Part shown: positions 1-43,854 of the stretch, piece by piece | Layout: every line of letters starts with the position of its first letter | Position numbering within the stretch: position 1 is the stretch's first letter | Assembly: GCA_020439025.1 (NCBI GenBank) | Contig: JAGQTO010000124.1 | Coordinates: 1 to 43,854, forward strand | Length of the DNA: 43,854 bases | Direction: 5' to 3' | DNA from: Mycobacterium sp. | GTDB lineage: Bacteria > Actinomycetota > Actinomycetes > Mycobacteriales > Mycobacteriaceae | The notes under the pieces: model-generated | What the model was told of the DNA's origin: nothing | Databases searched by the model: none | The model's input: the letters and a program-made list of their open reading frames with translations, nothing else | Program-made: the position numbers and the translations under genes

Positions 1-3
1 CGC

Positions 4-162
4 CAACCGCTTACGCGGTTGTCTTCGATCACGTTGCTGCGGTTGAGGTTTCGAGATTCGCACCGCTGACGCGGTGCCGTGGTGGTGGCGTTGCGGGCTT
101 TTCCCCCGTTCTGCACTGCGCTGCAACCGCTTTCGCGGTTGGCGCTACCGCTTTCGCGGTAG
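4..162. repeat. Four short hairpins with TNNC loops
   Basis: Four copies of one hairpin lie at 4-21, 60-77, 124-141 and 145-162. Each has a 7-bp perfect stem and a 4-nt loop: CAACCGC-TTAC-GCGGTTG, GCACCGC-TGAC-GCGGTGC, CAACCGC-TTTC-GCGGTTG and CTACCGC-TTTC-GCGGTAG. The two outer base pairs change together between copies, so pairing is conserved while sequence is not. The core GCTNNCGC resembles the GCTNCGC loop motif known from telomeres of linear actinomycete replicons but has one extra base. A telomeric repeat, an oriT structure or a protein-binding array are all possible. Confidence 0.7.
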
Positions 163-213
163 GTGCGGATTGCCTTGCTGCTCAACGTCATAGCTCCATC
201 GTACACCATGTTA

Positions 214-244
214 TTGAAATACGCTGCACGTCAGTGCATTTCAA
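214..244. repeat. Imperfect inverted repeat
   Basis: TTGAAA (214-219) and TGCAC (225-229) pair with GTGCA (234-238) and TTTCAA (239-244), with a 5-nt bulge on the left arm and a GTCA loop. It is relatively AT-rich and lies between the hairpin cluster and the end of the cassette array. The role is unknown. Together with 4-162 it is the visible content of the gene-free stretch 1-364. Confidence 0.5.
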
Positions 245-291
245 ATGAGCAATTCCGGCGCTCCGCGCCGAGTGGTCGGGTGGAGATATGG

Positions 292-327
292 CGGTGCCCC
301 GCAGGCGGGGGATCCTGCGGGGCACCG
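292..327 (-). terminator. Strong hairpin after the first cassette gene
   Basis: A 14-bp perfect stem (292-305 with 314-327) encloses an 8-nt loop. It lies about 38 bp beyond the stop codon of the left-reading gene at 365-520. There is no clear U-tract, as is common for mycobacterial terminators. It is unrelated in sequence to the hairpins after the other cassettes. Confidence 0.55.
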
Positions 328-364
328 GTTGGGGGAGGCGCGCTGCCGTGCGCCGCCCAGGGGT

Positions 365-520
365 CTAGCGGCGGTCGTAGTCGCGTCGCAGGTTCGCCAC
401 GTCACGACGGTCCTTGCGGCGCTGATTGCGCACCGCCCGCTGGTGATCCCGCTTATCGGTGGGCAGACGCCACGCGCCCGTCCAGGCCGTCACTCCGGCG
501 GTCTTGGTTACCTCGGCCAT
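365..520 (-). CDS. Small basic protein, last gene of the cassette array
   Basis: This is a 51-residue, strongly basic protein with no recognised family. Its C-terminal half is dominated by Arg, Lys and Asp (R-N-Q-R-R-K-D-R-R-D pattern), which could suit nucleic-acid binding, but that is only an inference. I chose the ATG at 520 because GGGGAG lies 8 bases upstream and the cassette leader ends just before it. A longer in-frame start at 577 would lie inside the leader. The gene has its own damage-type promoter (584-606), which overlaps the 3' end of the preceding gene. Confidence 0.55.
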   Translation of the reverse strand: MAEVTKTAGVTAWTGAWRLPTDKRDHQRAVRNQRRKDRRDVANLRRDYDRR

Positions 521-606
521 GCTCGTCACTCCCCTACGTTGAGAACCGTAGGCCCGCCCCACTGGCTTGCCCAACACCTGGAGACGTTACCGCTGAGCAC
601 CGACAT
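521..606 (-). promoter_or_regulatory. Cassette leader 1 (RecA-NDp type promoter plus stem-loop)
   Basis: On the minus strand ATGTCGGTG (598-606), exactly 8 nt, then TAACGT (584-589) match the RecA-NDp consensus TTGTCRGTG-N8-TANNNT. A GC-rich hairpin follows at about 551-572, less well paired than in the other copies, then the ribosome site GGGGAG. The promoter overlaps the last codons of the gene ending at 587. Confidence 0.75.
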
Positions 607-1315
607 CACCGGGCTCGACGTCGGGGTCAGGCCACACCAGCAGGTTGGACGCGACGACATCGAGGTACTGCGCCGTGGCGTCTGCCTCGCTGGTCGCCCG
701 AAACGTCGAGGTCTCCCCCGTCATCAGGCTCCGCACGCCAAAGAGCCGGCGGTTGTCGTCCCAGCCAGCGCCGCGGTAATGCGCCCCAGGCGGTGCGTCC
801 GTCTCGGGATCGCCGTCGTAGACGGTCCCATCGTTGATGAAGACCCGCACCCGACCGGTGGTCTCGGTGGTGTCGATCTGCACGACGTGCGCGGCGTCGA
901 GGTCGCTGACGAACCCGCTCACCGTCACCGCGTCGTCCTGGTCCTCAGGGCCGCCGTCGAGCACCAGCGCAGCCAAGCGCTGCGCGCAGTCCAGTAGGTC
1001 CTCGACGATGCCGAAGTCCTCGGCATCAGTAGCCGCAGCGTGCCGCCACTGCGCCAGCACGCGCCGCGTCCGCAGTGCCTCGTAGCGCCGCGCCACCGAG
1101 GGCCTGACAGGGCGCAACTCAGCGGCAAGAAACCGCGCCTCTATGCCGTCCAGGGCGCCCGTGGTGGCCTCAATCCGCCGGACGTCGCGCAGAGCACCCT
1201 GAGCCGCCACAACGCGGTACAGCGGCCCGTCTAGGCGTCCGCTGCGCAGATCCTCCACGGCCTCGACGGATGCGCCGACCGGCAAGGCCGCAGAGTCCAC
1301 CTCAGCCCCACTCAT
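587..1315 (-). CDS. Hypothetical protein, third gene of its cassette
   Basis: This is a 242-residue acidic protein that I do not recognise. The N-terminal half looks helical and rich in Ala, Arg and Glu. The C-terminal half has a V-x-V-F-I-N-D-G-T-V-Y-D-G-D pattern suggestive of beta strands. Its ATG lies inside the end of the preceding gene (14-nt overlap), so it is probably translated by coupling in a three-gene operon driven from the leader at 1988-2068. Its stop codon (587-589) lies within the promoter of the next cassette, with no terminator between. Confidence 0.6.
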   Translation of the reverse strand: MSGAEVDSAALPVGASVEAVEDLRSGRLDGPLYRVVAAQGALRDVRRIEATTGALDGIEARFLAAELRPVRPSVARRYEALRTRRVLAQWRHAAATDAEDFGIVEDLLDCAQRLAALVLDGGPEDQDDAVTVSGFVSDLDAAHVVQIDTTETTGRVRVFINDGTVYDGDPETDAPPGAHYRGAGWDDNRRLFGVRSLMTGETSTFRATSEADATAQYLDVVASNLLVWPDPDVEPGDVGAQR

Positions 1316-1547
1316 TGCTCAGCCCCACCAGCTCGGGATACTCCGGGCAGGCCAGCACCGTCACCGTGTACAGCGATCCGAGGTCGCTGCCCTCACCCGC
1401 GCCGTGGCCGTCGCCGGTGTAGTCAAACAGGTGGTCCCACAGATTCGCTTCGCCACGGAACCGGTCCAGCGTCACCGTATGGGTCTGCTCGGACTCGTGG
1501 CCGTCGCTGTAGGTGTTCTCCACCTTGATCGTCAGGTTCAGCGCCAT
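1302..1547 (-). CDS. Hypothetical protein, second gene of its cassette
   Basis: This is an 81-residue acidic protein without a recognised family. It starts with alternating hydrophobic residues (L-N-L-T-I-K-V-E) that suggest a beta strand, and contains a Gly/Asp-rich stretch near residues 45-57. Its ATG overlaps the stop of the upstream gene by one base (TGATG), a strong sign of translational coupling. The downstream gene overlaps its 3' end by 14 nt. Confidence 0.6.
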   Translation of the reverse strand: MALNLTIKVENTYSDGHESEQTHTVTLDRFRGEANLWDHLFDYTGDGHGAGEGSDLGSLYTVTVLACPEYPELVGLSNEWG

Positions 1548-1987
1548 CAGTGAGCCCCGCCCACGTGCGCGGCCAACGACTGCCCACGCGCCACAATCTC
1601 GGCCGAGAGCGCCACCAGGCGCTCCAACTCGTCGAGCTGCTCGACCGACAGCCCCGCGCTGCTCTCCCCGTCACCGCCCAGGAACACCGCGACCCCGAAG
1701 ATCGGCTGACGCAGCGGAGCCGTCCGGCTCGCGATCATCGTCGCGACCGGATTCACCGCGGCGGTCACCGCGGCCCGGTCGTTGAGGTCCAGGAACACCA
1801 GCGCCTCCTCATCGAGCCACAGATCCAACCCACCGGCCAGGCGCACCAGCTGCACCACCTGGCACCCGATCTGCTCGCACAGCATCCCGATCGGACTGCC
1901 GTACTGGTCGACCGTCAGCGGCACCCGCCGCGCCGACCCGTCCTTGTCCACCCGCAGCCCCACCGGCGCATTCTCGACAACGCTCAC
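1547..1987 (-). CDS. Hypothetical protein, first gene of its cassette
   Basis: This is a 146-residue protein of unknown function. It begins M-S-V-V-E-N-A-P-V-G-L and is rich in Val, Leu and Asp, probably a compact cytoplasmic alpha/beta protein. I placed the start at the GTG at 1985-1987 because the ribosome site GGGAAGGGGA sits a few bases upstream inside the cassette leader. Reading frames that extend further upstream run through the promoter. It is the first of three overlapping genes. Confidence 0.6.
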   Translation of the reverse strand: MSVVENAPVGLRVDKDGSARRVPLTVDQYGSPIGMLCEQIGCQVVQLVRLAGGLDLWLDEEALVFLDLNDRAAVTAAVNPVATMIASRTAPLRQPIFGVAVFLGGDGESSAGLSVEQLDELERLVALSAEIVARGQSLAAHVGGAH

Positions 1988-2068
1988 CACATTCCCCTTC
2001 CCTGGGAACCGTGGGCCGACCCGACTGGCCTGCCCAACACCTATGACTCTACCGCCGAGCACCGACAT
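1988..2068 (-). promoter_or_regulatory. Cassette leader 2
   Basis: ATGTCGGTG (2060-2068), 8 nt, TAGAGT (2046-2051) on the minus strand match the RecA-NDp promoter. The stem-loop runs 2012-2036: TGGGCAGGCC, a 5-nt loop, GGTCGGCCCA, with one G-U pair and the conserved A/G mismatch. GGGAAGGGGA then precedes the GTG start at 1987. Confidence 0.85.
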
Positions 2069-2108
2069 CCAGAAGCACCAAACCCGCACCGCCGCAGCGC
2101 ATGTACCT

Positions 2109-2145
2109 ACCACCACCCCGCCCCTGTGCCGGGTGGGGTGGTGGT
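2109..2145 (-). terminator. Cassette-family terminator hairpin
   Basis: CACCACCCCGCCC pairs with GGGTGGGGTGGTG across a short loop containing the TGTGCC seen in the other cassette terminators. It lies between the ArdC-like gene and the next leader. Confidence 0.6.
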
Positions 2146-2171
2146 GGTGCGCGCGGCGGGGAGACGCCAGC

Positions 2172-2203
2172 GCCCGCCTGGCGACGGGGATCGCCAGGCG
2201 GGC
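2172..2203 (-). terminator. Second hairpin after the ArdC-like gene
   Basis: A 13-bp perfect stem (2172-2184 with 2191-2203) and a 6-nt loop lie about 80 bp past the stop of the ArdC-like gene. With the hairpin at 2109-2145 it forms a double termination region. Confidence 0.5.
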
Positions 2204-2285
2204 ACCGCGATGACGGACCGCCAGGCGCAGCTGCCGGAGGGGAAGTGTTGGGGAACTCTCCGGCGCGCGCCCAGCGGTCCGCGGC

Positions 2286-3125
2286 TTATGAGGCGATCGC
2301 CTCGCCGGCCTCCTCGGCGAGGTCGGCGTCGGCGAGCGTTCGGCCGGCCCTGAGGATCTTGTCCACCGCGGTGAACACGGCCCGGATGTGGGCATCGGTG
2401 ACTTGCTCATCCCCCAGCCAGTGCTGGATGTAGGCGCGCGACTCCGCCGGCGCCCACTCGCTCAACTCGAGGTTGTGTGCCAGCAGGTACGCCGCCGCCT
2501 CGGCCTGGAACTCGGCGATACCGCGGCTGCAGGGGCTCTCGCCCTCAGCGCTGTCGGTGGTATGTCCGAGCATCACGTGGCCCAGCTCGTGAAAGAAGGT
2601 TTTCATCGGGTATTTCGCGACCGGGCTCACCGCCACGTTCCGGGCGAACGAGTAGCCCTGGCAGTTGCCGTCGATCGACGCGTAGGGCACCTGCGTGATG
2701 TCCAGTGCGGCCAGTGCGCGTTGCGCGTCCCACTCGGGTAGCTCAGGCCATTCCACCTCCGGGCCGACAGTGTTGCTGTAGGGGAAGGTCGAGCGCTTCA
2801 ACCTGAACCGCATTGCCACGACGACCTTTTCGCCGCTCTCCTCGTCGGTCTTGCGGATCGGCCGCGGATGCAGCACCGCGCGGCCGCCACCCTTGACCGG
2901 GATTCGGCCCAGGGCCTTCCAGACGCTGAACGGTGCGCACGGTTCCGTGACGCCCTGCGACCACAGCAGGATCTGGTTTTGCAGCGAGTATTGGTAGAAC
3001 CGGCAGTAGGTGTCTCCGAGGTGGCCCGGCATCGTCATTGCCTGTTCGAGCAGCTGGCGCCAGTCGACCTGGCCGTCCTCGTCGACGGCCGCCGGCGACA
3101 CGCGTTCGATCGTTGCTGCAGTCAT
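2286..3125 (-). CDS. ardC: ArdC-like antirestriction protein with metallopeptidase domain
   Basis: This 279-residue protein looks like the ArdC family: an N-terminal ssDNA-binding domain (about residues 20-115; N-Q-I-L-L-W near 50 and F-S-V-W-K-A-L-G-R near 66 are typical) followed by a zinc metallopeptidase domain with H-E-L-G-H at 179-183 and a downstream acidic helix (E-F-Q-A-E-A near 205-210). ArdC proteins protect incoming plasmid DNA from restriction during conjugation. The ATG at 3125 has GGAAGGGGA upstream at the end of the cassette leader. It is alone in its cassette, with its own promoter (3183-3205) and terminators. The family assignment is firm; the exact antirestriction activity is inferred. 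Confidence 0.8.
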   Translation of the reverse strand: MTAATIERVSPAAVDEDGQVDWRQLLEQAMTMPGHLGDTYCRFYQYSLQNQILLWSQGVTEPCAPFSVWKALGRIPVKGGGRAVLHPRPIRKTDEESGEKVVVAMRFRLKRSTFPYSNTVGPEVEWPELPEWDAQRALAALDITQVPYASIDGNCQGYSFARNVAVSPVAKYPMKTFFHELGHVMLGHTTDSAEGESPCSRGIAEFQAEAAAYLLAHNLELSEWAPAESRAYIQHWLGDEQVTDAHIRAVFTAVDKILRAGRTLADADLAEEAGEAIAS

Positions 3126-3205
3126 GACAGTCCCCTTCCGGGATTTCGGGGCCGGCCCCAACTGGCCTGCCCTACATCGAGAACACTACCGACCCCCACC
3201 GACAA
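3126..3205 (-). promoter_or_regulatory. Cassette leader 3 (ArdC-like gene)
   Basis: TTGTCGGTG (3197-3205), 8 nt, TAGTGT (3183-3188) is a perfect match to the RecA-NDp consensus. The stem-loop at 3149-3172 is GGGCAGGCC / GGCCGGCCC, paired except for the conserved A/G mismatch. GGAAGGGGA precedes the ATG. Confidence 0.88.
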
Positions 3206-3322
3206 GTTCTCTCGATGCAGCGATAAGACCCCTTATCACTCGGCGGAGTTGCGCCCAAGTGCTCACACCGGATGTGCTGTCTAGCAACAATTCACACCGC
3301 AGATAGATGGGCTTTCCAAGCC

Positions 3323-3682
3323 GTGACACACCCGCCCGACGCCCTGCCGTGGCACACCGACAACCACCAGGTACTCGACTTCGCCGCCGTCCTGACCGCC
3401 GCCGGCACCCTGACGACTGCCCGCGATGCACTCGACTACCTCGACGATCCTCACCGGTTCCACCCCGAGCACGCCCTCTGGACGCGCTGCGGCTACCCGC
3501 GGCCCCCGTCGCCCGACGACCTCGCCCAAGCGCGCCAACTCGGCCGCACCAGCCCCCAGGCAACCGAGCTGCGGCGCCGGCACCACACCGCCGCCGCCAC
3601 CTGGGACGCGTTCTGCGCGCTGCTCGACGAGTTCGACCACACCGGCCGCCGACTGCTGCTGCGCGCCGGCGATCGGCGCTAG
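3323..3682 (+). CDS. Hypothetical protein, only right-reading gene in the cassette array
   Basis: About 119 residues, unrecognised. The reading frame has credible composition: aromatic and acidic residues (L-D-Y-L-D-D-P, A-L-W-T-R-C-G-Y), an A-R-Q-L-G-R-T segment and a helical C terminus, with strongly GC-rich third positions. It runs against every neighbouring gene and fills the gap between the ArdC leader and the next cassette. The start is uncertain: GTG at 3323 is used here, and an in-frame ATG at 3272 is possible. Neither has a convincing ribosome site, and no cassette-type promoter precedes it. Confidence 0.5.
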   Translation: MTHPPDALPWHTDNHQVLDFAAVLTAAGTLTTARDALDYLDDPHRFHPEHALWTRCGYPRPPSPDDLAQARQLGRTSPQATELRRRHHTAAATWDAFCALLDEFDHTGRRLLLRAGDRR

Positions 3683-3689
3683 GAACACC

Positions 3690-3722
3690 CAGCACCCCAC
3701 CCCTGTGCCGAGGTGGGCAGGT
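3690..3722. terminator. Degenerate cassette-family hairpin
   Basis: It has the family layout (CACCCCACCCCTGTGCC then GGTGGG) but only about 6 clean base pairs. It lies between two converging genes (3323-3682 right, 3773-4429 left) and may serve both. Confidence 0.35.
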
Positions 3723-3772
3723 GGGTAGTGCGACCTGGTGGCCAGCCCTTCAGCCGGCCACCAGGTCAGCCC

Positions 3773-4429
3773 TCAGGCCTCCTCGATGTCCACGACGTCG
3801 TGGTCCTGGATCGCGTCGGCCACCATCCGCGCGCCCAGACCCTGAACCGCATCGGCCACCATCTCGTCGGTGACCTCACCGCCCGCGGCTTCAGCGTTGC
3901 GCCCGGACGCCGGGATCCGCACCCGAACCGTCACGTCCACCACGCACATGTACTCGCGCGACCGCGGCCGCAACCCCTGCTCCATCATGAAATCGTCGAA
4001 GCGCTCACACAGGCTGTTCTCATCGGCGTACTCATGCGCCGCATCCACGATGTTCTCCACGCGCCGCTGCAGCGCCGTCAGCGCCGAACGCGTCGCCTCC
4101 GCCTCACCGCGCGCCCGCCGAGCCGCCCAGAACGAACCAGCCAGCGCCGGAGCCCACGCCGGCATCTCCCCTTCGGTTGGTACCGGATCGCCGGCCACCT
4201 TGACCTCCGACAGCGCGCCGGCCGACACCACCGAGCATCCATCGAGCCTGACGATCGCGCACTGACGCTGCGCCCCCGCCGCCGCGGTCTCCTCGACGAC
4301 CAGCCAGCCCGGCACCGGCCCATCAGCCAGGGACGCGCACACCACCGCGCCGGCCGATACCCCGCCCTCCAATGCCTCAGACACCGAACGCGACACCACA
4401 CCCACCGAACCCTCAACCACAGCAGTCAC
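3773..4429 (-). CDS. Hypothetical cassette protein
   Basis: This is a 218-residue acidic protein of unknown function. The N-terminal third is Val/Ala/Gly rich. A helical middle (about 95-145, many Arg, Glu and Ala) is followed by C-E-R-F-D-D-F-M-M-E-Q-G-L and a beta-like M-C-V-V-D-V-T-V-R-V-R-I-P stretch, ending in an acidic tail. The GTG start at 4429 is fixed by GGAAGGGGA just upstream. It is a single-gene cassette with its own leader. Confidence 0.6.
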   Translation of the reverse strand: MTAVVEGSVGVVSRSVSEALEGGVSAGAVVCASLADGPVPGWLVVEETAAAGAQRQCAIVRLDGCSVVSAGALSEVKVAGDPVPTEGEMPAWAPALAGSFWAARRARGEAEATRSALTALQRRVENIVDAAHEYADENSLCERFDDFMMEQGLRPRSREYMCVVDVTVRVRIPASGRNAEAAGGEVTDEMVADAVQGLGARMVADAIQDHDVVDIEEA

Positions 4430-4509
4430 GACATTCCCCTTCCTGGGAACCGTGGGCCGGTCCGACTGACCTGCCCTACACCCGTGATTCTACCGAGCGC
4501 CACCGACAA
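4430..4509 (-). promoter_or_regulatory. Cassette leader 4
   Basis: TTGTCGGTG (4501-4509), 8 nt, TAGAAT (4487-4492). The stem-loop at 4454-4476 is GGGCAGGTC / GACCGGCCC, a compensatory change relative to GGCC/GGCC in leader 3, with the A/G mismatch kept. GGAAGGGGA follows. Confidence 0.88.
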
Positions 4510-4549
4510 CCCAGAGTCGAATCAGGCCCCTCCGCAGCGTTTTTGAAAC

Positions 4550-4582
4550 CACCACCCCACCCCTGTGCCGGGTAGGGTGGTG
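4550..4582 (-). terminator. Cassette-family terminator hairpin
   Basis: CACCACCCCACCC, loop with TGTGCC, and GGGTAGGGTGGTG; one bulged or mismatched position. It sits downstream of the DUF4192-like gene. Confidence 0.55.
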
Positions 4583-4639
4583 ATGGACGACGGAGGGCGC
4601 CGGCCACCACGACCGGCGCCCACCGACAACCCGCGGCAA

Positions 4640-5605
4640 CTACACCGACACCGCAGGGGGCAGCCCCGCAGTCAGCCCCCGGATCGCCTCGGGCCGCACC
4701 CCGCTCTGCAGCGCGGTGTCGAGCAGCTCGGCCATGCGGTGGGTCGGGTCCTCGGCCTGGACAGCTTCCAGGCACACCCCCGCCAGCGGCCCCTCACCCC
4801 GCACGTAGGCCGCATGCGACTTCAAGACCAGCGCCTCCGAGCGGAACGGCTGGGGCAGCACCTGCACCAGCTGCGACCACAGCTGATCGGCCGCCCCTGC
4901 CTCCTCGCAGTCGATCAGCGTCATCAGCGCATCACGCACCCGCAGATCCACCAGCATCGCGCCGACGGCCGCCAGCTCGACATCCGAGAGCACCGCCCCC
5001 TCACCCACGCGCCGCACCAGCGCCACCGCCGCACGGACCGCCGCAACCACGTCCTCGACGGGACCACCGGCACCGGCCAGCAGGGGCTCCAGCACCGCAG
5101 CCCGCGCCACGTCCACGGCCACCGTCGCCTTCAACTCCTCACGGCTGCCGTACAGCCGAAGACCCGCCACCACCGCAGCAGCCGCCGCCGCCGACGTCGC
5201 GGGATCATCGACGATCCCGCCCTTGCCGCAGTTGTCGACGCAACGCCAACGCCCGCCCGCCTCGATCCGATCGACCACCACCGCATCGAGCAACTGCGCA
5301 CCGCGCCGCTCCAGCGCCGCCGACAGTTGGCGCGCCTGCTCACCGAACTCGACCGCGCACATCGCACACGACGCGTTCTCAGCCGACACGAACACCGCCA
5401 CCGCGCCCTGAGCACCACCGCCCACGACCAGATCGGCCAACCGCTCCGGTGCATCCGGCGACGCCGCGTCGCTGAGGTCCAGGCGCATCACGCAACCCGC
5501 CTCACCGTCCTGCACCGCCACCACCACCAGGGACTCGACCGGACGAAAACCCAGCACCCCCAACAGGTTCGAGATAACGGCTCCCAGTGCCTTGATTGCG
5601 TGCAT
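4640..5605 (-). CDS. DUF4192-like protein
   Basis: This 321-residue protein resembles the actinobacterial DUF4192 family: near the N terminus I-S-N-L-L-G-V-L-G-F-R-P-V-E-S-L-V-V-V matches the family opening (a L-L-G-F-x-P-x-x-S-L-V-V pattern), then a M-R-L-D-L motif, an A-V-F-V strand and a later G-R-W-R-C-V-D-N-C segment matching the family's G-R-W-W/R-S-x-x-C region. The molecular function is not established. The ATG at 5605 follows GGAAGGGGA. It is a single-gene cassette with its own leader and terminator. Shorter overlapping frames on both strands are shadows. Confidence 0.65.
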   Translation of the reverse strand: MHAIKALGAVISNLLGVLGFRPVESLVVVAVQDGEAGCVMRLDLSDAASPDAPERLADLVVGGGAQGAVAVFVSAENASCAMCAVEFGEQARQLSAALERRGAQLLDAVVVDRIEAGGRWRCVDNCGKGGIVDDPATSAAAAAAVVAGLRLYGSREELKATVAVDVARAAVLEPLLAGAGGPVEDVVAAVRAAVALVRRVGEGAVLSDVELAAVGAMLVDLRVRDALMTLIDCEEAGAADQLWSQLVQVLPQPFRSEALVLKSHAAYVRGEGPLAGVCLEAVQAEDPTHRMAELLDTALQSGVRPEAIRGLTAGLPPAVSV

Positions 5606-5684
5606 TGCACTCCCCTTCCGGGAATCGAGGGCCGGTCCCACTGACCTGCCCAACAACGTGAAGCCTATCCGACACCACCGACAA
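5606..5684 (-). promoter_or_regulatory. Cassette leader 5
   Basis: TTGTCGGTG (5676-5684), 8 nt, TAGGCT (5662-5667). The stem-loop at 5629-5651 is GGGCAGGTC / GACCGGCCC. GGAAGGGGA precedes the ATG at 5605. Confidence 0.88.
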
Positions 5685-5740
5685 GCGCAGTCGAATCCGC
5701 CACGCGCCACGCATCTTTCGTCAGAAATACCAGAACCCCC

Positions 5741-5764
5741 TCCCCACCCCGTGCCGGGTGGGGG
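5741..5764 (-). terminator. Cassette-family terminator hairpin
   Basis: CCCCACCC pairs with GGGTGGGG around CGTGCC; 8-9 bp. It follows the small Cys-containing gene. Confidence 0.55.
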
Positions 5765-5833
5765 GCATGCGACTGGGCGCCGGCCCATACATGACAGACC
5801 GGCGCCCAGCGCCGAACAGAAGTGCCGGCCGGC

Positions 5834-6076
5834 CTACCAGCCGTCCTCATCCCAGGACTCCCCGGCATACGCGGGATCGAAGTCACTCGGAGCGTGCTCG
5901 GGATACCGCCGGCGGATCTCATCCATCCGCGGCTGGACCCGCTCGACGTAAGCGTCATAGTGCCCATCGCAGCGGAAGTAAGCGTCCCCACTCCCACTCA
6001 GCGTCGAGCGCGCGAACGTCTCCCCCGTGCAGCCTTCCGGCCCGTCCAGGCAATCCCCATCGCCACAGACCGCCAT
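5834..6076 (-). CDS. Small Cys-containing acidic protein
   Basis: This is an 80-residue protein with Cys at positions 4, 9 and 16 in a Gly/Asp-rich start (C-G-D-G-D-C-L-D) and another Cys in R-C-D-G-H-Y. The end, Y-P-x-x-A-P-S-D-F-D-P-A-Y-A-G-E-x-W-D-E-D, resembles small proteins I recall from mycobacteriophages and other actinobacterial mobile elements. Function is unknown; a metal-binding role is a guess. The ATG at 6076 follows GGAAGGGGA. It forms a single-gene cassette. Confidence 0.6.
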   Translation of the reverse strand: MAVCGDGDCLDGPEGCTGETFARSTLSGSGDAYFRCDGHYDAYVERVQPRMDEIRRRYPEHAPSDFDPAYAGESWDEDGW

Positions 6077-6152
6077 GATGTTCCCCTTCCGAAACTGAGC
6101 CCGCCCCAACGACTTGCTCGACACCCCCGACACTACCGGGCACCACTGACAA
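6077..6152 (-). promoter_or_regulatory. Cassette leader 6
   Basis: TTGTCAGTG (6144-6152), 8 nt, TAGTGT (6130-6135): the A variant of the R position. The stem-loop base is GAGC / GCTC (6097-6100 with 6116-6119), a compensatory change from GGGC/GCCC, though the upper stem pairs less well. GGAAGGGGA follows. Confidence 0.82.
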
Positions 6153-6185
6153 CAAGAACCCCTTACGCGCACAACGGATACCGAA

Positions 6186-6219
6186 CTCCCACCCCACCCC
6201 GTGCCGGGTGGGGTGGGAG
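6186..6219 (-). terminator. Cassette-family terminator hairpin
   Basis: A perfect 14-bp stem (6186-6199 with 6206-6219) around CGTGCC. It lies downstream of the helicase gene that ends the five-gene operon. Confidence 0.65.
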
Positions 6220-6249
6220 CGCGTCGGCCCCAGGGCTTGGCCGCACCCG

Positions 6250-7563
6250 TCAGAGCGCGGCCAGCACCGCCCGTGCGTGCACAGCTTGCGGGTTGTCGGT
6301 GGCAGCGTCCAGCAGCGGCGCGGTCGCCGGATCGGTGAGGATCGTCAGGTGCGCGCGGTGCCGACTCAGCGTCACGCACATGCGGCCCGCGTCGAGGGCG
6401 AATGACTCCGCGCTGCGGTACCCGGCCATCGGGTGCAGGGCCACGACGGCGGGCCGCTCCAAGCCTTGCAGCGCGTTGACAGTGCCGATCAGCACATCGG
6501 GCATATCGGCCAGCAGCGCCCGCACGGCCCCGGCTTGGGCGACGTGGGGCACCACCACGGCTATGTCGCGTGCGGTCAACGCCTCGCGCACACCGCCGCG
6601 CCGGTAGTCGTGCCACGTCAGTTCGCGCACCCGCTCGGCCAGCGCCGTCAGCAGCGCCGGATCGGTCGGGCCGTTGCGCGCTTCGATGGGGCGGTTGACG
6701 ATTTCGGGTAGCACCGTGCCATCCGGTGCGATCACGGACTCGTCGGGGCGGCGCGACGTGAACGGCATCTGCGGGTAGAAGTGCGCCGACACCAGCGCGC
6801 AGGTCTGCGGTCCGAGTCGCCATGAGTTCGTCAGTTCGTGCACGGTGACCGCCTCACCGTGCGCGGCCAGCAGCGCAGCCGGGGCAGGTTGATGCGGCCC
6901 GGTGGCCTGCCCCTCCCACTTCTCGGTCGAGCCGGTCACCACCGGAGACACCTGGCCGGGATCACCGACGCAGACCACTTGGCGAGCCAGCGCACCGAGG
7001 GCACCCAGGTCGCCGTACGTGCACTGCCACGCCTCATCGACCAGCAGCACGTCGGCCCCGGCCAGGTTGGGATCAACGTAGAGCCAGCGTGCGGCGGTGC
7101 CGATCAGGATTTCGCCTCCCGTCGAGTGCTGCCATCGCACGCTGCGGCCCGCCACGGTGCGAATGCCGTCCACGGTGACTGGCTTCTTACCCGCCCCCGA
7201 CACGATCAGCGAGGAACGGTCACTGACAGCGGCGATGCGCCGGGACAGCTCGGCGGCTTGCTCGCGGGTCTGCGCGGCGACCGCCACCCGCAGTCCCACC
7301 CGATGCGCCAGCGCACCGGCCAGCAGCGCCACCAGGCGACTCTTGCCCGCGCCGGGACACGCGGGAACGCAGATCGCAGCGTCACCGCCCCACGCGGCCA
7401 GCAGCACCCGCGCCAGCATCGGCGTGTCCAATAGGTCACGCCCTGGCCAGTCCTCGGCCATCGGCGCGGCGGTCGGCAACGCCGGGGTCGCCGGTACCGC
7501 AGCGGGCACAGCAGCATCGTCGGCGGCGGCACTCGCAGTGAATCGCTTGGGCAGGGTACGCAT
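6250..7563 (-). CDS. Superfamily 1 (Upf1-like) helicase
   Basis: This is a 437-residue helicase with a low-complexity Ala/Pro N terminus. Motifs visible in order: I (P-G-A-G-K-S, 71-75), II (L-V-D-E-A-W, about 174-179), III (V-G-D-P-G-Q, 199-204), IV (N-S-W-R-L), V (G-T-V-N-A-L-Q-G) and VI (T-L-S-R-H-R, about 398-403). This is the order of SF1B/DNA2-Upf1 type nucleic-acid translocases. It is the last gene of a coupled operon with an unknown protein, a vWA-metallopeptidase and a MoxR ATPase. Start ATG at 7563, two bases from the preceding stop. The helicase fold is clear; substrate and direction are unknown. Confidence 0.75.
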   Translation of the reverse strand: MRTLPKRFTASAAADDAAVPAAVPATPALPTAAPMAEDWPGRDLLDTPMLARVLLAAWGGDAAICVPACPGAGKSRLVALLAGALAHRVGLRVAVAAQTREQAAELSRRIAAVSDRSSLIVSGAGKKPVTVDGIRTVAGRSVRWQHSTGGEILIGTAARWLYVDPNLAGADVLLVDEAWQCTYGDLGALGALARQVVCVGDPGQVSPVVTGSTEKWEGQATGPHQPAPAALLAAHGEAVTVHELTNSWRLGPQTCALVSAHFYPQMPFTSRRPDESVIAPDGTVLPEIVNRPIEARNGPTDPALLTALAERVRELTWHDYRRGGVREALTARDIAVVVPHVAQAGAVRALLADMPDVLIGTVNALQGLERPAVVALHPMAGYRSAESFALDAGRMCVTLSRHRAHLTILTDPATAPLLDAATDNPQAVHARAVLAAL

Positions 7564-7564
7564 C

Positions 7565-8779
7565 TCAGTCCTCGGGTGTCTCGTCGTCAGCGGCGGCGAT
7601 CATGACCGCCAGCGGAACGGGGCGGCGGCTCGCGGTCGGCGTGCTGCCCTGTGACAGCCAGGAGAAGCGCCGCCTGTACAGCCGCGCCACCGCCGTGCGC
7701 CGCGACCGGATTGTGGACACCGAGGGCGGCGCGGGAATCACCGTCACCGTCTCCCCGGCAGCGGGCCGGTAACCCGTCTTGCGCAGACCACCGATGGTTA
7801 CCGTAAGCGCGCCGTCCTCACCCACGCCGGTGGCGAAAACCTCACCGCTGAAACGGTTCTCCGCATCCGGCATCGCCGTCATCGGATCACCCGGCCACCC
7901 CGTGACCGCGCTACCGGGTTTCAATCGGGTGTCGAGCCGATCGGCGCGCACTGTCACGCGGTTGCCTGCCTGGCCCGCCCCGGTTACGGCCTGCCCGTGG
8001 CAGACGAACCCGGTGTGCACGCCCCGCGCCCGCCACAGCGGATCGGCCAGTAGCGCCGCCTCGTAGAGGTCTGCGGCATCGCAGCGACTCATCAACCGCG
8101 CCGCCGCCAGGTGCAGCGTTTCGGGCCGGTCCCAGCTGCGCTGTTCGCTCACGGCCTCCTGCATGGCCTCCAACTGCCAGTCGTCGTCCTCACGCAGCGC
8201 GTCCAGCCCCGGCAGCAGCGGCCCACCAGTCACCGCGTGATGCCAGATGTGCAGCCCGCCCACCCCGTTGGGCACCGACAGCGCCGCGCGCCATGCGCCC
8301 GCGTGATCCTCACCGGGAGCCGCACCGAGCATGAACCGGGTGCGGGTGGTGCCCAGCACGTCGGTCACTGCCGAGGTACCGGGATGCGCGGCGCGCTCTG
8401 CCCACCATCCGGCAAGCGCCGACCCTGCCGCCACGTCGAGGCCGGCACTTCGCGCCGGGTCGGCGAAGCTGCGCGCCAACCCCGCCAGCGCCCGCAGCGT
8501 GGCAGGCGTATCGACCAGCGCCGTCGCGCCGGTGCCGAGGTCACCGGACACGCACCCGGCGGCGCGGGCAAGTGCGGCCAGTCCCTCGGCCCCGGTGCCG
8601 GTGTGGGTGCGCCCATCAGGCCCCACGGCCTGCACGTGCACCACCGGCCCGGTTCGCCGGGCCGCGACGGCGACCTTCACGTCCCGCGACGGTGCCGGGT
8701 TGTGCAGCAGCCGAGGCACCGGCCCACCGGCATCGCGTGCAGCCACCCGCAGTGCGAGGTCGAACAGCGCGGCGCTCAC
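7565..8779 (-). CDS. Hypothetical protein of the MoxR/vWA/helicase operon
   Basis: This is a 404-residue protein with no recognised domain. It is Ala/Gly/Arg rich, with an N-terminal half of alternating strands, a Trp-rich middle (L-H-I-W-H-H, D-D-D-W-Q-L-E-A-M) and a C-terminal portion with V-R-A-D-R-L and V-T-V-I-P patterns that look like small beta barrels. The GTG start overlaps the previous stop (GTGA), so it is translationally coupled between the small protein and the helicase. Its fixed place in the operon suggests it belongs to the same machine. Confidence 0.6.
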   Translation of the reverse strand: MSAALFDLALRVAARDAGGPVPRLLHNPAPSRDVKVAVAARRTGPVVHVQAVGPDGRTHTGTGAEGLAALARAAGCVSGDLGTGATALVDTPATLRALAGLARSFADPARSAGLDVAAGSALAGWWAERAAHPGTSAVTDVLGTTRTRFMLGAAPGEDHAGAWRAALSVPNGVGGLHIWHHAVTGGPLLPGLDALREDDDWQLEAMQEAVSEQRSWDRPETLHLAAARLMSRCDAADLYEAALLADPLWRARGVHTGFVCHGQAVTGAGQAGNRVTVRADRLDTRLKPGSAVTGWPGDPMTAMPDAENRFSGEVFATGVGEDGALTVTIGGLRKTGYRPAAGETVTVIPAPPSVSTIRSRRTAVARLYRRRFSWLSQGSTPTASRRPVPLAVMIAAADDETPED

Positions 8780-8976
8780 GCGGCACCATCGCGGCTCTGT
8801 GCGACCTCACTCAACCCGCGAGCGGCGGCGGCGAACCCATCGGCCAGCGCCGCCGTCGCCAGATCGGACCACCCTCGTTGTGCAGCGGCACGCACCGTGC
8901 CCGCCGTCCAGCCGGTGCCTGACAGCACCGACTCGGCCCACTGCGCGAAGTCACCTGCCCCGGCCCGCTTGCTCAC
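8776..8976 (-). CDS. Small helical protein, coupled
   Basis: This is a 66-residue, Ala-rich and probably helical protein beginning M-S-K-R-A-G-A-G-D-F-A-Q-W. I placed its start at GTG 8976 because it overlaps the stop of the upstream gene as GTGA, the same arrangement used at every other junction in this operon. The downstream gene starts at its own stop in the same way. No homologue is recognised; it may bridge the vWA protein and the next gene product. Confidence 0.55.
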   Translation of the reverse strand: MSKRAGAGDFAQWAESVLSGTGWTAGTVRAAAQRGWSDLATAALADGFAAAARGLSEVAQSRDGAA

Positions 8977-10238
8977 GCCGCCACCGCCGCTGCGGGAGTG
9001 ACGCGCACCGTCTTGGCCCACGCGGGAGCGGTGTCGGCGGCGTGCGTGCCGATCAGCGCCACGATCAGCGGCACCGGCAGCCGACGCTCGGGCCAGGGTG
9101 TCCCGCCATCAGTGAACGCCACGATCACGTTGGCCGCTGGCCGCGCCGCGAGCGCGGCGTCGATACCGACCCGCAGATCGGTGCCACCGCCTCCGGTCAG
9201 GACAACATCGCTGATCGACCGCACGGGGCGCGGCGCGCTTGCCGCAGCATCGCAGCACAACACCCGCACCGTGGCGCCGGTGCGCCGCAACACCGCCCGT
9301 GTCTCCGACAGCGCCGCCGCCAGATCGGCTTCCCCCATCGACCCCGACGTGTCAATGATCAGATCGACCGCGATCTTCGGTGCCCGCAGCGTCGGCAGCA
9401 GCACACCCTTGGGAGCGCGCCGGTTGGGCCGTCGCCAGGAGTGGTGCACCTGGCCCGCCTGGTCCTCGACGGCGCGGCGCACCGCCGCGCGCAGCACCTT
9501 CGGCCACGGCACGACAGCCGGGGCGAGTTGAGCAGCCGCCCACCGCGCCAGGCCCGCAGGCATGCTCCCGCGACCCGCCCCGCCGTGCGCCAACTCCCGT
9601 TGAACCTCACGGGCGACGGCGACTTTCACCAGATCGGCAGCCGCACGGGACAGCCCCTTGCTGCCTCCCACGTCGGCAGCGGCGGGCAGTTCCCCCGGCA
9701 CCGCATCCCCGGCACCGGACCCGCAGCCATAGCCGTCATCCTCGCCGTCACCGGGATCACCGTCAGCCCCGGTGGGCGGCGCATCGGGAGGCACCAGGTG
9801 CCGGTAGTAGACCTCGGCGGCGTGACCGTCCTCGCAGCCCAGCCCTGCCGGTGTCACCACACCCGCTGGCAGACGCACCCCCGCCGCGATCAGGTCATCG
9901 TTGATTTCAGCGTCAGCGGCGTAGTTCCACATGGTGCGGTCCACCGGAGAGGCCACCGTCTCGGCGCGGCCACCGTGATCCCGCAGCACATGCCCGACCT
10001 CGTGCAGCAAAACGGCCCCTGACGTTGCAATGCTCCACCCGTCATCGGTGCCCAACATCGCCGGATCGACATACAGCCGCCAATACTTGTCCACCGCAAA
10101 CGTTTTCAAACCGGGTGCCGCCACCGGCGACAACGCGAACAACGCCCGCGCGAAGTACGGCATCGCCTCGACTGCGGCCATCCGCGCCAGTCGCAGCCGC
10201 CGCCACTCATCGGCAGTGAGCGCCCTGACCTCGGTCAC
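8973..10238 (-). CDS. Metallopeptidase-vWA fusion protein
   Basis: This 421-residue protein carries two halves. The N-terminal part has a zinc-protease signature H-E-V-G-H at 79-83 with an acidic candidate ligand in D-A-E-I-N-D-D near 109-115. The C-terminal part is a von Willebrand A-like domain with an intact MIDAS: D-T-S-G-S at 296-300, G-G-G-G-T-D-L and F-T-D-G-G. This is the DUF2201-type layout (putative metallopeptidase N domain plus vWA-like domain). An acidic Gly-rich linker (about 155-180) separates them. The GTG start at 10238 overlaps the preceding MoxR gene as GTGA; a longer frame upstream is not needed. Confidence 0.75.
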   Translation of the reverse strand: MTEVRALTADEWRRLRLARMAAVEAMPYFARALFALSPVAAPGLKTFAVDKYWRLYVDPAMLGTDDGWSIATSGAVLLHEVGHVLRDHGGRAETVASPVDRTMWNYAADAEINDDLIAAGVRLPAGVVTPAGLGCEDGHAAEVYYRHLVPPDAPPTGADGDPGDGEDDGYGCGSGAGDAVPGELPAAADVGGSKGLSRAAADLVKVAVAREVQRELAHGGAGRGSMPAGLARWAAAQLAPAVVPWPKVLRAAVRRAVEDQAGQVHHSWRRPNRRAPKGVLLPTLRAPKIAVDLIIDTSGSMGEADLAAALSETRAVLRRTGATVRVLCCDAAASAPRPVRSISDVVLTGGGGTDLRVGIDAALAARPAANVIVAFTDGGTPWPERRLPVPLIVALIGTHAADTAPAWAKTVRVTPAAAVAA

Positions 10239-11341
10239 GCTGCACTCCCCACGTCGAGGCCCGCCGCAATCATCACGTCTTTGAATTTGCGCGCCGCCGC
10301 AGGCGGTTTCGCACCAGCAGGCATCGCCACGCTCAAAGAACGCGCCGCTGCCCCCGCCACATCGGGAGCACCGTGGGTCGCAGCCTCGACCAGCGGACCC
10401 CACGCGGTCATCCACGCATCCTTGGTGCCCTTGCCCGACGCCCACGCGACCACACCGGACAACACCGCCCACACCTGATCGGGGCGGGCCGTCGCCCACT
10501 CAACAATGCTCGGGTCCGCGATCACGTCCGCGACGGCGGGTAGGTCCATGCTGGCCCGCCATTCCATGAACTCACTGCCCGCGCCGTCACCCACCAGGCC
10601 CAACGCGACCGTGCTGATCGCAGCGGTGTCATCGCGGCGCAGATGCGCCAACACCCGCGCCATCGCCTCCCAGGAGCGCCGCGACGGCCACGCCCGCCCT
10701 GCGGCCTCGTCAGTGTCGGGGTAAGCGTGCAGCAGGCCGGGGCGCGCTTCGATGAAGGCACAAACAGCGCCGATTTCGTCGGCGCGGCGCAGATCGTCGG
10801 CGGCGATGCCCCGCGAGGCGGGCAACGTGGCGAACGACGACCGCATGCCGGTCAGCCATTCCTCAGCAGTCGGCTCGAAATCCACGTGCAGGAAACGGTT
10901 CGCCATCGGCGGCGTCAGATCGACACCACCAGCACTGCGGTCGGGAGGATTGGCAGCGGCCACGATCCGAACCTCATCAGGCAGCTTGGTTCGTCCGACC
11001 ACCCGCTCCAACGCCACCGTCAGCATCGCGGCCTGCACCGACGCCGAGCACGTCGAAATCTCGTCCAGCAGCAGATACCCGCCCTTGGCGTCCAAAAGTG
11101 TTCGCGCCCAATCAGGCAACGCCAACGTCTGCACCGCACCATCGGTGACCACCGGCCATCCCGCAATGTCCACAGGCTCACGCTGCGACCCGATCACCGT
11201 CTCCACCGGCACACCATCGGCAGCGGCCAACGCCCGCACGATGGATGACTTGCCCGTGCCGGGATCGCTCCACAACAACACCGGCACATGAGCGCGGGCC
11301 GCAGCATCAATCACCGTCACGGTCGTGTCCAAATCGGTCAT
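10235..11341 (-). CDS. MoxR-type AAA+ ATPase
   Basis: This is a 368-residue AAA+ ATPase: Walker A D-P-G-T-G-K-S-S at 26-33, Walker B Y-L-L-L-D-E-I-S at 89-96, sensor A-A-A-N-P-P and M-A-N-R-F-L following. The combination with a vWA protein encoded immediately downstream is the classic MoxR-vWA partnership, in which the ATPase remodels a target through the vWA adaptor. It is the first gene of a five-gene operon with a cassette leader (11342-11425), ATG at 11341. Target unknown. Confidence 0.78.
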   Translation of the reverse strand: MTDLDTTVTVIDAAARAHVPVLLWSDPGTGKSSIVRALAAADGVPVETVIGSQREPVDIAGWPVVTDGAVQTLALPDWARTLLDAKGGYLLLDEISTCSASVQAAMLTVALERVVGRTKLPDEVRIVAAANPPDRSAGGVDLTPPMANRFLHVDFEPTAEEWLTGMRSSFATLPASRGIAADDLRRADEIGAVCAFIEARPGLLHAYPDTDEAAGRAWPSRRSWEAMARVLAHLRRDDTAAISTVALGLVGDGAGSEFMEWRASMDLPAVADVIADPSIVEWATARPDQVWAVLSGVVAWASGKGTKDAWMTAWGPLVEAATHGAPDVAGAAARSLSVAMPAGAKPPAAARKFKDVMIAAGLDVGSAA

Positions 11342-11425
11342 AGCCGAATCCCCTCCCGAGGAGTAGCGGACCGGCCCCGATGGCCCGTCCTCACATCACA
11401 GGACACTACCGCTGCCCACCGACAA
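11342..11425 (-). promoter_or_regulatory. Cassette leader 7 (MoxR/vWA/helicase operon)
   Basis: TTGTCGGTG (11417-11425), 8 nt, TAGTGT (11403-11408). The stem-loop at 11368-11390 is GGACGGGCC / GGCCGGTCC, so the base changed from GGGC/GCCC to GGAC/GTCC with pairing kept and a G/G mismatch at the usual site. The ribosome site GGGAGGGGA precedes the ATG. Confidence 0.85.
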
Positions 11426-11469
11426 GTCCGCGACCACCCGCGAAACCCGCTTCGTTGCAGCGCATTAGA

Positions 11470-11508
11470 CACCACCACCCCACCCCTGTGCCGGGTGGGG
11501 TGGTGGTG
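11470..11508 (-). terminator. Cassette-family terminator hairpin
   Basis: A perfect 16-bp stem (11470-11485 with 11493-11508) around CTGTGCC. It is the clearest copy of the family and follows the two-gene cassette ending at 11550. Confidence 0.7.
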
Positions 11509-11549
11509 AGCCTTTGTGGCCGGCGCCGAAACGCCGGCCACGCGCTGAT

Positions 11550-11939
11550 CTACCCTCGGTCCCCCTCGGCCGCGATCGCACCGAGAGGACCGGCCACCTC
11601 CCACTCCCGCTTCGGAACCTCGTAGACATGCAGCCCGCCGCGATGGCTGGACTCCCAGAACCGCAGGTGAAACATCGACCCGACGAGGGACTCGATGAGC
11701 TGCTCGTTGCCGCTCCAACCGCCCGTCACCAGCGAAACCCGCACAACCGTCCGCAACTGGCCGTCCAGCCACTCATCCACCGTCATCAGCGTCGGTGTCC
11801 ACCACATCTGCTCCAGCAGGTCCACCAGCGCAGCAGGCGAGCCGTGGAAACCCCGCACAGCGGCGATCCCCCACTCAGTGGGGTATCCACCATCATCAAC
11901 CAGAGCGCTGTCACCCGCACTGGCGCTGCCCGCGCTCAC
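11550..11939 (-). CDS. Small protein of the G-G-W-S-G-N-E type, unknown function
   Basis: This is a 129-residue protein. The segment V-T-G-G-W-S-G-N-E-x-L-I followed by F-x-L-R-F-W-E-S-S-x-R-G-G resembles a small family I recall from actinobacterial phages and plasmids, without known function. The GTG at 11939 overlaps the stop of the upstream gene as GTGA. The N-terminal W-G-I-A-A-V-R-G-F and W-W-T-P-T-L-M-T segments are also aromatic-rich. Second gene of a two-gene cassette. Confidence 0.6.
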   Translation of the reverse strand: MSAGSASAGDSALVDDGGYPTEWGIAAVRGFHGSPAALVDLLEQMWWTPTLMTVDEWLDGQLRTVVRVSLVTGGWSGNEQLIESLVGSMFHLRFWESSHRGGLHVYEVPKREWEVAGPLGAIAAEGDRG

Positions 11940-12202
11940 GCCGGGATTCCCAGGTCGTAATCGGCCCACAGATCGCTGGCGTGCTCCACGGCGGCGTCCT
12001 CCAACGCCTCGGCCGCCGCCTCCGATTCCAGCCACGCAATCTGATCCTCAACTTCCGCGATCTCCATCCGCAGTGTCGCGGCGTGCGCCGAATTGAACGC
12101 GATCGGCAACTCGGCCTGCGTGCGCGCCAACACCATCCGCGCCTCATCGAGGCTCAACAACTCGACATCAACCGGCTCGACATCATCAACGTAGACGACC
12201 AT
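11936..12202 (-). CDS. Small acidic helical protein
   Basis: This is an 88-residue protein with a short beta-like start (M-V-V-Y-V-D-D) and a long, probably coiled-coil helix (about 25-75, heptad-like Leu/Ala/Ile with many Glu). Unknown function. The ATG at 12202 follows the cassette leader; its ribosome site (GGAGGTTGGGA) is less typical than in the other cassettes. It is coupled (GTGA) to the downstream gene. Confidence 0.58.
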   Translation of the reverse strand: MVVYVDDVEPVDVELLSLDEARMVLARTQAELPIAFNSAHAATLRMEIAEVEDQIAWLESEAAAEALEDAAVEHASDLWADYDLGIPA

Positions 12203-12280
12203 TCCCAACCTCCGGGGTGAGTGGGCCGGCCCCCAACGGCCTGCCCGTACATTGACGACCCTACCAACAGCCACCGACAA
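12203..12280 (-). promoter_or_regulatory. Cassette leader 8
   Basis: TTGTCGGTG (12272-12280), 8 nt, TAGGGT (12258-12263). The stem-loop at 12223-12246 is GGGCAGGCC / GGCCGGCCC with the A/G mismatch. Confidence 0.87.
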
Positions 12281-12317
12281 CAACCGCTCCCGAATCACCT
12301 GCACGACAACGGAATAG

Positions 12318-12358
12318 ACACCACCACCCCATCCCTGTGCCGGGTGGGGTGGTGGTGT
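12318..12358 (-). terminator. Cassette-family terminator hairpin
   Basis: ACACCACCACCCCATCC pairs with GGGTGGGGTGGTGGTGT across a short loop with TGTGCC; one mismatch. It follows the DUF4262-like gene. Confidence 0.6.
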
Positions 12359-12405
12359 GTGCCAGGCCAGACCCAACACACACCACCTGTCGCGCAGAAG
12401 GCTTC

Positions 12406-13224
12406 TCAGAGCTGCCCGAATATCTCATCGCGGTAGTAGCCGTCTGAAGACGCGACCGCCTGCTCCCATTCGACGCCGAGCGCATCGAACAGATGCCGTA
12501 AGTCCGACAACAGGTCGGTCGCCGCCGTAGCGACGTCCTCAGTCAGGCTGGATCCGCCCAGGTGCTCGGCGTAGGCAACCAGCGCCCGCGCCGCCCAGCC
12601 AGCGCGAATATCGTTGTCGCGCTGCGGGTCAGAGCCATCACCGACCACGACGCTTTTCCGCGGCTGCTCAGCGATCAGATCGGCCAATTCCTGCGCCGTC
12701 GACGCCGCCACCCGCTGCGCGTGATACACCGGCCGCGCCTGCGGCGGGCGCCCACGCAGCGGCTGCTGCGCGTCCCCGATGCGCGATCCGGCTTCCCACG
12801 GCAACACCCCGTCGGCATCCGGCCACACCACCTGCACCGCCGCCGCGACCGCGCCGTAGCACTCCCTCACCAGATTCAGATCCCGCGCATCGGTCATCTC
12901 GACCGCCACCAGCGCCACATCGTCGACCAGGACCCCCTCGATCCGATCGCCGGTAGCCAACCCCTGGCCTGCGGCCACCATCCGGCGGGCCACCTGGTTG
13001 AGCACGCTGTGCGCCACCTGGCCCGGCAGCCCGTAGATCGCCAGTTCCGGCAGCGACTGCGCCGACAGACCCACCGTGTAGGCGAACGACGGACCCTGAT
13101 CCCCAGCCGTCGGAAACACCGCCAAGACCGTCCACCCATGCTCAGCGACCTTGGCTCGCGTCTCGGCCAACACCGCCGCGCGCGCCTCCGACGCCGATCC
13201 CCGCCGCGAATCCTCATGCCCCAT
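12406..13224 (-). CDS. DUF4262-like protein
   Basis: This 272-residue protein has the opening of the DUF4262 family: H-G-W-T-V-L-A-V near residues 34-41, then P-S-F-A-Y-T-V-G-L and L-P-E-L-A-I-Y-G-L-P shortly after, the patterns by which the family is recognised. The C-terminal half is helical with a G-Y-Y-R-D-E-I end and no recognised domain. Biochemical function is not known. The ATG at 13224 follows GGAAGGGGC. It forms a single-gene cassette with leader and terminator. Confidence 0.68.
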   Translation of the reverse strand: MGHEDSRRGSASEARAAVLAETRAKVAEHGWTVLAVFPTAGDQGPSFAYTVGLSAQSLPELAIYGLPGQVAHSVLNQVARRMVAAGQGLATGDRIEGVLVDDVALVAVEMTDARDLNLVRECYGAVAAAVQVVWPDADGVLPWEAGSRIGDAQQPLRGRPPQARPVYHAQRVAASTAQELADLIAEQPRKSVVVGDGSDPQRDNDIRAGWAARALVAYAEHLGGSSLTEDVATAATDLLSDLRHLFDALGVEWEQAVASSDGYYRDEIFGQL

Positions 13225-13306
13225 GTCCAACGCCCCTTCCTGGGCTCAGTGGGCCAGCCCCTCTCGGCCTGCCCAACACCACGATCCTACAACCCAGCAC
13301 CGACAG
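13225..13306 (-). promoter_or_regulatory. Cassette leader 9
   Basis: CTGTCGGTG (13298-13306), 8 nt, TAGGAT (13284-13289). The stem-loop at 13251-13274 is GGGCAGGCC / GGCTGGCCC (one G-U pair, A/G mismatch kept). GGAAGGGGC follows. Confidence 0.84.
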
Positions 13307-13342
13307 CCGATCCTTCCAAATACACTCCATCGCAGCGTCTTT

Positions 13343-13382
13343 AGACACCCACTCCCCACCCCGGTGCCGGGAGTGGGTGTCT
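13343..13382 (-). terminator. Cassette-family terminator hairpin, divergent
   Basis: A 14-bp stem (13343-13356 with 13369-13382); the loop contains its own CACC/GGTG pairing. It lies 17 bp past the phosphoesterase stop. Confidence 0.6.
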
Positions 13383-13399
13383 GGGTGTCGGCGGCGCGG

Positions 13400-14011
13400 T
13401 CAGAGGGTCACAACGCGAGCGCCGCGGACATACTCCACGCGGGTAGCTCCGTAGCGGGTGACCGGCACCCGCGGATAGGTGTGGCCGTGGATCAGCATCG
13501 TCGGCGACGTTCGGTCAACCCAGCGGCGCAGCGCCTCGATGCCTGCGTGGGCCTCATCACCGGGGTGATCGTTCACGCCAGCCGGCGGGCAGTGCGTCAC
13601 CAGCACGTCAGCTCGCGGCAGCTCGGCGAGCATGGCGCTGTACTCACTCTGGGTGTAGAGCGCATCGCGGGTGCCGTCCTTGTACCGCACGCACCCCTCA
13701 AGGCCCGTGAACCTGAGCCCGTTGAGTTCGACGCAGCGTAGGTGCAGGTTGGTCATCCGCAGATCGGCCAGATAGCGGCCATCGCAGTGATTCCCGTAGA
13801 CCCCGAGAGTGGGCACCGGCAGCTGATCAATGCCGGCGATGTCGGTTCGGTGGAGGTCGCCGGCGGTGATCACCAGATCGACGCCCTGGTCCTCAACGAC
13901 GTCGGCGAGAGCCCGATCGCCAAAGTCAGGTCTGACGTCAGCGATGACCAACATCGTCAGCCGCGGGGACACGACGCGTTCGGCGCTGTCGTTGAATTTC
14001 CGCCGAAACAC
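13400..14011 (-). CDS. Calcineurin-like metallophosphoesterase with altered metal site
   Basis: This is a 203-residue protein of the small metallophosphoesterase family. Motifs in order: an opening D-V-R where D-x-H is expected, G-D-L-H, G-N-H-C-D, T-H-C-P-P and H-G-H-T-Y-P. Two ligand positions thus differ from the canonical set (His to Arg in the first motif, final His to Tyr). Activity may be changed or lost, or the enzyme may use one metal. Start is GTG at 14011, 9 nt after the upstream gene; an internal ATG at M-L-V-I-A-D-V is an alternative. Second gene of the last cassette. Confidence 0.7.
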   Translation of the reverse strand: MFRRKFNDSAERVVSPRLTMLVIADVRPDFGDRALADVVEDQGVDLVITAGDLHRTDIAGIDQLPVPTLGVYGNHCDGRYLADLRMTNLHLRCVELNGLRFTGLEGCVRYKDGTRDALYTQSEYSAMLAELPRADVLVTHCPPAGVNDHPGDEAHAGIEALRRWVDRTSPTMLIHGHTYPRVPVTRYGATRVEYVRGARVVTL

Positions 14012-14020
14012 CTGCCAGGC

Positions 14021-14866
14021 CTAGTTATCGGCGACCAGGATCCGGGCCGAGCTGCCGGCGGCCTCGAGTTCGTGTGCCCGACGCGCGGCCGCCACGCGGT
14101 GCACGCGGCGCGGGTACACCAGGCCGTCGCGCTTGGTGCGGGCCTGCGGGTAGATCCGCTCGAACTCGGCCTGGTCGTCGACCATCACCACAACATTCAC
14201 ACCATTGACGTCGGTGACGTCGAGCTGGCCAGCGCTGCTGGTGATGAAGTCGTCGATGGCCTGCAGTTCGGCAATCAGCCCCGCCGGCGGCGCCGAGGTG
14301 CTTCGCTCGAACTTCGCGTATCGCTTCACGTCGATACCAAGCAGCCGGGCGGTCTCCTCTTTGAGCAATCCGGCCGCCAGCCGGCGCACGGTGAGATCTC
14401 CGCGCTGTTCACCGCGGTAGACCTCCACGTCGCGGCCGCGGCGGCTCAGCTCGGCAGCGGCGCGGCCGACCGCCACGTGCTGCAGCGACATCGGGTACGG
14501 AACGAGGTCGCGCAGTGTTCGCGCCTCCGGGTAGGCGTCCTCGAACTCCACCTGGTCGACGGCGGCCTCCAGGCGCACGGTGCCTTCGGCCGGCGCCGTG
14601 TTGAGCATCCTGGCGACGTCGCCGGCGATGAACTCCTCCATCGCGATCAACTCGTCGACGAGTTCGGCGCTGACTTCCAGGGCGCCGGTCTCGCGGGAAC
14701 GGTACTTGCGTAGATCCACCCGCAGCACCGGCACGAGGTCCTCGACCCGCAGGCTGAGCGCGTTGCGCCGCGCCAACAGGTCCGACCACAGGTACGGGGC
14801 CTCGTCGATGTCGTCCTCCTGGTCGTACATAGCGGCGGGCAACGTACCCGCCAGTCCGACACTCAT
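14021..14866 (-). CDS. Tandem HTH-like DNA-binding protein
   Basis: This 281-residue protein contains an internal duplication: two units of about 130 residues, each with a helical XRE-like block (first near 25-65, second near 165-210 with E-E-T-A-R-L-L-G-I-D-V-K-R-Y-A-K-F-E) followed by a E-F-E-x-x-Y-P-x-A-R-T-x-R-D segment and a closing V-A-x-x-R-A-A-E-L stretch. The helical block resembles an XRE/Cro-like fold, so DNA binding is likely, but the family is not named. The ATG at 14866 follows GGAAGGGAGAAGGG. It is transcribed with the phosphoesterase. Confidence 0.6.
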   Translation of the reverse strand: MSVGLAGTLPAAMYDQEDDIDEAPYLWSDLLARRNALSLRVEDLVPVLRVDLRKYRSRETGALEVSAELVDELIAMEEFIAGDVARMLNTAPAEGTVRLEAAVDQVEFEDAYPEARTLRDLVPYPMSLQHVAVGRAAAELSRRGRDVEVYRGEQRGDLTVRRLAAGLLKEETARLLGIDVKRYAKFERSTSAPPAGLIAELQAIDDFITSSAGQLDVTDVNGVNVVVMVDDQAEFERIYPQARTKRDGLVYPRRVHRVAAARRAHELEAAGSSARILVADN

Positions 14867-14950
14867 GATCCCTTCTCCCTTCCGGAGATGTCGGGCCGAC
14901 CCGTGTTGGCCTGCCCTTCCGTCCACGATGCTACTCCCGGCATCAGACGC
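14867..14950 (-). promoter_or_regulatory. Cassette leader 10 (degenerate activator site)
   Basis: TAGCAT (14928-14933) has the right -10 shape and spacing, but the upstream element GCGTCTGAT (14942-14950) matches TTGTCRGTG only at the central GTC and a few flanking bases. The stem-loop at 14893-14916 is well kept: GGGCAGGCC / GGTCGGCCC. This copy may respond weakly. Confidence 0.6.
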
Positions 14951-14956
14951 CGCCGG

Positions 14957-15349
14957 TCAATCGCGCTGCCGCAGCTCCGACCGCTGCCATGTCAGCGCAC
15001 CGAGCAGCCGCAACCAGCCCACCGACACCGCGCCGGGCCCGACCTCGATCCGCGGCCTCCACCACGTCGGCGGTCCCGTATTGACGTGCGCGCACACCAG
15101 CCAGGCGCCGATCTGAACCTCACGCGCCCGATTGACTTGGCCCCGGATCCGGGTGCTGAAGTCGACCGTGCGGGCGGCCCCGACATCGGCGTCAGTGAAT
15201 CCGTGCGGCCGAGCGGAGCGGTAGACCGCCCGATGACCCCGCGGTGAGACGATCGTCAATTCACGGCGGTCCTCGCTCACCAGGATCTGCCGCTTCTCGT
15301 CGTTGCCGCCGCCGCTGACGATCTGCGGCACAGCATGATTCACGTCCAT
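14957..15349 (-). CDS. Hypothetical protein in the cysH-like operon
   Basis: This is a 130-residue protein of unknown family. It has a beta-rich start (R-Q-I-L-V-S-E-D-R-R-E-L-T-I-V-S) and a C-terminal W-W-R-P-R-I-E-V-G-P-G-A-V-S-V-G-W-L-R stretch. The ATG at 15349 overlaps the end of the CysH-like gene by 10 nt. The stop codon is 6 bp from the promoter of the next cassette and no terminator is seen, so transcripts may run on into the cassette array. Confidence 0.55.
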   Translation of the reverse strand: MDVNHAVPQIVSGGGNDEKRQILVSEDRRELTIVSPRGHRAVYRSARPHGFTDADVGAARTVDFSTRIRGQVNRAREVQIGAWLVCAHVNTGPPTWWRPRIEVGPGAVSVGWLRLLGALTWQRSELRQRD

Positions 15350-16182
15350 TCGGCCAACCTGGGCAACGCCCGCGCCAACCGATCGAACAGGTCCGGCCAT
15401 CCCTTCTGTAGCCAGGCGATGTGGCCGTTGGACAGCTTGGAGGCGTCGATGATCGAGTCAACCCGGATCTGCGCCTCGGGCACACCGAGAGCTGCCAGCT
15501 TGCGGTAGAGCGGGTTCGGTTCGATTCCCCGACCGGCCAGGTACTCAAAAACCTGGGCTCGCTGCCAGTCCCAGATCGGCCCGTAGGTAATGGTCCCGTC
15601 AGCGCGGCGCACCACTCCCCCCGCTTGCGCGCGGACATCGCTGCGTGAACCGTTCTGTCGTGCACGGGTTTCGGCGGCCAGCCCGCGCCGGTAGAGCATC
15701 CGCCGGCCGTGGGACTCTTCGGCGCGCACACCCCACAACGACCCGCGGCCGTGAAGGCGGTGCGCTTCGCGGGCGGGACCAGTAATCATGATGTCGGCCA
15801 GCTGCCCGCGCAACGTCCGATCGACGGCCTGGTGATCGAACCCGCCGCCGGCGATCAACACCGTCAACAGGTCCGGCTCGGCTGCGATCGCCTGGTAGTT
15901 CAGCTGCCACGCCTCAGCGAGATCCTCCAGGTAGCGCACCGTTTCGGGGAACTGCAGCCCACTGTCGAAGAACACCACGGGAATGTGCGGATCGACCTGG
16001 CGGGCGAGGTCGACGACGACGGTGGAATCCTTACCGCCGCTCCAGGACACGAACCCGTCGTGCTCGTCGAGGTGTTCGGCGATGCGGTCGAGCAGGTGTT
16101 GATGGGTCCGCGTCCCGCGCCGGCGCGCGGCGATGCCGCGCAGTGTCTGCATGTTCAGCCCCGCGGCCGGCGTGGCGGTCAT
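15340..16182 (-). CDS. cysH: CysH-like PP-loop protein associated with type IV-B CRISPR-Cas
   Basis: This is a 280-residue adenine nucleotide alpha-hydrolase-like (PAPS reductase superfamily) protein. The ATP pyrophosphatase motif S-G-G-K-D-S is at 48-53, followed by V-F-F-D-S-G-L-Q-F-P-E-T-V. It lacks the C-terminal E-C-G-x-H motif of true APS/PAPS reductases, so sulfate reduction is unlikely. CysH-like genes of unknown role accompany nearly all type IV-B csf loci, and here csf1 begins about 1.5 kb away on the other strand. Its ATG overlaps the previous stop as ATGA in a four-gene operon. Confidence 0.75.
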   Translation of the reverse strand: MTATPAAGLNMQTLRGIAARRRGTRTHQHLLDRIAEHLDEHDGFVSWSGGKDSTVVVDLARQVDPHIPVVFFDSGLQFPETVRYLEDLAEAWQLNYQAIAAEPDLLTVLIAGGGFDHQAVDRTLRGQLADIMITGPAREAHRLHGRGSLWGVRAEESHGRRMLYRRGLAAETRARQNGSRSDVRAQAGGVVRRADGTITYGPIWDWQRAQVFEYLAGRGIEPNPLYRKLAALGVPEAQIRVDSIIDASKLSNGHIAWLQKGWPDLFDRLARALPRLAEWT

Positions 16183-16601
16183 CGCTGATCGGTAACCGTG
16201 ATCGTCATGCTCGGGAACAAGCGGTCGAGGTACTCGCGCAAGTAGTCGATGGCGTCGGCGCCGTCGAGGATGGACTCCTCAGTGGTGGTGTTGTCCCACC
16301 ACAGCCAGCGGCCATTGCGCTTGAATCCGAACGGCGGCGGCACGTCGGGATCGACGTGCTCGCGTGCGAAGGTGCGCGCGGCGCCGACGACGAACCACCA
16401 ATCGTTGCCGCCGAAGGTCACCGTGCCGTCTTTGTCGGCGACACCGGATAGCCGGCGCGGCAGCTTGACTCGGGCCTGGCACGGTTCGGTGGCCGGAGTT
16501 CGGGGTCGGGTGAGCGACCGGAACTGACCGTTCTGTCCAGGCTCGTCGGAGCCGATGTCCGACCGGTTGGGGTGCACGGTCCATTCGGTGCGTGTCATCA
16601 C
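16179..16601 (-). CDS. Hypothetical protein in the cysH-like operon
   Basis: About 140 residues, unrecognised. It has a polar N terminus (N-R-S-D-I-G-S-D-E-P-G-Q-N-G-Q-F) and a central F-G-G-N-D-W-W-F-V-V-G-A-A-R-T, F-K-R-N-G-R-W-L-W-W-D-N-T-T-T block that may form a small beta domain. The C terminus is helical. GTG at 16601 overlaps the upstream stop as GTGA; ATG at 16598 is the alternative. It lies between the ART-like and CysH-like genes and may be part of the same module. Confidence 0.55.
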   Translation of the reverse strand: MMTRTEWTVHPNRSDIGSDEPGQNGQFRSLTRPRTPATEPCQARVKLPRRLSGVADKDGTVTFGGNDWWFVVGAARTFAREHVDPDVPPPFGFKRNGRWLWWDNTTTEESILDGADAIDYLREYLDRLFPSMTITVTDQR

Positions 16602-17485
16602 CGCTCCCTCAGTTGCAAGACGACGCGTTCGTTGAAGCCTCCCGAGCGGGTTGCGTAGGCGACGTGTTCGGCGGATGCCACGTCGAACTGCATTCCTCTG
16701 GGGAGTACGTGGGTGGTGTCCTCCACGCTGTCGGACCGGCCGAGATACATGCCCCGGCTCGTCACGACCTCGAACACCACGTGCCGAGAGCTGTCGTGCC
16801 CAGGTGTCTCGTGCAGATTGTGTCGGGTGATGGTGAACTGATCGAACGCGACGCTGGCCCCCGGTTGCAGGCTGGCCGGCAGGTCGGAGGGCTTGGTGAT
16901 GTCGCCGTGGTTATCGGGCAGTCTCACCGCCACGTAGACGCGGTGCGTGCGGTCGTTGAGCCGCTCGTAGGACTGGATGGCCCGATCGAGGCGCTGCACT
17001 TTGGCGCGGTCAGTGTCGACGAGCTGCTGGGCGTCGCCGGCGGCCAGGTGCAGCCGTTCGTTGATGCGCCGCCACTCGGTGGGGTCCTCGCTGCTAAGCA
17101 TGCTGTTGATCGCCGCGTGCTGCGATGCCGGCGCCGAAGCCATCACCTGGTTCTTGACCGTCGAGCGGATCTTGCGCTGTCGGCCGCTGAGGATCTCGCG
17201 GAACTCCTCGCGCGCGGGTAGGTCACCCCGCAGTCGCGCGGAGTCGACGTGGCTCACGTCCCGTGGGGTGGCGCGATCGCGGTCGCGTGCTGCGCGGGTC
17301 AGGGCGGTGTCTTCGTCGCGCAGCTCGTCGGTGATCTGGTTGGCCAGGCGCTGGAATGAGCGCTCGGTCATCGCATCCTCAGCGACCTCGCGAGCAGCTT
17401 TCACATCACGTGCACCGATGGCGCCGCCCTCGACGTCGACGGCGACGGGCTGCTCTCTGTTCGGTCTGGCGGTCTTGGCGCCCAC
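16598..17485 (-). CDS. Possible degenerate ADP-ribosyltransferase-fold protein
   Basis: This is a 295-residue protein. The N-terminal 180 residues are helical and charged (many R-D-x-D-R and E-E patterns). The C-terminal 115 residues follow the layout of an ADP-ribosyltransferase fold: V-Y-V-A-V-R-L-P where V-Y-R-G is usual, F-D-Q-F-T-I-T near the F-x-S-F-T-S-T site, then a V-F-E-V-V-T-S-R-G-M-Y-L strand and T-H-V-L-P-R-G-M-Q-F-D-V, where E-V-L-L-P-R-G-T is usual. All three catalytic positions (Arg, Ser-Thr-Ser, Glu) appear changed, so it is probably inactive or binds a ligand only. It is the first gene of the cysH-like operon; GTG at 17485, weak ribosome site. Confidence 0.4.
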   Translation of the reverse strand: MGAKTARPNREQPVAVDVEGGAIGARDVKAAREVAEDAMTERSFQRLANQITDELRDEDTALTRAARDRDRATPRDVSHVDSARLRGDLPAREEFREILSGRQRKIRSTVKNQVMASAPASQHAAINSMLSSEDPTEWRRINERLHLAAGDAQQLVDTDRAKVQRLDRAIQSYERLNDRTHRVYVAVRLPDNHGDITKPSDLPASLQPGASVAFDQFTITRHNLHETPGHDSSRHVVFEVVTSRGMYLGRSDSVEDTTHVLPRGMQFDVASAEHVAYATRSGGFNERVVLQLRER

Positions 17486-17724
17486 GCGGCCTCAGACTTC
17501 CGTAGCTAGATGGTTAAACCGCAGTGTATGGGCCGAACTGGACACCGCGGACGAACGCCATCAGGCCACCCGCGTCGTGGCGAAACGGAGGGAGGCGGCC
17601 CCGGACGGCTGTCACCAGCCGCCCGGAACCGCCTCAGGTGAAACCCTCACCCAACCCCTGTGTGCGTTTCGTGTCGACCACCGTAGCAATCCGCCCCGCC
17701 ATCTGGCCGTATCGTGACGCCAGC
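17486..17724. other. Divergent intergenic region between the cysH-like and csf operons
   Basis: About 240 bp hold the promoters of both operons but no obvious motif is certain. On the minus strand TAGCTA at about 17504-17509 could be a -10. On the plus strand TATCGT near 17710 is a weak candidate. A GC-rich imperfect hairpin is present near 17600-17630. No cassette leader and no LexA box were seen here. A plus frame reaching upstream of 17725 does not look coding. Confidence 0.4.
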
Positions 17725-18387
17725 ATGCTTTCCGATCCCGCCGCCGCGGCGTGGGTTGCTGCCGGTCGGCCCGCCGTCGATGCACCTGCACCGGTCGACG
17801 GACGCTGCGGTCGATGCGGCGAAGACGGGCCGACGGTCACCAGCGCACGCATCATCTCCGAGAAGTTCACCGGATTCGACGCGTGGCCGTTCGGGTCGCG
17901 TCGGCTGTGCGTGCCCTGCGCCTGGGCCTACAGCCGCCAGCCCACCACCCAGCCGTCACTGCTGATCACCGACACCTCCGTCACGGAGTACTCCGCCGGC
18001 GCCGAGCTGGCCGCGGCCCTCACCTCGGCAGCACTGACGAGCACGCAAGCCGTGGTCCTGCCGACAGCGCGCCGGCGCCACATCCTGCCGACGGCTGAGT
18101 GGGGCCACCTCGCCACCGACGGCCTGGTCGTGGCGTGGGACATCGCCGCAGCCGACCGACTCACCGACCTGGTGTGGCTGCGCACCACCGTCGGCGCCAC
18201 GTGGCCACAGCTGAACCATTCAGCTCCACCGTCACGGCTGCTGAGCGCCCAGCCCGCTGACCAGTGGACGCGCATCCTGGCCGCTTGGACGTCGCTGCAG
18301 CCTTGGCGCGCCGTCCCACCCCTGTGGGCGGCCGCCCGTGTCCTCACCAACCCGCCCCCGGCGCGAGTAGACCCAAAACCGCATTAG
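17725..18387 (+). CDS. csf1: Type IV-B CRISPR large-subunit-like protein Csf1
   Basis: This is a 220-residue protein with a zinc-finger pair C-x2-C at 28/31 and C-x2-C at 62/65 (C-G-R-C-G and C-V-P-C-A-W), the pattern of Csf1 (Cas8-like). It has no nuclease motif. It is followed directly by cas11, csf2 and csf3 on the same strand, which fixes the identity better than sequence alone. No csf4 (dinG) or csf5 (cas6-like) is present, which points to subtype IV-B. ATG at 17725; upstream frame extension to 17524 does not look coding. Confidence 0.68.
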   Translation: MLSDPAAAAWVAAGRPAVDAPAPVDGRCGRCGEDGPTVTSARIISEKFTGFDAWPFGSRRLCVPCAWAYSRQPTTQPSLLITDTSVTEYSAGAELAAALTSAALTSTQAVVLPTARRRHILPTAEWGHLATDGLVVAWDIAAADRLTDLVWLRTTVGATWPQLNHSAPPSRLLSAQPADQWTRILAAWTSLQPWRAVPPLWAAARVLTNPPPARVDPKPH

Positions 18388-18423
18388 CTGGCCGTGGCAG
18401 CACCGGCCGCTACGCTTCCGGCC

Positions 18424-18849
18424 ATGACAGCGGCCCTCACCCCCACACAGGCGTGGCAGGCCACCGTGCCCGAACTTCCTCCCGTCGACGGACCGCACGC
18501 GATCGCCGAGCGGCTGCTGCTGTTGCTGCACTACGGGATCGACTGGGAAACCAGCTGGGTCGCCGATCCCCGCTACCGCAAGACCTACTGGGATGAGCAG
18601 CTGCCCGGACGTGTTCGGCGTGCCGCTTACCGCGCCGACACCCTCGATCGTTGGTGGTCGGATGTGTCCGGACAGCTCGGCGCACCGGCGCCGCGGCAAC
18701 GGGATCGTCGACTCGAACTGGCCACCCTGCTTCGCGAACCCCCACTGCCCGTTATCGCAGTACTACGCGACAGCCTGCCAGCACTGCTGCTGCGGGTCCG
18801 CATCATCGCCGAAGCTGTTGCCGACCAACGGAAAGCGGCACGCGGATGA
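18424..18849 (+). CDS. cas11: Cas11-like small subunit of the type IV-B complex
   Basis: This is a 141-residue, mostly helical, Leu/Arg-rich protein (R-L-L-L-L-L-H-Y-G near 30, R-R-L-E-L-A-T-L-L near 95). It lacks sequence motifs but occupies the small-subunit position between csf1 and csf2, as in characterised IV-B loci. The stop overlaps the csf2 ATG as ATGA. I chose ATG at 18424; a GTG at 18394 is possible. Identity rests mainly on context. Confidence 0.6.
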   Translation: MTAALTPTQAWQATVPELPPVDGPHAIAERLLLLLHYGIDWETSWVADPRYRKTYWDEQLPGRVRRAAYRADTLDRWWSDVSGQLGAPAPRQRDRRLELATLLREPPLPVIAVLRDSLPALLLRVRIIAEAVADQRKAARG

Positions 18850-19712
18850 CTCTGCTGAGCGTTCAGTTCGACATCGACATCCTGGCTCAGTCCTCGATCG
18901 TGCACCGCGAGGACTACAGCGCCGTCGGCACCGACAACTTCGCGCTGTTTCGCCGCGAGAAGATCATCGGCCCCGCCGGCGAGGTGATGCAGGTGCCGAT
19001 CGTGTCCGGGAGCAGCTTCCGAGGGATCCTGCGCCGCATCGGTGAGGCGCTGACCGCCGGCGTGCTCGACTACGAGGACACGGCATTGCCCATCCCGGCA
19101 GCGCACCTACTCACTAACGGCGGCCGGCTCGCCAAGTCCGCGCGCCCGCTCACCGACGAGGAAGAGCGGCGCCTCAAGACTCTTTTGCCCCAGGTCGCCG
19201 TGTTCGGCGGGGCAGCCTCGGGGCGCATCATGTCCGGGCTGCTCACCGTCGGCAAGGTGCTCCCCGAGATCGCCGAGCTGTCTCACCTGCTGCCCAGACC
19301 TGCCCGCTCGGTCACGCTGCCGGCTGTGCTCGGGGTCGCCGAGGAATCGTTTAGTCACCTCTCGGATCACCGCACCAGCACCGCCCAGTCCCCGAACGCC
19401 GATCTCGATGAAAACAGCAGTCCGCTGGGCCGTTTCGGTGTTGAGACTCTTCCGGCCGGCACCCGGTTGCAGAGCTGGGTGCGCCTCACCAACGCCACCG
19501 CGGCGCAGGCCGCCTTCTTCCGGGATGTCCTCGCTGAATTCGCCACACGCGGCCACCTGGGCGGCCGGATCGCCGCCGGCCACGGCCAGGTCAGCGCCAC
19601 CATCACCGAAACCGTCCAGCGTGGCCAGCTTCCGGACACCGGAGTCGACTGGGCTGAGGAACTGGGCGCCCACCGCGACGAGGCGATCGCCGCGCTGTCC
19701 CAACTCAGCTGA
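18846..19712 (+). CDS. csf2: Cas7-like backbone protein Csf2
   Basis: This is a 288-residue RAMP-type protein. Near 51-63 it has P-I-V-S-G-S-S-F-R-G-I-L-R-R, the loop typical of Cas7 backbone subunits, and toward the C terminus a Gly-rich G-H-L-G-G-R-I-A-A-G-H-G-Q-V loop. Several copies are expected to coat the guide RNA in the effector complex. Coupled to cas11 by a 4-nt overlap; csf3 begins 7 nt after its stop. Confidence 0.8.
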   Translation: MTLLSVQFDIDILAQSSIVHREDYSAVGTDNFALFRREKIIGPAGEVMQVPIVSGSSFRGILRRIGEALTAGVLDYEDTALPIPAAHLLTNGGRLAKSARPLTDEEERRLKTLLPQVAVFGGAASGRIMSGLLTVGKVLPEIAELSHLLPRPARSVTLPAVLGVAEESFSHLSDHRTSTAQSPNADLDENSSPLGRFGVETLPAGTRLQSWVRLTNATAAQAAFFRDVLAEFATRGHLGGRIAAGHGQVSATITETVQRGQLPDTGVDWAEELGAHRDEAIAALSQLS

Positions 19713-19719
19713 ACCGACC

Positions 19720-20442
19720 ATGATCGCCCTACAGATCACCGCCACCACACCGCACGGAATCGTGCTGTCCCGCCCCTGGGGCGTGGCCTTCGACGGGCTG
19801 CTGGCCTCGGTGCTGTGGCATCGAAGGAAATGGGAAGCACGCAGTGTCGGTGAACATTTCACCTACCAGCACGACCAGATTCCCGAAGACCTCGACCTAC
19901 CGTTGGCTCGTTGCGGTTCCCCCGACCATGACGACTGGCATTGGATGGCCACCTTTGCCGACCGGCATCCCCGCCCACACGAGATCCCCGATCCAGACAT
20001 CCGCTGGCGCACCTCGCGAACCGACCGGTCGCGGTTGCAGCACCTCAGTCCGTCCATCGGCAGCCAGGCGGTCTCCGACAGCACCGGGCGCTACCAACGC
20101 CGCGTCGTCCCCGTGATGGCCCACCTGGCGACCACATTGACGTGGCGGGCTGTGGGCGATCCCGACCGCATCCGTGAGCTTCTCACCGACCTACCGTCCA
20201 TCGGCAAGCACCGCGGTGTCGGTGAGGGGCTGGTCAGCCGCTGGGAGGTCGAGGAGACGCCCGACGTGCCCCCGTGGACGGCAGGCCACGAACACGAACC
20301 CGGTGTCCTTGGTCGCACCGCCCCGCAACGCTGTGTCGACTCCCGCGACGGCTGCACGGTCGGAGCGTTGGGGTCGGCCAGCATACGGCCGCCCTATCTG
20401 CACCCAATCAGCAGAACCGCGGCCTACTCGCCCGCCCGCTGA
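19720..20442 (+). CDS. csf3: Cas5-like RAMP protein Csf3
   Basis: This is a 240-residue RAMP protein with a Gly-rich loop S-I-G-K-H-R-G-V-G-E-G-L-V in the C-terminal half, as in Cas5-type subunits that cap the 5' end of the guide. The N terminus (I-A-L-Q-I-T-A-T-T-P-H) begins with a beta strand as expected for a ferredoxin-like fold. It is the last gene of the csf operon and is followed by a hairpin. No nuclease signature is apparent. Confidence 0.75.
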   Translation: MIALQITATTPHGIVLSRPWGVAFDGLLASVLWHRRKWEARSVGEHFTYQHDQIPEDLDLPLARCGSPDHDDWHWMATFADRHPRPHEIPDPDIRWRTSRTDRSRLQHLSPSIGSQAVSDSTGRYQRRVVPVMAHLATTLTWRAVGDPDRIRELLTDLPSIGKHRGVGEGLVSRWEVEETPDVPPWTAGHEHEPGVLGRTAPQRCVDSRDGCTVGALGSASIRPPYLHPISRTAAYSPAR

Positions 20443-20457
20443 TTCGACTCCCCAGCT

Positions 20458-20486
20458 GTGCAACTGGGCAGAATCGCCAGTTGCAC
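20458..20486. terminator. Hairpin between csf3 and the next convergent gene
   Basis: GTGCAACTGG (20458-20467) pairs perfectly with CCAGTTGCAC (20477-20486) across a 9-nt loop. It lies 16 bp after csf3 and 10 bp before the end of the opposing gene, so it probably stops both. Confidence 0.55.
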
Positions 20487-20495
20487 ACCCCGCGG

Positions 20496-20936
20496 TCAAC
20501 GGCGCTTCTTGCGCTGCTCCTGCTGCTGGTTGGCCCGTGCTCGCTTGGACGTGTACTGCCATTGCGGCAGCTGCCATTCGTCCTGTTCAGCGTCTGGGGC
20601 CGGTGTCGGGATGGTAGGTCTCGGCGCACGCAACGCCGGCTGGCTCGGGTCCTGGCTGCTTGTGTCGACTGACGAGGCGCTTGACGGCGGGGCCGGCTCA
20701 ACCTGCACGGGCGGCCGAGACCCTTCGGCGGTGCTGGCCTCGGGCGCGCTGACCGCAGCTGATGCCGGCAGCTGGTCAGGGTTGTCTGCGCCGAGTCGCG
20801 CAACGCTCACTTCCGGTGGTGCCGAGTGATACAGCGGCGTAGCCGGCGGCGCGGTGAAGATTGGGTTCTGCGCGAGCGATTGCTCGGCGGTGCGCCGTAT
20901 CTGGCGCCGCATGGACAACCGCTTCATCAATGCCAC
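20496..20936 (-). CDS. M-A-L-M-K-R family protein with a PPE-like segment
   Basis: This is a 146-residue, Pro/Ala/Ser-rich, probably disordered protein. It has two ends shared with the gene at 26728-27084: the start M-A-L-M-K-R and a C-terminal W-Q-x-P-Q-W-Q-Y-x-x-K-R-A-R-x-N-Q. Residues 32-43 read A-T-P-L-Y-H-S-A-P-P-E-V, close to T-P-I-Y-H-A-A-P-P-E-V near the start of this plasmid's own PPE protein. No signal peptide or membrane segment. Function unknown; a link to ESX secretion is only suggested by the shared motif. Confidence 0.6.
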   Translation of the reverse strand: MALMKRLSMRRQIRRTAEQSLAQNPIFTAPPATPLYHSAPPEVSVARLGADNPDQLPASAAVSAPEASTAEGSRPPVQVEPAPPSSASSVDTSSQDPSQPALRAPRPTIPTPAPDAEQDEWQLPQWQYTSKRARANQQQEQRKKRR

Positions 20937-20945
20937 GGCGTGAGC

Positions 20946-21623
20946 CTAGCCAGTCTGCCCGCTACCAGCGGCAATTCTCGCGAGCGCGGTGTCCGACAGG
21001 GCGGCGAGGTCGACATCCGGTCCGTCGGCCATCCACACCTGAGTGCGGCCGGTGGCCAGAAGATGGGCCGCGGGGTGAACGCGCCAGGCCTGCTGGCGAA
21101 CCATGACGGCATGGGCGAGAACCTGTGCGTGGAAGCGGGTGGGGACGACCAGGTTGTCCACGGTGGCGCCGCGGCGGTGCATCTCCCCCAGGGCGCGCCG
21201 AGTCCCGTTGGTCACAGCGACCTGGCGCCACGGGCGCTGATGGATGGCGAGGACGGCAACGGTGTGCTGGTCGAGCCAACCCTGTTCGCGCCACACCGGC
21301 AGCACCGACTTCTCGTCGTCGATCGAGGCGAGCGCGGCCAGCGCATGCGAGTACTGCTGAGCGTTTCGCCGCTCTACCTCTGCAGGGCCGCACTGTAATT
21401 GGCGCAGTCGGTGCTTCGGAATTAACATGCGGCGCGACCCGTCCGGGGTCTTGGCCAGCCAGCGGCGCACCGTGGATGTTGATACGCCGGCGTAGTGCGC
21501 GACTGTCGCCACGTCCACCGCGCCGCGCGGTGTGGGGCCGTAGCAATCCAGCAGCATGGTGATGAGCCGCTGGCGTGTCCACCGCGGTCCGCGGGCCGGT
21601 CGGATCACCGCTGCGGCGCTCAC
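20946..21623 (-). CDS. HTH protein of the telomere-protein operon
   Basis: This is a 225-residue protein with a helix-turn-helix at about 36-57 (G-A-V-D-V-A-T-V-A-H-Y-A-G-V-S-T-S-T-V-R-R-W) that closely resembles the HTH of the Tpg-like protein encoded just upstream (G-A-V-D-A-R-A-A-A-Q-S-L-G-V-S-T-G-T-V-R-R-W). The rest is unassigned. GTG at 21623 overlaps the previous stop as GTGA. It could be a regulator or an accessory telomere/replication factor. Confidence 0.6.
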   Translation of the reverse strand: MSAAAVIRPARGPRWTRQRLITMLLDCYGPTPRGAVDVATVAHYAGVSTSTVRRWLAKTPDGSRRMLIPKHRLRQLQCGPAEVERRNAQQYSHALAALASIDDEKSVLPVWREQGWLDQHTVAVLAIHQRPWRQVAVTNGTRRALGEMHRRGATVDNLVVPTRFHAQVLAHAVMVRQQAWRVHPAAHLLATGRTQVWMADGPDVDLAALSDTALARIAAGSGQTG

Positions 21624-22342
21624 TCAGGTATGCCTATGCCGAAGTCGTCGATCGTGACGAAATCCCAGCCTTCGACGTACTTTCCGTCGAAGAACGATGT
21701 CATCCAGTCCCGCAGGCCGCTGTCTCCGCCGTCTTCGTAGGCGCGCAGCATCGCCTCAATCTCCGAGGGGCTGATGGTAGTGGCAACGCGGCGGTCGCGG
21801 GCGTAGCCCTGGTCGGCGCCGCCAACGCCCTGTTCGCCGCTGACCCAGATCTTGCTGCCGCCCTTGAGCGCCTGACTGCCCTTGGCGCTGGCGCGGAAGT
21901 CGGCGGTGGCCGACCGGCGGCCCCTCTTCGTGGTGGTGACCTGGCGGGCGGCTTGGCGGATCGAGGCAAGGCGGCTGGGCGAGGGCTTCTGGGTACCGGC
22001 GGCCCAGCGGCGCACTGTGCCCGTCGACACCCCGAGGGATTGCGCTGCGGCGCGGGCGTCGACGGCGCCGCCGCGGGGGCCGCGACCGAACGCCGCCTGC
22101 AGCATTCCGCGCATGCTGGTGCCCTCGGTGGAGTCCCCTTCGGACTTGCCGGAGATTCGTCGATAGAAGGTATTTGACTGCGCGGCTTGTGCTTGCCGCA
22201 ACGCCTGTCGCACTTCGGTTTTAGATGCCCCGAGGCCGCGGGCCGCGCGGTCGATGTTGACCGTTCCGTGAGCCACCGAGCCGTAGCCGGCCAGGTCGTT
22301 GCTGTCGATCCTGCTGCGCCGTCGGTTGTTCCGCGCCATCAT
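21620..22342 (-). CDS. Tpg-like terminal protein homologue
   Basis: This is a 240-residue protein. From about residue 78 it follows the layout of actinomycete telomere terminal proteins (Tpg): L-Q-A-A-F-G-R-x-P-R-G-G-A-V, an HTH (S-L-G-V-S-T-G-T-V-R-R-W-A-A-G-T-Q-K-P-S-P-S-R-L), a basic linker, then R-V-A-T-T-I-S-P-S-E-I-E-A-M-L-R-A-Y-E-D-G-G-D and an end with F-F-D-G-K-Y-x-x-G-W-D-F-V-T-I-D-D-F. Tpg is covalently attached to telomere 5' ends of linear replicons and primes end patching. The Tap-like gene directly upstream (ATGA overlap) supports the call. The N-terminal 75 residues are extra compared with Streptomyces Tpg (about 185 residues). Confidence 0.6.
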   Translation of the reverse strand: MMARNNRRRSRIDSNDLAGYGSVAHGTVNIDRAARGLGASKTEVRQALRQAQAAQSNTFYRRISGKSEGDSTEGTSMRGMLQAAFGRGPRGGAVDARAAAQSLGVSTGTVRRWAAGTQKPSPSRLASIRQAARQVTTTKRGRRSATADFRASAKGSQALKGGSKIWVSGEQGVGGADQGYARDRRVATTISPSEIEAMLRAYEDGGDSGLRDWMTSFFDGKYVEGWDFVTIDDFGIGIPE

Positions 22343-25300
22343 GTGCTCCCGTCATCGCCAGCGCGGGCGGTCGCCCAGTCCGCTGCGGAAATCAGCTCGC
22401 GTTTGCCGCGGTAGTCGCGGCCGTTCAGGTAGTCGAGATGGTCGGCCAACAGAGCGGACCCTTCCGGTTTGTACTGCCCGAACCCGCGGCCGAACGTCGA
22501 GGGATCACCGGGCCAGGCGGAGACCGGATCGGGATCGTCGGAGGCGTACAGCACGGTGTCGGTGGCCACCGCCAACGGCCAGCGACCGCTCTTCTCCCCG
22601 ATCTGCTGCAGTCGGTAGACGATGTTGGCCTTCGCCTTGGCCAGCACGTGCAGGCGCCGCTCCGGGCTGTAAGCGGTCTTGCCCTTGAGGTACTCGTCCG
22701 AGCCGATGATGCCGATACCGTGGGTGCGGATCACCTTGGCCTGGTTACGGGCCGCCTGGGCATCGGGGTCGTCGATGTCTAACGAGCTGCTTGCGTCGCG
22801 GAACCGCTCGTACCAGCCGAGCAGCACGCGGCCGTGCTGGGGCCAGGTCCAGGCCTCCAGGATCTGGGGTTGATAGCCCAGTGCGATCGCGCGCTCCATG
22901 GTCGGTGTGGTCACCCACTTGGGTCCGGTGAACTGAATTCCCCTGGGATTGAGGACATATGGCATACGCCAGTCGGAGCCTTCGGGGATCTCGGCGAGCC
23001 AGTAACCCGGCGTCTTGGCGTCGAACTCCGCGCCCTCGGGGTGATGCGTAGGAGATCCGATGGGCAGTTCCAGACCGGCGATGCCGGCCACGTAGGACCC
23101 TCCACGGTCGTAGGCGTGCAGGTACCGACGCTGGCTCTCATCCTCAGTAGGTGGTCGCGACCAGTCGAAGTCCGATTCGACGTCACCGATGCCGAACGGC
23201 GGCGTCGTTGTCGACGGCGCGAATACCACCGACCGCCACTCCTGAGGTGACCACTTCTTGGTGCGGGTCTGCAGCATCAAGTCGACAGCGGTCACGCCTG
23301 CGTTTATCTTCCAGGGGAACCGCAGCGCATCAGCCAGCAGCTGCAGTCGGCGCGCGAGCTGGGCCGGGGTCGGATCGTCAGCCAGGACTGGCATTTCGTC
23401 GGGGCTGGTGCCCATGCCGGGAACGAGGGCGATCATCACGCCCCGCTTGTCCTCGCGGTACACCCGCGTCCAGGTGCCGAGGCGATGGGCGGTGGGGTCC
23501 TCCCCCGCCCCACCCAGGCTCCATCCTTCGGCAACCGCCAGGGCCACGAAGTCGATGCCCTCGGTCAGTTGGCGTAGCGACTTCGCGCGGTCTCGCCGGC
23601 TGATGGCTTCGACGTCGATGCCGAACGCAGCGCAGGCATCTTCGGTGATCCAGATCTGGCCGGGTTCAGCGAATTTCGCGGTCAGCTGGTAACCGATGTG
23701 GTGGGTATAAGCCAGATCAGCGACCTGCCCAACATGTACGAGCGGCTCAGGGAACTCGATGTGCGAACCGTCGGGAAGCCACAGGCCATCGGTATGCAAC
23801 ACCGCGGCGGGCACACCACCCTCCGACGGTGCGTGCTCGACCGTCTCGACAGCCGGTTGTTTCAAACGTGCCGGTTCCTCATGCTGTTCGTCGACCGGCG
23901 GCTCGTCGTCCTCGGCGACCGGCGACGCGGGCTCTTCCTCAGCGCGGTGGTCATCCGCGACCACGGTGGGTTCCGGGGCCACTGTCCCGGCGTCGTCAGC
24001 CGGCAGGCTGGGCGCGGTGGCGTCTTCGGTCATGCCGAGGGCGCCGGTGAGCGCGGCGGCCACCTCGGACGTGGACTCGGCGAGCAGCACGGCAAGCACC
24101 GTTGTGTCGGTCAGCTCGACACGACGTGTAGCTGCCAGCCGTCCGAGTCGGGTATGCGTGTCCGCCAAATCAATTGGTGCGCCGGTAGTCTCATCACGCC
24201 CCGGCGTGTAAAGCATGTCGACGCCGCGGATGTAGACAGGCCAAGACCGGTATTCGCGCGAGATTCGCATCGCGGCACGACGCCCACGGAATCGCGTGTG
24301 TGCAGCGATCGCCGCGGTCCAGGCGGGTTGGAAGTGGTGCCTCCAGGCCTCCTCAGACCACAAGTCCGGATCGGCCAGCGCGGTGAGGTATTCGGCCGCG
24401 ACGGACTCGACCAGATACTGCAGCGCCGTTTCGTCACGGAACGTTTCTCGGGCCTCCCGCAGACGGGTTGCCCACGCCTCCAGGACCCGGCCCTGCTGGG
24501 GCCACACGATCGCCTCGTCGATGGCGAGTTGTTCGATGCTCAGCCCGGCGCCGCCGTCGCGGATGTCCTTGGTCAGGCCGTCGAGATCTTCTGTGGTGAG
24601 CCACACCTGGACTGCGTGGTCGGGGCGCATCTGCGGATGCGGCAGCGGCAGCATCTCTGGCAGGTTCAGGCCGTCGCCGGCGGGCAGCGTCGCCCGCCAC
24701 AGCCCGAAGGGCCGCTTGGATTCCGCAGCGCTGCCGGCCGCGGCCGCGGCTTCCAACGACTGGGGTTGGCCATGCCCCAGCGTGAGCATCCCTGCCGAGG
24801 CCAGCTGCGGGCACTGCTGAGTCAGGCACACCAGCTCGTCGGAGCGGACAAACTGCTGCTCTACCTCGGCCGACGAGGCGCACCAGGTCGGCTGGATCTC
24901 GACCTCGGGTTGCACCCACGCCGGCAGTGCGCCCGCGGCGGTGACCACCGCGCCGCGCCGTCCCGTTCGGGCGCGCATGATGTGGTCGCTCAAGACCGCG
25001 CCCGACGCCGCGGCGCCCGCTGCAGGCAGCACACCCAGTGCGGTGAACCACTGCTGCAGCCGCCTGCCGAGTTCGGCAGGATCATCGGTGGCCGCATGCT
25101 GGCCAGCCGCCAGCCATGGCTCGCGCTCGGCAAGCACTTCCACGCAAATCCGTTGCGCGCCCTGACCACGGCTGAGCATCAGCGCCTTCGTCGGCCTGGC
25201 GCTCAGCTCCCACCCTCGGGTCACCAACGGGGCGAGTGCTTGCCCGATCTGATCGGCGATCTCAACGTCCGCCGCCGCGGGCGCGCCCCCGAGCAGGGCG

Positions 25301-25515
25301 CAAGCCTCGCCGAGCATCCATATGCGCGCCGGCTCTGGTTCGCCCTCCCCGTCGACCGGAACGGGGCGCAGCCCGCCGCGCTGGTGCGCCCAGTCGATCA
25401 GCTTCTCGAGTTTGTCCACCGCGTCGACGGGTCCGGTGAGCCGATCGCCTCGCGCGTTAAACGATCCCGCCGTCGTGATGATGACGACGTGCCGCTCGAC
25501 TCCCGCACCGATCAC
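22339..25515 (-). CDS. Tap-like telomere-associated protein
   Basis: This is a 1058-residue protein, longer than Streptomyces Tap (roughly 700-800). The last 250 residues fit Tap: Y-V-A-G-I-A-G-L-E-L-P where Tap has G-I-D-V-N-M-A-F, P-G-Y-W-L-A-E-I, G-P-K-W-V-T-T-P-T-M-E-R-A-I-A-L-G-Y-Q, H-V-L-A-K-A-K-A-N-I-V-Y-R-L, G-R-W-P-L-A-V-A-T-D-T-V-L-Y-A-S-D-D-P-D-P-V and F-G-Q-Y-K-P-E-G. Tap binds telomere palindromes and recruits Tpg. An acidic, Pro-rich linker (about 480-570) separates two halves that may be a duplication: both contain W-P-Q-x-G-R-V-L-x-x-W-x-x-R. A long open frame on the opposite strand is a shadow. Confidence 0.65.
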   Translation of the reverse strand: MIGAGVERHVVIITTAGSFNARGDRLTGPVDAVDKLEKLIDWAHQRGGLRPVPVDGEGEPEPARIWMLGEACALLGGAPAAADVEIADQIGQALAPLVTRGWELSARPTKALMLSRGQGAQRICVEVLAEREPWLAAGQHAATDDPAELGRRLQQWFTALGVLPAAGAAASGAVLSDHIMRARTGRRGAVVTAAGALPAWVQPEVEIQPTWCASSAEVEQQFVRSDELVCLTQQCPQLASAGMLTLGHGQPQSLEAAAAAGSAAESKRPFGLWRATLPAGDGLNLPEMLPLPHPQMRPDHAVQVWLTTEDLDGLTKDIRDGGAGLSIEQLAIDEAIVWPQQGRVLEAWATRLREARETFRDETALQYLVESVAAEYLTALADPDLWSEEAWRHHFQPAWTAAIAAHTRFRGRRAAMRISREYRSWPVYIRGVDMLYTPGRDETTGAPIDLADTHTRLGRLAATRRVELTDTTVLAVLLAESTSEVAAALTGALGMTEDATAPSLPADDAGTVAPEPTVVADDHRAEEEPASPVAEDDEPPVDEQHEEPARLKQPAVETVEHAPSEGGVPAAVLHTDGLWLPDGSHIEFPEPLVHVGQVADLAYTHHIGYQLTAKFAEPGQIWITEDACAAFGIDVEAISRRDRAKSLRQLTEGIDFVALAVAEGWSLGGAGEDPTAHRLGTWTRVYREDKRGVMIALVPGMGTSPDEMPVLADDPTPAQLARRLQLLADALRFPWKINAGVTAVDLMLQTRTKKWSPQEWRSVVFAPSTTTPPFGIGDVESDFDWSRPPTEDESQRRYLHAYDRGGSYVAGIAGLELPIGSPTHHPEGAEFDAKTPGYWLAEIPEGSDWRMPYVLNPRGIQFTGPKWVTTPTMERAIALGYQPQILEAWTWPQHGRVLLGWYERFRDASSSLDIDDPDAQAARNQAKVIRTHGIGIIGSDEYLKGKTAYSPERRLHVLAKAKANIVYRLQQIGEKSGRWPLAVATDTVLYASDDPDPVSAWPGDPSTFGRGFGQYKPEGSALLADHLDYLNGRDYRGKRELISAADWATARAGDDGST

Positions 25516-25907
25516 GACTGATCTCCGCCAGTGGGCCGGGCCGCGAGGTAAGGCCGGATCCGCGCGCTCGCTCCCTGCTGGGTCATACCGAGAACGGCAC
25601 CGACCTCGGTGTAGGTCGCGCCGGCCGCGATCGCCGCGGCCGCGGCGGGACGCTCGTCGAGGCCGGCTTTGCGTAGCAGAGCCGCACGGGTGAGCTGAAC
25701 ACCTTTCGTGTCCGCTGCATCTCCCCGCTCGACGGCACGCAGCAGCCGTGTTCGTGCTGCAGGACTGACCTTGCGCCTGGCGATCCGGCGCAGCCAGACG
25801 TCGACCGCTGCCTCCAGGGATGAGTCGGCCATTCTTGCGGCGAAGTCGTCTGCATCGCGTTGCGCCGCAGCCTGAATCAGCGCGACGGTGGGATCGCCAC
25901 TAGTCAC
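25512..25907 (-). CDS. Small HTH protein
   Basis: This is a 131-residue protein with a C-terminal HTH at about 90-115 (A-A-I-A-A-G-A-T-Y-T-E-V-G-A-V-L-G-M-T-Q-Q-G-A-S-A-R-I), the shape of sigma-factor region 4 or MarR-like helices. The N-terminal half is helical and charged. GTG at 25907, probable coupling to a short frame just upstream; its stop overlaps the Tap-like start (ATGA). It may regulate the telomere-protein operon from the palindrome at 25967-25991. Confidence 0.6.
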   Translation of the reverse strand: MTSGDPTVALIQAAAQRDADDFAARMADSSLEAAVDVWLRRIARRKVSPAARTRLLRAVERGDAADTKGVQLTRAALLRKAGLDERPAAAAAIAAGATYTEVGAVLGMTQQGASARIRPYLAARPTGGDQS

Positions 25908-26041
25908 GCGATCACGTCCGCGGCCTGCGTTCTGAACACGTCGGCGATGCTATCGACCGACCCTGACACGCACAAGCAATGCTTGTGCGTGCCCACAAGT
26001 GGCGATTGTGCCAGCAGTAGGCGCTCGCCCAGCTGACCCAC
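25904..26041 (-). CDS. Possible 45-residue leader gene of the telomere-protein operon
   Basis: A short frame starts with GTG at 26041 and ends with a stop that overlaps the next GTG as GTGA, the junction style used throughout this window. The product would contain H-K-H-C-L-C, which is suggestive of metal binding. Against it, the frame contains the 25-bp palindrome (25967-25991), and the composition of so short a frame proves nothing. Treat as tentative. Confidence 0.3.
   Translation of the reverse strand: MGQLGERLLLAQSPLVGTHKHCLCVSGSVDSIADVFRTQAADVIA
25967..25991. promoter_or_regulatory. 25-bp palindrome, candidate operator
   Basis: CACGCACAAGCA (25967-25978), one central base, TGCTTGTGCGTG (25980-25991): a perfect 12-bp dyad with a 1-nt centre. 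It is too tight for an RNA hairpin but ideal for a dimeric DNA-binding protein. It lies between the HTH/Tap/Tpg-like operon and the LexA box. Confidence 0.55.
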
Positions 26042-26050
26042 TCTGTCAAC

Positions 26051-26066
26051 TCGAACGTTTGTTCGA
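26051..26066. promoter_or_regulatory. LexA (SOS) box
   Basis: TCGAACGTTTGTTCGA is a perfect match to the mycobacterial LexA consensus TCGAAC-N4-GTTCGA. It lies directly before the -10 element TAGGAT (26068-26073) of the right-reading two-gene unit, so LexA would block that promoter. It also lies just upstream of the opposing left-reading operon. Confidence 0.85.
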
Positions 26067-26067
26067 C

Positions 26068-26073
26068 TAGGAT
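26068..26073 (+). promoter_or_regulatory. -10 element of the LexA-controlled promoter
   Basis: TAGGAT fits the mycobacterial TANNNT -10. Transcription should begin about 7 nt later, at or next to the GTG at 26081, giving a leaderless mRNA. GTCAAC at 26045-26050 is a plausible -35. Confidence 0.6.
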
Positions 26074-26080
26074 GGTTGAG

Positions 26081-26371
26081 GTGGAAGAACGGCGGCTCCT
26101 CGGTCCGCATACGCAGCTGCGCAGGACTGCACACGGATGGGCCGAACCGCGGCCCACACAGTGCAGCGCCTGTGGAGCGAGCCTCGGTCCGCAAAGGACG
26201 CTCGTTGGGATCGCGCAATGCCGATGCGGTCAATCGCACCGGACCCACTTCTGCCGCTCGTGCGAGTTCACCCACTACTCACCTCCGCTCGGAGATGACT
26301 GTCTGCTGCTCGCGATGGATGAACGCAATCTGCGGGCGGCGGCGCGGCGCGAGCGTGTCGACGAGCCATGA
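26081..26371 (+). CDS. Small zinc-finger-like protein, SOS-controlled
   Basis: About 96 residues with a Cys/His cluster: C-S-A-C-G near residue 28, then C-R-C-G-Q-S-H-R-T-H-F-C-R-S-C about 20 residues on, consistent with a treble-clef or ribbon zinc site. I place the start at GTG 26081, because the in-frame ATG at 26072 overlaps the -10 element (26068-26073) and would not be transcribed. The mRNA would be leaderless. Its stop overlaps the next ATG as ATGA. Function unknown; LexA control suggests a damage or transfer response. Confidence 0.6.
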   Translation: MEERRLLGPHTQLRRTAHGWAEPRPTQCSACGASLGPQRTLVGIAQCRCGQSHRTHFCRSCEFTHYSPPLGDDCLLLAMDERNLRAAARRERVDEP

Positions 26372-26700
26372 CGGAGCCGGAGTTCAGTCAGTGGCCGCAG
26401 TCGGGGCCATACCGGAACCTGTTCAGAGTGCATCGACACGTGTGGGTCGACATGATGCGGGTGTTTCCCGGCCTCGGGACGTGCTCGCGCCGGCAGGACG
26501 AGCTGCCGTTGTTCGTTCGCGGGTCAGGCTTGAGGATGGAGCCGTGGATGGAGGGCACCCTCCAGGCCTGGCTACGGCGTGCCGACGGCGGGTGGATCGC
26601 CTGGGTGTCCGTTCCTGTGGCCAGCGGTAACGGGGCGGCGCGCCTGATGCTTCAGCTATGGGTGGAACCTGCTGTGATGGTCACTGAGCGCCCGTGGTGA
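26368..26700 (+). CDS. Hypothetical protein, second gene of the SOS unit
   Basis: This is a 110-residue protein rich in Trp, Arg and Pro (R-H-V-W-V-D-M-M-R-V-F, M-E-P-W-M-E-G-T-L-Q-A-W-L-R-R, G-G-W-I-A-W-V-S-V-P). It looks like a compact beta-rich domain; no family recognised. Translation is coupled to the zinc-finger-like gene (ATGA). Only 27 bp separate it from the converging gene at 26728. Confidence 0.6.
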   Translation: MTEPEFSQWPQSGPYRNLFRVHRHVWVDMMRVFPGLGTCSRRQDELPLFVRGSGLRMEPWMEGTLQAWLRRADGGWIAWVSVPVASGNGAARLMLQLWVEPAVMVTERPW

Positions 26701-26727
26701 CGTCTTGAGCTGCTCATTCCTTGTCCC

Positions 26728-27084
26728 TCAAGCGGTTCTCGGGTTCTGGTGTTGATTCACCCGAGCCCTCTTCGTCAAGTACTGCCACTGCGGAGGCTGC
26801 CAAGGCTCGTCGCTGTTTGGCCGTTGGCTTGTGGGCGCTGAGGGCGCGGAGTCCCGCTCATCGTCGACGGCCTCTGCGGCTGGCGGCGCGATCGTCTGTG
26901 CGCGGTCCGCCTCTGCGGCCGGCGCCAAGTCCGGGTAGGTCTCTGAGGGGTCTTCCACATCGCCGGGGAACCAGTCGGGCTGGAAGTCCTCCGCGCGAAG
27001 CGGGGCATCGGAGTCTGCGGCGATGCCAGTCACGGTGCCCTCCGAGACCTGCCGACGCTCAGCCGCCCGCTTCATCAGTGCCAC
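26728..27084 (-). CDS. M-A-L-M-K-R family protein, paralogue of 20496-20936
   Basis: This is a 118-residue, acidic and probably disordered protein (many Asp, Glu, Pro, Ala). The start M-A-L-M-K-R and the C-terminal W-Q-P-P-Q-W-Q-Y-L-T-K-R-A-R-V-N-Q repeat those of the gene 6 kb to the left; the middle does not align and lacks the PPE-like segment. Shared short ends with a variable spacer suggest a peptide handled by one partner. No other relative is recognised. Confidence 0.55.
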   Translation of the reverse strand: MALMKRAAERRQVSEGTVTGIAADSDAPLRAEDFQPDWFPGDVEDPSETYPDLAPAAEADRAQTIAPPAAEAVDDERDSAPSAPTSQRPNSDEPWQPPQWQYLTKRARVNQHQNPRTA

Positions 27085-27149
27085 CTGGTGAGGGTATCCA
27101 GGCTGCTGGACACGCGGTCGAATCGAGCAAGAGCACCCTGGCGCACGAA

Positions 27150-28712
27150 TCAGCGGATGCGCTTGTTCGCCGAGGCCAGTAGGCCGAGAACGAGCGCGAG
27201 GTGCTCAGTGTCGGGTTTGGGCCGTTGGGCGCGGTCGGCGGCGCTGAGGCCGCCGGGCGCCGGCAGGAAGACCTGGGGGCGGCCGACGAGTCCGCCGAAG
27301 CGGCCTTGGGTCACAGCTTCCATGCCGCAGGAAAACAGTTCGGTGTGGTGTGTGCCGGCGTAGTCCTTGCCCATGTAGCGGTCGGCAAAGCCATCGCTGA
27401 CCGTCATCTCGGAGCGTGCGTAGCGTTCGGGTGCCAAGCCGGCCGTGCGCCGACGCAGGAAGGCTTTCGTGGCGGTTGAGATCTCCGGGTTGCGGTCCTC
27501 CATGCGATGGCCAAGCTCATGGGTCATTGACGAAGCGTCGCTGAAGGTCAGTTCGGCGCTGATTCCGGTGACCTCCGTCGTGACCCGCTTTCTGGGGCCT
27601 TTGACGTACATGACCTCGTAGGGTTCTCCACCGTCTTTCGGGATGGCGGTGGCGTACTCGACGGTGGCGTATTGGCGGCGGTTCTCGTTGTGCTGGGCGA
27701 CCAGCTCGCCGACTTTGCGTTCGTTGTCGGGAGTTCGCGGCACGAATGCGTTTTCAGCGCTGTAGCGGTCGCGGATCGAGCCGGCGCCGCGGGCCATGTC
27801 TGCGGGCGAGTCGATGAAGTGGTTGAACCGGAACCGGCCGTACTCCATCGCATCCTTGAGATCAAACACTTCGGTGCGGGTGCGGCGGCTGCGCTGCCGG
27901 GCGCCGGCGGTGTAGTGGGCGCGGGCCTTCGACCGTTTGGCGAGCATGTCGCCGAGACTGTTGGCGTGCTCAACCATCTCGTCGGGATACAGCGCCGTGG
28001 TGGCACTGAACATCGCACGGTCGGCGCGTGTCATCTTGGCGGTGTTGGACGGCACGAACGCCATCGCCGCCGGGCCGCCGAAGCTGCGCTCGCGGGACAG
28101 CTCGTCGTAGTAGATCTCTCGGGCGATCTGGGCGCGCTGCTCGTTGATGTCTTTGGATCGGTCGCCTGCGCGGCGGTAGACGGCCATCTTGTCGGCGGAG
28201 TACGCGTTGCGCGCTTCGTCTAGTGCTGCCGCCCCCTCGGCGGTGAACGCGGCTCCGTCGGCGGTGAGGTAGGCGCTGGAGCCGTTCTTGGTCTCGCGCC
28301 ACCGTGCCTCGATCTGTTCGAGTTCAGCTGCGACTGCGGCAGCTTCGGCCTCAACAGACGCGTCGTCGAGGCCGCGCTCGGCGTAGGCGTTCTCGATTCG
28401 TTGGCCGGCGACGTCGCGCACGACGGCACCGTGATCTAGGACCGCGTTGAGGTAGGCGTCGTGAACGTCTGGGTGGCTGCTGCGCTCAGGGTCACGCAGC
28501 GCCGCGAGGGCCGAGTCGACGGCGGCCGCGGTCGTGGCGCGACGGTCCTGCGATGTGATCGAGTCCGTCTGTACGGCGGCTTCCGATTCGCACAGTTCAT
28601 CGGCCGCGGCCGCGGCCTGGCGGGCGGCGTAGCGCATGCGTTGGTAGGCGCGGCGCCGGTCGCCTCGGGTGCAGGGGCAGCGGCGGCCGCCGTCGAGGAC
28701 TGCGCGGCACAT
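27150..28712 (-). CDS. Zinc metallopeptidase-domain protein with Cys-rich N terminus
   Basis: This 520-residue protein starts with a Cys cluster (M-C-R-A-V-L-D-G-G-R-R-C-P-C) followed by long Ala/Arg/Glu helices. The C-terminal part has M-T-H-E-L-G-H-R-M-E-D, a zinc-protease H-E-x-x-H motif, and downstream D-R-Y-M-G-K-D-Y-A-G-T-H-H-T-E-L-F-S-C-G-M-E, whose acidic residue could be the third ligand. Such domains occur at the C terminus of phage minor head and toxin-like polypeptides. The role on this plasmid is unknown. It follows the gene at 28714 with 1-nt spacing. Confidence 0.6.
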   Translation of the reverse strand: MCRAVLDGGRRCPCTRGDRRRAYQRMRYAARQAAAAADELCESEAAVQTDSITSQDRRATTAAAVDSALAALRDPERSSHPDVHDAYLNAVLDHGAVVRDVAGQRIENAYAERGLDDASVEAEAAAVAAELEQIEARWRETKNGSSAYLTADGAAFTAEGAAALDEARNAYSADKMAVYRRAGDRSKDINEQRAQIAREIYYDELSRERSFGGPAAMAFVPSNTAKMTRADRAMFSATTALYPDEMVEHANSLGDMLAKRSKARAHYTAGARQRSRRTRTEVFDLKDAMEYGRFRFNHFIDSPADMARGAGSIRDRYSAENAFVPRTPDNERKVGELVAQHNENRRQYATVEYATAIPKDGGEPYEVMYVKGPRKRVTTEVTGISAELTFSDASSMTHELGHRMEDRNPEISTATKAFLRRRTAGLAPERYARSEMTVSDGFADRYMGKDYAGTHHTELFSCGMEAVTQGRFGGLVGRPQVFLPAPGGLSAADRAQRPKPDTEHLALVLGLLASANKRIR

Positions 28713-28713
28713 G

Positions 28714-29073
28714 TCAGTAGATGACGGGGCTGTTGGTGCCGGGGCCGGGCTCGTAGGTCATGGCGGCATCGAGGGCGTCCCAGCCGGCGTCGGAGAGCCG
28801 GCCTCGGCCGTTGCCGGCGACCAGCATCGCGGCGGCGACATCGGCGAGGGTGTCACGGTTCGCGGTGAATACGTAGTCGACATTGGGTTCGGCCACGCGC
28901 ACGCTCTTGGGCATGCTGCCGGCCAGGATCTCGCGGACGATGGCGACGAGGGAGGGATCGCCGCCGAGGAGTCCGTTGGCGACGCGGCCGGGGTCGTCGG
29001 GTTGGGGGCGCTCCATGGCGCTGTAAGCGATCACGCCGCGGTCGGTGCGGAATGTGATGGTGGTGGGGGCCAT
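28714..29073 (-). CDS. Hypothetical protein coupled to the metallopeptidase gene
   Basis: This is a 119-residue acidic protein with an N-terminal beta strand (T-I-T-F-R-T-D-R-G-V-I-A-Y) and several helices. ATG at 29073 has an AGGAGAC ribosome site about 13 bases upstream. The following gene starts immediately after its stop, so the two are probably one operon. No recognised family. Confidence 0.55.
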   Translation of the reverse strand: MAPTTITFRTDRGVIAYSAMERPQPDDPGRVANGLLGGDPSLVAIVREILAGSMPKSVRVAEPNVDYVFTANRDTLADVAAAMLVAGNGRGRLSDAGWDALDAAMTYEPGPGTNSPVIY

Positions 29074-29235
29074 TCGGGTTCTTTGTCTCCTGTGCCGCGG
29101 CGGTTACTGGTCGAGTTCAACGAAGACGCGTGAGTGGTGGCCGGGGTGGGCGTGTGAGCCAATTGGCGGGGCGCACCGGCGTTGAGGTCTGGGGCTGAGA
29201 GGTCATGGCGCACTTTCGGTTCGGGGCGGCGCGCT

Positions 29236-30471
29236 TCATGGCGCGCGGAGGGCAAGTCCGTTGGTGGCGGCGGTGAGGTTGTGGCGCAGTGTCGTCAGCC
29301 GCGCCGCGAGGTTGGCGTTGAGGTCGGTCAGTTCTCCTGCTGCCGCACCGACTGCGCCGGTGTGCAAAGCGTTGCCGGCGGCGTCGACGTGCAGTTGCCG
29401 CACAGCGGCGTCGGTGATGCGCAAGCTGCTCTGCTGCAGCGCGACGATTTCGGCGTGGATCGCGTCGACCGGGATCAGTGCTTGGCGGTAGTCCTGCAGC
29501 TGGCGCACCAGCGCGACCAGGGTGGTCCAGGCGTCGTCGGCGGCATCGGTGATCTCGGTGTTGCGGCGCGTCACGACGTCGCCGGGGTCCTTGGTCGCCG
29601 GAGGTACGAGGTTGGCGCGGGCGCGCCAGATGCGGTGCGCTCGTCGATAGATGTCGGAGAGCGTGCGGTCCAGGTCGATGCGGACGCGGTGGACGTCGAG
29701 CAGGTCGCTGCGCCACGCCGGGCTGGACCGGATGTCGCGGCCTAACAGGGTGGCCACCGCGACGAGGTGGGGTTCTCTCCACACCAGTGCCGCTCCCCCA
29801 GGCTGTATTCGCGCCAGCCAGGTTCCGTGCCATTCGCGCCGCAAGGCCTCGCCGTTGGCGTAGCGGTCGAGTTCCTCGGGTACGGCCGGCCAGTCGATGG
29901 AGGCCGCGTCGAGGGTTTCCAGTTCGTCTTCGGAGTACACCCAGTGCGGTGCGGTGTCCGCGCGTCGCCGCGCTACCCCAGCGGTGAGTGCGGCCGCGAT
30001 GAGAACGATTCCGATGTATCCGAACGGGTTGGAGGCGGCGAGGGTTTCGGCCATCGCGGTATCTGGATGGTTCCACCGATGCATGGTCATCAGTACGGCT
30101 GCCATCACGGCGGCGACGGGCGTTCCGTACTTGGCGAGTGGTATGACGACGCGGGCGGTGCGGGCGATCTCGGTCCAGATGACGTCGCGGCGGTGCCGGG
30201 TGGTCATCTGCTCGGACTCGATGATGTTGCTCAGATCGTCGCCGTGGGACCGGGCTTTGAGTTGCAGATCGGTGGGCAGGGCCTCGATGTCTACTGCTTC
30301 TGAGCGCGGAAGGGCCGCCATGATCTCGGCTGCGGTGTACGCGTAGTCCAGGGGTGCGCGGACGGTGGGGTCGATGGATGGGGGCGCCGGCGCTGGGCGG
30401 CTGGCGGCGTAGTCCTGGCTGGCCATCCAGTCCGGGTCAGATGCCGGGTCGGCGAACTGCTCGGTGCCCAA
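29236..30471 (-). CDS. Membrane protein with large cytoplasmic domain
   Basis: This is a 411-residue protein. Two hydrophobic segments at about 110-128 (V-V-I-P-L-A-K-Y-G-T-P-V-A-A-V-M-A-A-V) and 150-165 (G-Y-I-G-I-V-L-I-A-A-A-L-T-A-G-V) suggest a membrane hairpin; the remainder is helical and charged. The TTG start at 30471 is supported by GAGGGG 7 bases upstream. It is not a recognised conjugation component, but its place next to the partition genes is compatible with a plasmid-maintenance or transfer role. Confidence 0.58.
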   Translation of the reverse strand: MGTEQFADPASDPDWMASQDYAASRPAPAPPSIDPTVRAPLDYAYTAAEIMAALPRSEAVDIEALPTDLQLKARSHGDDLSNIIESEQMTTRHRRDVIWTEIARTARVVIPLAKYGTPVAAVMAAVLMTMHRWNHPDTAMAETLAASNPFGYIGIVLIAAALTAGVARRRADTAPHWVYSEDELETLDAASIDWPAVPEELDRYANGEALRREWHGTWLARIQPGGAALVWREPHLVAVATLLGRDIRSSPAWRSDLLDVHRVRIDLDRTLSDIYRRAHRIWRARANLVPPATKDPGDVVTRRNTEITDAADDAWTTLVALVRQLQDYRQALIPVDAIHAEIVALQQSSLRITDAAVRQLHVDAAGNALHTGAVGAAAGELTDLNANLAARLTTLRHNLTAATNGLALRAP

Positions 30472-30582
30472 GTCGATCCCCTCGTCGCGATGTGTGTACT
30501 CACTATCGGCGCTGTGAGCGACACGGCCGGGAATCGCTTTATCGGCAGTGGAACCGGGACGTGGGCGTTCGGTGTGGGGAAC

Positions 30583-30834
30583 TTATCCTCGGCCCCGTTC
30601 GAGGGGTTCGGTGTCCGGGTAGATCTCGCGGCCGCCGTTGTAGTCGCGGGCGATCACGGCCAGTTGTGCGACGAAGGCTTCGGTGACGAACTGCGCGATC
30701 GTGTAGCGCCGCCCGGTGACTCGGCGCACGATGCGTACCGCGGCGCGGGCGCGCTGGTGCAGCTCGGCGGGCACGTTGAGCTTGCTGAGTCTGCTGGCGT
30801 CTGCAGCCGGTGCGTGGTGGCCGTTGTCAGGCAT
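30583..30834 (-). CDS. Small ribbon-helix-helix-like protein after ParA
   Basis: This is an 83-residue protein: S-K-L-N-V-P-A-E-L-H-Q-R-A-R-A-A-V with a following helix T-I-A-Q-F-V-T-E-A-F-V-A-Q-L, the pattern of ribbon-helix-helix DNA-binding proteins. The ATG overlaps the end of parA by 8 nt. Small RHH proteins next to ParA act as centromere-binding or repressor partners. Which of the two DNA-binding partners (this one or ParB) binds the 19-bp repeats is open. Confidence 0.6.
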   Translation of the reverse strand: MPDNGHHAPAADASRLSKLNVPAELHQRARAAVRIVRRVTGRRYTIAQFVTEAFVAQLAVIARDYNGGREIYPDTEPLERGRG

Positions 30835-31696
30835 TGATGGCCGCGGGGCGGAACATTCCGTGACTCTTCATGTGCGCGATGACGTTCTCGTAGTCCCTGC
30901 TGACGTCTTTTGCGCGGTACCCGTACAGCGGGACGGGCCGGTAGTTGGTGTAGGCCTCGTCGACGATCGAACTGCGGCGCACGGCCGGGGTCACCTTGTC
31001 CCCGAAGCCTTCAACCAGGTACTCCATCTGCTGCTGATAGACCGTTCCGCTGGCCGGCACGGCGCACGGCACGATGGCCAGCAGCGGGATGTCGATCCGG
31101 AAGGTCTTTTTGACGATCGCCAGTTCGCGCAGCAGCGCTTGAATGCCCTCTGATTCCTTGCCTGCGGGCTTGGTGCAGGTGATGAGACCCCACGAGCCTT
31201 CAGGGCCGTCCTCGTCGACGGAGGACGCGATCAGCGCTGCGGTCACCAGTGCGCTGTTGGATCCGGGTGAGTCGATCAGGGTGACATCGACCGAAGTGGC
31301 GGCTTCGAGGGCGTCGCGTAGGCGCATGACTCCCCCGACGACGGCGGGCAGCTCGACCATGAGCTTGTCCAAAGTGGATCGCGCCGCCGGCACGATGGTG
31401 AGGTTGTCGATGAGCGCGTCGGGGTCGTCGCTGAACAGCAGATCTCCGTCTTCGGTGTAGTCGATGATGCGGGCGGGACGCTCGATGTCGTTGATGGTGG
31501 CGTCCAGGCGCAGGACGTCGGCGATGGTGGTGCCCCCGATGTCGGGGTAGCCGAGCCAGGTCGTCGCGTTGGCCTGCGGATCCAGGTCGATGACCCGGAC
31601 GCGTAAGCCGGATGCGGCGAGTTGGACTGCGGCGGTGACGACGGTGGTGGTCTTTCCGACGCTGCCGGACATGTTGGCGACCGTGTAAGTGGACAT
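30827..31696 (-). CDS. parA: ParA-family partition ATPase
   Basis: This is a 289-residue ParA/MinD ATPase. The deviant Walker A is S-G-S-V-G-K-T-T-T at 10-18 and Walker A' is V-I-D-L-D-P-Q-A-N-A-T. The signature lysine of K-G-G-x-G-K-T/S is replaced by Ser (N-M-S-G-S-V-G-K against the usual N-Q-K-G-G-V-G-K), and the second Gly is Ser too. This is unusual because that lysine contacts nucleotide across the dimer. It lies downstream of parB and three palindromic repeats and overlaps the small RHH gene. Confidence 0.75.
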   Translation of the reverse strand: MSTYTVANMSGSVGKTTTVVTAAVQLAASGLRVRVIDLDPQANATTWLGYPDIGGTTIADVLRLDATINDIERPARIIDYTEDGDLLFSDDPDALIDNLTIVPAARSTLDKLMVELPAVVGGVMRLRDALEAATSVDVTLIDSPGSNSALVTAALIASSVDEDGPEGSWGLITCTKPAGKESEGIQALLRELAIVKKTFRIDIPLLAIVPCAVPASGTVYQQQMEYLVEGFGDKVTPAVRRSSIVDEAYTNYRPVPLYGYRAKDVSRDYENVIAHMKSHGMFRPAAINA

Positions 31697-31767
31697 CTAG
31701 GGGGCTCTCCTGTCGCTGGTGGTGCGGATGGTCGATGCGGTATTCATCAGGGGTGTGGATGGTGCAG

Positions 31768-31860
31768 GTGATGCACGGTGCATCACGCGGGGTTGGCGGT
31801 GCTGGTGATGCACGGTGCATCACGCGGGGCTACTGGGATCGGTGATGCACGGTGCATCAC
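31768..31860. repeat. Three 19-bp palindromes at 37-bp spacing (parS-like)
   Basis: GTGATGCACGGTGCATCAC occurs at 31768-31786, 31805-31823 and 31842-31860, with start-to-start distance of exactly 37 bp. The dyad has 9-bp arms around one base. The third copy overlaps the parB stop codon. A fourth copy is at 33607-33625. They are not CRISPR repeats. Confidence 0.75.
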
Positions 31861-33518
31861 CGGCCACCGGCCTCGGTCAGGCGTCGGTTCTCCCACTCCG
31901 TGGGCTGGTAGCCGACCCGTTCGGTCAGCATTTCGAGGTGGGTGATCGCGTCGTCGTCCCATGCACCCTTGAGTTCGGCGGTGTGCAGTTCCGCCGAGGC
32001 GACGGCGAGGTGCCAGGCGCGGGTGTTGCGGGCCTTCTCCCCCGTTCCGTCGACGCTGGCGTCCCAGTCCTTTAGGAGGGCCTTCACCGCGGAGGTCTGA
32101 CTGCGGGCGCTGACCCCCGACAGACACTGGCGGACGAGGACCTTGAGGAGGTCTGCGTTGCTCGGCGGGTGGTTGATGAGTCCGGCGCAGGCGTCTCGCC
32201 GGCGCGCCTGTGCGGCCTTCGCCGCGGCGGCGTCGGCGCTCTTCTGCTCGGCGAGGGCCGCAGCTTCAGCATCTGCGCCAGCATCCTCGCCGGAGGTGTC
32301 CTGCTCCCCCGCCGCCGCGTCGTCATCGGGCACTGTTGCGGGGTCGGTGGCGCGATCGGCAGCGGGCGGTGCCGGCTGCGCGTCGCCTGTCTCGGTCGCG
32401 ATCGGCGCGGGCTCCGCGGCAGCCGGCTGCGGTGCTGTGCGGCGGTACAGATCGAGCTGCCCGGTGTGGGGGTTGATGACCCCGAAGGCGTCAGCGGGGT
32501 CGTTCAGGGCGTCCCGGCTGATGCGGTGGTCGTAGAAACTGGGCCCGAGTTCGGCTTCCGGATCCTCGACGATTGCCACCCCCAAGGCCTCGGCCTCACC
32601 GCGAGCCACGCGTTCGGCGTTGACGCGTTCGGCGGCGCTTTTGCCGGTCCAGTCCTTCTCGACGACGAAGCGCAGCGCGGCGATCTGCTCACCGCGGCGC
32701 TGATCGGTGTCCTGCTCGGGATCCTTCGTCTTCTGCCAGCGCCGCGGCGGGCCGTAGGGCAGCAGGTTGGCGAAGTGCGCCGCCTCGGTGACTTTGAGGT
32801 CGCCGGCCTCGACCGCGGTTCGGACTTCGGGGGCAAGTAGGAGCAGTGCCAGGCGGCGCGACACGGTGGCTTGGTCGACTCCCAGCCGTTCGGCGATCGC
32901 GCGTTGGGATAAGCCGATCTCTGAATAGCGTGCGAACAGGTCAGCTTCGGCGAGTTCCGAGAGGTCTTGTCGGCCAAGGTTTTCGGTGGCCATCGCGTCG
33001 AGGTCGCCGTCTTCGGCCATGATCGAGTCATCGACGACTGCGGGAACGGTGTCGCGCCCGGCTTCCAGCGCCGCGGCGCGGCGACGGTGCCCATAGACCA
33101 GAACGTACTTCGCTTCTGGGGAAATGTGTTGCGCGGCAGTGGGTCTGGCAGCAGCGAATGAGTCTCGGGGTACGACGAGCACAGGCAGGCGGACGCCGTT
33201 GGTTCGGACCCCGTTGAGCAGTTCCTCCCATTTCGCGTCACCGGGCTGCGGCTGCGATCGGGCGTCGTCGTTGAAGGGGTGGGGTGCGATCTCGGCCACG
33301 GCGAGGTTAACGACGCGGTGGGCCTCGTCGGCGGCCACGGCGGACATTCCGCCAATCAGTCCGCTGGCTTCGGGTGTGGGTTCGTCAGCGGGGGCGGGGG
33401 AGAGGTTCGTCTCGGTGTCCGCATCGCCGCCGGCGAACTTGGCGAATCGGTTGGCTGTCTTGCGCTTACCGGCGGCCTTGACCGGGCGGCGCGTCGACCG
33501 GGTGGATGTGTCGGTCAC
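31857..33518 (-). CDS. parB: ParB-family partition protein
   Basis: This is a 553-residue protein. It shows a disordered basic N terminus, the ParB box near residues 160-165 (V-Y-G-H-R-R-R-A-A-A-L-E-A-G), an HTH (L-S-Q-R-A-I-A-E-R-L-G-V-D-Q-A-T-V-S-R-R-L), a long acidic Ala/Asp/Glu linker (about 360-450) and a C-terminal helical domain. I place the start at GTG 33518, with AAGGAG upstream. ParB proteins bind parS and load ParA. It is longer than most chromosomal ParB because of the linker. Confidence 0.78.
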   Translation of the reverse strand: MTDTSTRSTRRPVKAAGKRKTANRFAKFAGGDADTETNLSPAPADEPTPEASGLIGGMSAVAADEAHRVVNLAVAEIAPHPFNDDARSQPQPGDAKWEELLNGVRTNGVRLPVLVVPRDSFAAARPTAAQHISPEAKYVLVYGHRRRAAALEAGRDTVPAVVDDSIMAEDGDLDAMATENLGRQDLSELAEADLFARYSEIGLSQRAIAERLGVDQATVSRRLALLLLAPEVRTAVEAGDLKVTEAAHFANLLPYGPPRRWQKTKDPEQDTDQRRGEQIAALRFVVEKDWTGKSAAERVNAERVARGEAEALGVAIVEDPEAELGPSFYDHRISRDALNDPADAFGVINPHTGQLDLYRRTAPQPAAAEPAPIATETGDAQPAPPAADRATDPATVPDDDAAAGEQDTSGEDAGADAEAAALAEQKSADAAAAKAAQARRRDACAGLINHPPSNADLLKVLVRQCLSGVSARSQTSAVKALLKDWDASVDGTGEKARNTRAWHLAVASAELHTAELKGAWDDDAITHLEMLTERVGYQPTEWENRRLTEAGGR

Positions 33519-33606
33519 GAGTGTGACTCCTTCCTGAATACCGGTATAAGAGTATTTGTTGACCCTGACACCGCCAAGAGATTGCGCGGCGTGTCGGCCC
33601 AGAAGC

Positions 33607-33625
33607 GTGATGCACGGTGCATCAC
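33607..33625. repeat. Fourth copy of the 19-bp parS-like palindrome
   Basis: GTGATGCACGGTGCATCAC, identical to the three copies between parB and parA. It lies 89 bp upstream of the parB start, so it may also act as an operator for autoregulation. Confidence 0.7.
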
Positions 33626-33844
33626 CGTGACAGGGCCAATACTGATAGCCGTCACTGTGACGAAACGTCACCACTGTGACGGATGGGGCGGCGCCAGGCC
33701 GATGGGGGAGGGGAGGGGTCGATCTGGCCCGCCTTGGAAGGCAGTCTCTCACCGCCAACGGACACCGGCCACTAATCGCCTCGCCGAGGAGCCGTGTGGG
33801 ACCGCCCGACCGCACGCTGGATGCCGCCTATGTATGTATGCGTT

Positions 33845-33868
33845 CGGCGCATATGCGCATATGCGCCG
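33845..33868. repeat. 24-bp perfect palindrome
   Basis: A perfect dyad with 12-bp arms, containing GCGCATATGCGCATATGCGC. A truncated echo (GCGTATGCGCCGAG) follows immediately. Possible operator or origin element. Confidence 0.55.
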
Positions 33869-34078
33869 CGTATGCGCCGAGCTGTTGAATATGCACTCAG
33901 CGCAGATTAGTGCGCGATGCCCCTATCAGTTCAGGGCAGACTGATAGCTGGCTGATGCGGCGCGTAGAGCTATCGACCGTATCGGCTAGCGGGGTAAGCA
34001 ATCTATTTGCCGTGTCCTGCTTGTGTGCTCTACTGCGAGCGCACGGGCAAAGACCCAGCAAGAAAGGGGTGAGTCACG

Positions 34079-34327
34079 ATGGCCACGACGGAATCGGAGA
34101 GCGTCGGCGGCGCCCTTGTCCAGGAACTTTCCAAGAAGATGTTGGACCAGGACGAGAAGACAGCCACCACGCTCCGCCTCAAACGCTCCACCTTGAAACG
34201 GCTCAAGGCCCAAGAGCAACGATGGAATACGTCGATGTCGCTGATCACCGAGCGTGCGCTGGAGCCCGTGCTCGAAGAATTGGAGAAGGCCGCCCCACCC
34301 GTTAAGGGCGGTGACGACGATGGCTAG
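34079..34327 (+). CDS. Small RHH-like regulator before the ESX block
   Basis: This is an 82-residue protein: T-A-T-T-L-R-L-K-R-S-T-L-K-R-L-K-A followed by a helix M-S-L-I-T-E-R-A-L-E-P-V-L-E-E-L, the pattern of a ribbon-helix-helix DNA-binding protein. The ribosome site GAAAGGGG precedes the ATG. Its stop is inside espG (8-nt overlap), so it heads the espG-espI-eccD-mycP-eccE transcription unit and may autoregulate it from the palindromes upstream. Confidence 0.6.
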   Translation: MATTESESVGGALVQELSKKMLDQDEKTATTLRLKRSTLKRLKAQEQRWNTSMSLITERALEPVLEELEKAAPPVKGGDDDG

Positions 34328-35150
34328 GTTCGAGGCAGTGGAGGTCACCGCACACCAGGCCTGGTTCCTGGCCGAGCATCTCGGCGCCGGAACCTATCCG
34401 TGGAAGCTCGCGATCACGGCCCCCTACGTCGACCCCGGCGAGCGCGCACCGTTCAACGAACGGTGCCTGGCCGAGCTGACTGAGATTGGCGTCATCGACG
34501 ACCAGGGCCGCGTGAAACCCTCAGTGGCCGAATCCATTCGGACCATCTGCCAGGCCACCCAATGGCTGGAATGGTTCACGATGATTGACCCCGATCAGAT
34601 CCTGCGCGGCGTCCTCGCTCGCGTTTCGCCGCCCGAGGTGGTCGTCGCCTTGCGATACGCACAGATGGTCACCTTCACCCCGCTGCAGCTGACCCACAGC
34701 GAAGCCATCGTGCCCATCATCAGCGCCGGCCTGCCCCAGGATCAGCCGCCGGCCCGGTTTGCCGAGTTCGAGTTGCGGATGGACATCGGCAAGCAGATCG
34801 ACGAGCGCATTGCCCGTGGCGCCGACATCATGGAGACCCTGACCGATCTCGGCGTTCCTGAACGTGACGCCGAGATCATGGAGCTGGCCCGTACGGGCGA
34901 TCGGATCACTGTCGAGCTGACCGCGCATGACGCCATCAACGGTGCCCGGCACCAGACCGACGTCAGTGTCAACCTGATCAGCACCGAGGTGGGACTGATC
35001 CTGGTAAGCCCCCCGTCGGGGGAGCCGCGTGACGGCGGCAACTCGATCTTCGCGCCTGGCGAGCCATTCGCCATCTCGATGGCGGTGCGTGACCTCACCG
35101 ACCGATTGCCCTCGGGCACTTGGTTTCCCAACGAGAACTACGACATCTGA
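34320..35150 (+). CDS. espG: EspG, ESX chaperone for PE-PPE pairs
   Basis: This is a 276-residue protein of the EspG family. The opening V-E-V-T-A-H-Q-A-W-F-L-A-E-H-L-G, the conserved Y-V-D-P-x-x-R-x-x-F/N segment and the closing L-P-S-G-T-W-F-P are typical, as is the length. EspG binds PE-PPE heterodimers in the cytosol and delivers them to the secretion machine. The PE and PPE it would serve are encoded at the right edge of the window. Confidence 0.75.
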   Translation: MARFEAVEVTAHQAWFLAEHLGAGTYPWKLAITAPYVDPGERAPFNERCLAELTEIGVIDDQGRVKPSVAESIRTICQATQWLEWFTMIDPDQILRGVLARVSPPEVVVALRYAQMVTFTPLQLTHSEAIVPIISAGLPQDQPPARFAEFELRMDIGKQIDERIARGADIMETLTDLGVPERDAEIMELARTGDRITVELTAHDAINGARHQTDVSVNLISTEVGLILVSPPSGEPRDGGNSIFAPGEPFAISMAVRDLTDRLPSGTWFPNENYDI

Positions 35151-35180
35151 CAATCGAATCGAAACGGAAAAGCGAACACG

Positions 35181-36884
35181 ATGAGCACACCATCTGACTT
35201 CTTCTCTTCAGACAACGAGCCCGACAAGAGCGCCGAGGAAACCACCGCCGCGGTGAACAAGTTCGAGGGCGAGCGCCGCCCAAACACCCCTGCGCCCACC
35301 GAAACGGGGGCGCATCGGCAGGCCGCGCCCACCACACCGCCATCGCCGCCTTGGGGCGCTTCGGTCCCCGGCGCCGCGCCGCACACTCCGCCGCCCGCAG
35401 GAGCGGCACCGTCCTCCCCGGATCCCTTCGGGGCACCGCAGGAACCCGCGGGGCCGCTGCAGTCGCCCTCGGGGCCACCGCAAGAACCCGCCGGACCGCT
35501 GCAGTCGCCCTCGGGGCCACCGCAAGAACCCGCCGGACCGCTGCAGTCGCCTCAGGGACCAGCCCAGTCGGCGCCGGGCCAGGCACAGTCGGCGCCGGGC
35601 CAGCATTCCGCCCAGCCACGCCACCAGCAGCCATCGGCGGCCACGACGCCGGGGGCGCCGCGAGGGTTTCAGAGCCGTCGCCCCGACGGACCTGACATCA
35701 CCGAACAGACCACCATCATGTCTGCCGGGGCGATCGCCGCAGCCCGTGAGCAGGCGGCCCAGGATCCGGGAGTGGGTGACTTCTTCGGGCCTCCGTCAGG
35801 ATCGAATAGGGCTGTCCAGCAGGGGGAGTGGTCGCCGCAGCCGGAACCCCGCGGCCCGCAAACGGGGTCACAGCCGTTGTTCGATGGCCCCATCGGTGGG
35901 GCGGGGGAGCCGTTCATCGGCGGCTCCGGATACGCCGGCGGCGACAACCCCGACCACTTCGCCGCCGAACAGCGCCGCGTCGGCACCGGTTGGCGTAAAG
36001 CCGTCGCCGTCATGACGTTCGGGCTCATCAAGCCCGGCCCGAGCGCCAAGCAGCAACACGCCGAGGAGCAGATCCGGCGAATCCGGGCGTCCCTCACCGA
36101 CGTCTACGTCGTCGCCTTCGTCAACAGCAAGGGCGGAGTGGGCAAGACCACGATGGCGGTGTCAGCGGGCAATGCCATCGCCCGCGAGCGCGGCGACCGA
36201 GTGATCGTCGTTGACGTCGACACCGACCTGGGCAACCTGTCTGCCCGGTTTCACGAGAACGGCGGCCCCAAAGCCAACATCGAGGCGTTGTCGTCATTGC
36301 AGAGCGCCGGGAGCTACCAGAACGTGCGAGTGTTCACCGTCCAGAACGACGACCGCCTGGAAATGCTTTCCTCCCAGAACGATCCACGATCGTCCTACCG
36401 GCTCAACATCCAGGACTTTGAGTCGGCGATGCGGATCCTGCGGGCGCATTACAACGTAATCCTGCTGGACTGCGGCACCTCGATCACCTCAAACCTGTTT
36501 CCGGCGATCGCCAGGCAAGTCGACTGCTTGGTGGTGGTCTCCTCGAACGACGCTCCCGGCCTCAACGGCGCGTGGCGCACCTTGTCCTGGTTGCAGGCCC
36601 ACGGATTCAGCCGTCTGCTCCCGCGCACCGTCATCGCCCTGAACGCCAACAGCGGCGACAAGCCGGCGGTCGACATGAAAGAGGTCGAGGCGAAGTTCCG
36701 TGAGCAGGTCCAGGAAGTCGTCAACGTCCCCTACGACAGGCACCTGCACGAAGGCGGGTTCATCGACTTCCCGAAGCTGGCCAAGAAAACGCAGAAGGCG
36801 GTGATGGAGCTGGCCGGCTCAATCGCCCAGTACTACCCGACCCGCCAATCACGTCAACGTCCTGAGGAATTGGGGAGCTACTGA
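35181..36884 (+). CDS. espI: EspI-like protein: Pro-rich region plus ParA/MinD-type ATPase
   Basis: This is a 567-residue protein. The first 300 residues are Pro/Gln/Gly-rich and disordered, including a perfect-frame tandem repeat (three 14-residue units with Q-E-P-A-G-P-L-Q-S-P). The C-terminal half is a ParA/MinD-type P-loop ATPase with K-G-G-V-G-K-T-T near 316, V-I-V-V-D-V-D-T-D and L-L-D-C-G-T. This is the architecture of ESX EspI, which lowers ESX secretion at low ATP in M. tuberculosis. It lies between espG and eccD as in other ESX loci. Confidence 0.75.
   Translation: MSTPSDFFSSDNEPDKSAEETTAAVNKFEGERRPNTPAPTETGAHRQAAPTTPPSPPWGASVPGAAPHTPPPAGAAPSSPDPFGAPQEPAGPLQSPSGPPQEPAGPLQSPSGPPQEPAGPLQSPQGPAQSAPGQAQSAPGQHSAQPRHQQPSAATTPGAPRGFQSRRPDGPDITEQTTIMSAGAIAAAREQAAQDPGVGDFFGPPSGSNRAVQQGEWSPQPEPRGPQTGSQPLFDGPIGGAGEPFIGGSGYAGGDNPDHFAAEQRRVGTGWRKAVAVMTFGLIKPGPSAKQQHAEEQIRRIRASLTDVYVVAFVNSKGGVGKTTMAVSAGNAIARERGDRVIVVDVDTDLGNLSARFHENGGPKANIEALSSLQSAGSYQNVRVFTVQNDDRLEMLSSQNDPRSSYRLNIQDFESAMRILRAHYNVILLDCGTSITSNLFPAIARQVDCLVVVSSNDAPGLNGAWRTLSWLQAHGFSRLLPRTVIALNANSGDKPAVDMKEVEAKFREQVQEVVNVPYDRHLHEGGFIDFPKLAKKTQKAVMELAGSIAQYYPTRQSRQRPEELGSY
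35436..35561 (+). repeat. 42-bp tandem repeat, three units, inside espI
   Basis: Units at 35436-35477, 35478-35519 and 35520-35561, each encoding 14 residues of the Pro/Gln-rich region. Units 2 and 3 are nearly identical at DNA level, which suggests recent duplication by slippage. The frame is kept. Confidence 0.75.
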
Positions 36885-36886
36885 CC

Positions 36887-38299
36887 ATGGATCCTGCCGC
36901 TGCTACTGGGCAAGTCCGCGTCGCGATCATCGGAGACGGCGCGGCTGCCGACCTGGCACTGCCCACCACGCTCGCGATCCGCGAGCTGATCCCGCGGATC
37001 CGCGCCACGCTGGCGTCTGGACGCGACGACGACCCCATCACACCGCCGAGCGCCGCTGACGGCACGCGCCCCTATTCGCTTGCGCCACTTGGGGGTACAC
37101 CGTTCAGCCTGGACGCCACCCTGGAAACGCTGTCGATCGACGACGGCGAGCAGCTGATCCTGTGCAAGCTGCCGCCAGGCCCAGCCGCCCCGCCGGTCGT
37201 CGAGGACATCGCCGACGCCTCAGCGATCCACTCCGCCCGACAGTTCCAGCCGTTCACCCACGAGCTGTTGCCCATCGTCGCCCAGGTGCTCGTCTTGATC
37301 TTCGGGGCATTGGTGTGCGCGCTGGCCCTCGACGGCTGGCACCGCGGCTTCCAATGGTGGGCCGCGGGGGCTCTGGGCGCACTGGCGATCGTCTTCATGG
37401 CGGCCACCGTCCTGCTGCGCCGCCGCGGTGCTGTCACGGCCGCCGGCCGCATGGGAGTGGCCACTACCGTCCCTCTGGCTTTGGCTTTGGCCGCGGCCTT
37501 GCCTGGTGATGGCGCCGCTCCGCGAGTGTTCCTGGCAGCAGCGGGCCTGGTGGCGTGGTCGCTGCTACTGCTGGCGATCACCAGCACCTGGGTAGCGACG
37601 TACACCGCGATCATCGCCGTGAGCGTCACCGTGGCGATCGCCGCCGGCGTGCGCATGTTCGCCCACCTGCCCTACCTGTCGCTGGGGTGCGGAGTGCTGG
37701 CCATCTCTCTGCTCATCGCACTGAACGCACCGACCGCCTCGGCGGTGTGGGCGCGGTTCCCGCTGCCCAACGTGCCCGCACCCGGCGAGCCCACGCCCGC
37801 GCCGTCGTCGCTGGCCGAGATCGAAGACCTGCCACGCAAGACGGCCACCAGCGCCTCCTACCAGAGCGGGCTGATCTCGGCGTCGGTCCTGCTGGCTGTC
37901 CTCGGGTCGGTGCTGGTGTTGTGGCTGCCCGATGCGCCGCCCCTGCTCGCGTGGTGGTTGGTCCTCGCGACCATCACGGTGACCGTGATGCGTATGCGGA
38001 TCTGGGATTCCGCGATTCCCGCATTGTGGTTCCTCGCAACGCCTTTCCTTGCCGCGCTCGCGTTGACGATTGCCTTCACCGCCAGTGGGCATCTGCTGGC
38101 CGGGATCTACGCCGCCGCAGCCGTCGCCGGATTGACCGTGCTGCTGCTCATCGCCTCGCAGCTCAAGCCACGCGATCTGTCCATCCCGGCGCGCCGGCGC
38201 CTGGATCTGTTTGAGAACACCTTGCTGGTCACGATCCTGCCCGCGATGTTGTGGCTGGTCGGTCTGGTCAGCCTGATCCGCAACCGGGGAGCTATCTGA
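36887..38299 (+). CDS. eccD: EccD, ESX membrane component
   Basis: This is a 470-residue protein: a ubiquitin-like (YukD) domain at about 1-95 (G-Q-V-R-V-A-I-I-G-D-G, then L-D-D-x-x-x-L-I-L), a linker, and about ten or eleven transmembrane segments from residue 128 on. EccD is part of the membrane ring of type VII secretion systems. It begins two bases after the espI stop; its stop overlaps the mycP start. Confidence 0.82.
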   Translation: MDPAAATGQVRVAIIGDGAAADLALPTTLAIRELIPRIRATLASGRDDDPITPPSAADGTRPYSLAPLGGTPFSLDATLETLSIDDGEQLILCKLPPGPAAPPVVEDIADASAIHSARQFQPFTHELLPIVAQVLVLIFGALVCALALDGWHRGFQWWAAGALGALAIVFMAATVLLRRRGAVTAAGRMGVATTVPLALALAAALPGDGAAPRVFLAAAGLVAWSLLLLAITSTWVATYTAIIAVSVTVAIAAGVRMFAHLPYLSLGCGVLAISLLIALNAPTASAVWARFPLPNVPAPGEPTPAPSSLAEIEDLPRKTATSASYQSGLISASVLLAVLGSVLVLWLPDAPPLLAWWLVLATITVTVMRMRIWDSAIPALWFLATPFLAALALTIAFTASGHLLAGIYAAAAVAGLTVLLLIASQLKPRDLSIPARRRLDLFENTLLVTILPAMLWLVGLVSLIRNRGAI

Positions 38300-39678
38300 T
38301 GATCCGACAGTTCACGTCGGTGGCCGCGGCGGTGGCACTTCTGGTGCTGTGCTCACCACCGCCGCCGGCGCTGGCGCTGACCATTCCCGAAGTCGACCCA
38401 GCCGCGCTCCCGCCCGACGGCCCTCCTGGGCCGGCCCAGGAGATGCGTCAGAACTCCGAGAAGTGCGCGTTCAACGGAGCCCTGCCCGGCTTCGACCCAG
38501 CTGCAGTACCGCCCAGCCAGGCGATGCTCAATCTCCCAGAGGCCTGGAAGACTTCGCGCGGCAGGGGAGTGGCGGTGGCGGTCATCGACTCGGGTGTAAC
38601 GCCGCAACCGCGCCTACCTAACCTCAATCCCGGCGGCGACTACATCGACCCCTCGGCCAACGGCCTGGTCGACTGCGACGGACACGGCACTGCGGTCGCC
38701 GGCATCATCGCCGCCCAGCCTGGCCCGGACGGCTTCTCCGGTGTCGCACCGGAATCCTCGATCGTGTCCATTCGCCAGAGTTCGGCCCAGTGGTCGCCGA
38801 AGATGCCCTCAGGGGAAGACCCTCAGCGGGCCAAGACCGCCGGTGACGTTGCCACCTTGGCGCGGGCGATCCGTCACGCCGCTGACATCCCCTTCGTGCG
38901 GGTCATCAATATCTCCCTGATCGACTGCATCGCCCAGTACAAAGAGGTCGACCAGGCAGCGCTGGGCGCCGCGATCCGCTACGCGGCGATCGACAAGGAC
39001 ATCGTGGTGGTGGCCGCGGCCGGCAACACGGGCGAGAGCAACTGCGAGAGCAATCCGCTCACCGACCCGAATAGCCCTGAGGATCCGCGTAACTGGGCTG
39101 GCGCCACCACCATCTCCACGCCGTCGTACTGGCAGCCCTACGTCCTGTCGGTGGCCTCGCTGACCCCCGAAGGGCAGCCGTCGGGTTTCACGATGGCAGG
39201 TCCATGGGTCGGCGTCGCCGCACCCGGTGAGCAGATTGTCTCGTTGGGCAACGCACCGAACTCCGGACTGGTCAACGGTCAACCCTCTAACAAGGAACCC
39301 TTGGTGCCGATCAACGGCACCAGCTTCGCCGCGGCCTACGTCTCCGGAATCGCCGCACTGGTGCGCTCGGAGTTCCCCGACTTGACCTCGCGTCAGGTGG
39401 TCAACCGGATCGTCTCCTCGGCACACAATGCAGCACGCGCACCGTCAAATTTGGTCGGCGCCGGCGTCATCGACCCAGTGGCGGCCCTGACCTGGGACAT
39501 CCCTGAAGGGGAAACGGTCCCGGCCAACATGCCGGTCGTGCGGGTGGATCCTCCTCCACCACCGCCGCCAGACAACCGCTTACCCCGCATGATTGCGCTC
39601 GGTGCCGGCATCCTGGCCGTCGCAGCCGCCGTCATCGCCGTCACCATGATTGGAATGCGCCGTGGCAACAACAGTTGA
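38299..39678 (+). CDS. mycP: MycP mycosin protease
   Basis: This is a 459-residue subtilisin-type protease of the ESX locus. It has a signal peptide (about 1-27), the catalytic triad D97 (V-I-D-S-G), H129 (D-G-H-G-T) and S342 (N-G-T-S-F-A-A), the oxyanion Asn near 243 (A-G-N-T), a Pro-rich stretch and one C-terminal transmembrane helix. The ATG overlaps the eccD stop (TGATG). Mycosins stabilise the membrane complex and cleave some substrates. Confidence 0.85.
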   Translation: MIRQFTSVAAAVALLVLCSPPPPALALTIPEVDPAALPPDGPPGPAQEMRQNSEKCAFNGALPGFDPAAVPPSQAMLNLPEAWKTSRGRGVAVAVIDSGVTPQPRLPNLNPGGDYIDPSANGLVDCDGHGTAVAGIIAAQPGPDGFSGVAPESSIVSIRQSSAQWSPKMPSGEDPQRAKTAGDVATLARAIRHAADIPFVRVINISLIDCIAQYKEVDQAALGAAIRYAAIDKDIVVVAAAGNTGESNCESNPLTDPNSPEDPRNWAGATTISTPSYWQPYVLSVASLTPEGQPSGFTMAGPWVGVAAPGEQIVSLGNAPNSGLVNGQPSNKEPLVPINGTSFAAAYVSGIAALVRSEFPDLTSRQVVNRIVSSAHNAARAPSNLVGAGVIDPVAALTWDIPEGETVPANMPVVRVDPPPPPPPDNRLPRMIALGAGILAVAAAVIAVTMIGMRRGNNS

Positions 39679-41278
39679 CCGCCGCCGGGGGCTGCGTCTG
39701 GCTCCCGCCGTCCCGAGCTGGCGGCGAGTGACCACCCTCGTCTCACTGCTGCTACTGGGGTGGGCGGCCCTGCTGCCCGCAGGGCAGCGGCCGCTGTGGT
39801 GGCATTACGCGATCGGTGTCGCACTGATTCTGGCGTTCCTCGGTTCCTGGCACGGGCAGCACGTCTCCACGACGGTGCGTCGATGGGCACCGGTGTCGGT
39901 GTACAACCGCCGGCAGCGCACACGACGCGTGCAGCCCGGCCGCCGCCGCGCCGCGGACAACGCCGGCGACCCCGCCTCAACAGAGCCTCGATCAAGCTCA
40001 CTCGAGGCCCGCATCGTCATTCATCTGCGCCCACACCCGCATGCGATGACCACTCCGGGTGACACCACCGACCAGCTGCCGTGGCAGTTCGTCACGAGCT
40101 GGCTTCACCGCTACGGTGTGCGCGCTGACGTTTTGACGGTCGCGGCGGTGACGCGCACCCCGCCCGCCAGCGGCCTGCGTACGGACTCGGCCGCACTGCT
40201 GACGGGCCTGGCTCCTCAGCATCGCGACACCTGGCTGACGTACACGCTGCGCGCCGAAAGCAACGTCGCCGCGCTGACTGCACGGCAGACCACTATGGGC
40301 AGCTCTGAGGAGGACTCAGAAAGCACCGGCCCGCAGCGGGCGGCCCTGGCGGACACGGTGGCCCGCCGCTTGATCGCCGAGCTGCGTGAGCGTGGGTGGC
40401 TGGCGACACTCTCAGACGACGATGGCCACAAGCTGCCTGAGTTCGTACCCCCGTCCGCCGCAGTCCGCCGTGAACACTGGACGGGCACCGAGCACACCGA
40501 CGGGTTCCGGGCGGTCTACGCGGTCGATCCGGGTCGCCTCGTCGAGGTCCTGCAGACACTGCCAACGGTGGCGACCAAGGCCACCTGGGTGGTGCTCACC
40601 GTGCGTACCCCGGCAGTGCAACCGGCCTCGATCGAGGCATCCGTGGGCATGATCACCAGTGCCAAGCCGACACGAAACCCCCTGCCGGGTCTGGAGGGAT
40701 TCCATGGCCTGCACCGCAAGGCCGCTCCGGCGCTGTCGGTGACCGGGTTCCAGCACGACGATTTCGACCTGCCCACCTCGGGAGTTGACTGGGACGCGCT
40801 CACGCAGTTGTCGTGGCCCACGGCCGCGGCCGGGGTGCCGATCGGCTTCAATCGCCACCGCGAGCCGGTGTACCTGGGCCTTGCCTCACCGGAGCCGGTA
40901 CGCATCACCGTGACGGGCACCGGACAGTTTCACCAGGGCATCGTGTCCCGACTGGCGCTGTCGGGACTGCCGGTGGCGGTGTACACCGCGGATCCTCGCC
41001 CGTGGACGACGCTGGTCAACCACGGAGCCCCGGAGCAGTTCGCGATTCGGCCGCCGGCGCCGGTGCCCGGTTCGATCGTGGTCACTGACGGCAGCATCGA
41101 CGCACCGTCGGGTCCGATCGCGGTGACGCTTCGACGCCCGCAATCCGCGCAGGCTCCGTCGACGACGATCGTCATCACCCAGGACGGCGCCCGCGCGAAC
41201 CTGTTCCATTTGACGACTGGCCACGGCCGCCAGCTCCTCAGCACCCGACTCGTCGACCAGGCACCGCCGAGGGTCTGA
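39662..41278 (+). CDS. eccE: EccE, ESX membrane component
   Basis: This is a 538-residue protein with two N-terminal transmembrane helices (about 23-41 and 46-66) and a large soluble domain with R-V-x-L-R-P type strands, as in EccE. It overlaps mycP by 17 bp; I use GTG at 39662, and a TTG at 39650 is possible. Its position after mycP is the standard ESX order. Confidence 0.75.
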   Translation: MATTVDRRRGLRLAPAVPSWRRVTTLVSLLLLGWAALLPAGQRPLWWHYAIGVALILAFLGSWHGQHVSTTVRRWAPVSVYNRRQRTRRVQPGRRRAADNAGDPASTEPRSSSLEARIVIHLRPHPHAMTTPGDTTDQLPWQFVTSWLHRYGVRADVLTVAAVTRTPPASGLRTDSAALLTGLAPQHRDTWLTYTLRAESNVAALTARQTTMGSSEEDSESTGPQRAALADTVARRLIAELRERGWLATLSDDDGHKLPEFVPPSAAVRREHWTGTEHTDGFRAVYAVDPGRLVEVLQTLPTVATKATWVVLTVRTPAVQPASIEASVGMITSAKPTRNPLPGLEGFHGLHRKAAPALSVTGFQHDDFDLPTSGVDWDALTQLSWPTAAAGVPIGFNRHREPVYLGLASPEPVRITVTGTGQFHQGIVSRLALSGLPVAVYTADPRPWTTLVNHGAPEQFAIRPPAPVPGSIVVTDGSIDAPSGPIAVTLRRPQSAQAPSTTIVITQDGARANLFHLTTGHGRQLLSTRLVDQAPPRV

Positions 41279-41320
41279 AGACTGCTGCGCGCCGTCTTTC
41301 ACGGGTCTCATCTCGAAACG

Positions 41321-41360
41321 AATGTGGGGCGGTCACCGAATTCGGTGACCGCCCCACATT
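41321..41360. terminator. 40-bp perfect palindrome, bidirectional terminator
   Basis: Two 20-base arms (41321-41340 and 41341-41360) are exact complements, with AATGTGGGGCGG at the start. It lies between the converging eccE and esxA-like genes, so it is likely a two-way terminator. A hairpin this perfect without a central loop is notable. Confidence 0.75.
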
Positions 41361-41381
41361 TGTGGTGCCAGGTTCAGGCGC

Positions 41382-41669
41382 TCAGCCCCACTTGGCGCCT
41401 TGGTGGGCGTCGCGGCCCATCATCTGGTTGGTGTTGTCGTCGTAGGCGGTCGCCATACCGCGCAGACCGGTGATGGTCTCCTGCAGCGCGGAGTTCCACT
41501 GCGCGATCCACTGGTTGACGGTCATACCGGTCGGCCCCTGCCAGGCCGCACCCAGAGCGGCCTGCTCGGCTTCGACGTTGCCGCCGAGCGCGTCGAGGGA
41601 GGTGGCCTGGGTCTGCATCTGCCCGACCACTTCCTTCATGCCGGGGTAGTTGTACAGGATCTGCGACAT
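41382..41669 (-). CDS. esxA: EsxA-like WXG100 protein
   Basis: This is a 95-residue WXG100 protein with W-Q-G at 43-45 between two helices, the length and shape of ESAT-6-type substrates. A GAAAGGAAC ribosome site precedes the ATG. It is probably secreted as a heterodimer with the product of the preceding gene, and ends the left-reading PE-PPE-EsxB-EsxA block. Confidence 0.85.
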   Translation of the reverse strand: MSQILYNYPGMKEVVGQMQTQATSLDALGGNVEAEQAALGAAWQGPTGMTVNQWIAQWNSALQETITGLRGMATAYDDNTNQMMGRDAHQGAKWG

Positions 41670-41709
41670 ATCGAATGTTCCTTTCGGAGAAGAGGTTTAG
41701 GTGGGTTGT

Positions 41710-42042
41710 CTACGCGCGGATGGAGATGTCGCCGCCGTCGGAGATGGGCACCGACTGCAGGTTGGAGGCGCCCAGCGAGTCGGTGGACGTGTAGTCAGTG
41801 CCGGCCTCGCCGACGTTGACGCCGGCCATCTGCAGCAGGCCCTGCAGCTTGGTGGAGCCGTTGACGAATCGTGCGTGGGACTGCTGGAACGCCAGGCTGG
41901 CCTCACCCTGGTTCATAGCCTGGGCGTAGGCCGCGGTGCCTTCGGCCTGGTGCAGCACGTTGACGAAGCTGACCGTGGCGTCCTGCACGGCGGCCGAGGA
42001 GGACGCCAGCTGAGCGGTGTTCGCGTCGAGGAAATTCGACAT
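41710..42042 (-). CDS. esxB: EsxB-like protein with secretion motif
   Basis: This is a 110-residue helical protein. The expected W-x-G turn is not seen; A-A-Y-A-Q-A-M-N-Q-G at about 37-46 sits near that region. The C-terminal tail has Y-T-S-T-D at 84-88, matching the type VII export motif Y-x-x-x-D/E. Position directly before the EsxA-like gene supports the CFP-10-like call. It may be a variant in which the W-x-G turn has drifted. Confidence 0.75.
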   Translation of the reverse strand: MSNFLDANTAQLASSSAAVQDATVSFVNVLHQAEGTAAYAQAMNQGEASLAFQQSHARFVNGSTKLQGLLQMAGVNVGEAGTDYTSTDSLGASNLQSVPISDGGDISIRA

Positions 42043-42136
42043 AAGGATTGCTCCCTTTCGTGTGAGTTGACTATGCGTTGCTGTTTCGTGTGTTCAGTTT
42101 GGGCTGAGTTGATCCCGCAGAGAGGGGTGATGTCTG

Positions 42137-43486
42137 TCAGCGGGTCATCGCGTAAGCCCCCCCATCGCTGTCGGCGTCGGCGGCGTCGTCGCCGTCAGCG
42201 TCTTCAGAGTAGGTAGTGACTTGCTGAGATCCCTTGCTGCGGCGGTTGTTTGCGCCGGACCCCATCATGCCGCTGCCGCCAGCGCCTGTACCGCCGGCAC
42301 CCGCGCCCGGCAGGCCAGTGGCCACCGGAGAGACCTTGGCCGCATTGGACATGTCCGCGGTCGCAGTCGGTGCCGAACCCCATGTCGACGGCATCATCGG
42401 GCGCGCCGGACCGCTGCCAAGAGCGCCGCCGGCGAGGCTGGTCATGCCGGCGGGGTTGAAACCCTGGATGGCGCCGGTGCCGGCGAAGCCGACCGCGGGC
42501 ATCGCGTTCTGGCCAAGCTCGCTGCCGAAGCCGCCGGCGAACTGGCTGAGCATGCTGCTGAGCTGTTGGGGTGCCGAGGCGAGCATTTGCGGTGCCTGCG
42601 TGAGCATTTGGGCTGGGCCTTGAATGGCTGACGTGGCCGCTTGAGGTGCGCTGGAGGCAATTGAGGTGAATTGCTGCAGCATGCTGGTGCCCATGTTCTC
42701 GGGCTTGAGCTGCTGTCCGGCTTGGTCGGCGGCGGTCTGCGATTGTTCGGTGGGTGCCGACCCGGCGGCCTGCTGGATCTCTTCGGTCACCGACAGCGGG
42801 GCGGTCGCTGCCTTGCCGGCGATGAGCTTGTCCGACATCGCGTGGCCGGCGGTCAGTGATGCACCGGTGGCGGTCGCGGTCGCCTGGGTAAAGAACCCTG
42901 CGGCGGTGGCGGCGATGCTGCCCGTCTCTCCGACACCTGGGATGAGCGTCATGGGGGCGGGCAAGGTCTCGGGAACGCTGGCGACTGCGGCACCGGTGGA
43001 GAAGTCGTAGGTGGTCTGCACGTCGGCGGCCTGATTCCACATCCGAACGTAGTCGGCCTCATTCATGCCGATCGGGATCGTGTTGACGCCAAAGAAGTTG
43101 GTGCCGACCAACACTCCGTGCACGACGTGGTTGTTGATCAGTTCCAGCATGGTGGGCATCAGCGCCACCGCACTCTCGTAGGAGATTGCGATCTCGCCGT
43201 GCGCCACGGCCGCCAAAGTGGCCTTGATGACGACCTGCTGCATCCACATCAGCATCGGTTGGTGCGCTGCGACGAACTTCTCCGCCGACGGTCCCTGGTA
43301 GGTCGCTTGCACCGAGGCCAGAATCGCCTCAAGCTCGGCGATTCCGGAGACGTACTCCGCGGCCACATGTGACCAGGAGGTGCCCGCGGCGGTAATCCCC
43401 GCCGCGGTGCCCCCGGTGTTGAGCAGTGTCGAATTCACTTCCGGCGGAGCCGCGTGATAGATCGGCGTAGGCGGTAGCGCAGGCAT
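42137..43486 (-). CDS. PPE family protein
   Basis: This is a 449-residue PPE protein. The N-terminal 180 residues are the helical PPE domain, with P-P-E-V at 14-17, then A-A-E-Y near 43 and N-F-F-G-V-N-T-I-P-I-G-M-N-E-A-D-Y-V-R-M-W. The rest is Gly/Ala/Gln/Met-rich low complexity, with an acidic tail. It is encoded just after the PE gene and is expected to form a PE-PPE pair chaperoned by EspG. The opening M-P-A-L-P-P-T-P-I-Y-H-A-A is a plasmid-specific variant. Confidence 0.85.
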   Translation of the reverse strand: MPALPPTPIYHAAPPEVNSTLLNTGGTAAGITAAGTSWSHVAAEYVSGIAELEAILASVQATYQGPSAEKFVAAHQPMLMWMQQVVIKATLAAVAHGEIAISYESAVALMPTMLELINNHVVHGVLVGTNFFGVNTIPIGMNEADYVRMWNQAADVQTTYDFSTGAAVASVPETLPAPMTLIPGVGETGSIAATAAGFFTQATATATGASLTAGHAMSDKLIAGKAATAPLSVTEEIQQAAGSAPTEQSQTAADQAGQQLKPENMGTSMLQQFTSIASSAPQAATSAIQGPAQMLTQAPQMLASAPQQLSSMLSQFAGGFGSELGQNAMPAVGFAGTGAIQGFNPAGMTSLAGGALGSGPARPMMPSTWGSAPTATADMSNAAKVSPVATGLPGAGAGGTGAGGSGMMGSGANNRRSKGSQQVTTYSEDADGDDAADADSDGGAYAMTR

Positions 43487-43507
43487 ATGGAGTCCCCCGA
43501 GGGTTGG

Positions 43508-43825
43508 TTAAACCCCGACGCCGCCGGCAGCGGTGAGGGCGGCGACGCCCTGGTACTCGCCGCTGGCGTAGCTGGTGCTGGATTCACCGAGACCGTAAGA
43601 GGTGGCCGCGGTGTGGAAGTTGCCCATGGCGACCATCGCGTCGTGCGCGAGGCCGCCGGCCTGCAGGCTGGCTGCCGTTTTGACCGACGCCACATCCGAG
43701 CCCGGAGGCAGGATCATGCCGTTGGCGACCATGTGGGAGGTGTTGACGCCGATGAGCCGACCTGTCAGCGCGGCGACCTGTCCAGATGCCGCGGCGAGCG
43801 CTTCGGGAGTTACATCAAGTTGCAT
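43508..43825 (-). CDS. PE family protein
   Basis: This is a 105-residue protein of the PE family, essentially only the PE domain: T-P-E-A-L-A-A-A-S-G near the N terminus and a C-terminal Y-A-S-G-E at 86-90, the Y-x-x-x-D/E export motif. It heads the PE-PPE-esxB-esxA block and continues no further in this window. A GAAAGAGGGGAACG ribosome site is present upstream. Further ESX genes (eccC and others) probably lie beyond the right edge. Confidence 0.82.
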   Translation of the reverse strand: MQLDVTPEALAAASGQVAALTGRLIGVNTSHMVANGMILPPGSDVASVKTAASLQAGGLAHDAMVAMGNFHTAATSYGLGESSTSYASGEYQGVAALTAAGGVGV

Positions 43826-43854
43826 GGGATTGCGTTCCCCTCTTTCGCTGAGAC

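What the first reader, a model, noticed from the sequence alone, without database searches (positions are those of the whole stretch)
521..14950. Ten cassettes share a RecA-NDp (PafBC-type) DNA-damage promoter
Ten left-reading units carry TTGTCRGTG, exactly 8 nt, then TANNNT (sites at 584-606, 2046-2068, 3183-3205, 4487-4509, 5662-5684, 6130-6152, 11403-11425, 12258-12280, 13284-13306 and a degenerate one at 14928-14950). This is the known consensus of the RecA-independent damage promoter of mycobacteria, activated by PafBC. The spacing is invariant while surrounding sequence varies. A plasmid placing an entire block of accessory genes under this host regulon would be a new form of plasmid control. 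The match is seen in the sequence; PafBC control is inferred.
Basis: partly seen in the sequence, partly recalled or inferred. Interest (0 to 1): 0.95.

Follow-up and report, generated by a model that had tools for sequence, protein, structure and literature searches.

The report
Damage-sensor promoters on linear plasmid arms
One end of a likely linear mycobacterial plasmid carries ten gene cassettes, nine of them behind the promoter motif that mycobacteria use for their DNA-damage response, so the plasmid would probably turn on these genes, some of them predicted to counter host defences, when the cell senses single-stranded DNA.

Summary
The motif is real: nine of ten sites match TTGTCRGTG-N8-TANNNT with at most one mismatch (0.05 expected), all on one strand; the tenth is a conserved exception. 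(1) The window's left end matches both ends of related plasmids and the start of a second contig of the same assembly, so the block is the terminal arm of a likely linear plasmid. (2) Each promoter precedes a conserved, covarying hairpin leader with no Rfam match. (3) A model of that leader finds 111 copies in 18 of 396 same-genus genomes; in genomes outside the model set 53 of 59 carry the promoter (at most 2 mismatches). In six records 36 of 42 sites lie within 20 kb of an end (8 expected), 35 of 36 reading outward. First genes in the family include ArdC-like, DarB-like, DpdA and RIIA-like proteins. PafB/PafC are chromosomal; no WYL gene lies on a leader-bearing contig in eight genomes. Since ssDNA activates PafBC (published), the plasmid likely borrows the host's ssDNA sensor to express establishment and counter-defence genes on entry or attack. 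PafBC control, trigger and gene functions are inferred.

The parts
1..374 (.). Terminal inverted repeat (telomere-like, palindrome-rich); about 60-75 nt of the true end are missing from the contig
   Evidence: 89.9% identical over 376 nt to the start of contig C440 of the same assembly; matches both ends of NZ_CP126902 and NZ_CP097321 and the end repeat of NZ_CP015269 and of the 218-kb contig G277:C3, where 61-69 nt precede the homologous base
365..520 (-). Unit 1 gene, 51-aa protein of unknown function
   Evidence: first ORF after leader; 4 members among 105 first ORFs
584..606 (-). Unit 1 RecA-NDp promoter, 1 mismatch; leader 521-583
587..1990 (-). Unit 2 operon: DUF3846-like (1547-1990), 81 aa (1302-1547), 242 aa (587-1315)
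   Evidence: DUF3846 E 1.1e-5, just under the curated cut-off; 8 members of the first gene
2046..2068 (-). Unit 2 RecA-NDp promoter, 1 mismatch; leader 1984-2045
2286..3125 (-). Unit 3 gene: ArdC-like antirestriction protein with HELGH motif, 279 aa
   Evidence: relatives at 44-53% identity carry PF08401 and are named antirestriction protein ArdC; HELGH; no Pfam, NCBIfam, PADLOC or PDB match of its own
3183..3205 (-). Unit 3 RecA-NDp promoter, exact; leader 3121-3182
3773..4429 (-). Unit 4 gene, 218 aa, unknown
   Evidence: 5 members; no family match
4487..4509 (-). Unit 4 RecA-NDp promoter, exact; leader 4425-4486
4640..5605 (-). Unit 5 gene, DUF4192 protein, 321 aa
   Evidence: PF13830 E 7.8e-68; 11 members
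5662..5684 (-). Unit 5 RecA-NDp promoter, exact; leader 5600-5661
5834..6076 (-). Unit 6 gene, 80 aa, unknown
   Evidence: 7 members
6130..6152 (-). Unit 6 RecA-NDp promoter, exact; leader 6068-6129
6250..11341 (-). Unit 7 operon: MoxR-like ATPase (10235-11341), VWA-like metallopeptidase DUF2201 (8973-10238), 404-aa protein (7565-8779), helicase-like AAA (6250-7563)
   Evidence: MoxR-like first gene has 10 members
11403..11425 (-). Unit 7 RecA-NDp promoter, exact; leader 11341-11402 with compensatory GGAC/GTCC stem
11550..12202 (-). Unit 8: 88 aa (11936-12202) and 128 aa (11550-11936), unknown
12258..12280 (-). Unit 8 RecA-NDp promoter, exact; leader 12196-12257
12406..13224 (-). Unit 9 gene, DUF4262 protein
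   Evidence: PF14081 E 1.4e-28
13284..13306 (-). Unit 9 RecA-NDp promoter, 1 mismatch; leader 13222-13283
13400..14866 (-). Unit 10: 281-aa protein with weak HTH_3 match (14021-14866) and metallophosphoesterase (13400-14011)
14928..14950 (-). Unit 10 promoter region, NOT RecA-NDp (5 mismatches); leader 14866-14927 kept
   Evidence: same GCGTC...GTAGCAT element before orthologous genes in G164, G255 and G270
2110..2147 (-). Terminator-like inverted repeat CCACCCC..CCCGGCA..GGGGTGG; similar ones at 4549-4580, 5736-5765, 6189-6216, 11472-11506, 12321-12355
   Evidence: pattern search; no run of T, termination not tested

Best explanation
The left 15 kb of the window is the terminal arm of a likely linear mycobacterial plasmid, on which nine of ten outward-reading cassettes stand behind the host's RecA-NDp damage promoter, so that the host regulator PafBC would likely switch them on when single-stranded DNA is present. 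Shown: the motif, its fixed spacing, the end repeats, the position and direction of the cassettes, a shared structured leader in front of unrelated genes, and the host's own pafBC. Known from others: PafBC bound to a piece of ssDNA (6-12 nt tested) makes housekeeping RNA polymerase start at such promoters, and it can bind ssDNA gaps (PMC11804915). Inferred: when the plasmid enters a new cell, or when host nucleases cut it, ssDNA appears, PafBC is activated, and once the promoters are double-stranded the cassettes are transcribed in a burst; when the DNA is whole again the ssDNA goes and the burst ends. Inferred: the products help the plasmid to establish itself (ArdC-like antirestriction here; DarB-like, DpdA and RIIA-like proteins on other arms). 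Inferred: the leader's second hairpin covers the ribosome-binding site and limits translation in the uninduced state.
For: Nine near-exact sites against 0.05 expected. Spacing 37 at N8 against 1 at all other spacings. In genomes not used for the leader model, and not sisters of those used, 53 of 59 leaders have the promoter with at most 2 mismatches at the same place. Terminal repeats at the window's left end and at contig C440 of the same assembly. In six records 36 of 42 sites lie within 20 kb of an end (8.0 expected) and 35 of 36 read outward. On 20 loci whose end I assigned by hand 92 of 92 leaders read outward. 105 first genes fall in 24 sequence clusters, so promoter and leader are shared by unrelated genes. 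ArdC relatives, DarB-like E 7.5e-269, DpdA E 1.2e-121, RIIA-like E 9.3e-48. pafA-pafB-pafC in the host bin; in 8 of 8 leader-bearing genomes a pafB-pafC pair and 0 of 25 WYL genes on a leader-bearing contig. Same motif before an SbcD-like and a LysM/YneA-like gene on other contigs of the bin. No SOS box in the first 15 kb. Published: ssDNA activates PafBC; pafB/pafC mutants are poor recipients in M. smegmatis conjugation.
Against: No expression, binding or transfer data. Most cassette products have no known function, and in this window only the ArdC-like protein has a counter-defence family. The leader-bearing contigs have no TrwC relaxase and the transfer mode of such plasmids is unknown, so transfer as ssDNA is an assumption. 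The authors of PMC5656591 ascribe the recipient defect to RecA-dependent recombination. One of ten units lacks the motif. Two AP023334 sites have the motif but no leader, and the small linear plasmid pCLP has neither leader nor a site within 1 mismatch. Single-leader folding energies are only weakly below shuffles (mean z -0.8). The outward direction is also what replication from an internal origin would favour.
Confidence: 0.6

Rival explanations
1. The promoters are PafBC-controlled, but the signal that matters is ordinary DNA damage to the host (antibiotics, oxidants), not plasmid entry; the cassettes are a stress or maintenance module that rides on the host's damage response, as SOS-controlled genes do on other mobile elements.
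For: The same promoter serves chromosomal repair genes. DNA-handling products occur (ATP-dependent ligase with WGR, polynucleotide-kinase-like, clamp-like).
Against: Gene content leans to antirestriction and DNA modification rather than repair, and the placing on both terminal arms has no obvious reason under this view.
Confidence: 0.27
2. The element is read by something else: a plasmid regulator, ClgR (reported by others to recognise this promoter), or plain SigA in a constitutive way; PafBC is not decisive.
For: ClgR was reported to bind the same promoter class (cited in PMC5656591). Unit 10 encodes an HTH-like protein with its own conserved promoter.
Against: The 11-nt distance between TTGTCR and TANNNT does not suit a SigA promoter (recalled), the 9-mer and 8-nt spacing are exactly the PafBC type, and no WYL gene lies on leader-bearing contigs.
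Confidence: 0.08
3. The units are single-strand promoters of the Frpo/ssi kind: the entering strand folds into a hairpin that mimics a double-stranded promoter.
For: Leading-region logic fits (PMC11541004, passages); the leader forms hairpins.
Against: Folding the template strand of nine units as ssDNA gives no common duplex over the -26 and -10 elements (mean pairing 0.15-0.51 and 0.07-0.64); PafBC transcription needs a double-stranded promoter.
Confidence: 0.04
4. Chance or assembly artefact.
For: The window is a contig of an 84%-complete metagenome bin, so plasmid and bin may not belong together.
Against: The same arm occurs in complete plasmids of cultured mycobacteria; shuffles give 0.05 sites.
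Confidence: 0.01

Closest known systems
RecA-NDp / P1 promoters of the PafBC regulon (Gamulin 2004 consensus, as quoted in PMC5656591)
   Same: Same 9-mer, same 8-nt spacing, same TANNNT; same motif before repair-type genes elsewhere in this bin
   Different: Here on a mobile element, in a dense one-strand array, with a shared two-hairpin leader; other genes of the regulon are single chromosomal genes or operons
Anti-defence islands in plasmid leading regions with Frpo promoters (Samuel et al. 2024, PMC11541004)
   Same: Array of short cassettes of one orientation at the plasmid part likely to matter first; antirestriction genes; a repeated promoter
   Different: Linear plasmid ends instead of oriT; no relaxase on leader-bearing contigs; double-stranded PafBC-type promoter instead of a folded ssDNA promoter; that paper has no mention of mycobacteria or actinobacteria (terms searched)
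Giant linear plasmids of Mycobacterium avium (pS2b type; Yano et al. 2026, PMC12803027)
   Same: Mycobacterial invertron-like plasmid with terminal repeats, type VII secretion genes and no TraA relaxase
   Different: That paper does not mention promoters or DNA damage (0 occurrences of either term); I did not compare the pS2b sequences
SOS/LexA-controlled genes on mobile elements
   Same: Mobile element hooked to a host damage sensor that responds to ssDNA
   Different: LexA is a repressor sensed through RecA; this motif belongs to the RecA-independent activator PafBC; no SOS box in the cassette block

Membership tests
RecA-NDp / PafBC promoter | TTGTCRGTG element | tested here: met
   6 of 10 exact, 3 of 10 with one mismatch, 1 of 10 fails
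RecA-NDp / PafBC promoter | exactly 8 nt to TANNNT | tested here: met
   37 at N8, 1 at all other N from 2 to 19
RecA-NDp / PafBC promoter | host encodes PafB and PafC | tested here: met
   pafA-pafB-pafC on contig C39; PafB E 1.3e-113 and PafC E 4.8e-136 to solved chains including 7p5x
RecA-NDp / PafBC promoter | PafBC-dependent, damage-induced transcription starting downstream of TANNNT | not testable with these tools
   needs reporter or RNA data
RecA-NDp / PafBC promoter (unit 10) | TTGTCRGTG element | tested here: not met
   five mismatches; conserved alternative element in three other genomes
Invertron-type linear plasmid | terminal inverted repeats | tested here: met
   window start and C440 start 89.9% over 376 nt; related complete contig G277:C3 92% over 255 nt at its two ends
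Invertron-type linear plasmid | protein bound to 5' ends, linear in gels | not testable with these tools
   shown by others for M. avium pS2b-type plasmids (PMC12803027), not for this one
Leading-region anti-defence island | anti-defence genes in the region | tested here: met
   ArdC-like here; DarB-like, DpdA, RIIA-like on other arms of the family
Leading-region anti-defence island | next to oriT, relaxase-driven entry | tested here: inconclusive
   0 of 30 TrwC matches in 18 leader-bearing genomes lie on leader-bearing contigs; no oriT was sought
Leading-region anti-defence island | Frpo-like single-strand promoter | tested here: not met
   no common fold over the promoter elements in nine units
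LexA/SOS control | SOS box before the genes | tested here: not met
   none within 2 mismatches in 1-15000; one exact box at 26051-26066
Known RNA families | match at gathering score | tested here: not met
   0 matches in the window

The most novel reading that the evidence does not exclude
A family of linear mycobacterial plasmids has turned the host's ssDNA sensor PafBC into an arrival alarm: both terminal arms are arrays of counter-defence cassettes under PafBC promoters with a dedicated structured leader RNA, fired when the incoming or attacked plasmid exposes ssDNA. It would be the actinobacterial answer to the Frpo-driven leading region, and a new regulon of PafBC that acts for the plasmid rather than the host.
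Probability: 0.45. Interest if true: 0.9.

Novelty: new variant of a known kind. Interest (0 to 1): 0.78.

Why it matters
If true, it gives PafBC, whose ssDNA switch was solved only recently, a second regulon that belongs to mobile elements, and explains how relaxase-less linear plasmids could express antirestriction genes early. It makes directly testable how mycobacterial linear plasmids survive entry, and offers a marker (promoter plus leader) for finding their ends and their counter-defence genes, most of which are still unnamed families. The leader is a structured RNA without an Rfam entry that sits in front of 24 clusters of unrelated genes.

Tried and rejected
Chance: rejected by shuffles and by the spacing control. 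SOS/LexA: no box in the block. Frpo-like single-strand promoter: no common fold. A plasmid-borne WYL reader: none found on leader-bearing contigs in eight genomes. Phage origin: 4 viral contigs match promoter plus GGGCARG, 0 of 4 have the leader. PADLOC gave no strong defence family for ten proteins. The small linear plasmid pCLP was a negative: no leader, nearest site 2 mismatches. A plan to compare circular relaxase plasmids by EccD search found only three records, so the relaxase test was used instead. Rows dropped before counts: 12 pMYC1 leaders (near-copies of the window's) and two AP023334 sites without leader were left out of alignment A1; pMYC1 was left out of the end-distance test because its record ends are not telomeres; identical rows were merged by the tool.
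Full report
Observation. The window is a whole contig (C369, 43,854 bases) of a 3.8-Mb, 449-contig bin, 84% complete. Six of the ten sites match TTGTCRGTG-N8-TANNNT exactly, three have one mismatch at the first T, and the tenth has five. Nine sites within one mismatch compare with a mean of 0.05 (maximum 1) in 200 dinucleotide shuffles of the window; all are on the minus strand of the first 13.3 kb. Over the window and six related plasmid loci the motif halves are 8 nt apart 37 times and any other distance from 2 to 19 once.

The published motif. A passage of PMC5656591 gives the consensus as tTGTCRgtg - 8 nt - TannnT and reports that induction of the recA P1 promoter is lost without pafBC (passages seen). 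Passages of PMC11804915 report that PafBC activates transcription with SigA polymerase when ssDNA is bound (6 to 12 nt tested), only at double-stranded promoters with its motif, and that it can bind ssDNA gaps. In this bin exact sites outside the window lie on C346 (30 nt before an SbcD-like exonuclease), C427 (before a LysM/YneA-like gene, with a lexA-like ORF, named by eye, on the other side), C401 (before a 76-aa ORF without a family) and C440. The SbcD and YneA matches are below the curated cut-offs. The bin has pafA-pafB-pafC on C39.

The block is a plasmid end. The window's first bases match, at 78-82% identity, both record ends of NZ_CP126902 and one or both ends of NZ_CP097321 and NZ_CP015269. 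The last two have repeats at their own two ends (595 of 595 nt for CP015269, a short 78% match for CP097321); NZ_CP025548 has a different end repeat of 114 nt; NZ_AP023334 showed none. Contig C440 of the same bin begins at the same base as the window (89.9% over 376 nt), so it is most simply the other arm. The 218-kb contig G277:C3 has 92% identical ends over 255 nt, with 61-69 nt more than the window. Linear topology is therefore likely; it was shown in gels for other mycobacterial plasmids (PMC12803027, section 3.2 read; PMC3250492, abstract read, which also reports conjugation of a linear plasmid between mycobacteria).

Position and direction. In six records (five PLSDB records and G277:C3; pMYC1 left out) 36 of 42 sites lie within 20 kb of a record end, 8.0 expected if uniform, and 35 of the 36 read outward. 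Six sites are internal and one AP023334 site reads inward. Among leaders on contigs of at least 40 kb, 60 of 75 are within 20 kb of an end and 59 of 60 read outward. On 20 loci whose end I assigned by hand from repeats or record ends, 92 of 92 leaders read outward. A 19,109-base contig (G030:C67) with the same sequence at both ends carries exactly one promoter-leader at each end, both outward.

A structured leader. 52 leaders were aligned (chosen by their promoter, plus unit 10). One hairpin, GGGC.RGYC-loop-GRCC.GCCC, is paired in 91.8% of cells against 27-62% when slid; 26 cells have changes on both sides against at most 6 when slid; the count of pairs with double changes alone is not distinctive (48 of 500 shuffles reach it). 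The M. paragordonae copies keep the fold with different letters. On 125 model-fitted leaders helix 1 is 92.5% and helix 2 73.9% paired, 110 double-change cells against at most 33 when slid; this alignment leans to the model. Helix 2 would cover the GGGG of the ribosome-binding site. Against: minimum energies of single leaders are only slightly below shuffles (mean z -0.8; 19 of 52 below -1). Rfam has no match in the window.

Independent test. The leader model, which contains no promoter, was run on 396 same-genus genomes: 111 matches in 18 of them at E <= 1e-5. All 111 were examined: 54, 41 and 9 have the promoter with 0, 1 and 2 mismatches, 7 are worse. For the 59 matches in genomes neither used for the model nor sisters of those used, the numbers are 22, 24, 7 and 6. 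The worst match, G103, has no promoter and may be false. Three of the others are unit-10 orthologues: same leader, same gene (80-81% identity over 280 aa for two, 81% over a 63-aa piece for one), but GCGTC...GTAGCAT instead of RecA-NDp. So unit 10 is a conserved exception.

In eight leader-bearing genomes 25 WYL matches were found, with a tandem pafB-pafC-like pair in 8 of 8, and 0 of 25 on a leader-bearing contig. Exact sites on chromosomes are sparse: 4 to 18 in six genomes counted whole, against 7 on the 218-kb contig G277:C3 alone.

What is expressed. 105 first genes taken from 33 loci fall in 24 clusters. Largest: DUF4192 (11), ArdC-like (11), MoxR-like ATPase (10), DUF3846 (8). The ArdC-like protein of the window has no Pfam match of its own, but relatives at 44-53% carry PF08401, several named antirestriction protein ArdC, and it has HELGH. 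On C440, the likely other arm of this plasmid: DpdA (E 1.2e-121), a polynucleotide-kinase-like protein, and a clamp- or RusA-like protein. On other plasmids of the family: a 1574-aa DarB-like antirestriction protein (E 7.5e-269), a RIIA-like ATPase (E 9.3e-48), an ATP-dependent ligase with WGR. Antirestriction and RIIA roles are family annotations, not tests. Most of the window's own cassette proteins remain unnamed.

No relaxase. TrwC relaxases were found in 12 of 18 leader-bearing genomes, 30 matches, 0 on leader-bearing contigs, in line with the relaxase-less linear plasmids of PMC12803027. Many of these contigs are fragments, so absence is shown only for what is assembled.

Mechanism. The most economical reading is that the arms hold genes needed when the plasmid is new in a cell or under attack, and that PafBC, activated by ssDNA, is the switch. 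If a linear plasmid entered with its protein-capped 5' end first, the entering strand would be the template of all outward cassettes at either end, the same sense as in known leading regions; this is inference, as is ssDNA transfer itself. PMC5656591 (passages) notes that pafB/pafC mutants of M. smegmatis are poor recipients in conjugation; its authors ascribe this to lack of RecA-dependent recombination. The outward direction alone could also reflect co-direction with replication.

Print. No paper of the library holds both PafBC and 'linear plasmid'; 15 hold PafBC, plasmid and conjugat, listing seen, none titled on this; PMC12803027 does not use 'promoter' or 'DNA damage'. Subscription papers are not held, so this is not proof of absence.

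Noticed in passing
window 14928-14950; L089, L099, L101: Unit 10 has a conserved promoter of another kind (GCGTC...GTAGCAT, partly an inverted repeat) before a 281-aa protein with a weak HTH match; it may be the arm's own regulator.
   Followed up: partly
NZ_CP126902, NZ_CP015269, NZ_CP025548: Deposited as circular, but their record ends carry inverted repeats, so they are likely linear.
   Followed up: partly
NZ_CP015597 (pMYC1), about 232.8 kb and 2-7 kb: Two outward arms face each other across about 20 kb, with only nt 283-400 of the telomere left: perhaps a circularised or wrongly joined linear plasmid.
   Followed up: partly
window 17728-20442: A four-gene group with a RAMP-superfamily protein (18843-19712, PF03787) is conserved on all six related plasmids read; no CRISPR array was sought.
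   Followed up: no
window 20946-26275: Conserved operon (two HTH-like proteins, a 1058-aa protein without Pfam match, a Fis-like protein), close to an end in M. chimaera; a candidate for telomere upkeep. An exact SOS box lies at 26051-26066 near its start.
   Followed up: no
G002:C1:427055-427249: A telomere-like stretch (74% over the 192-nt query) inside a single-contig 4.0-Mb genome, perhaps an integrated linear plasmid.
   Followed up: no
G030:C67 (L047), 19,109 bases: Looks like a complete small linear plasmid with one promoter-leader 285 bases from each end, each before an ORF that runs off the end.
   Followed up: partly
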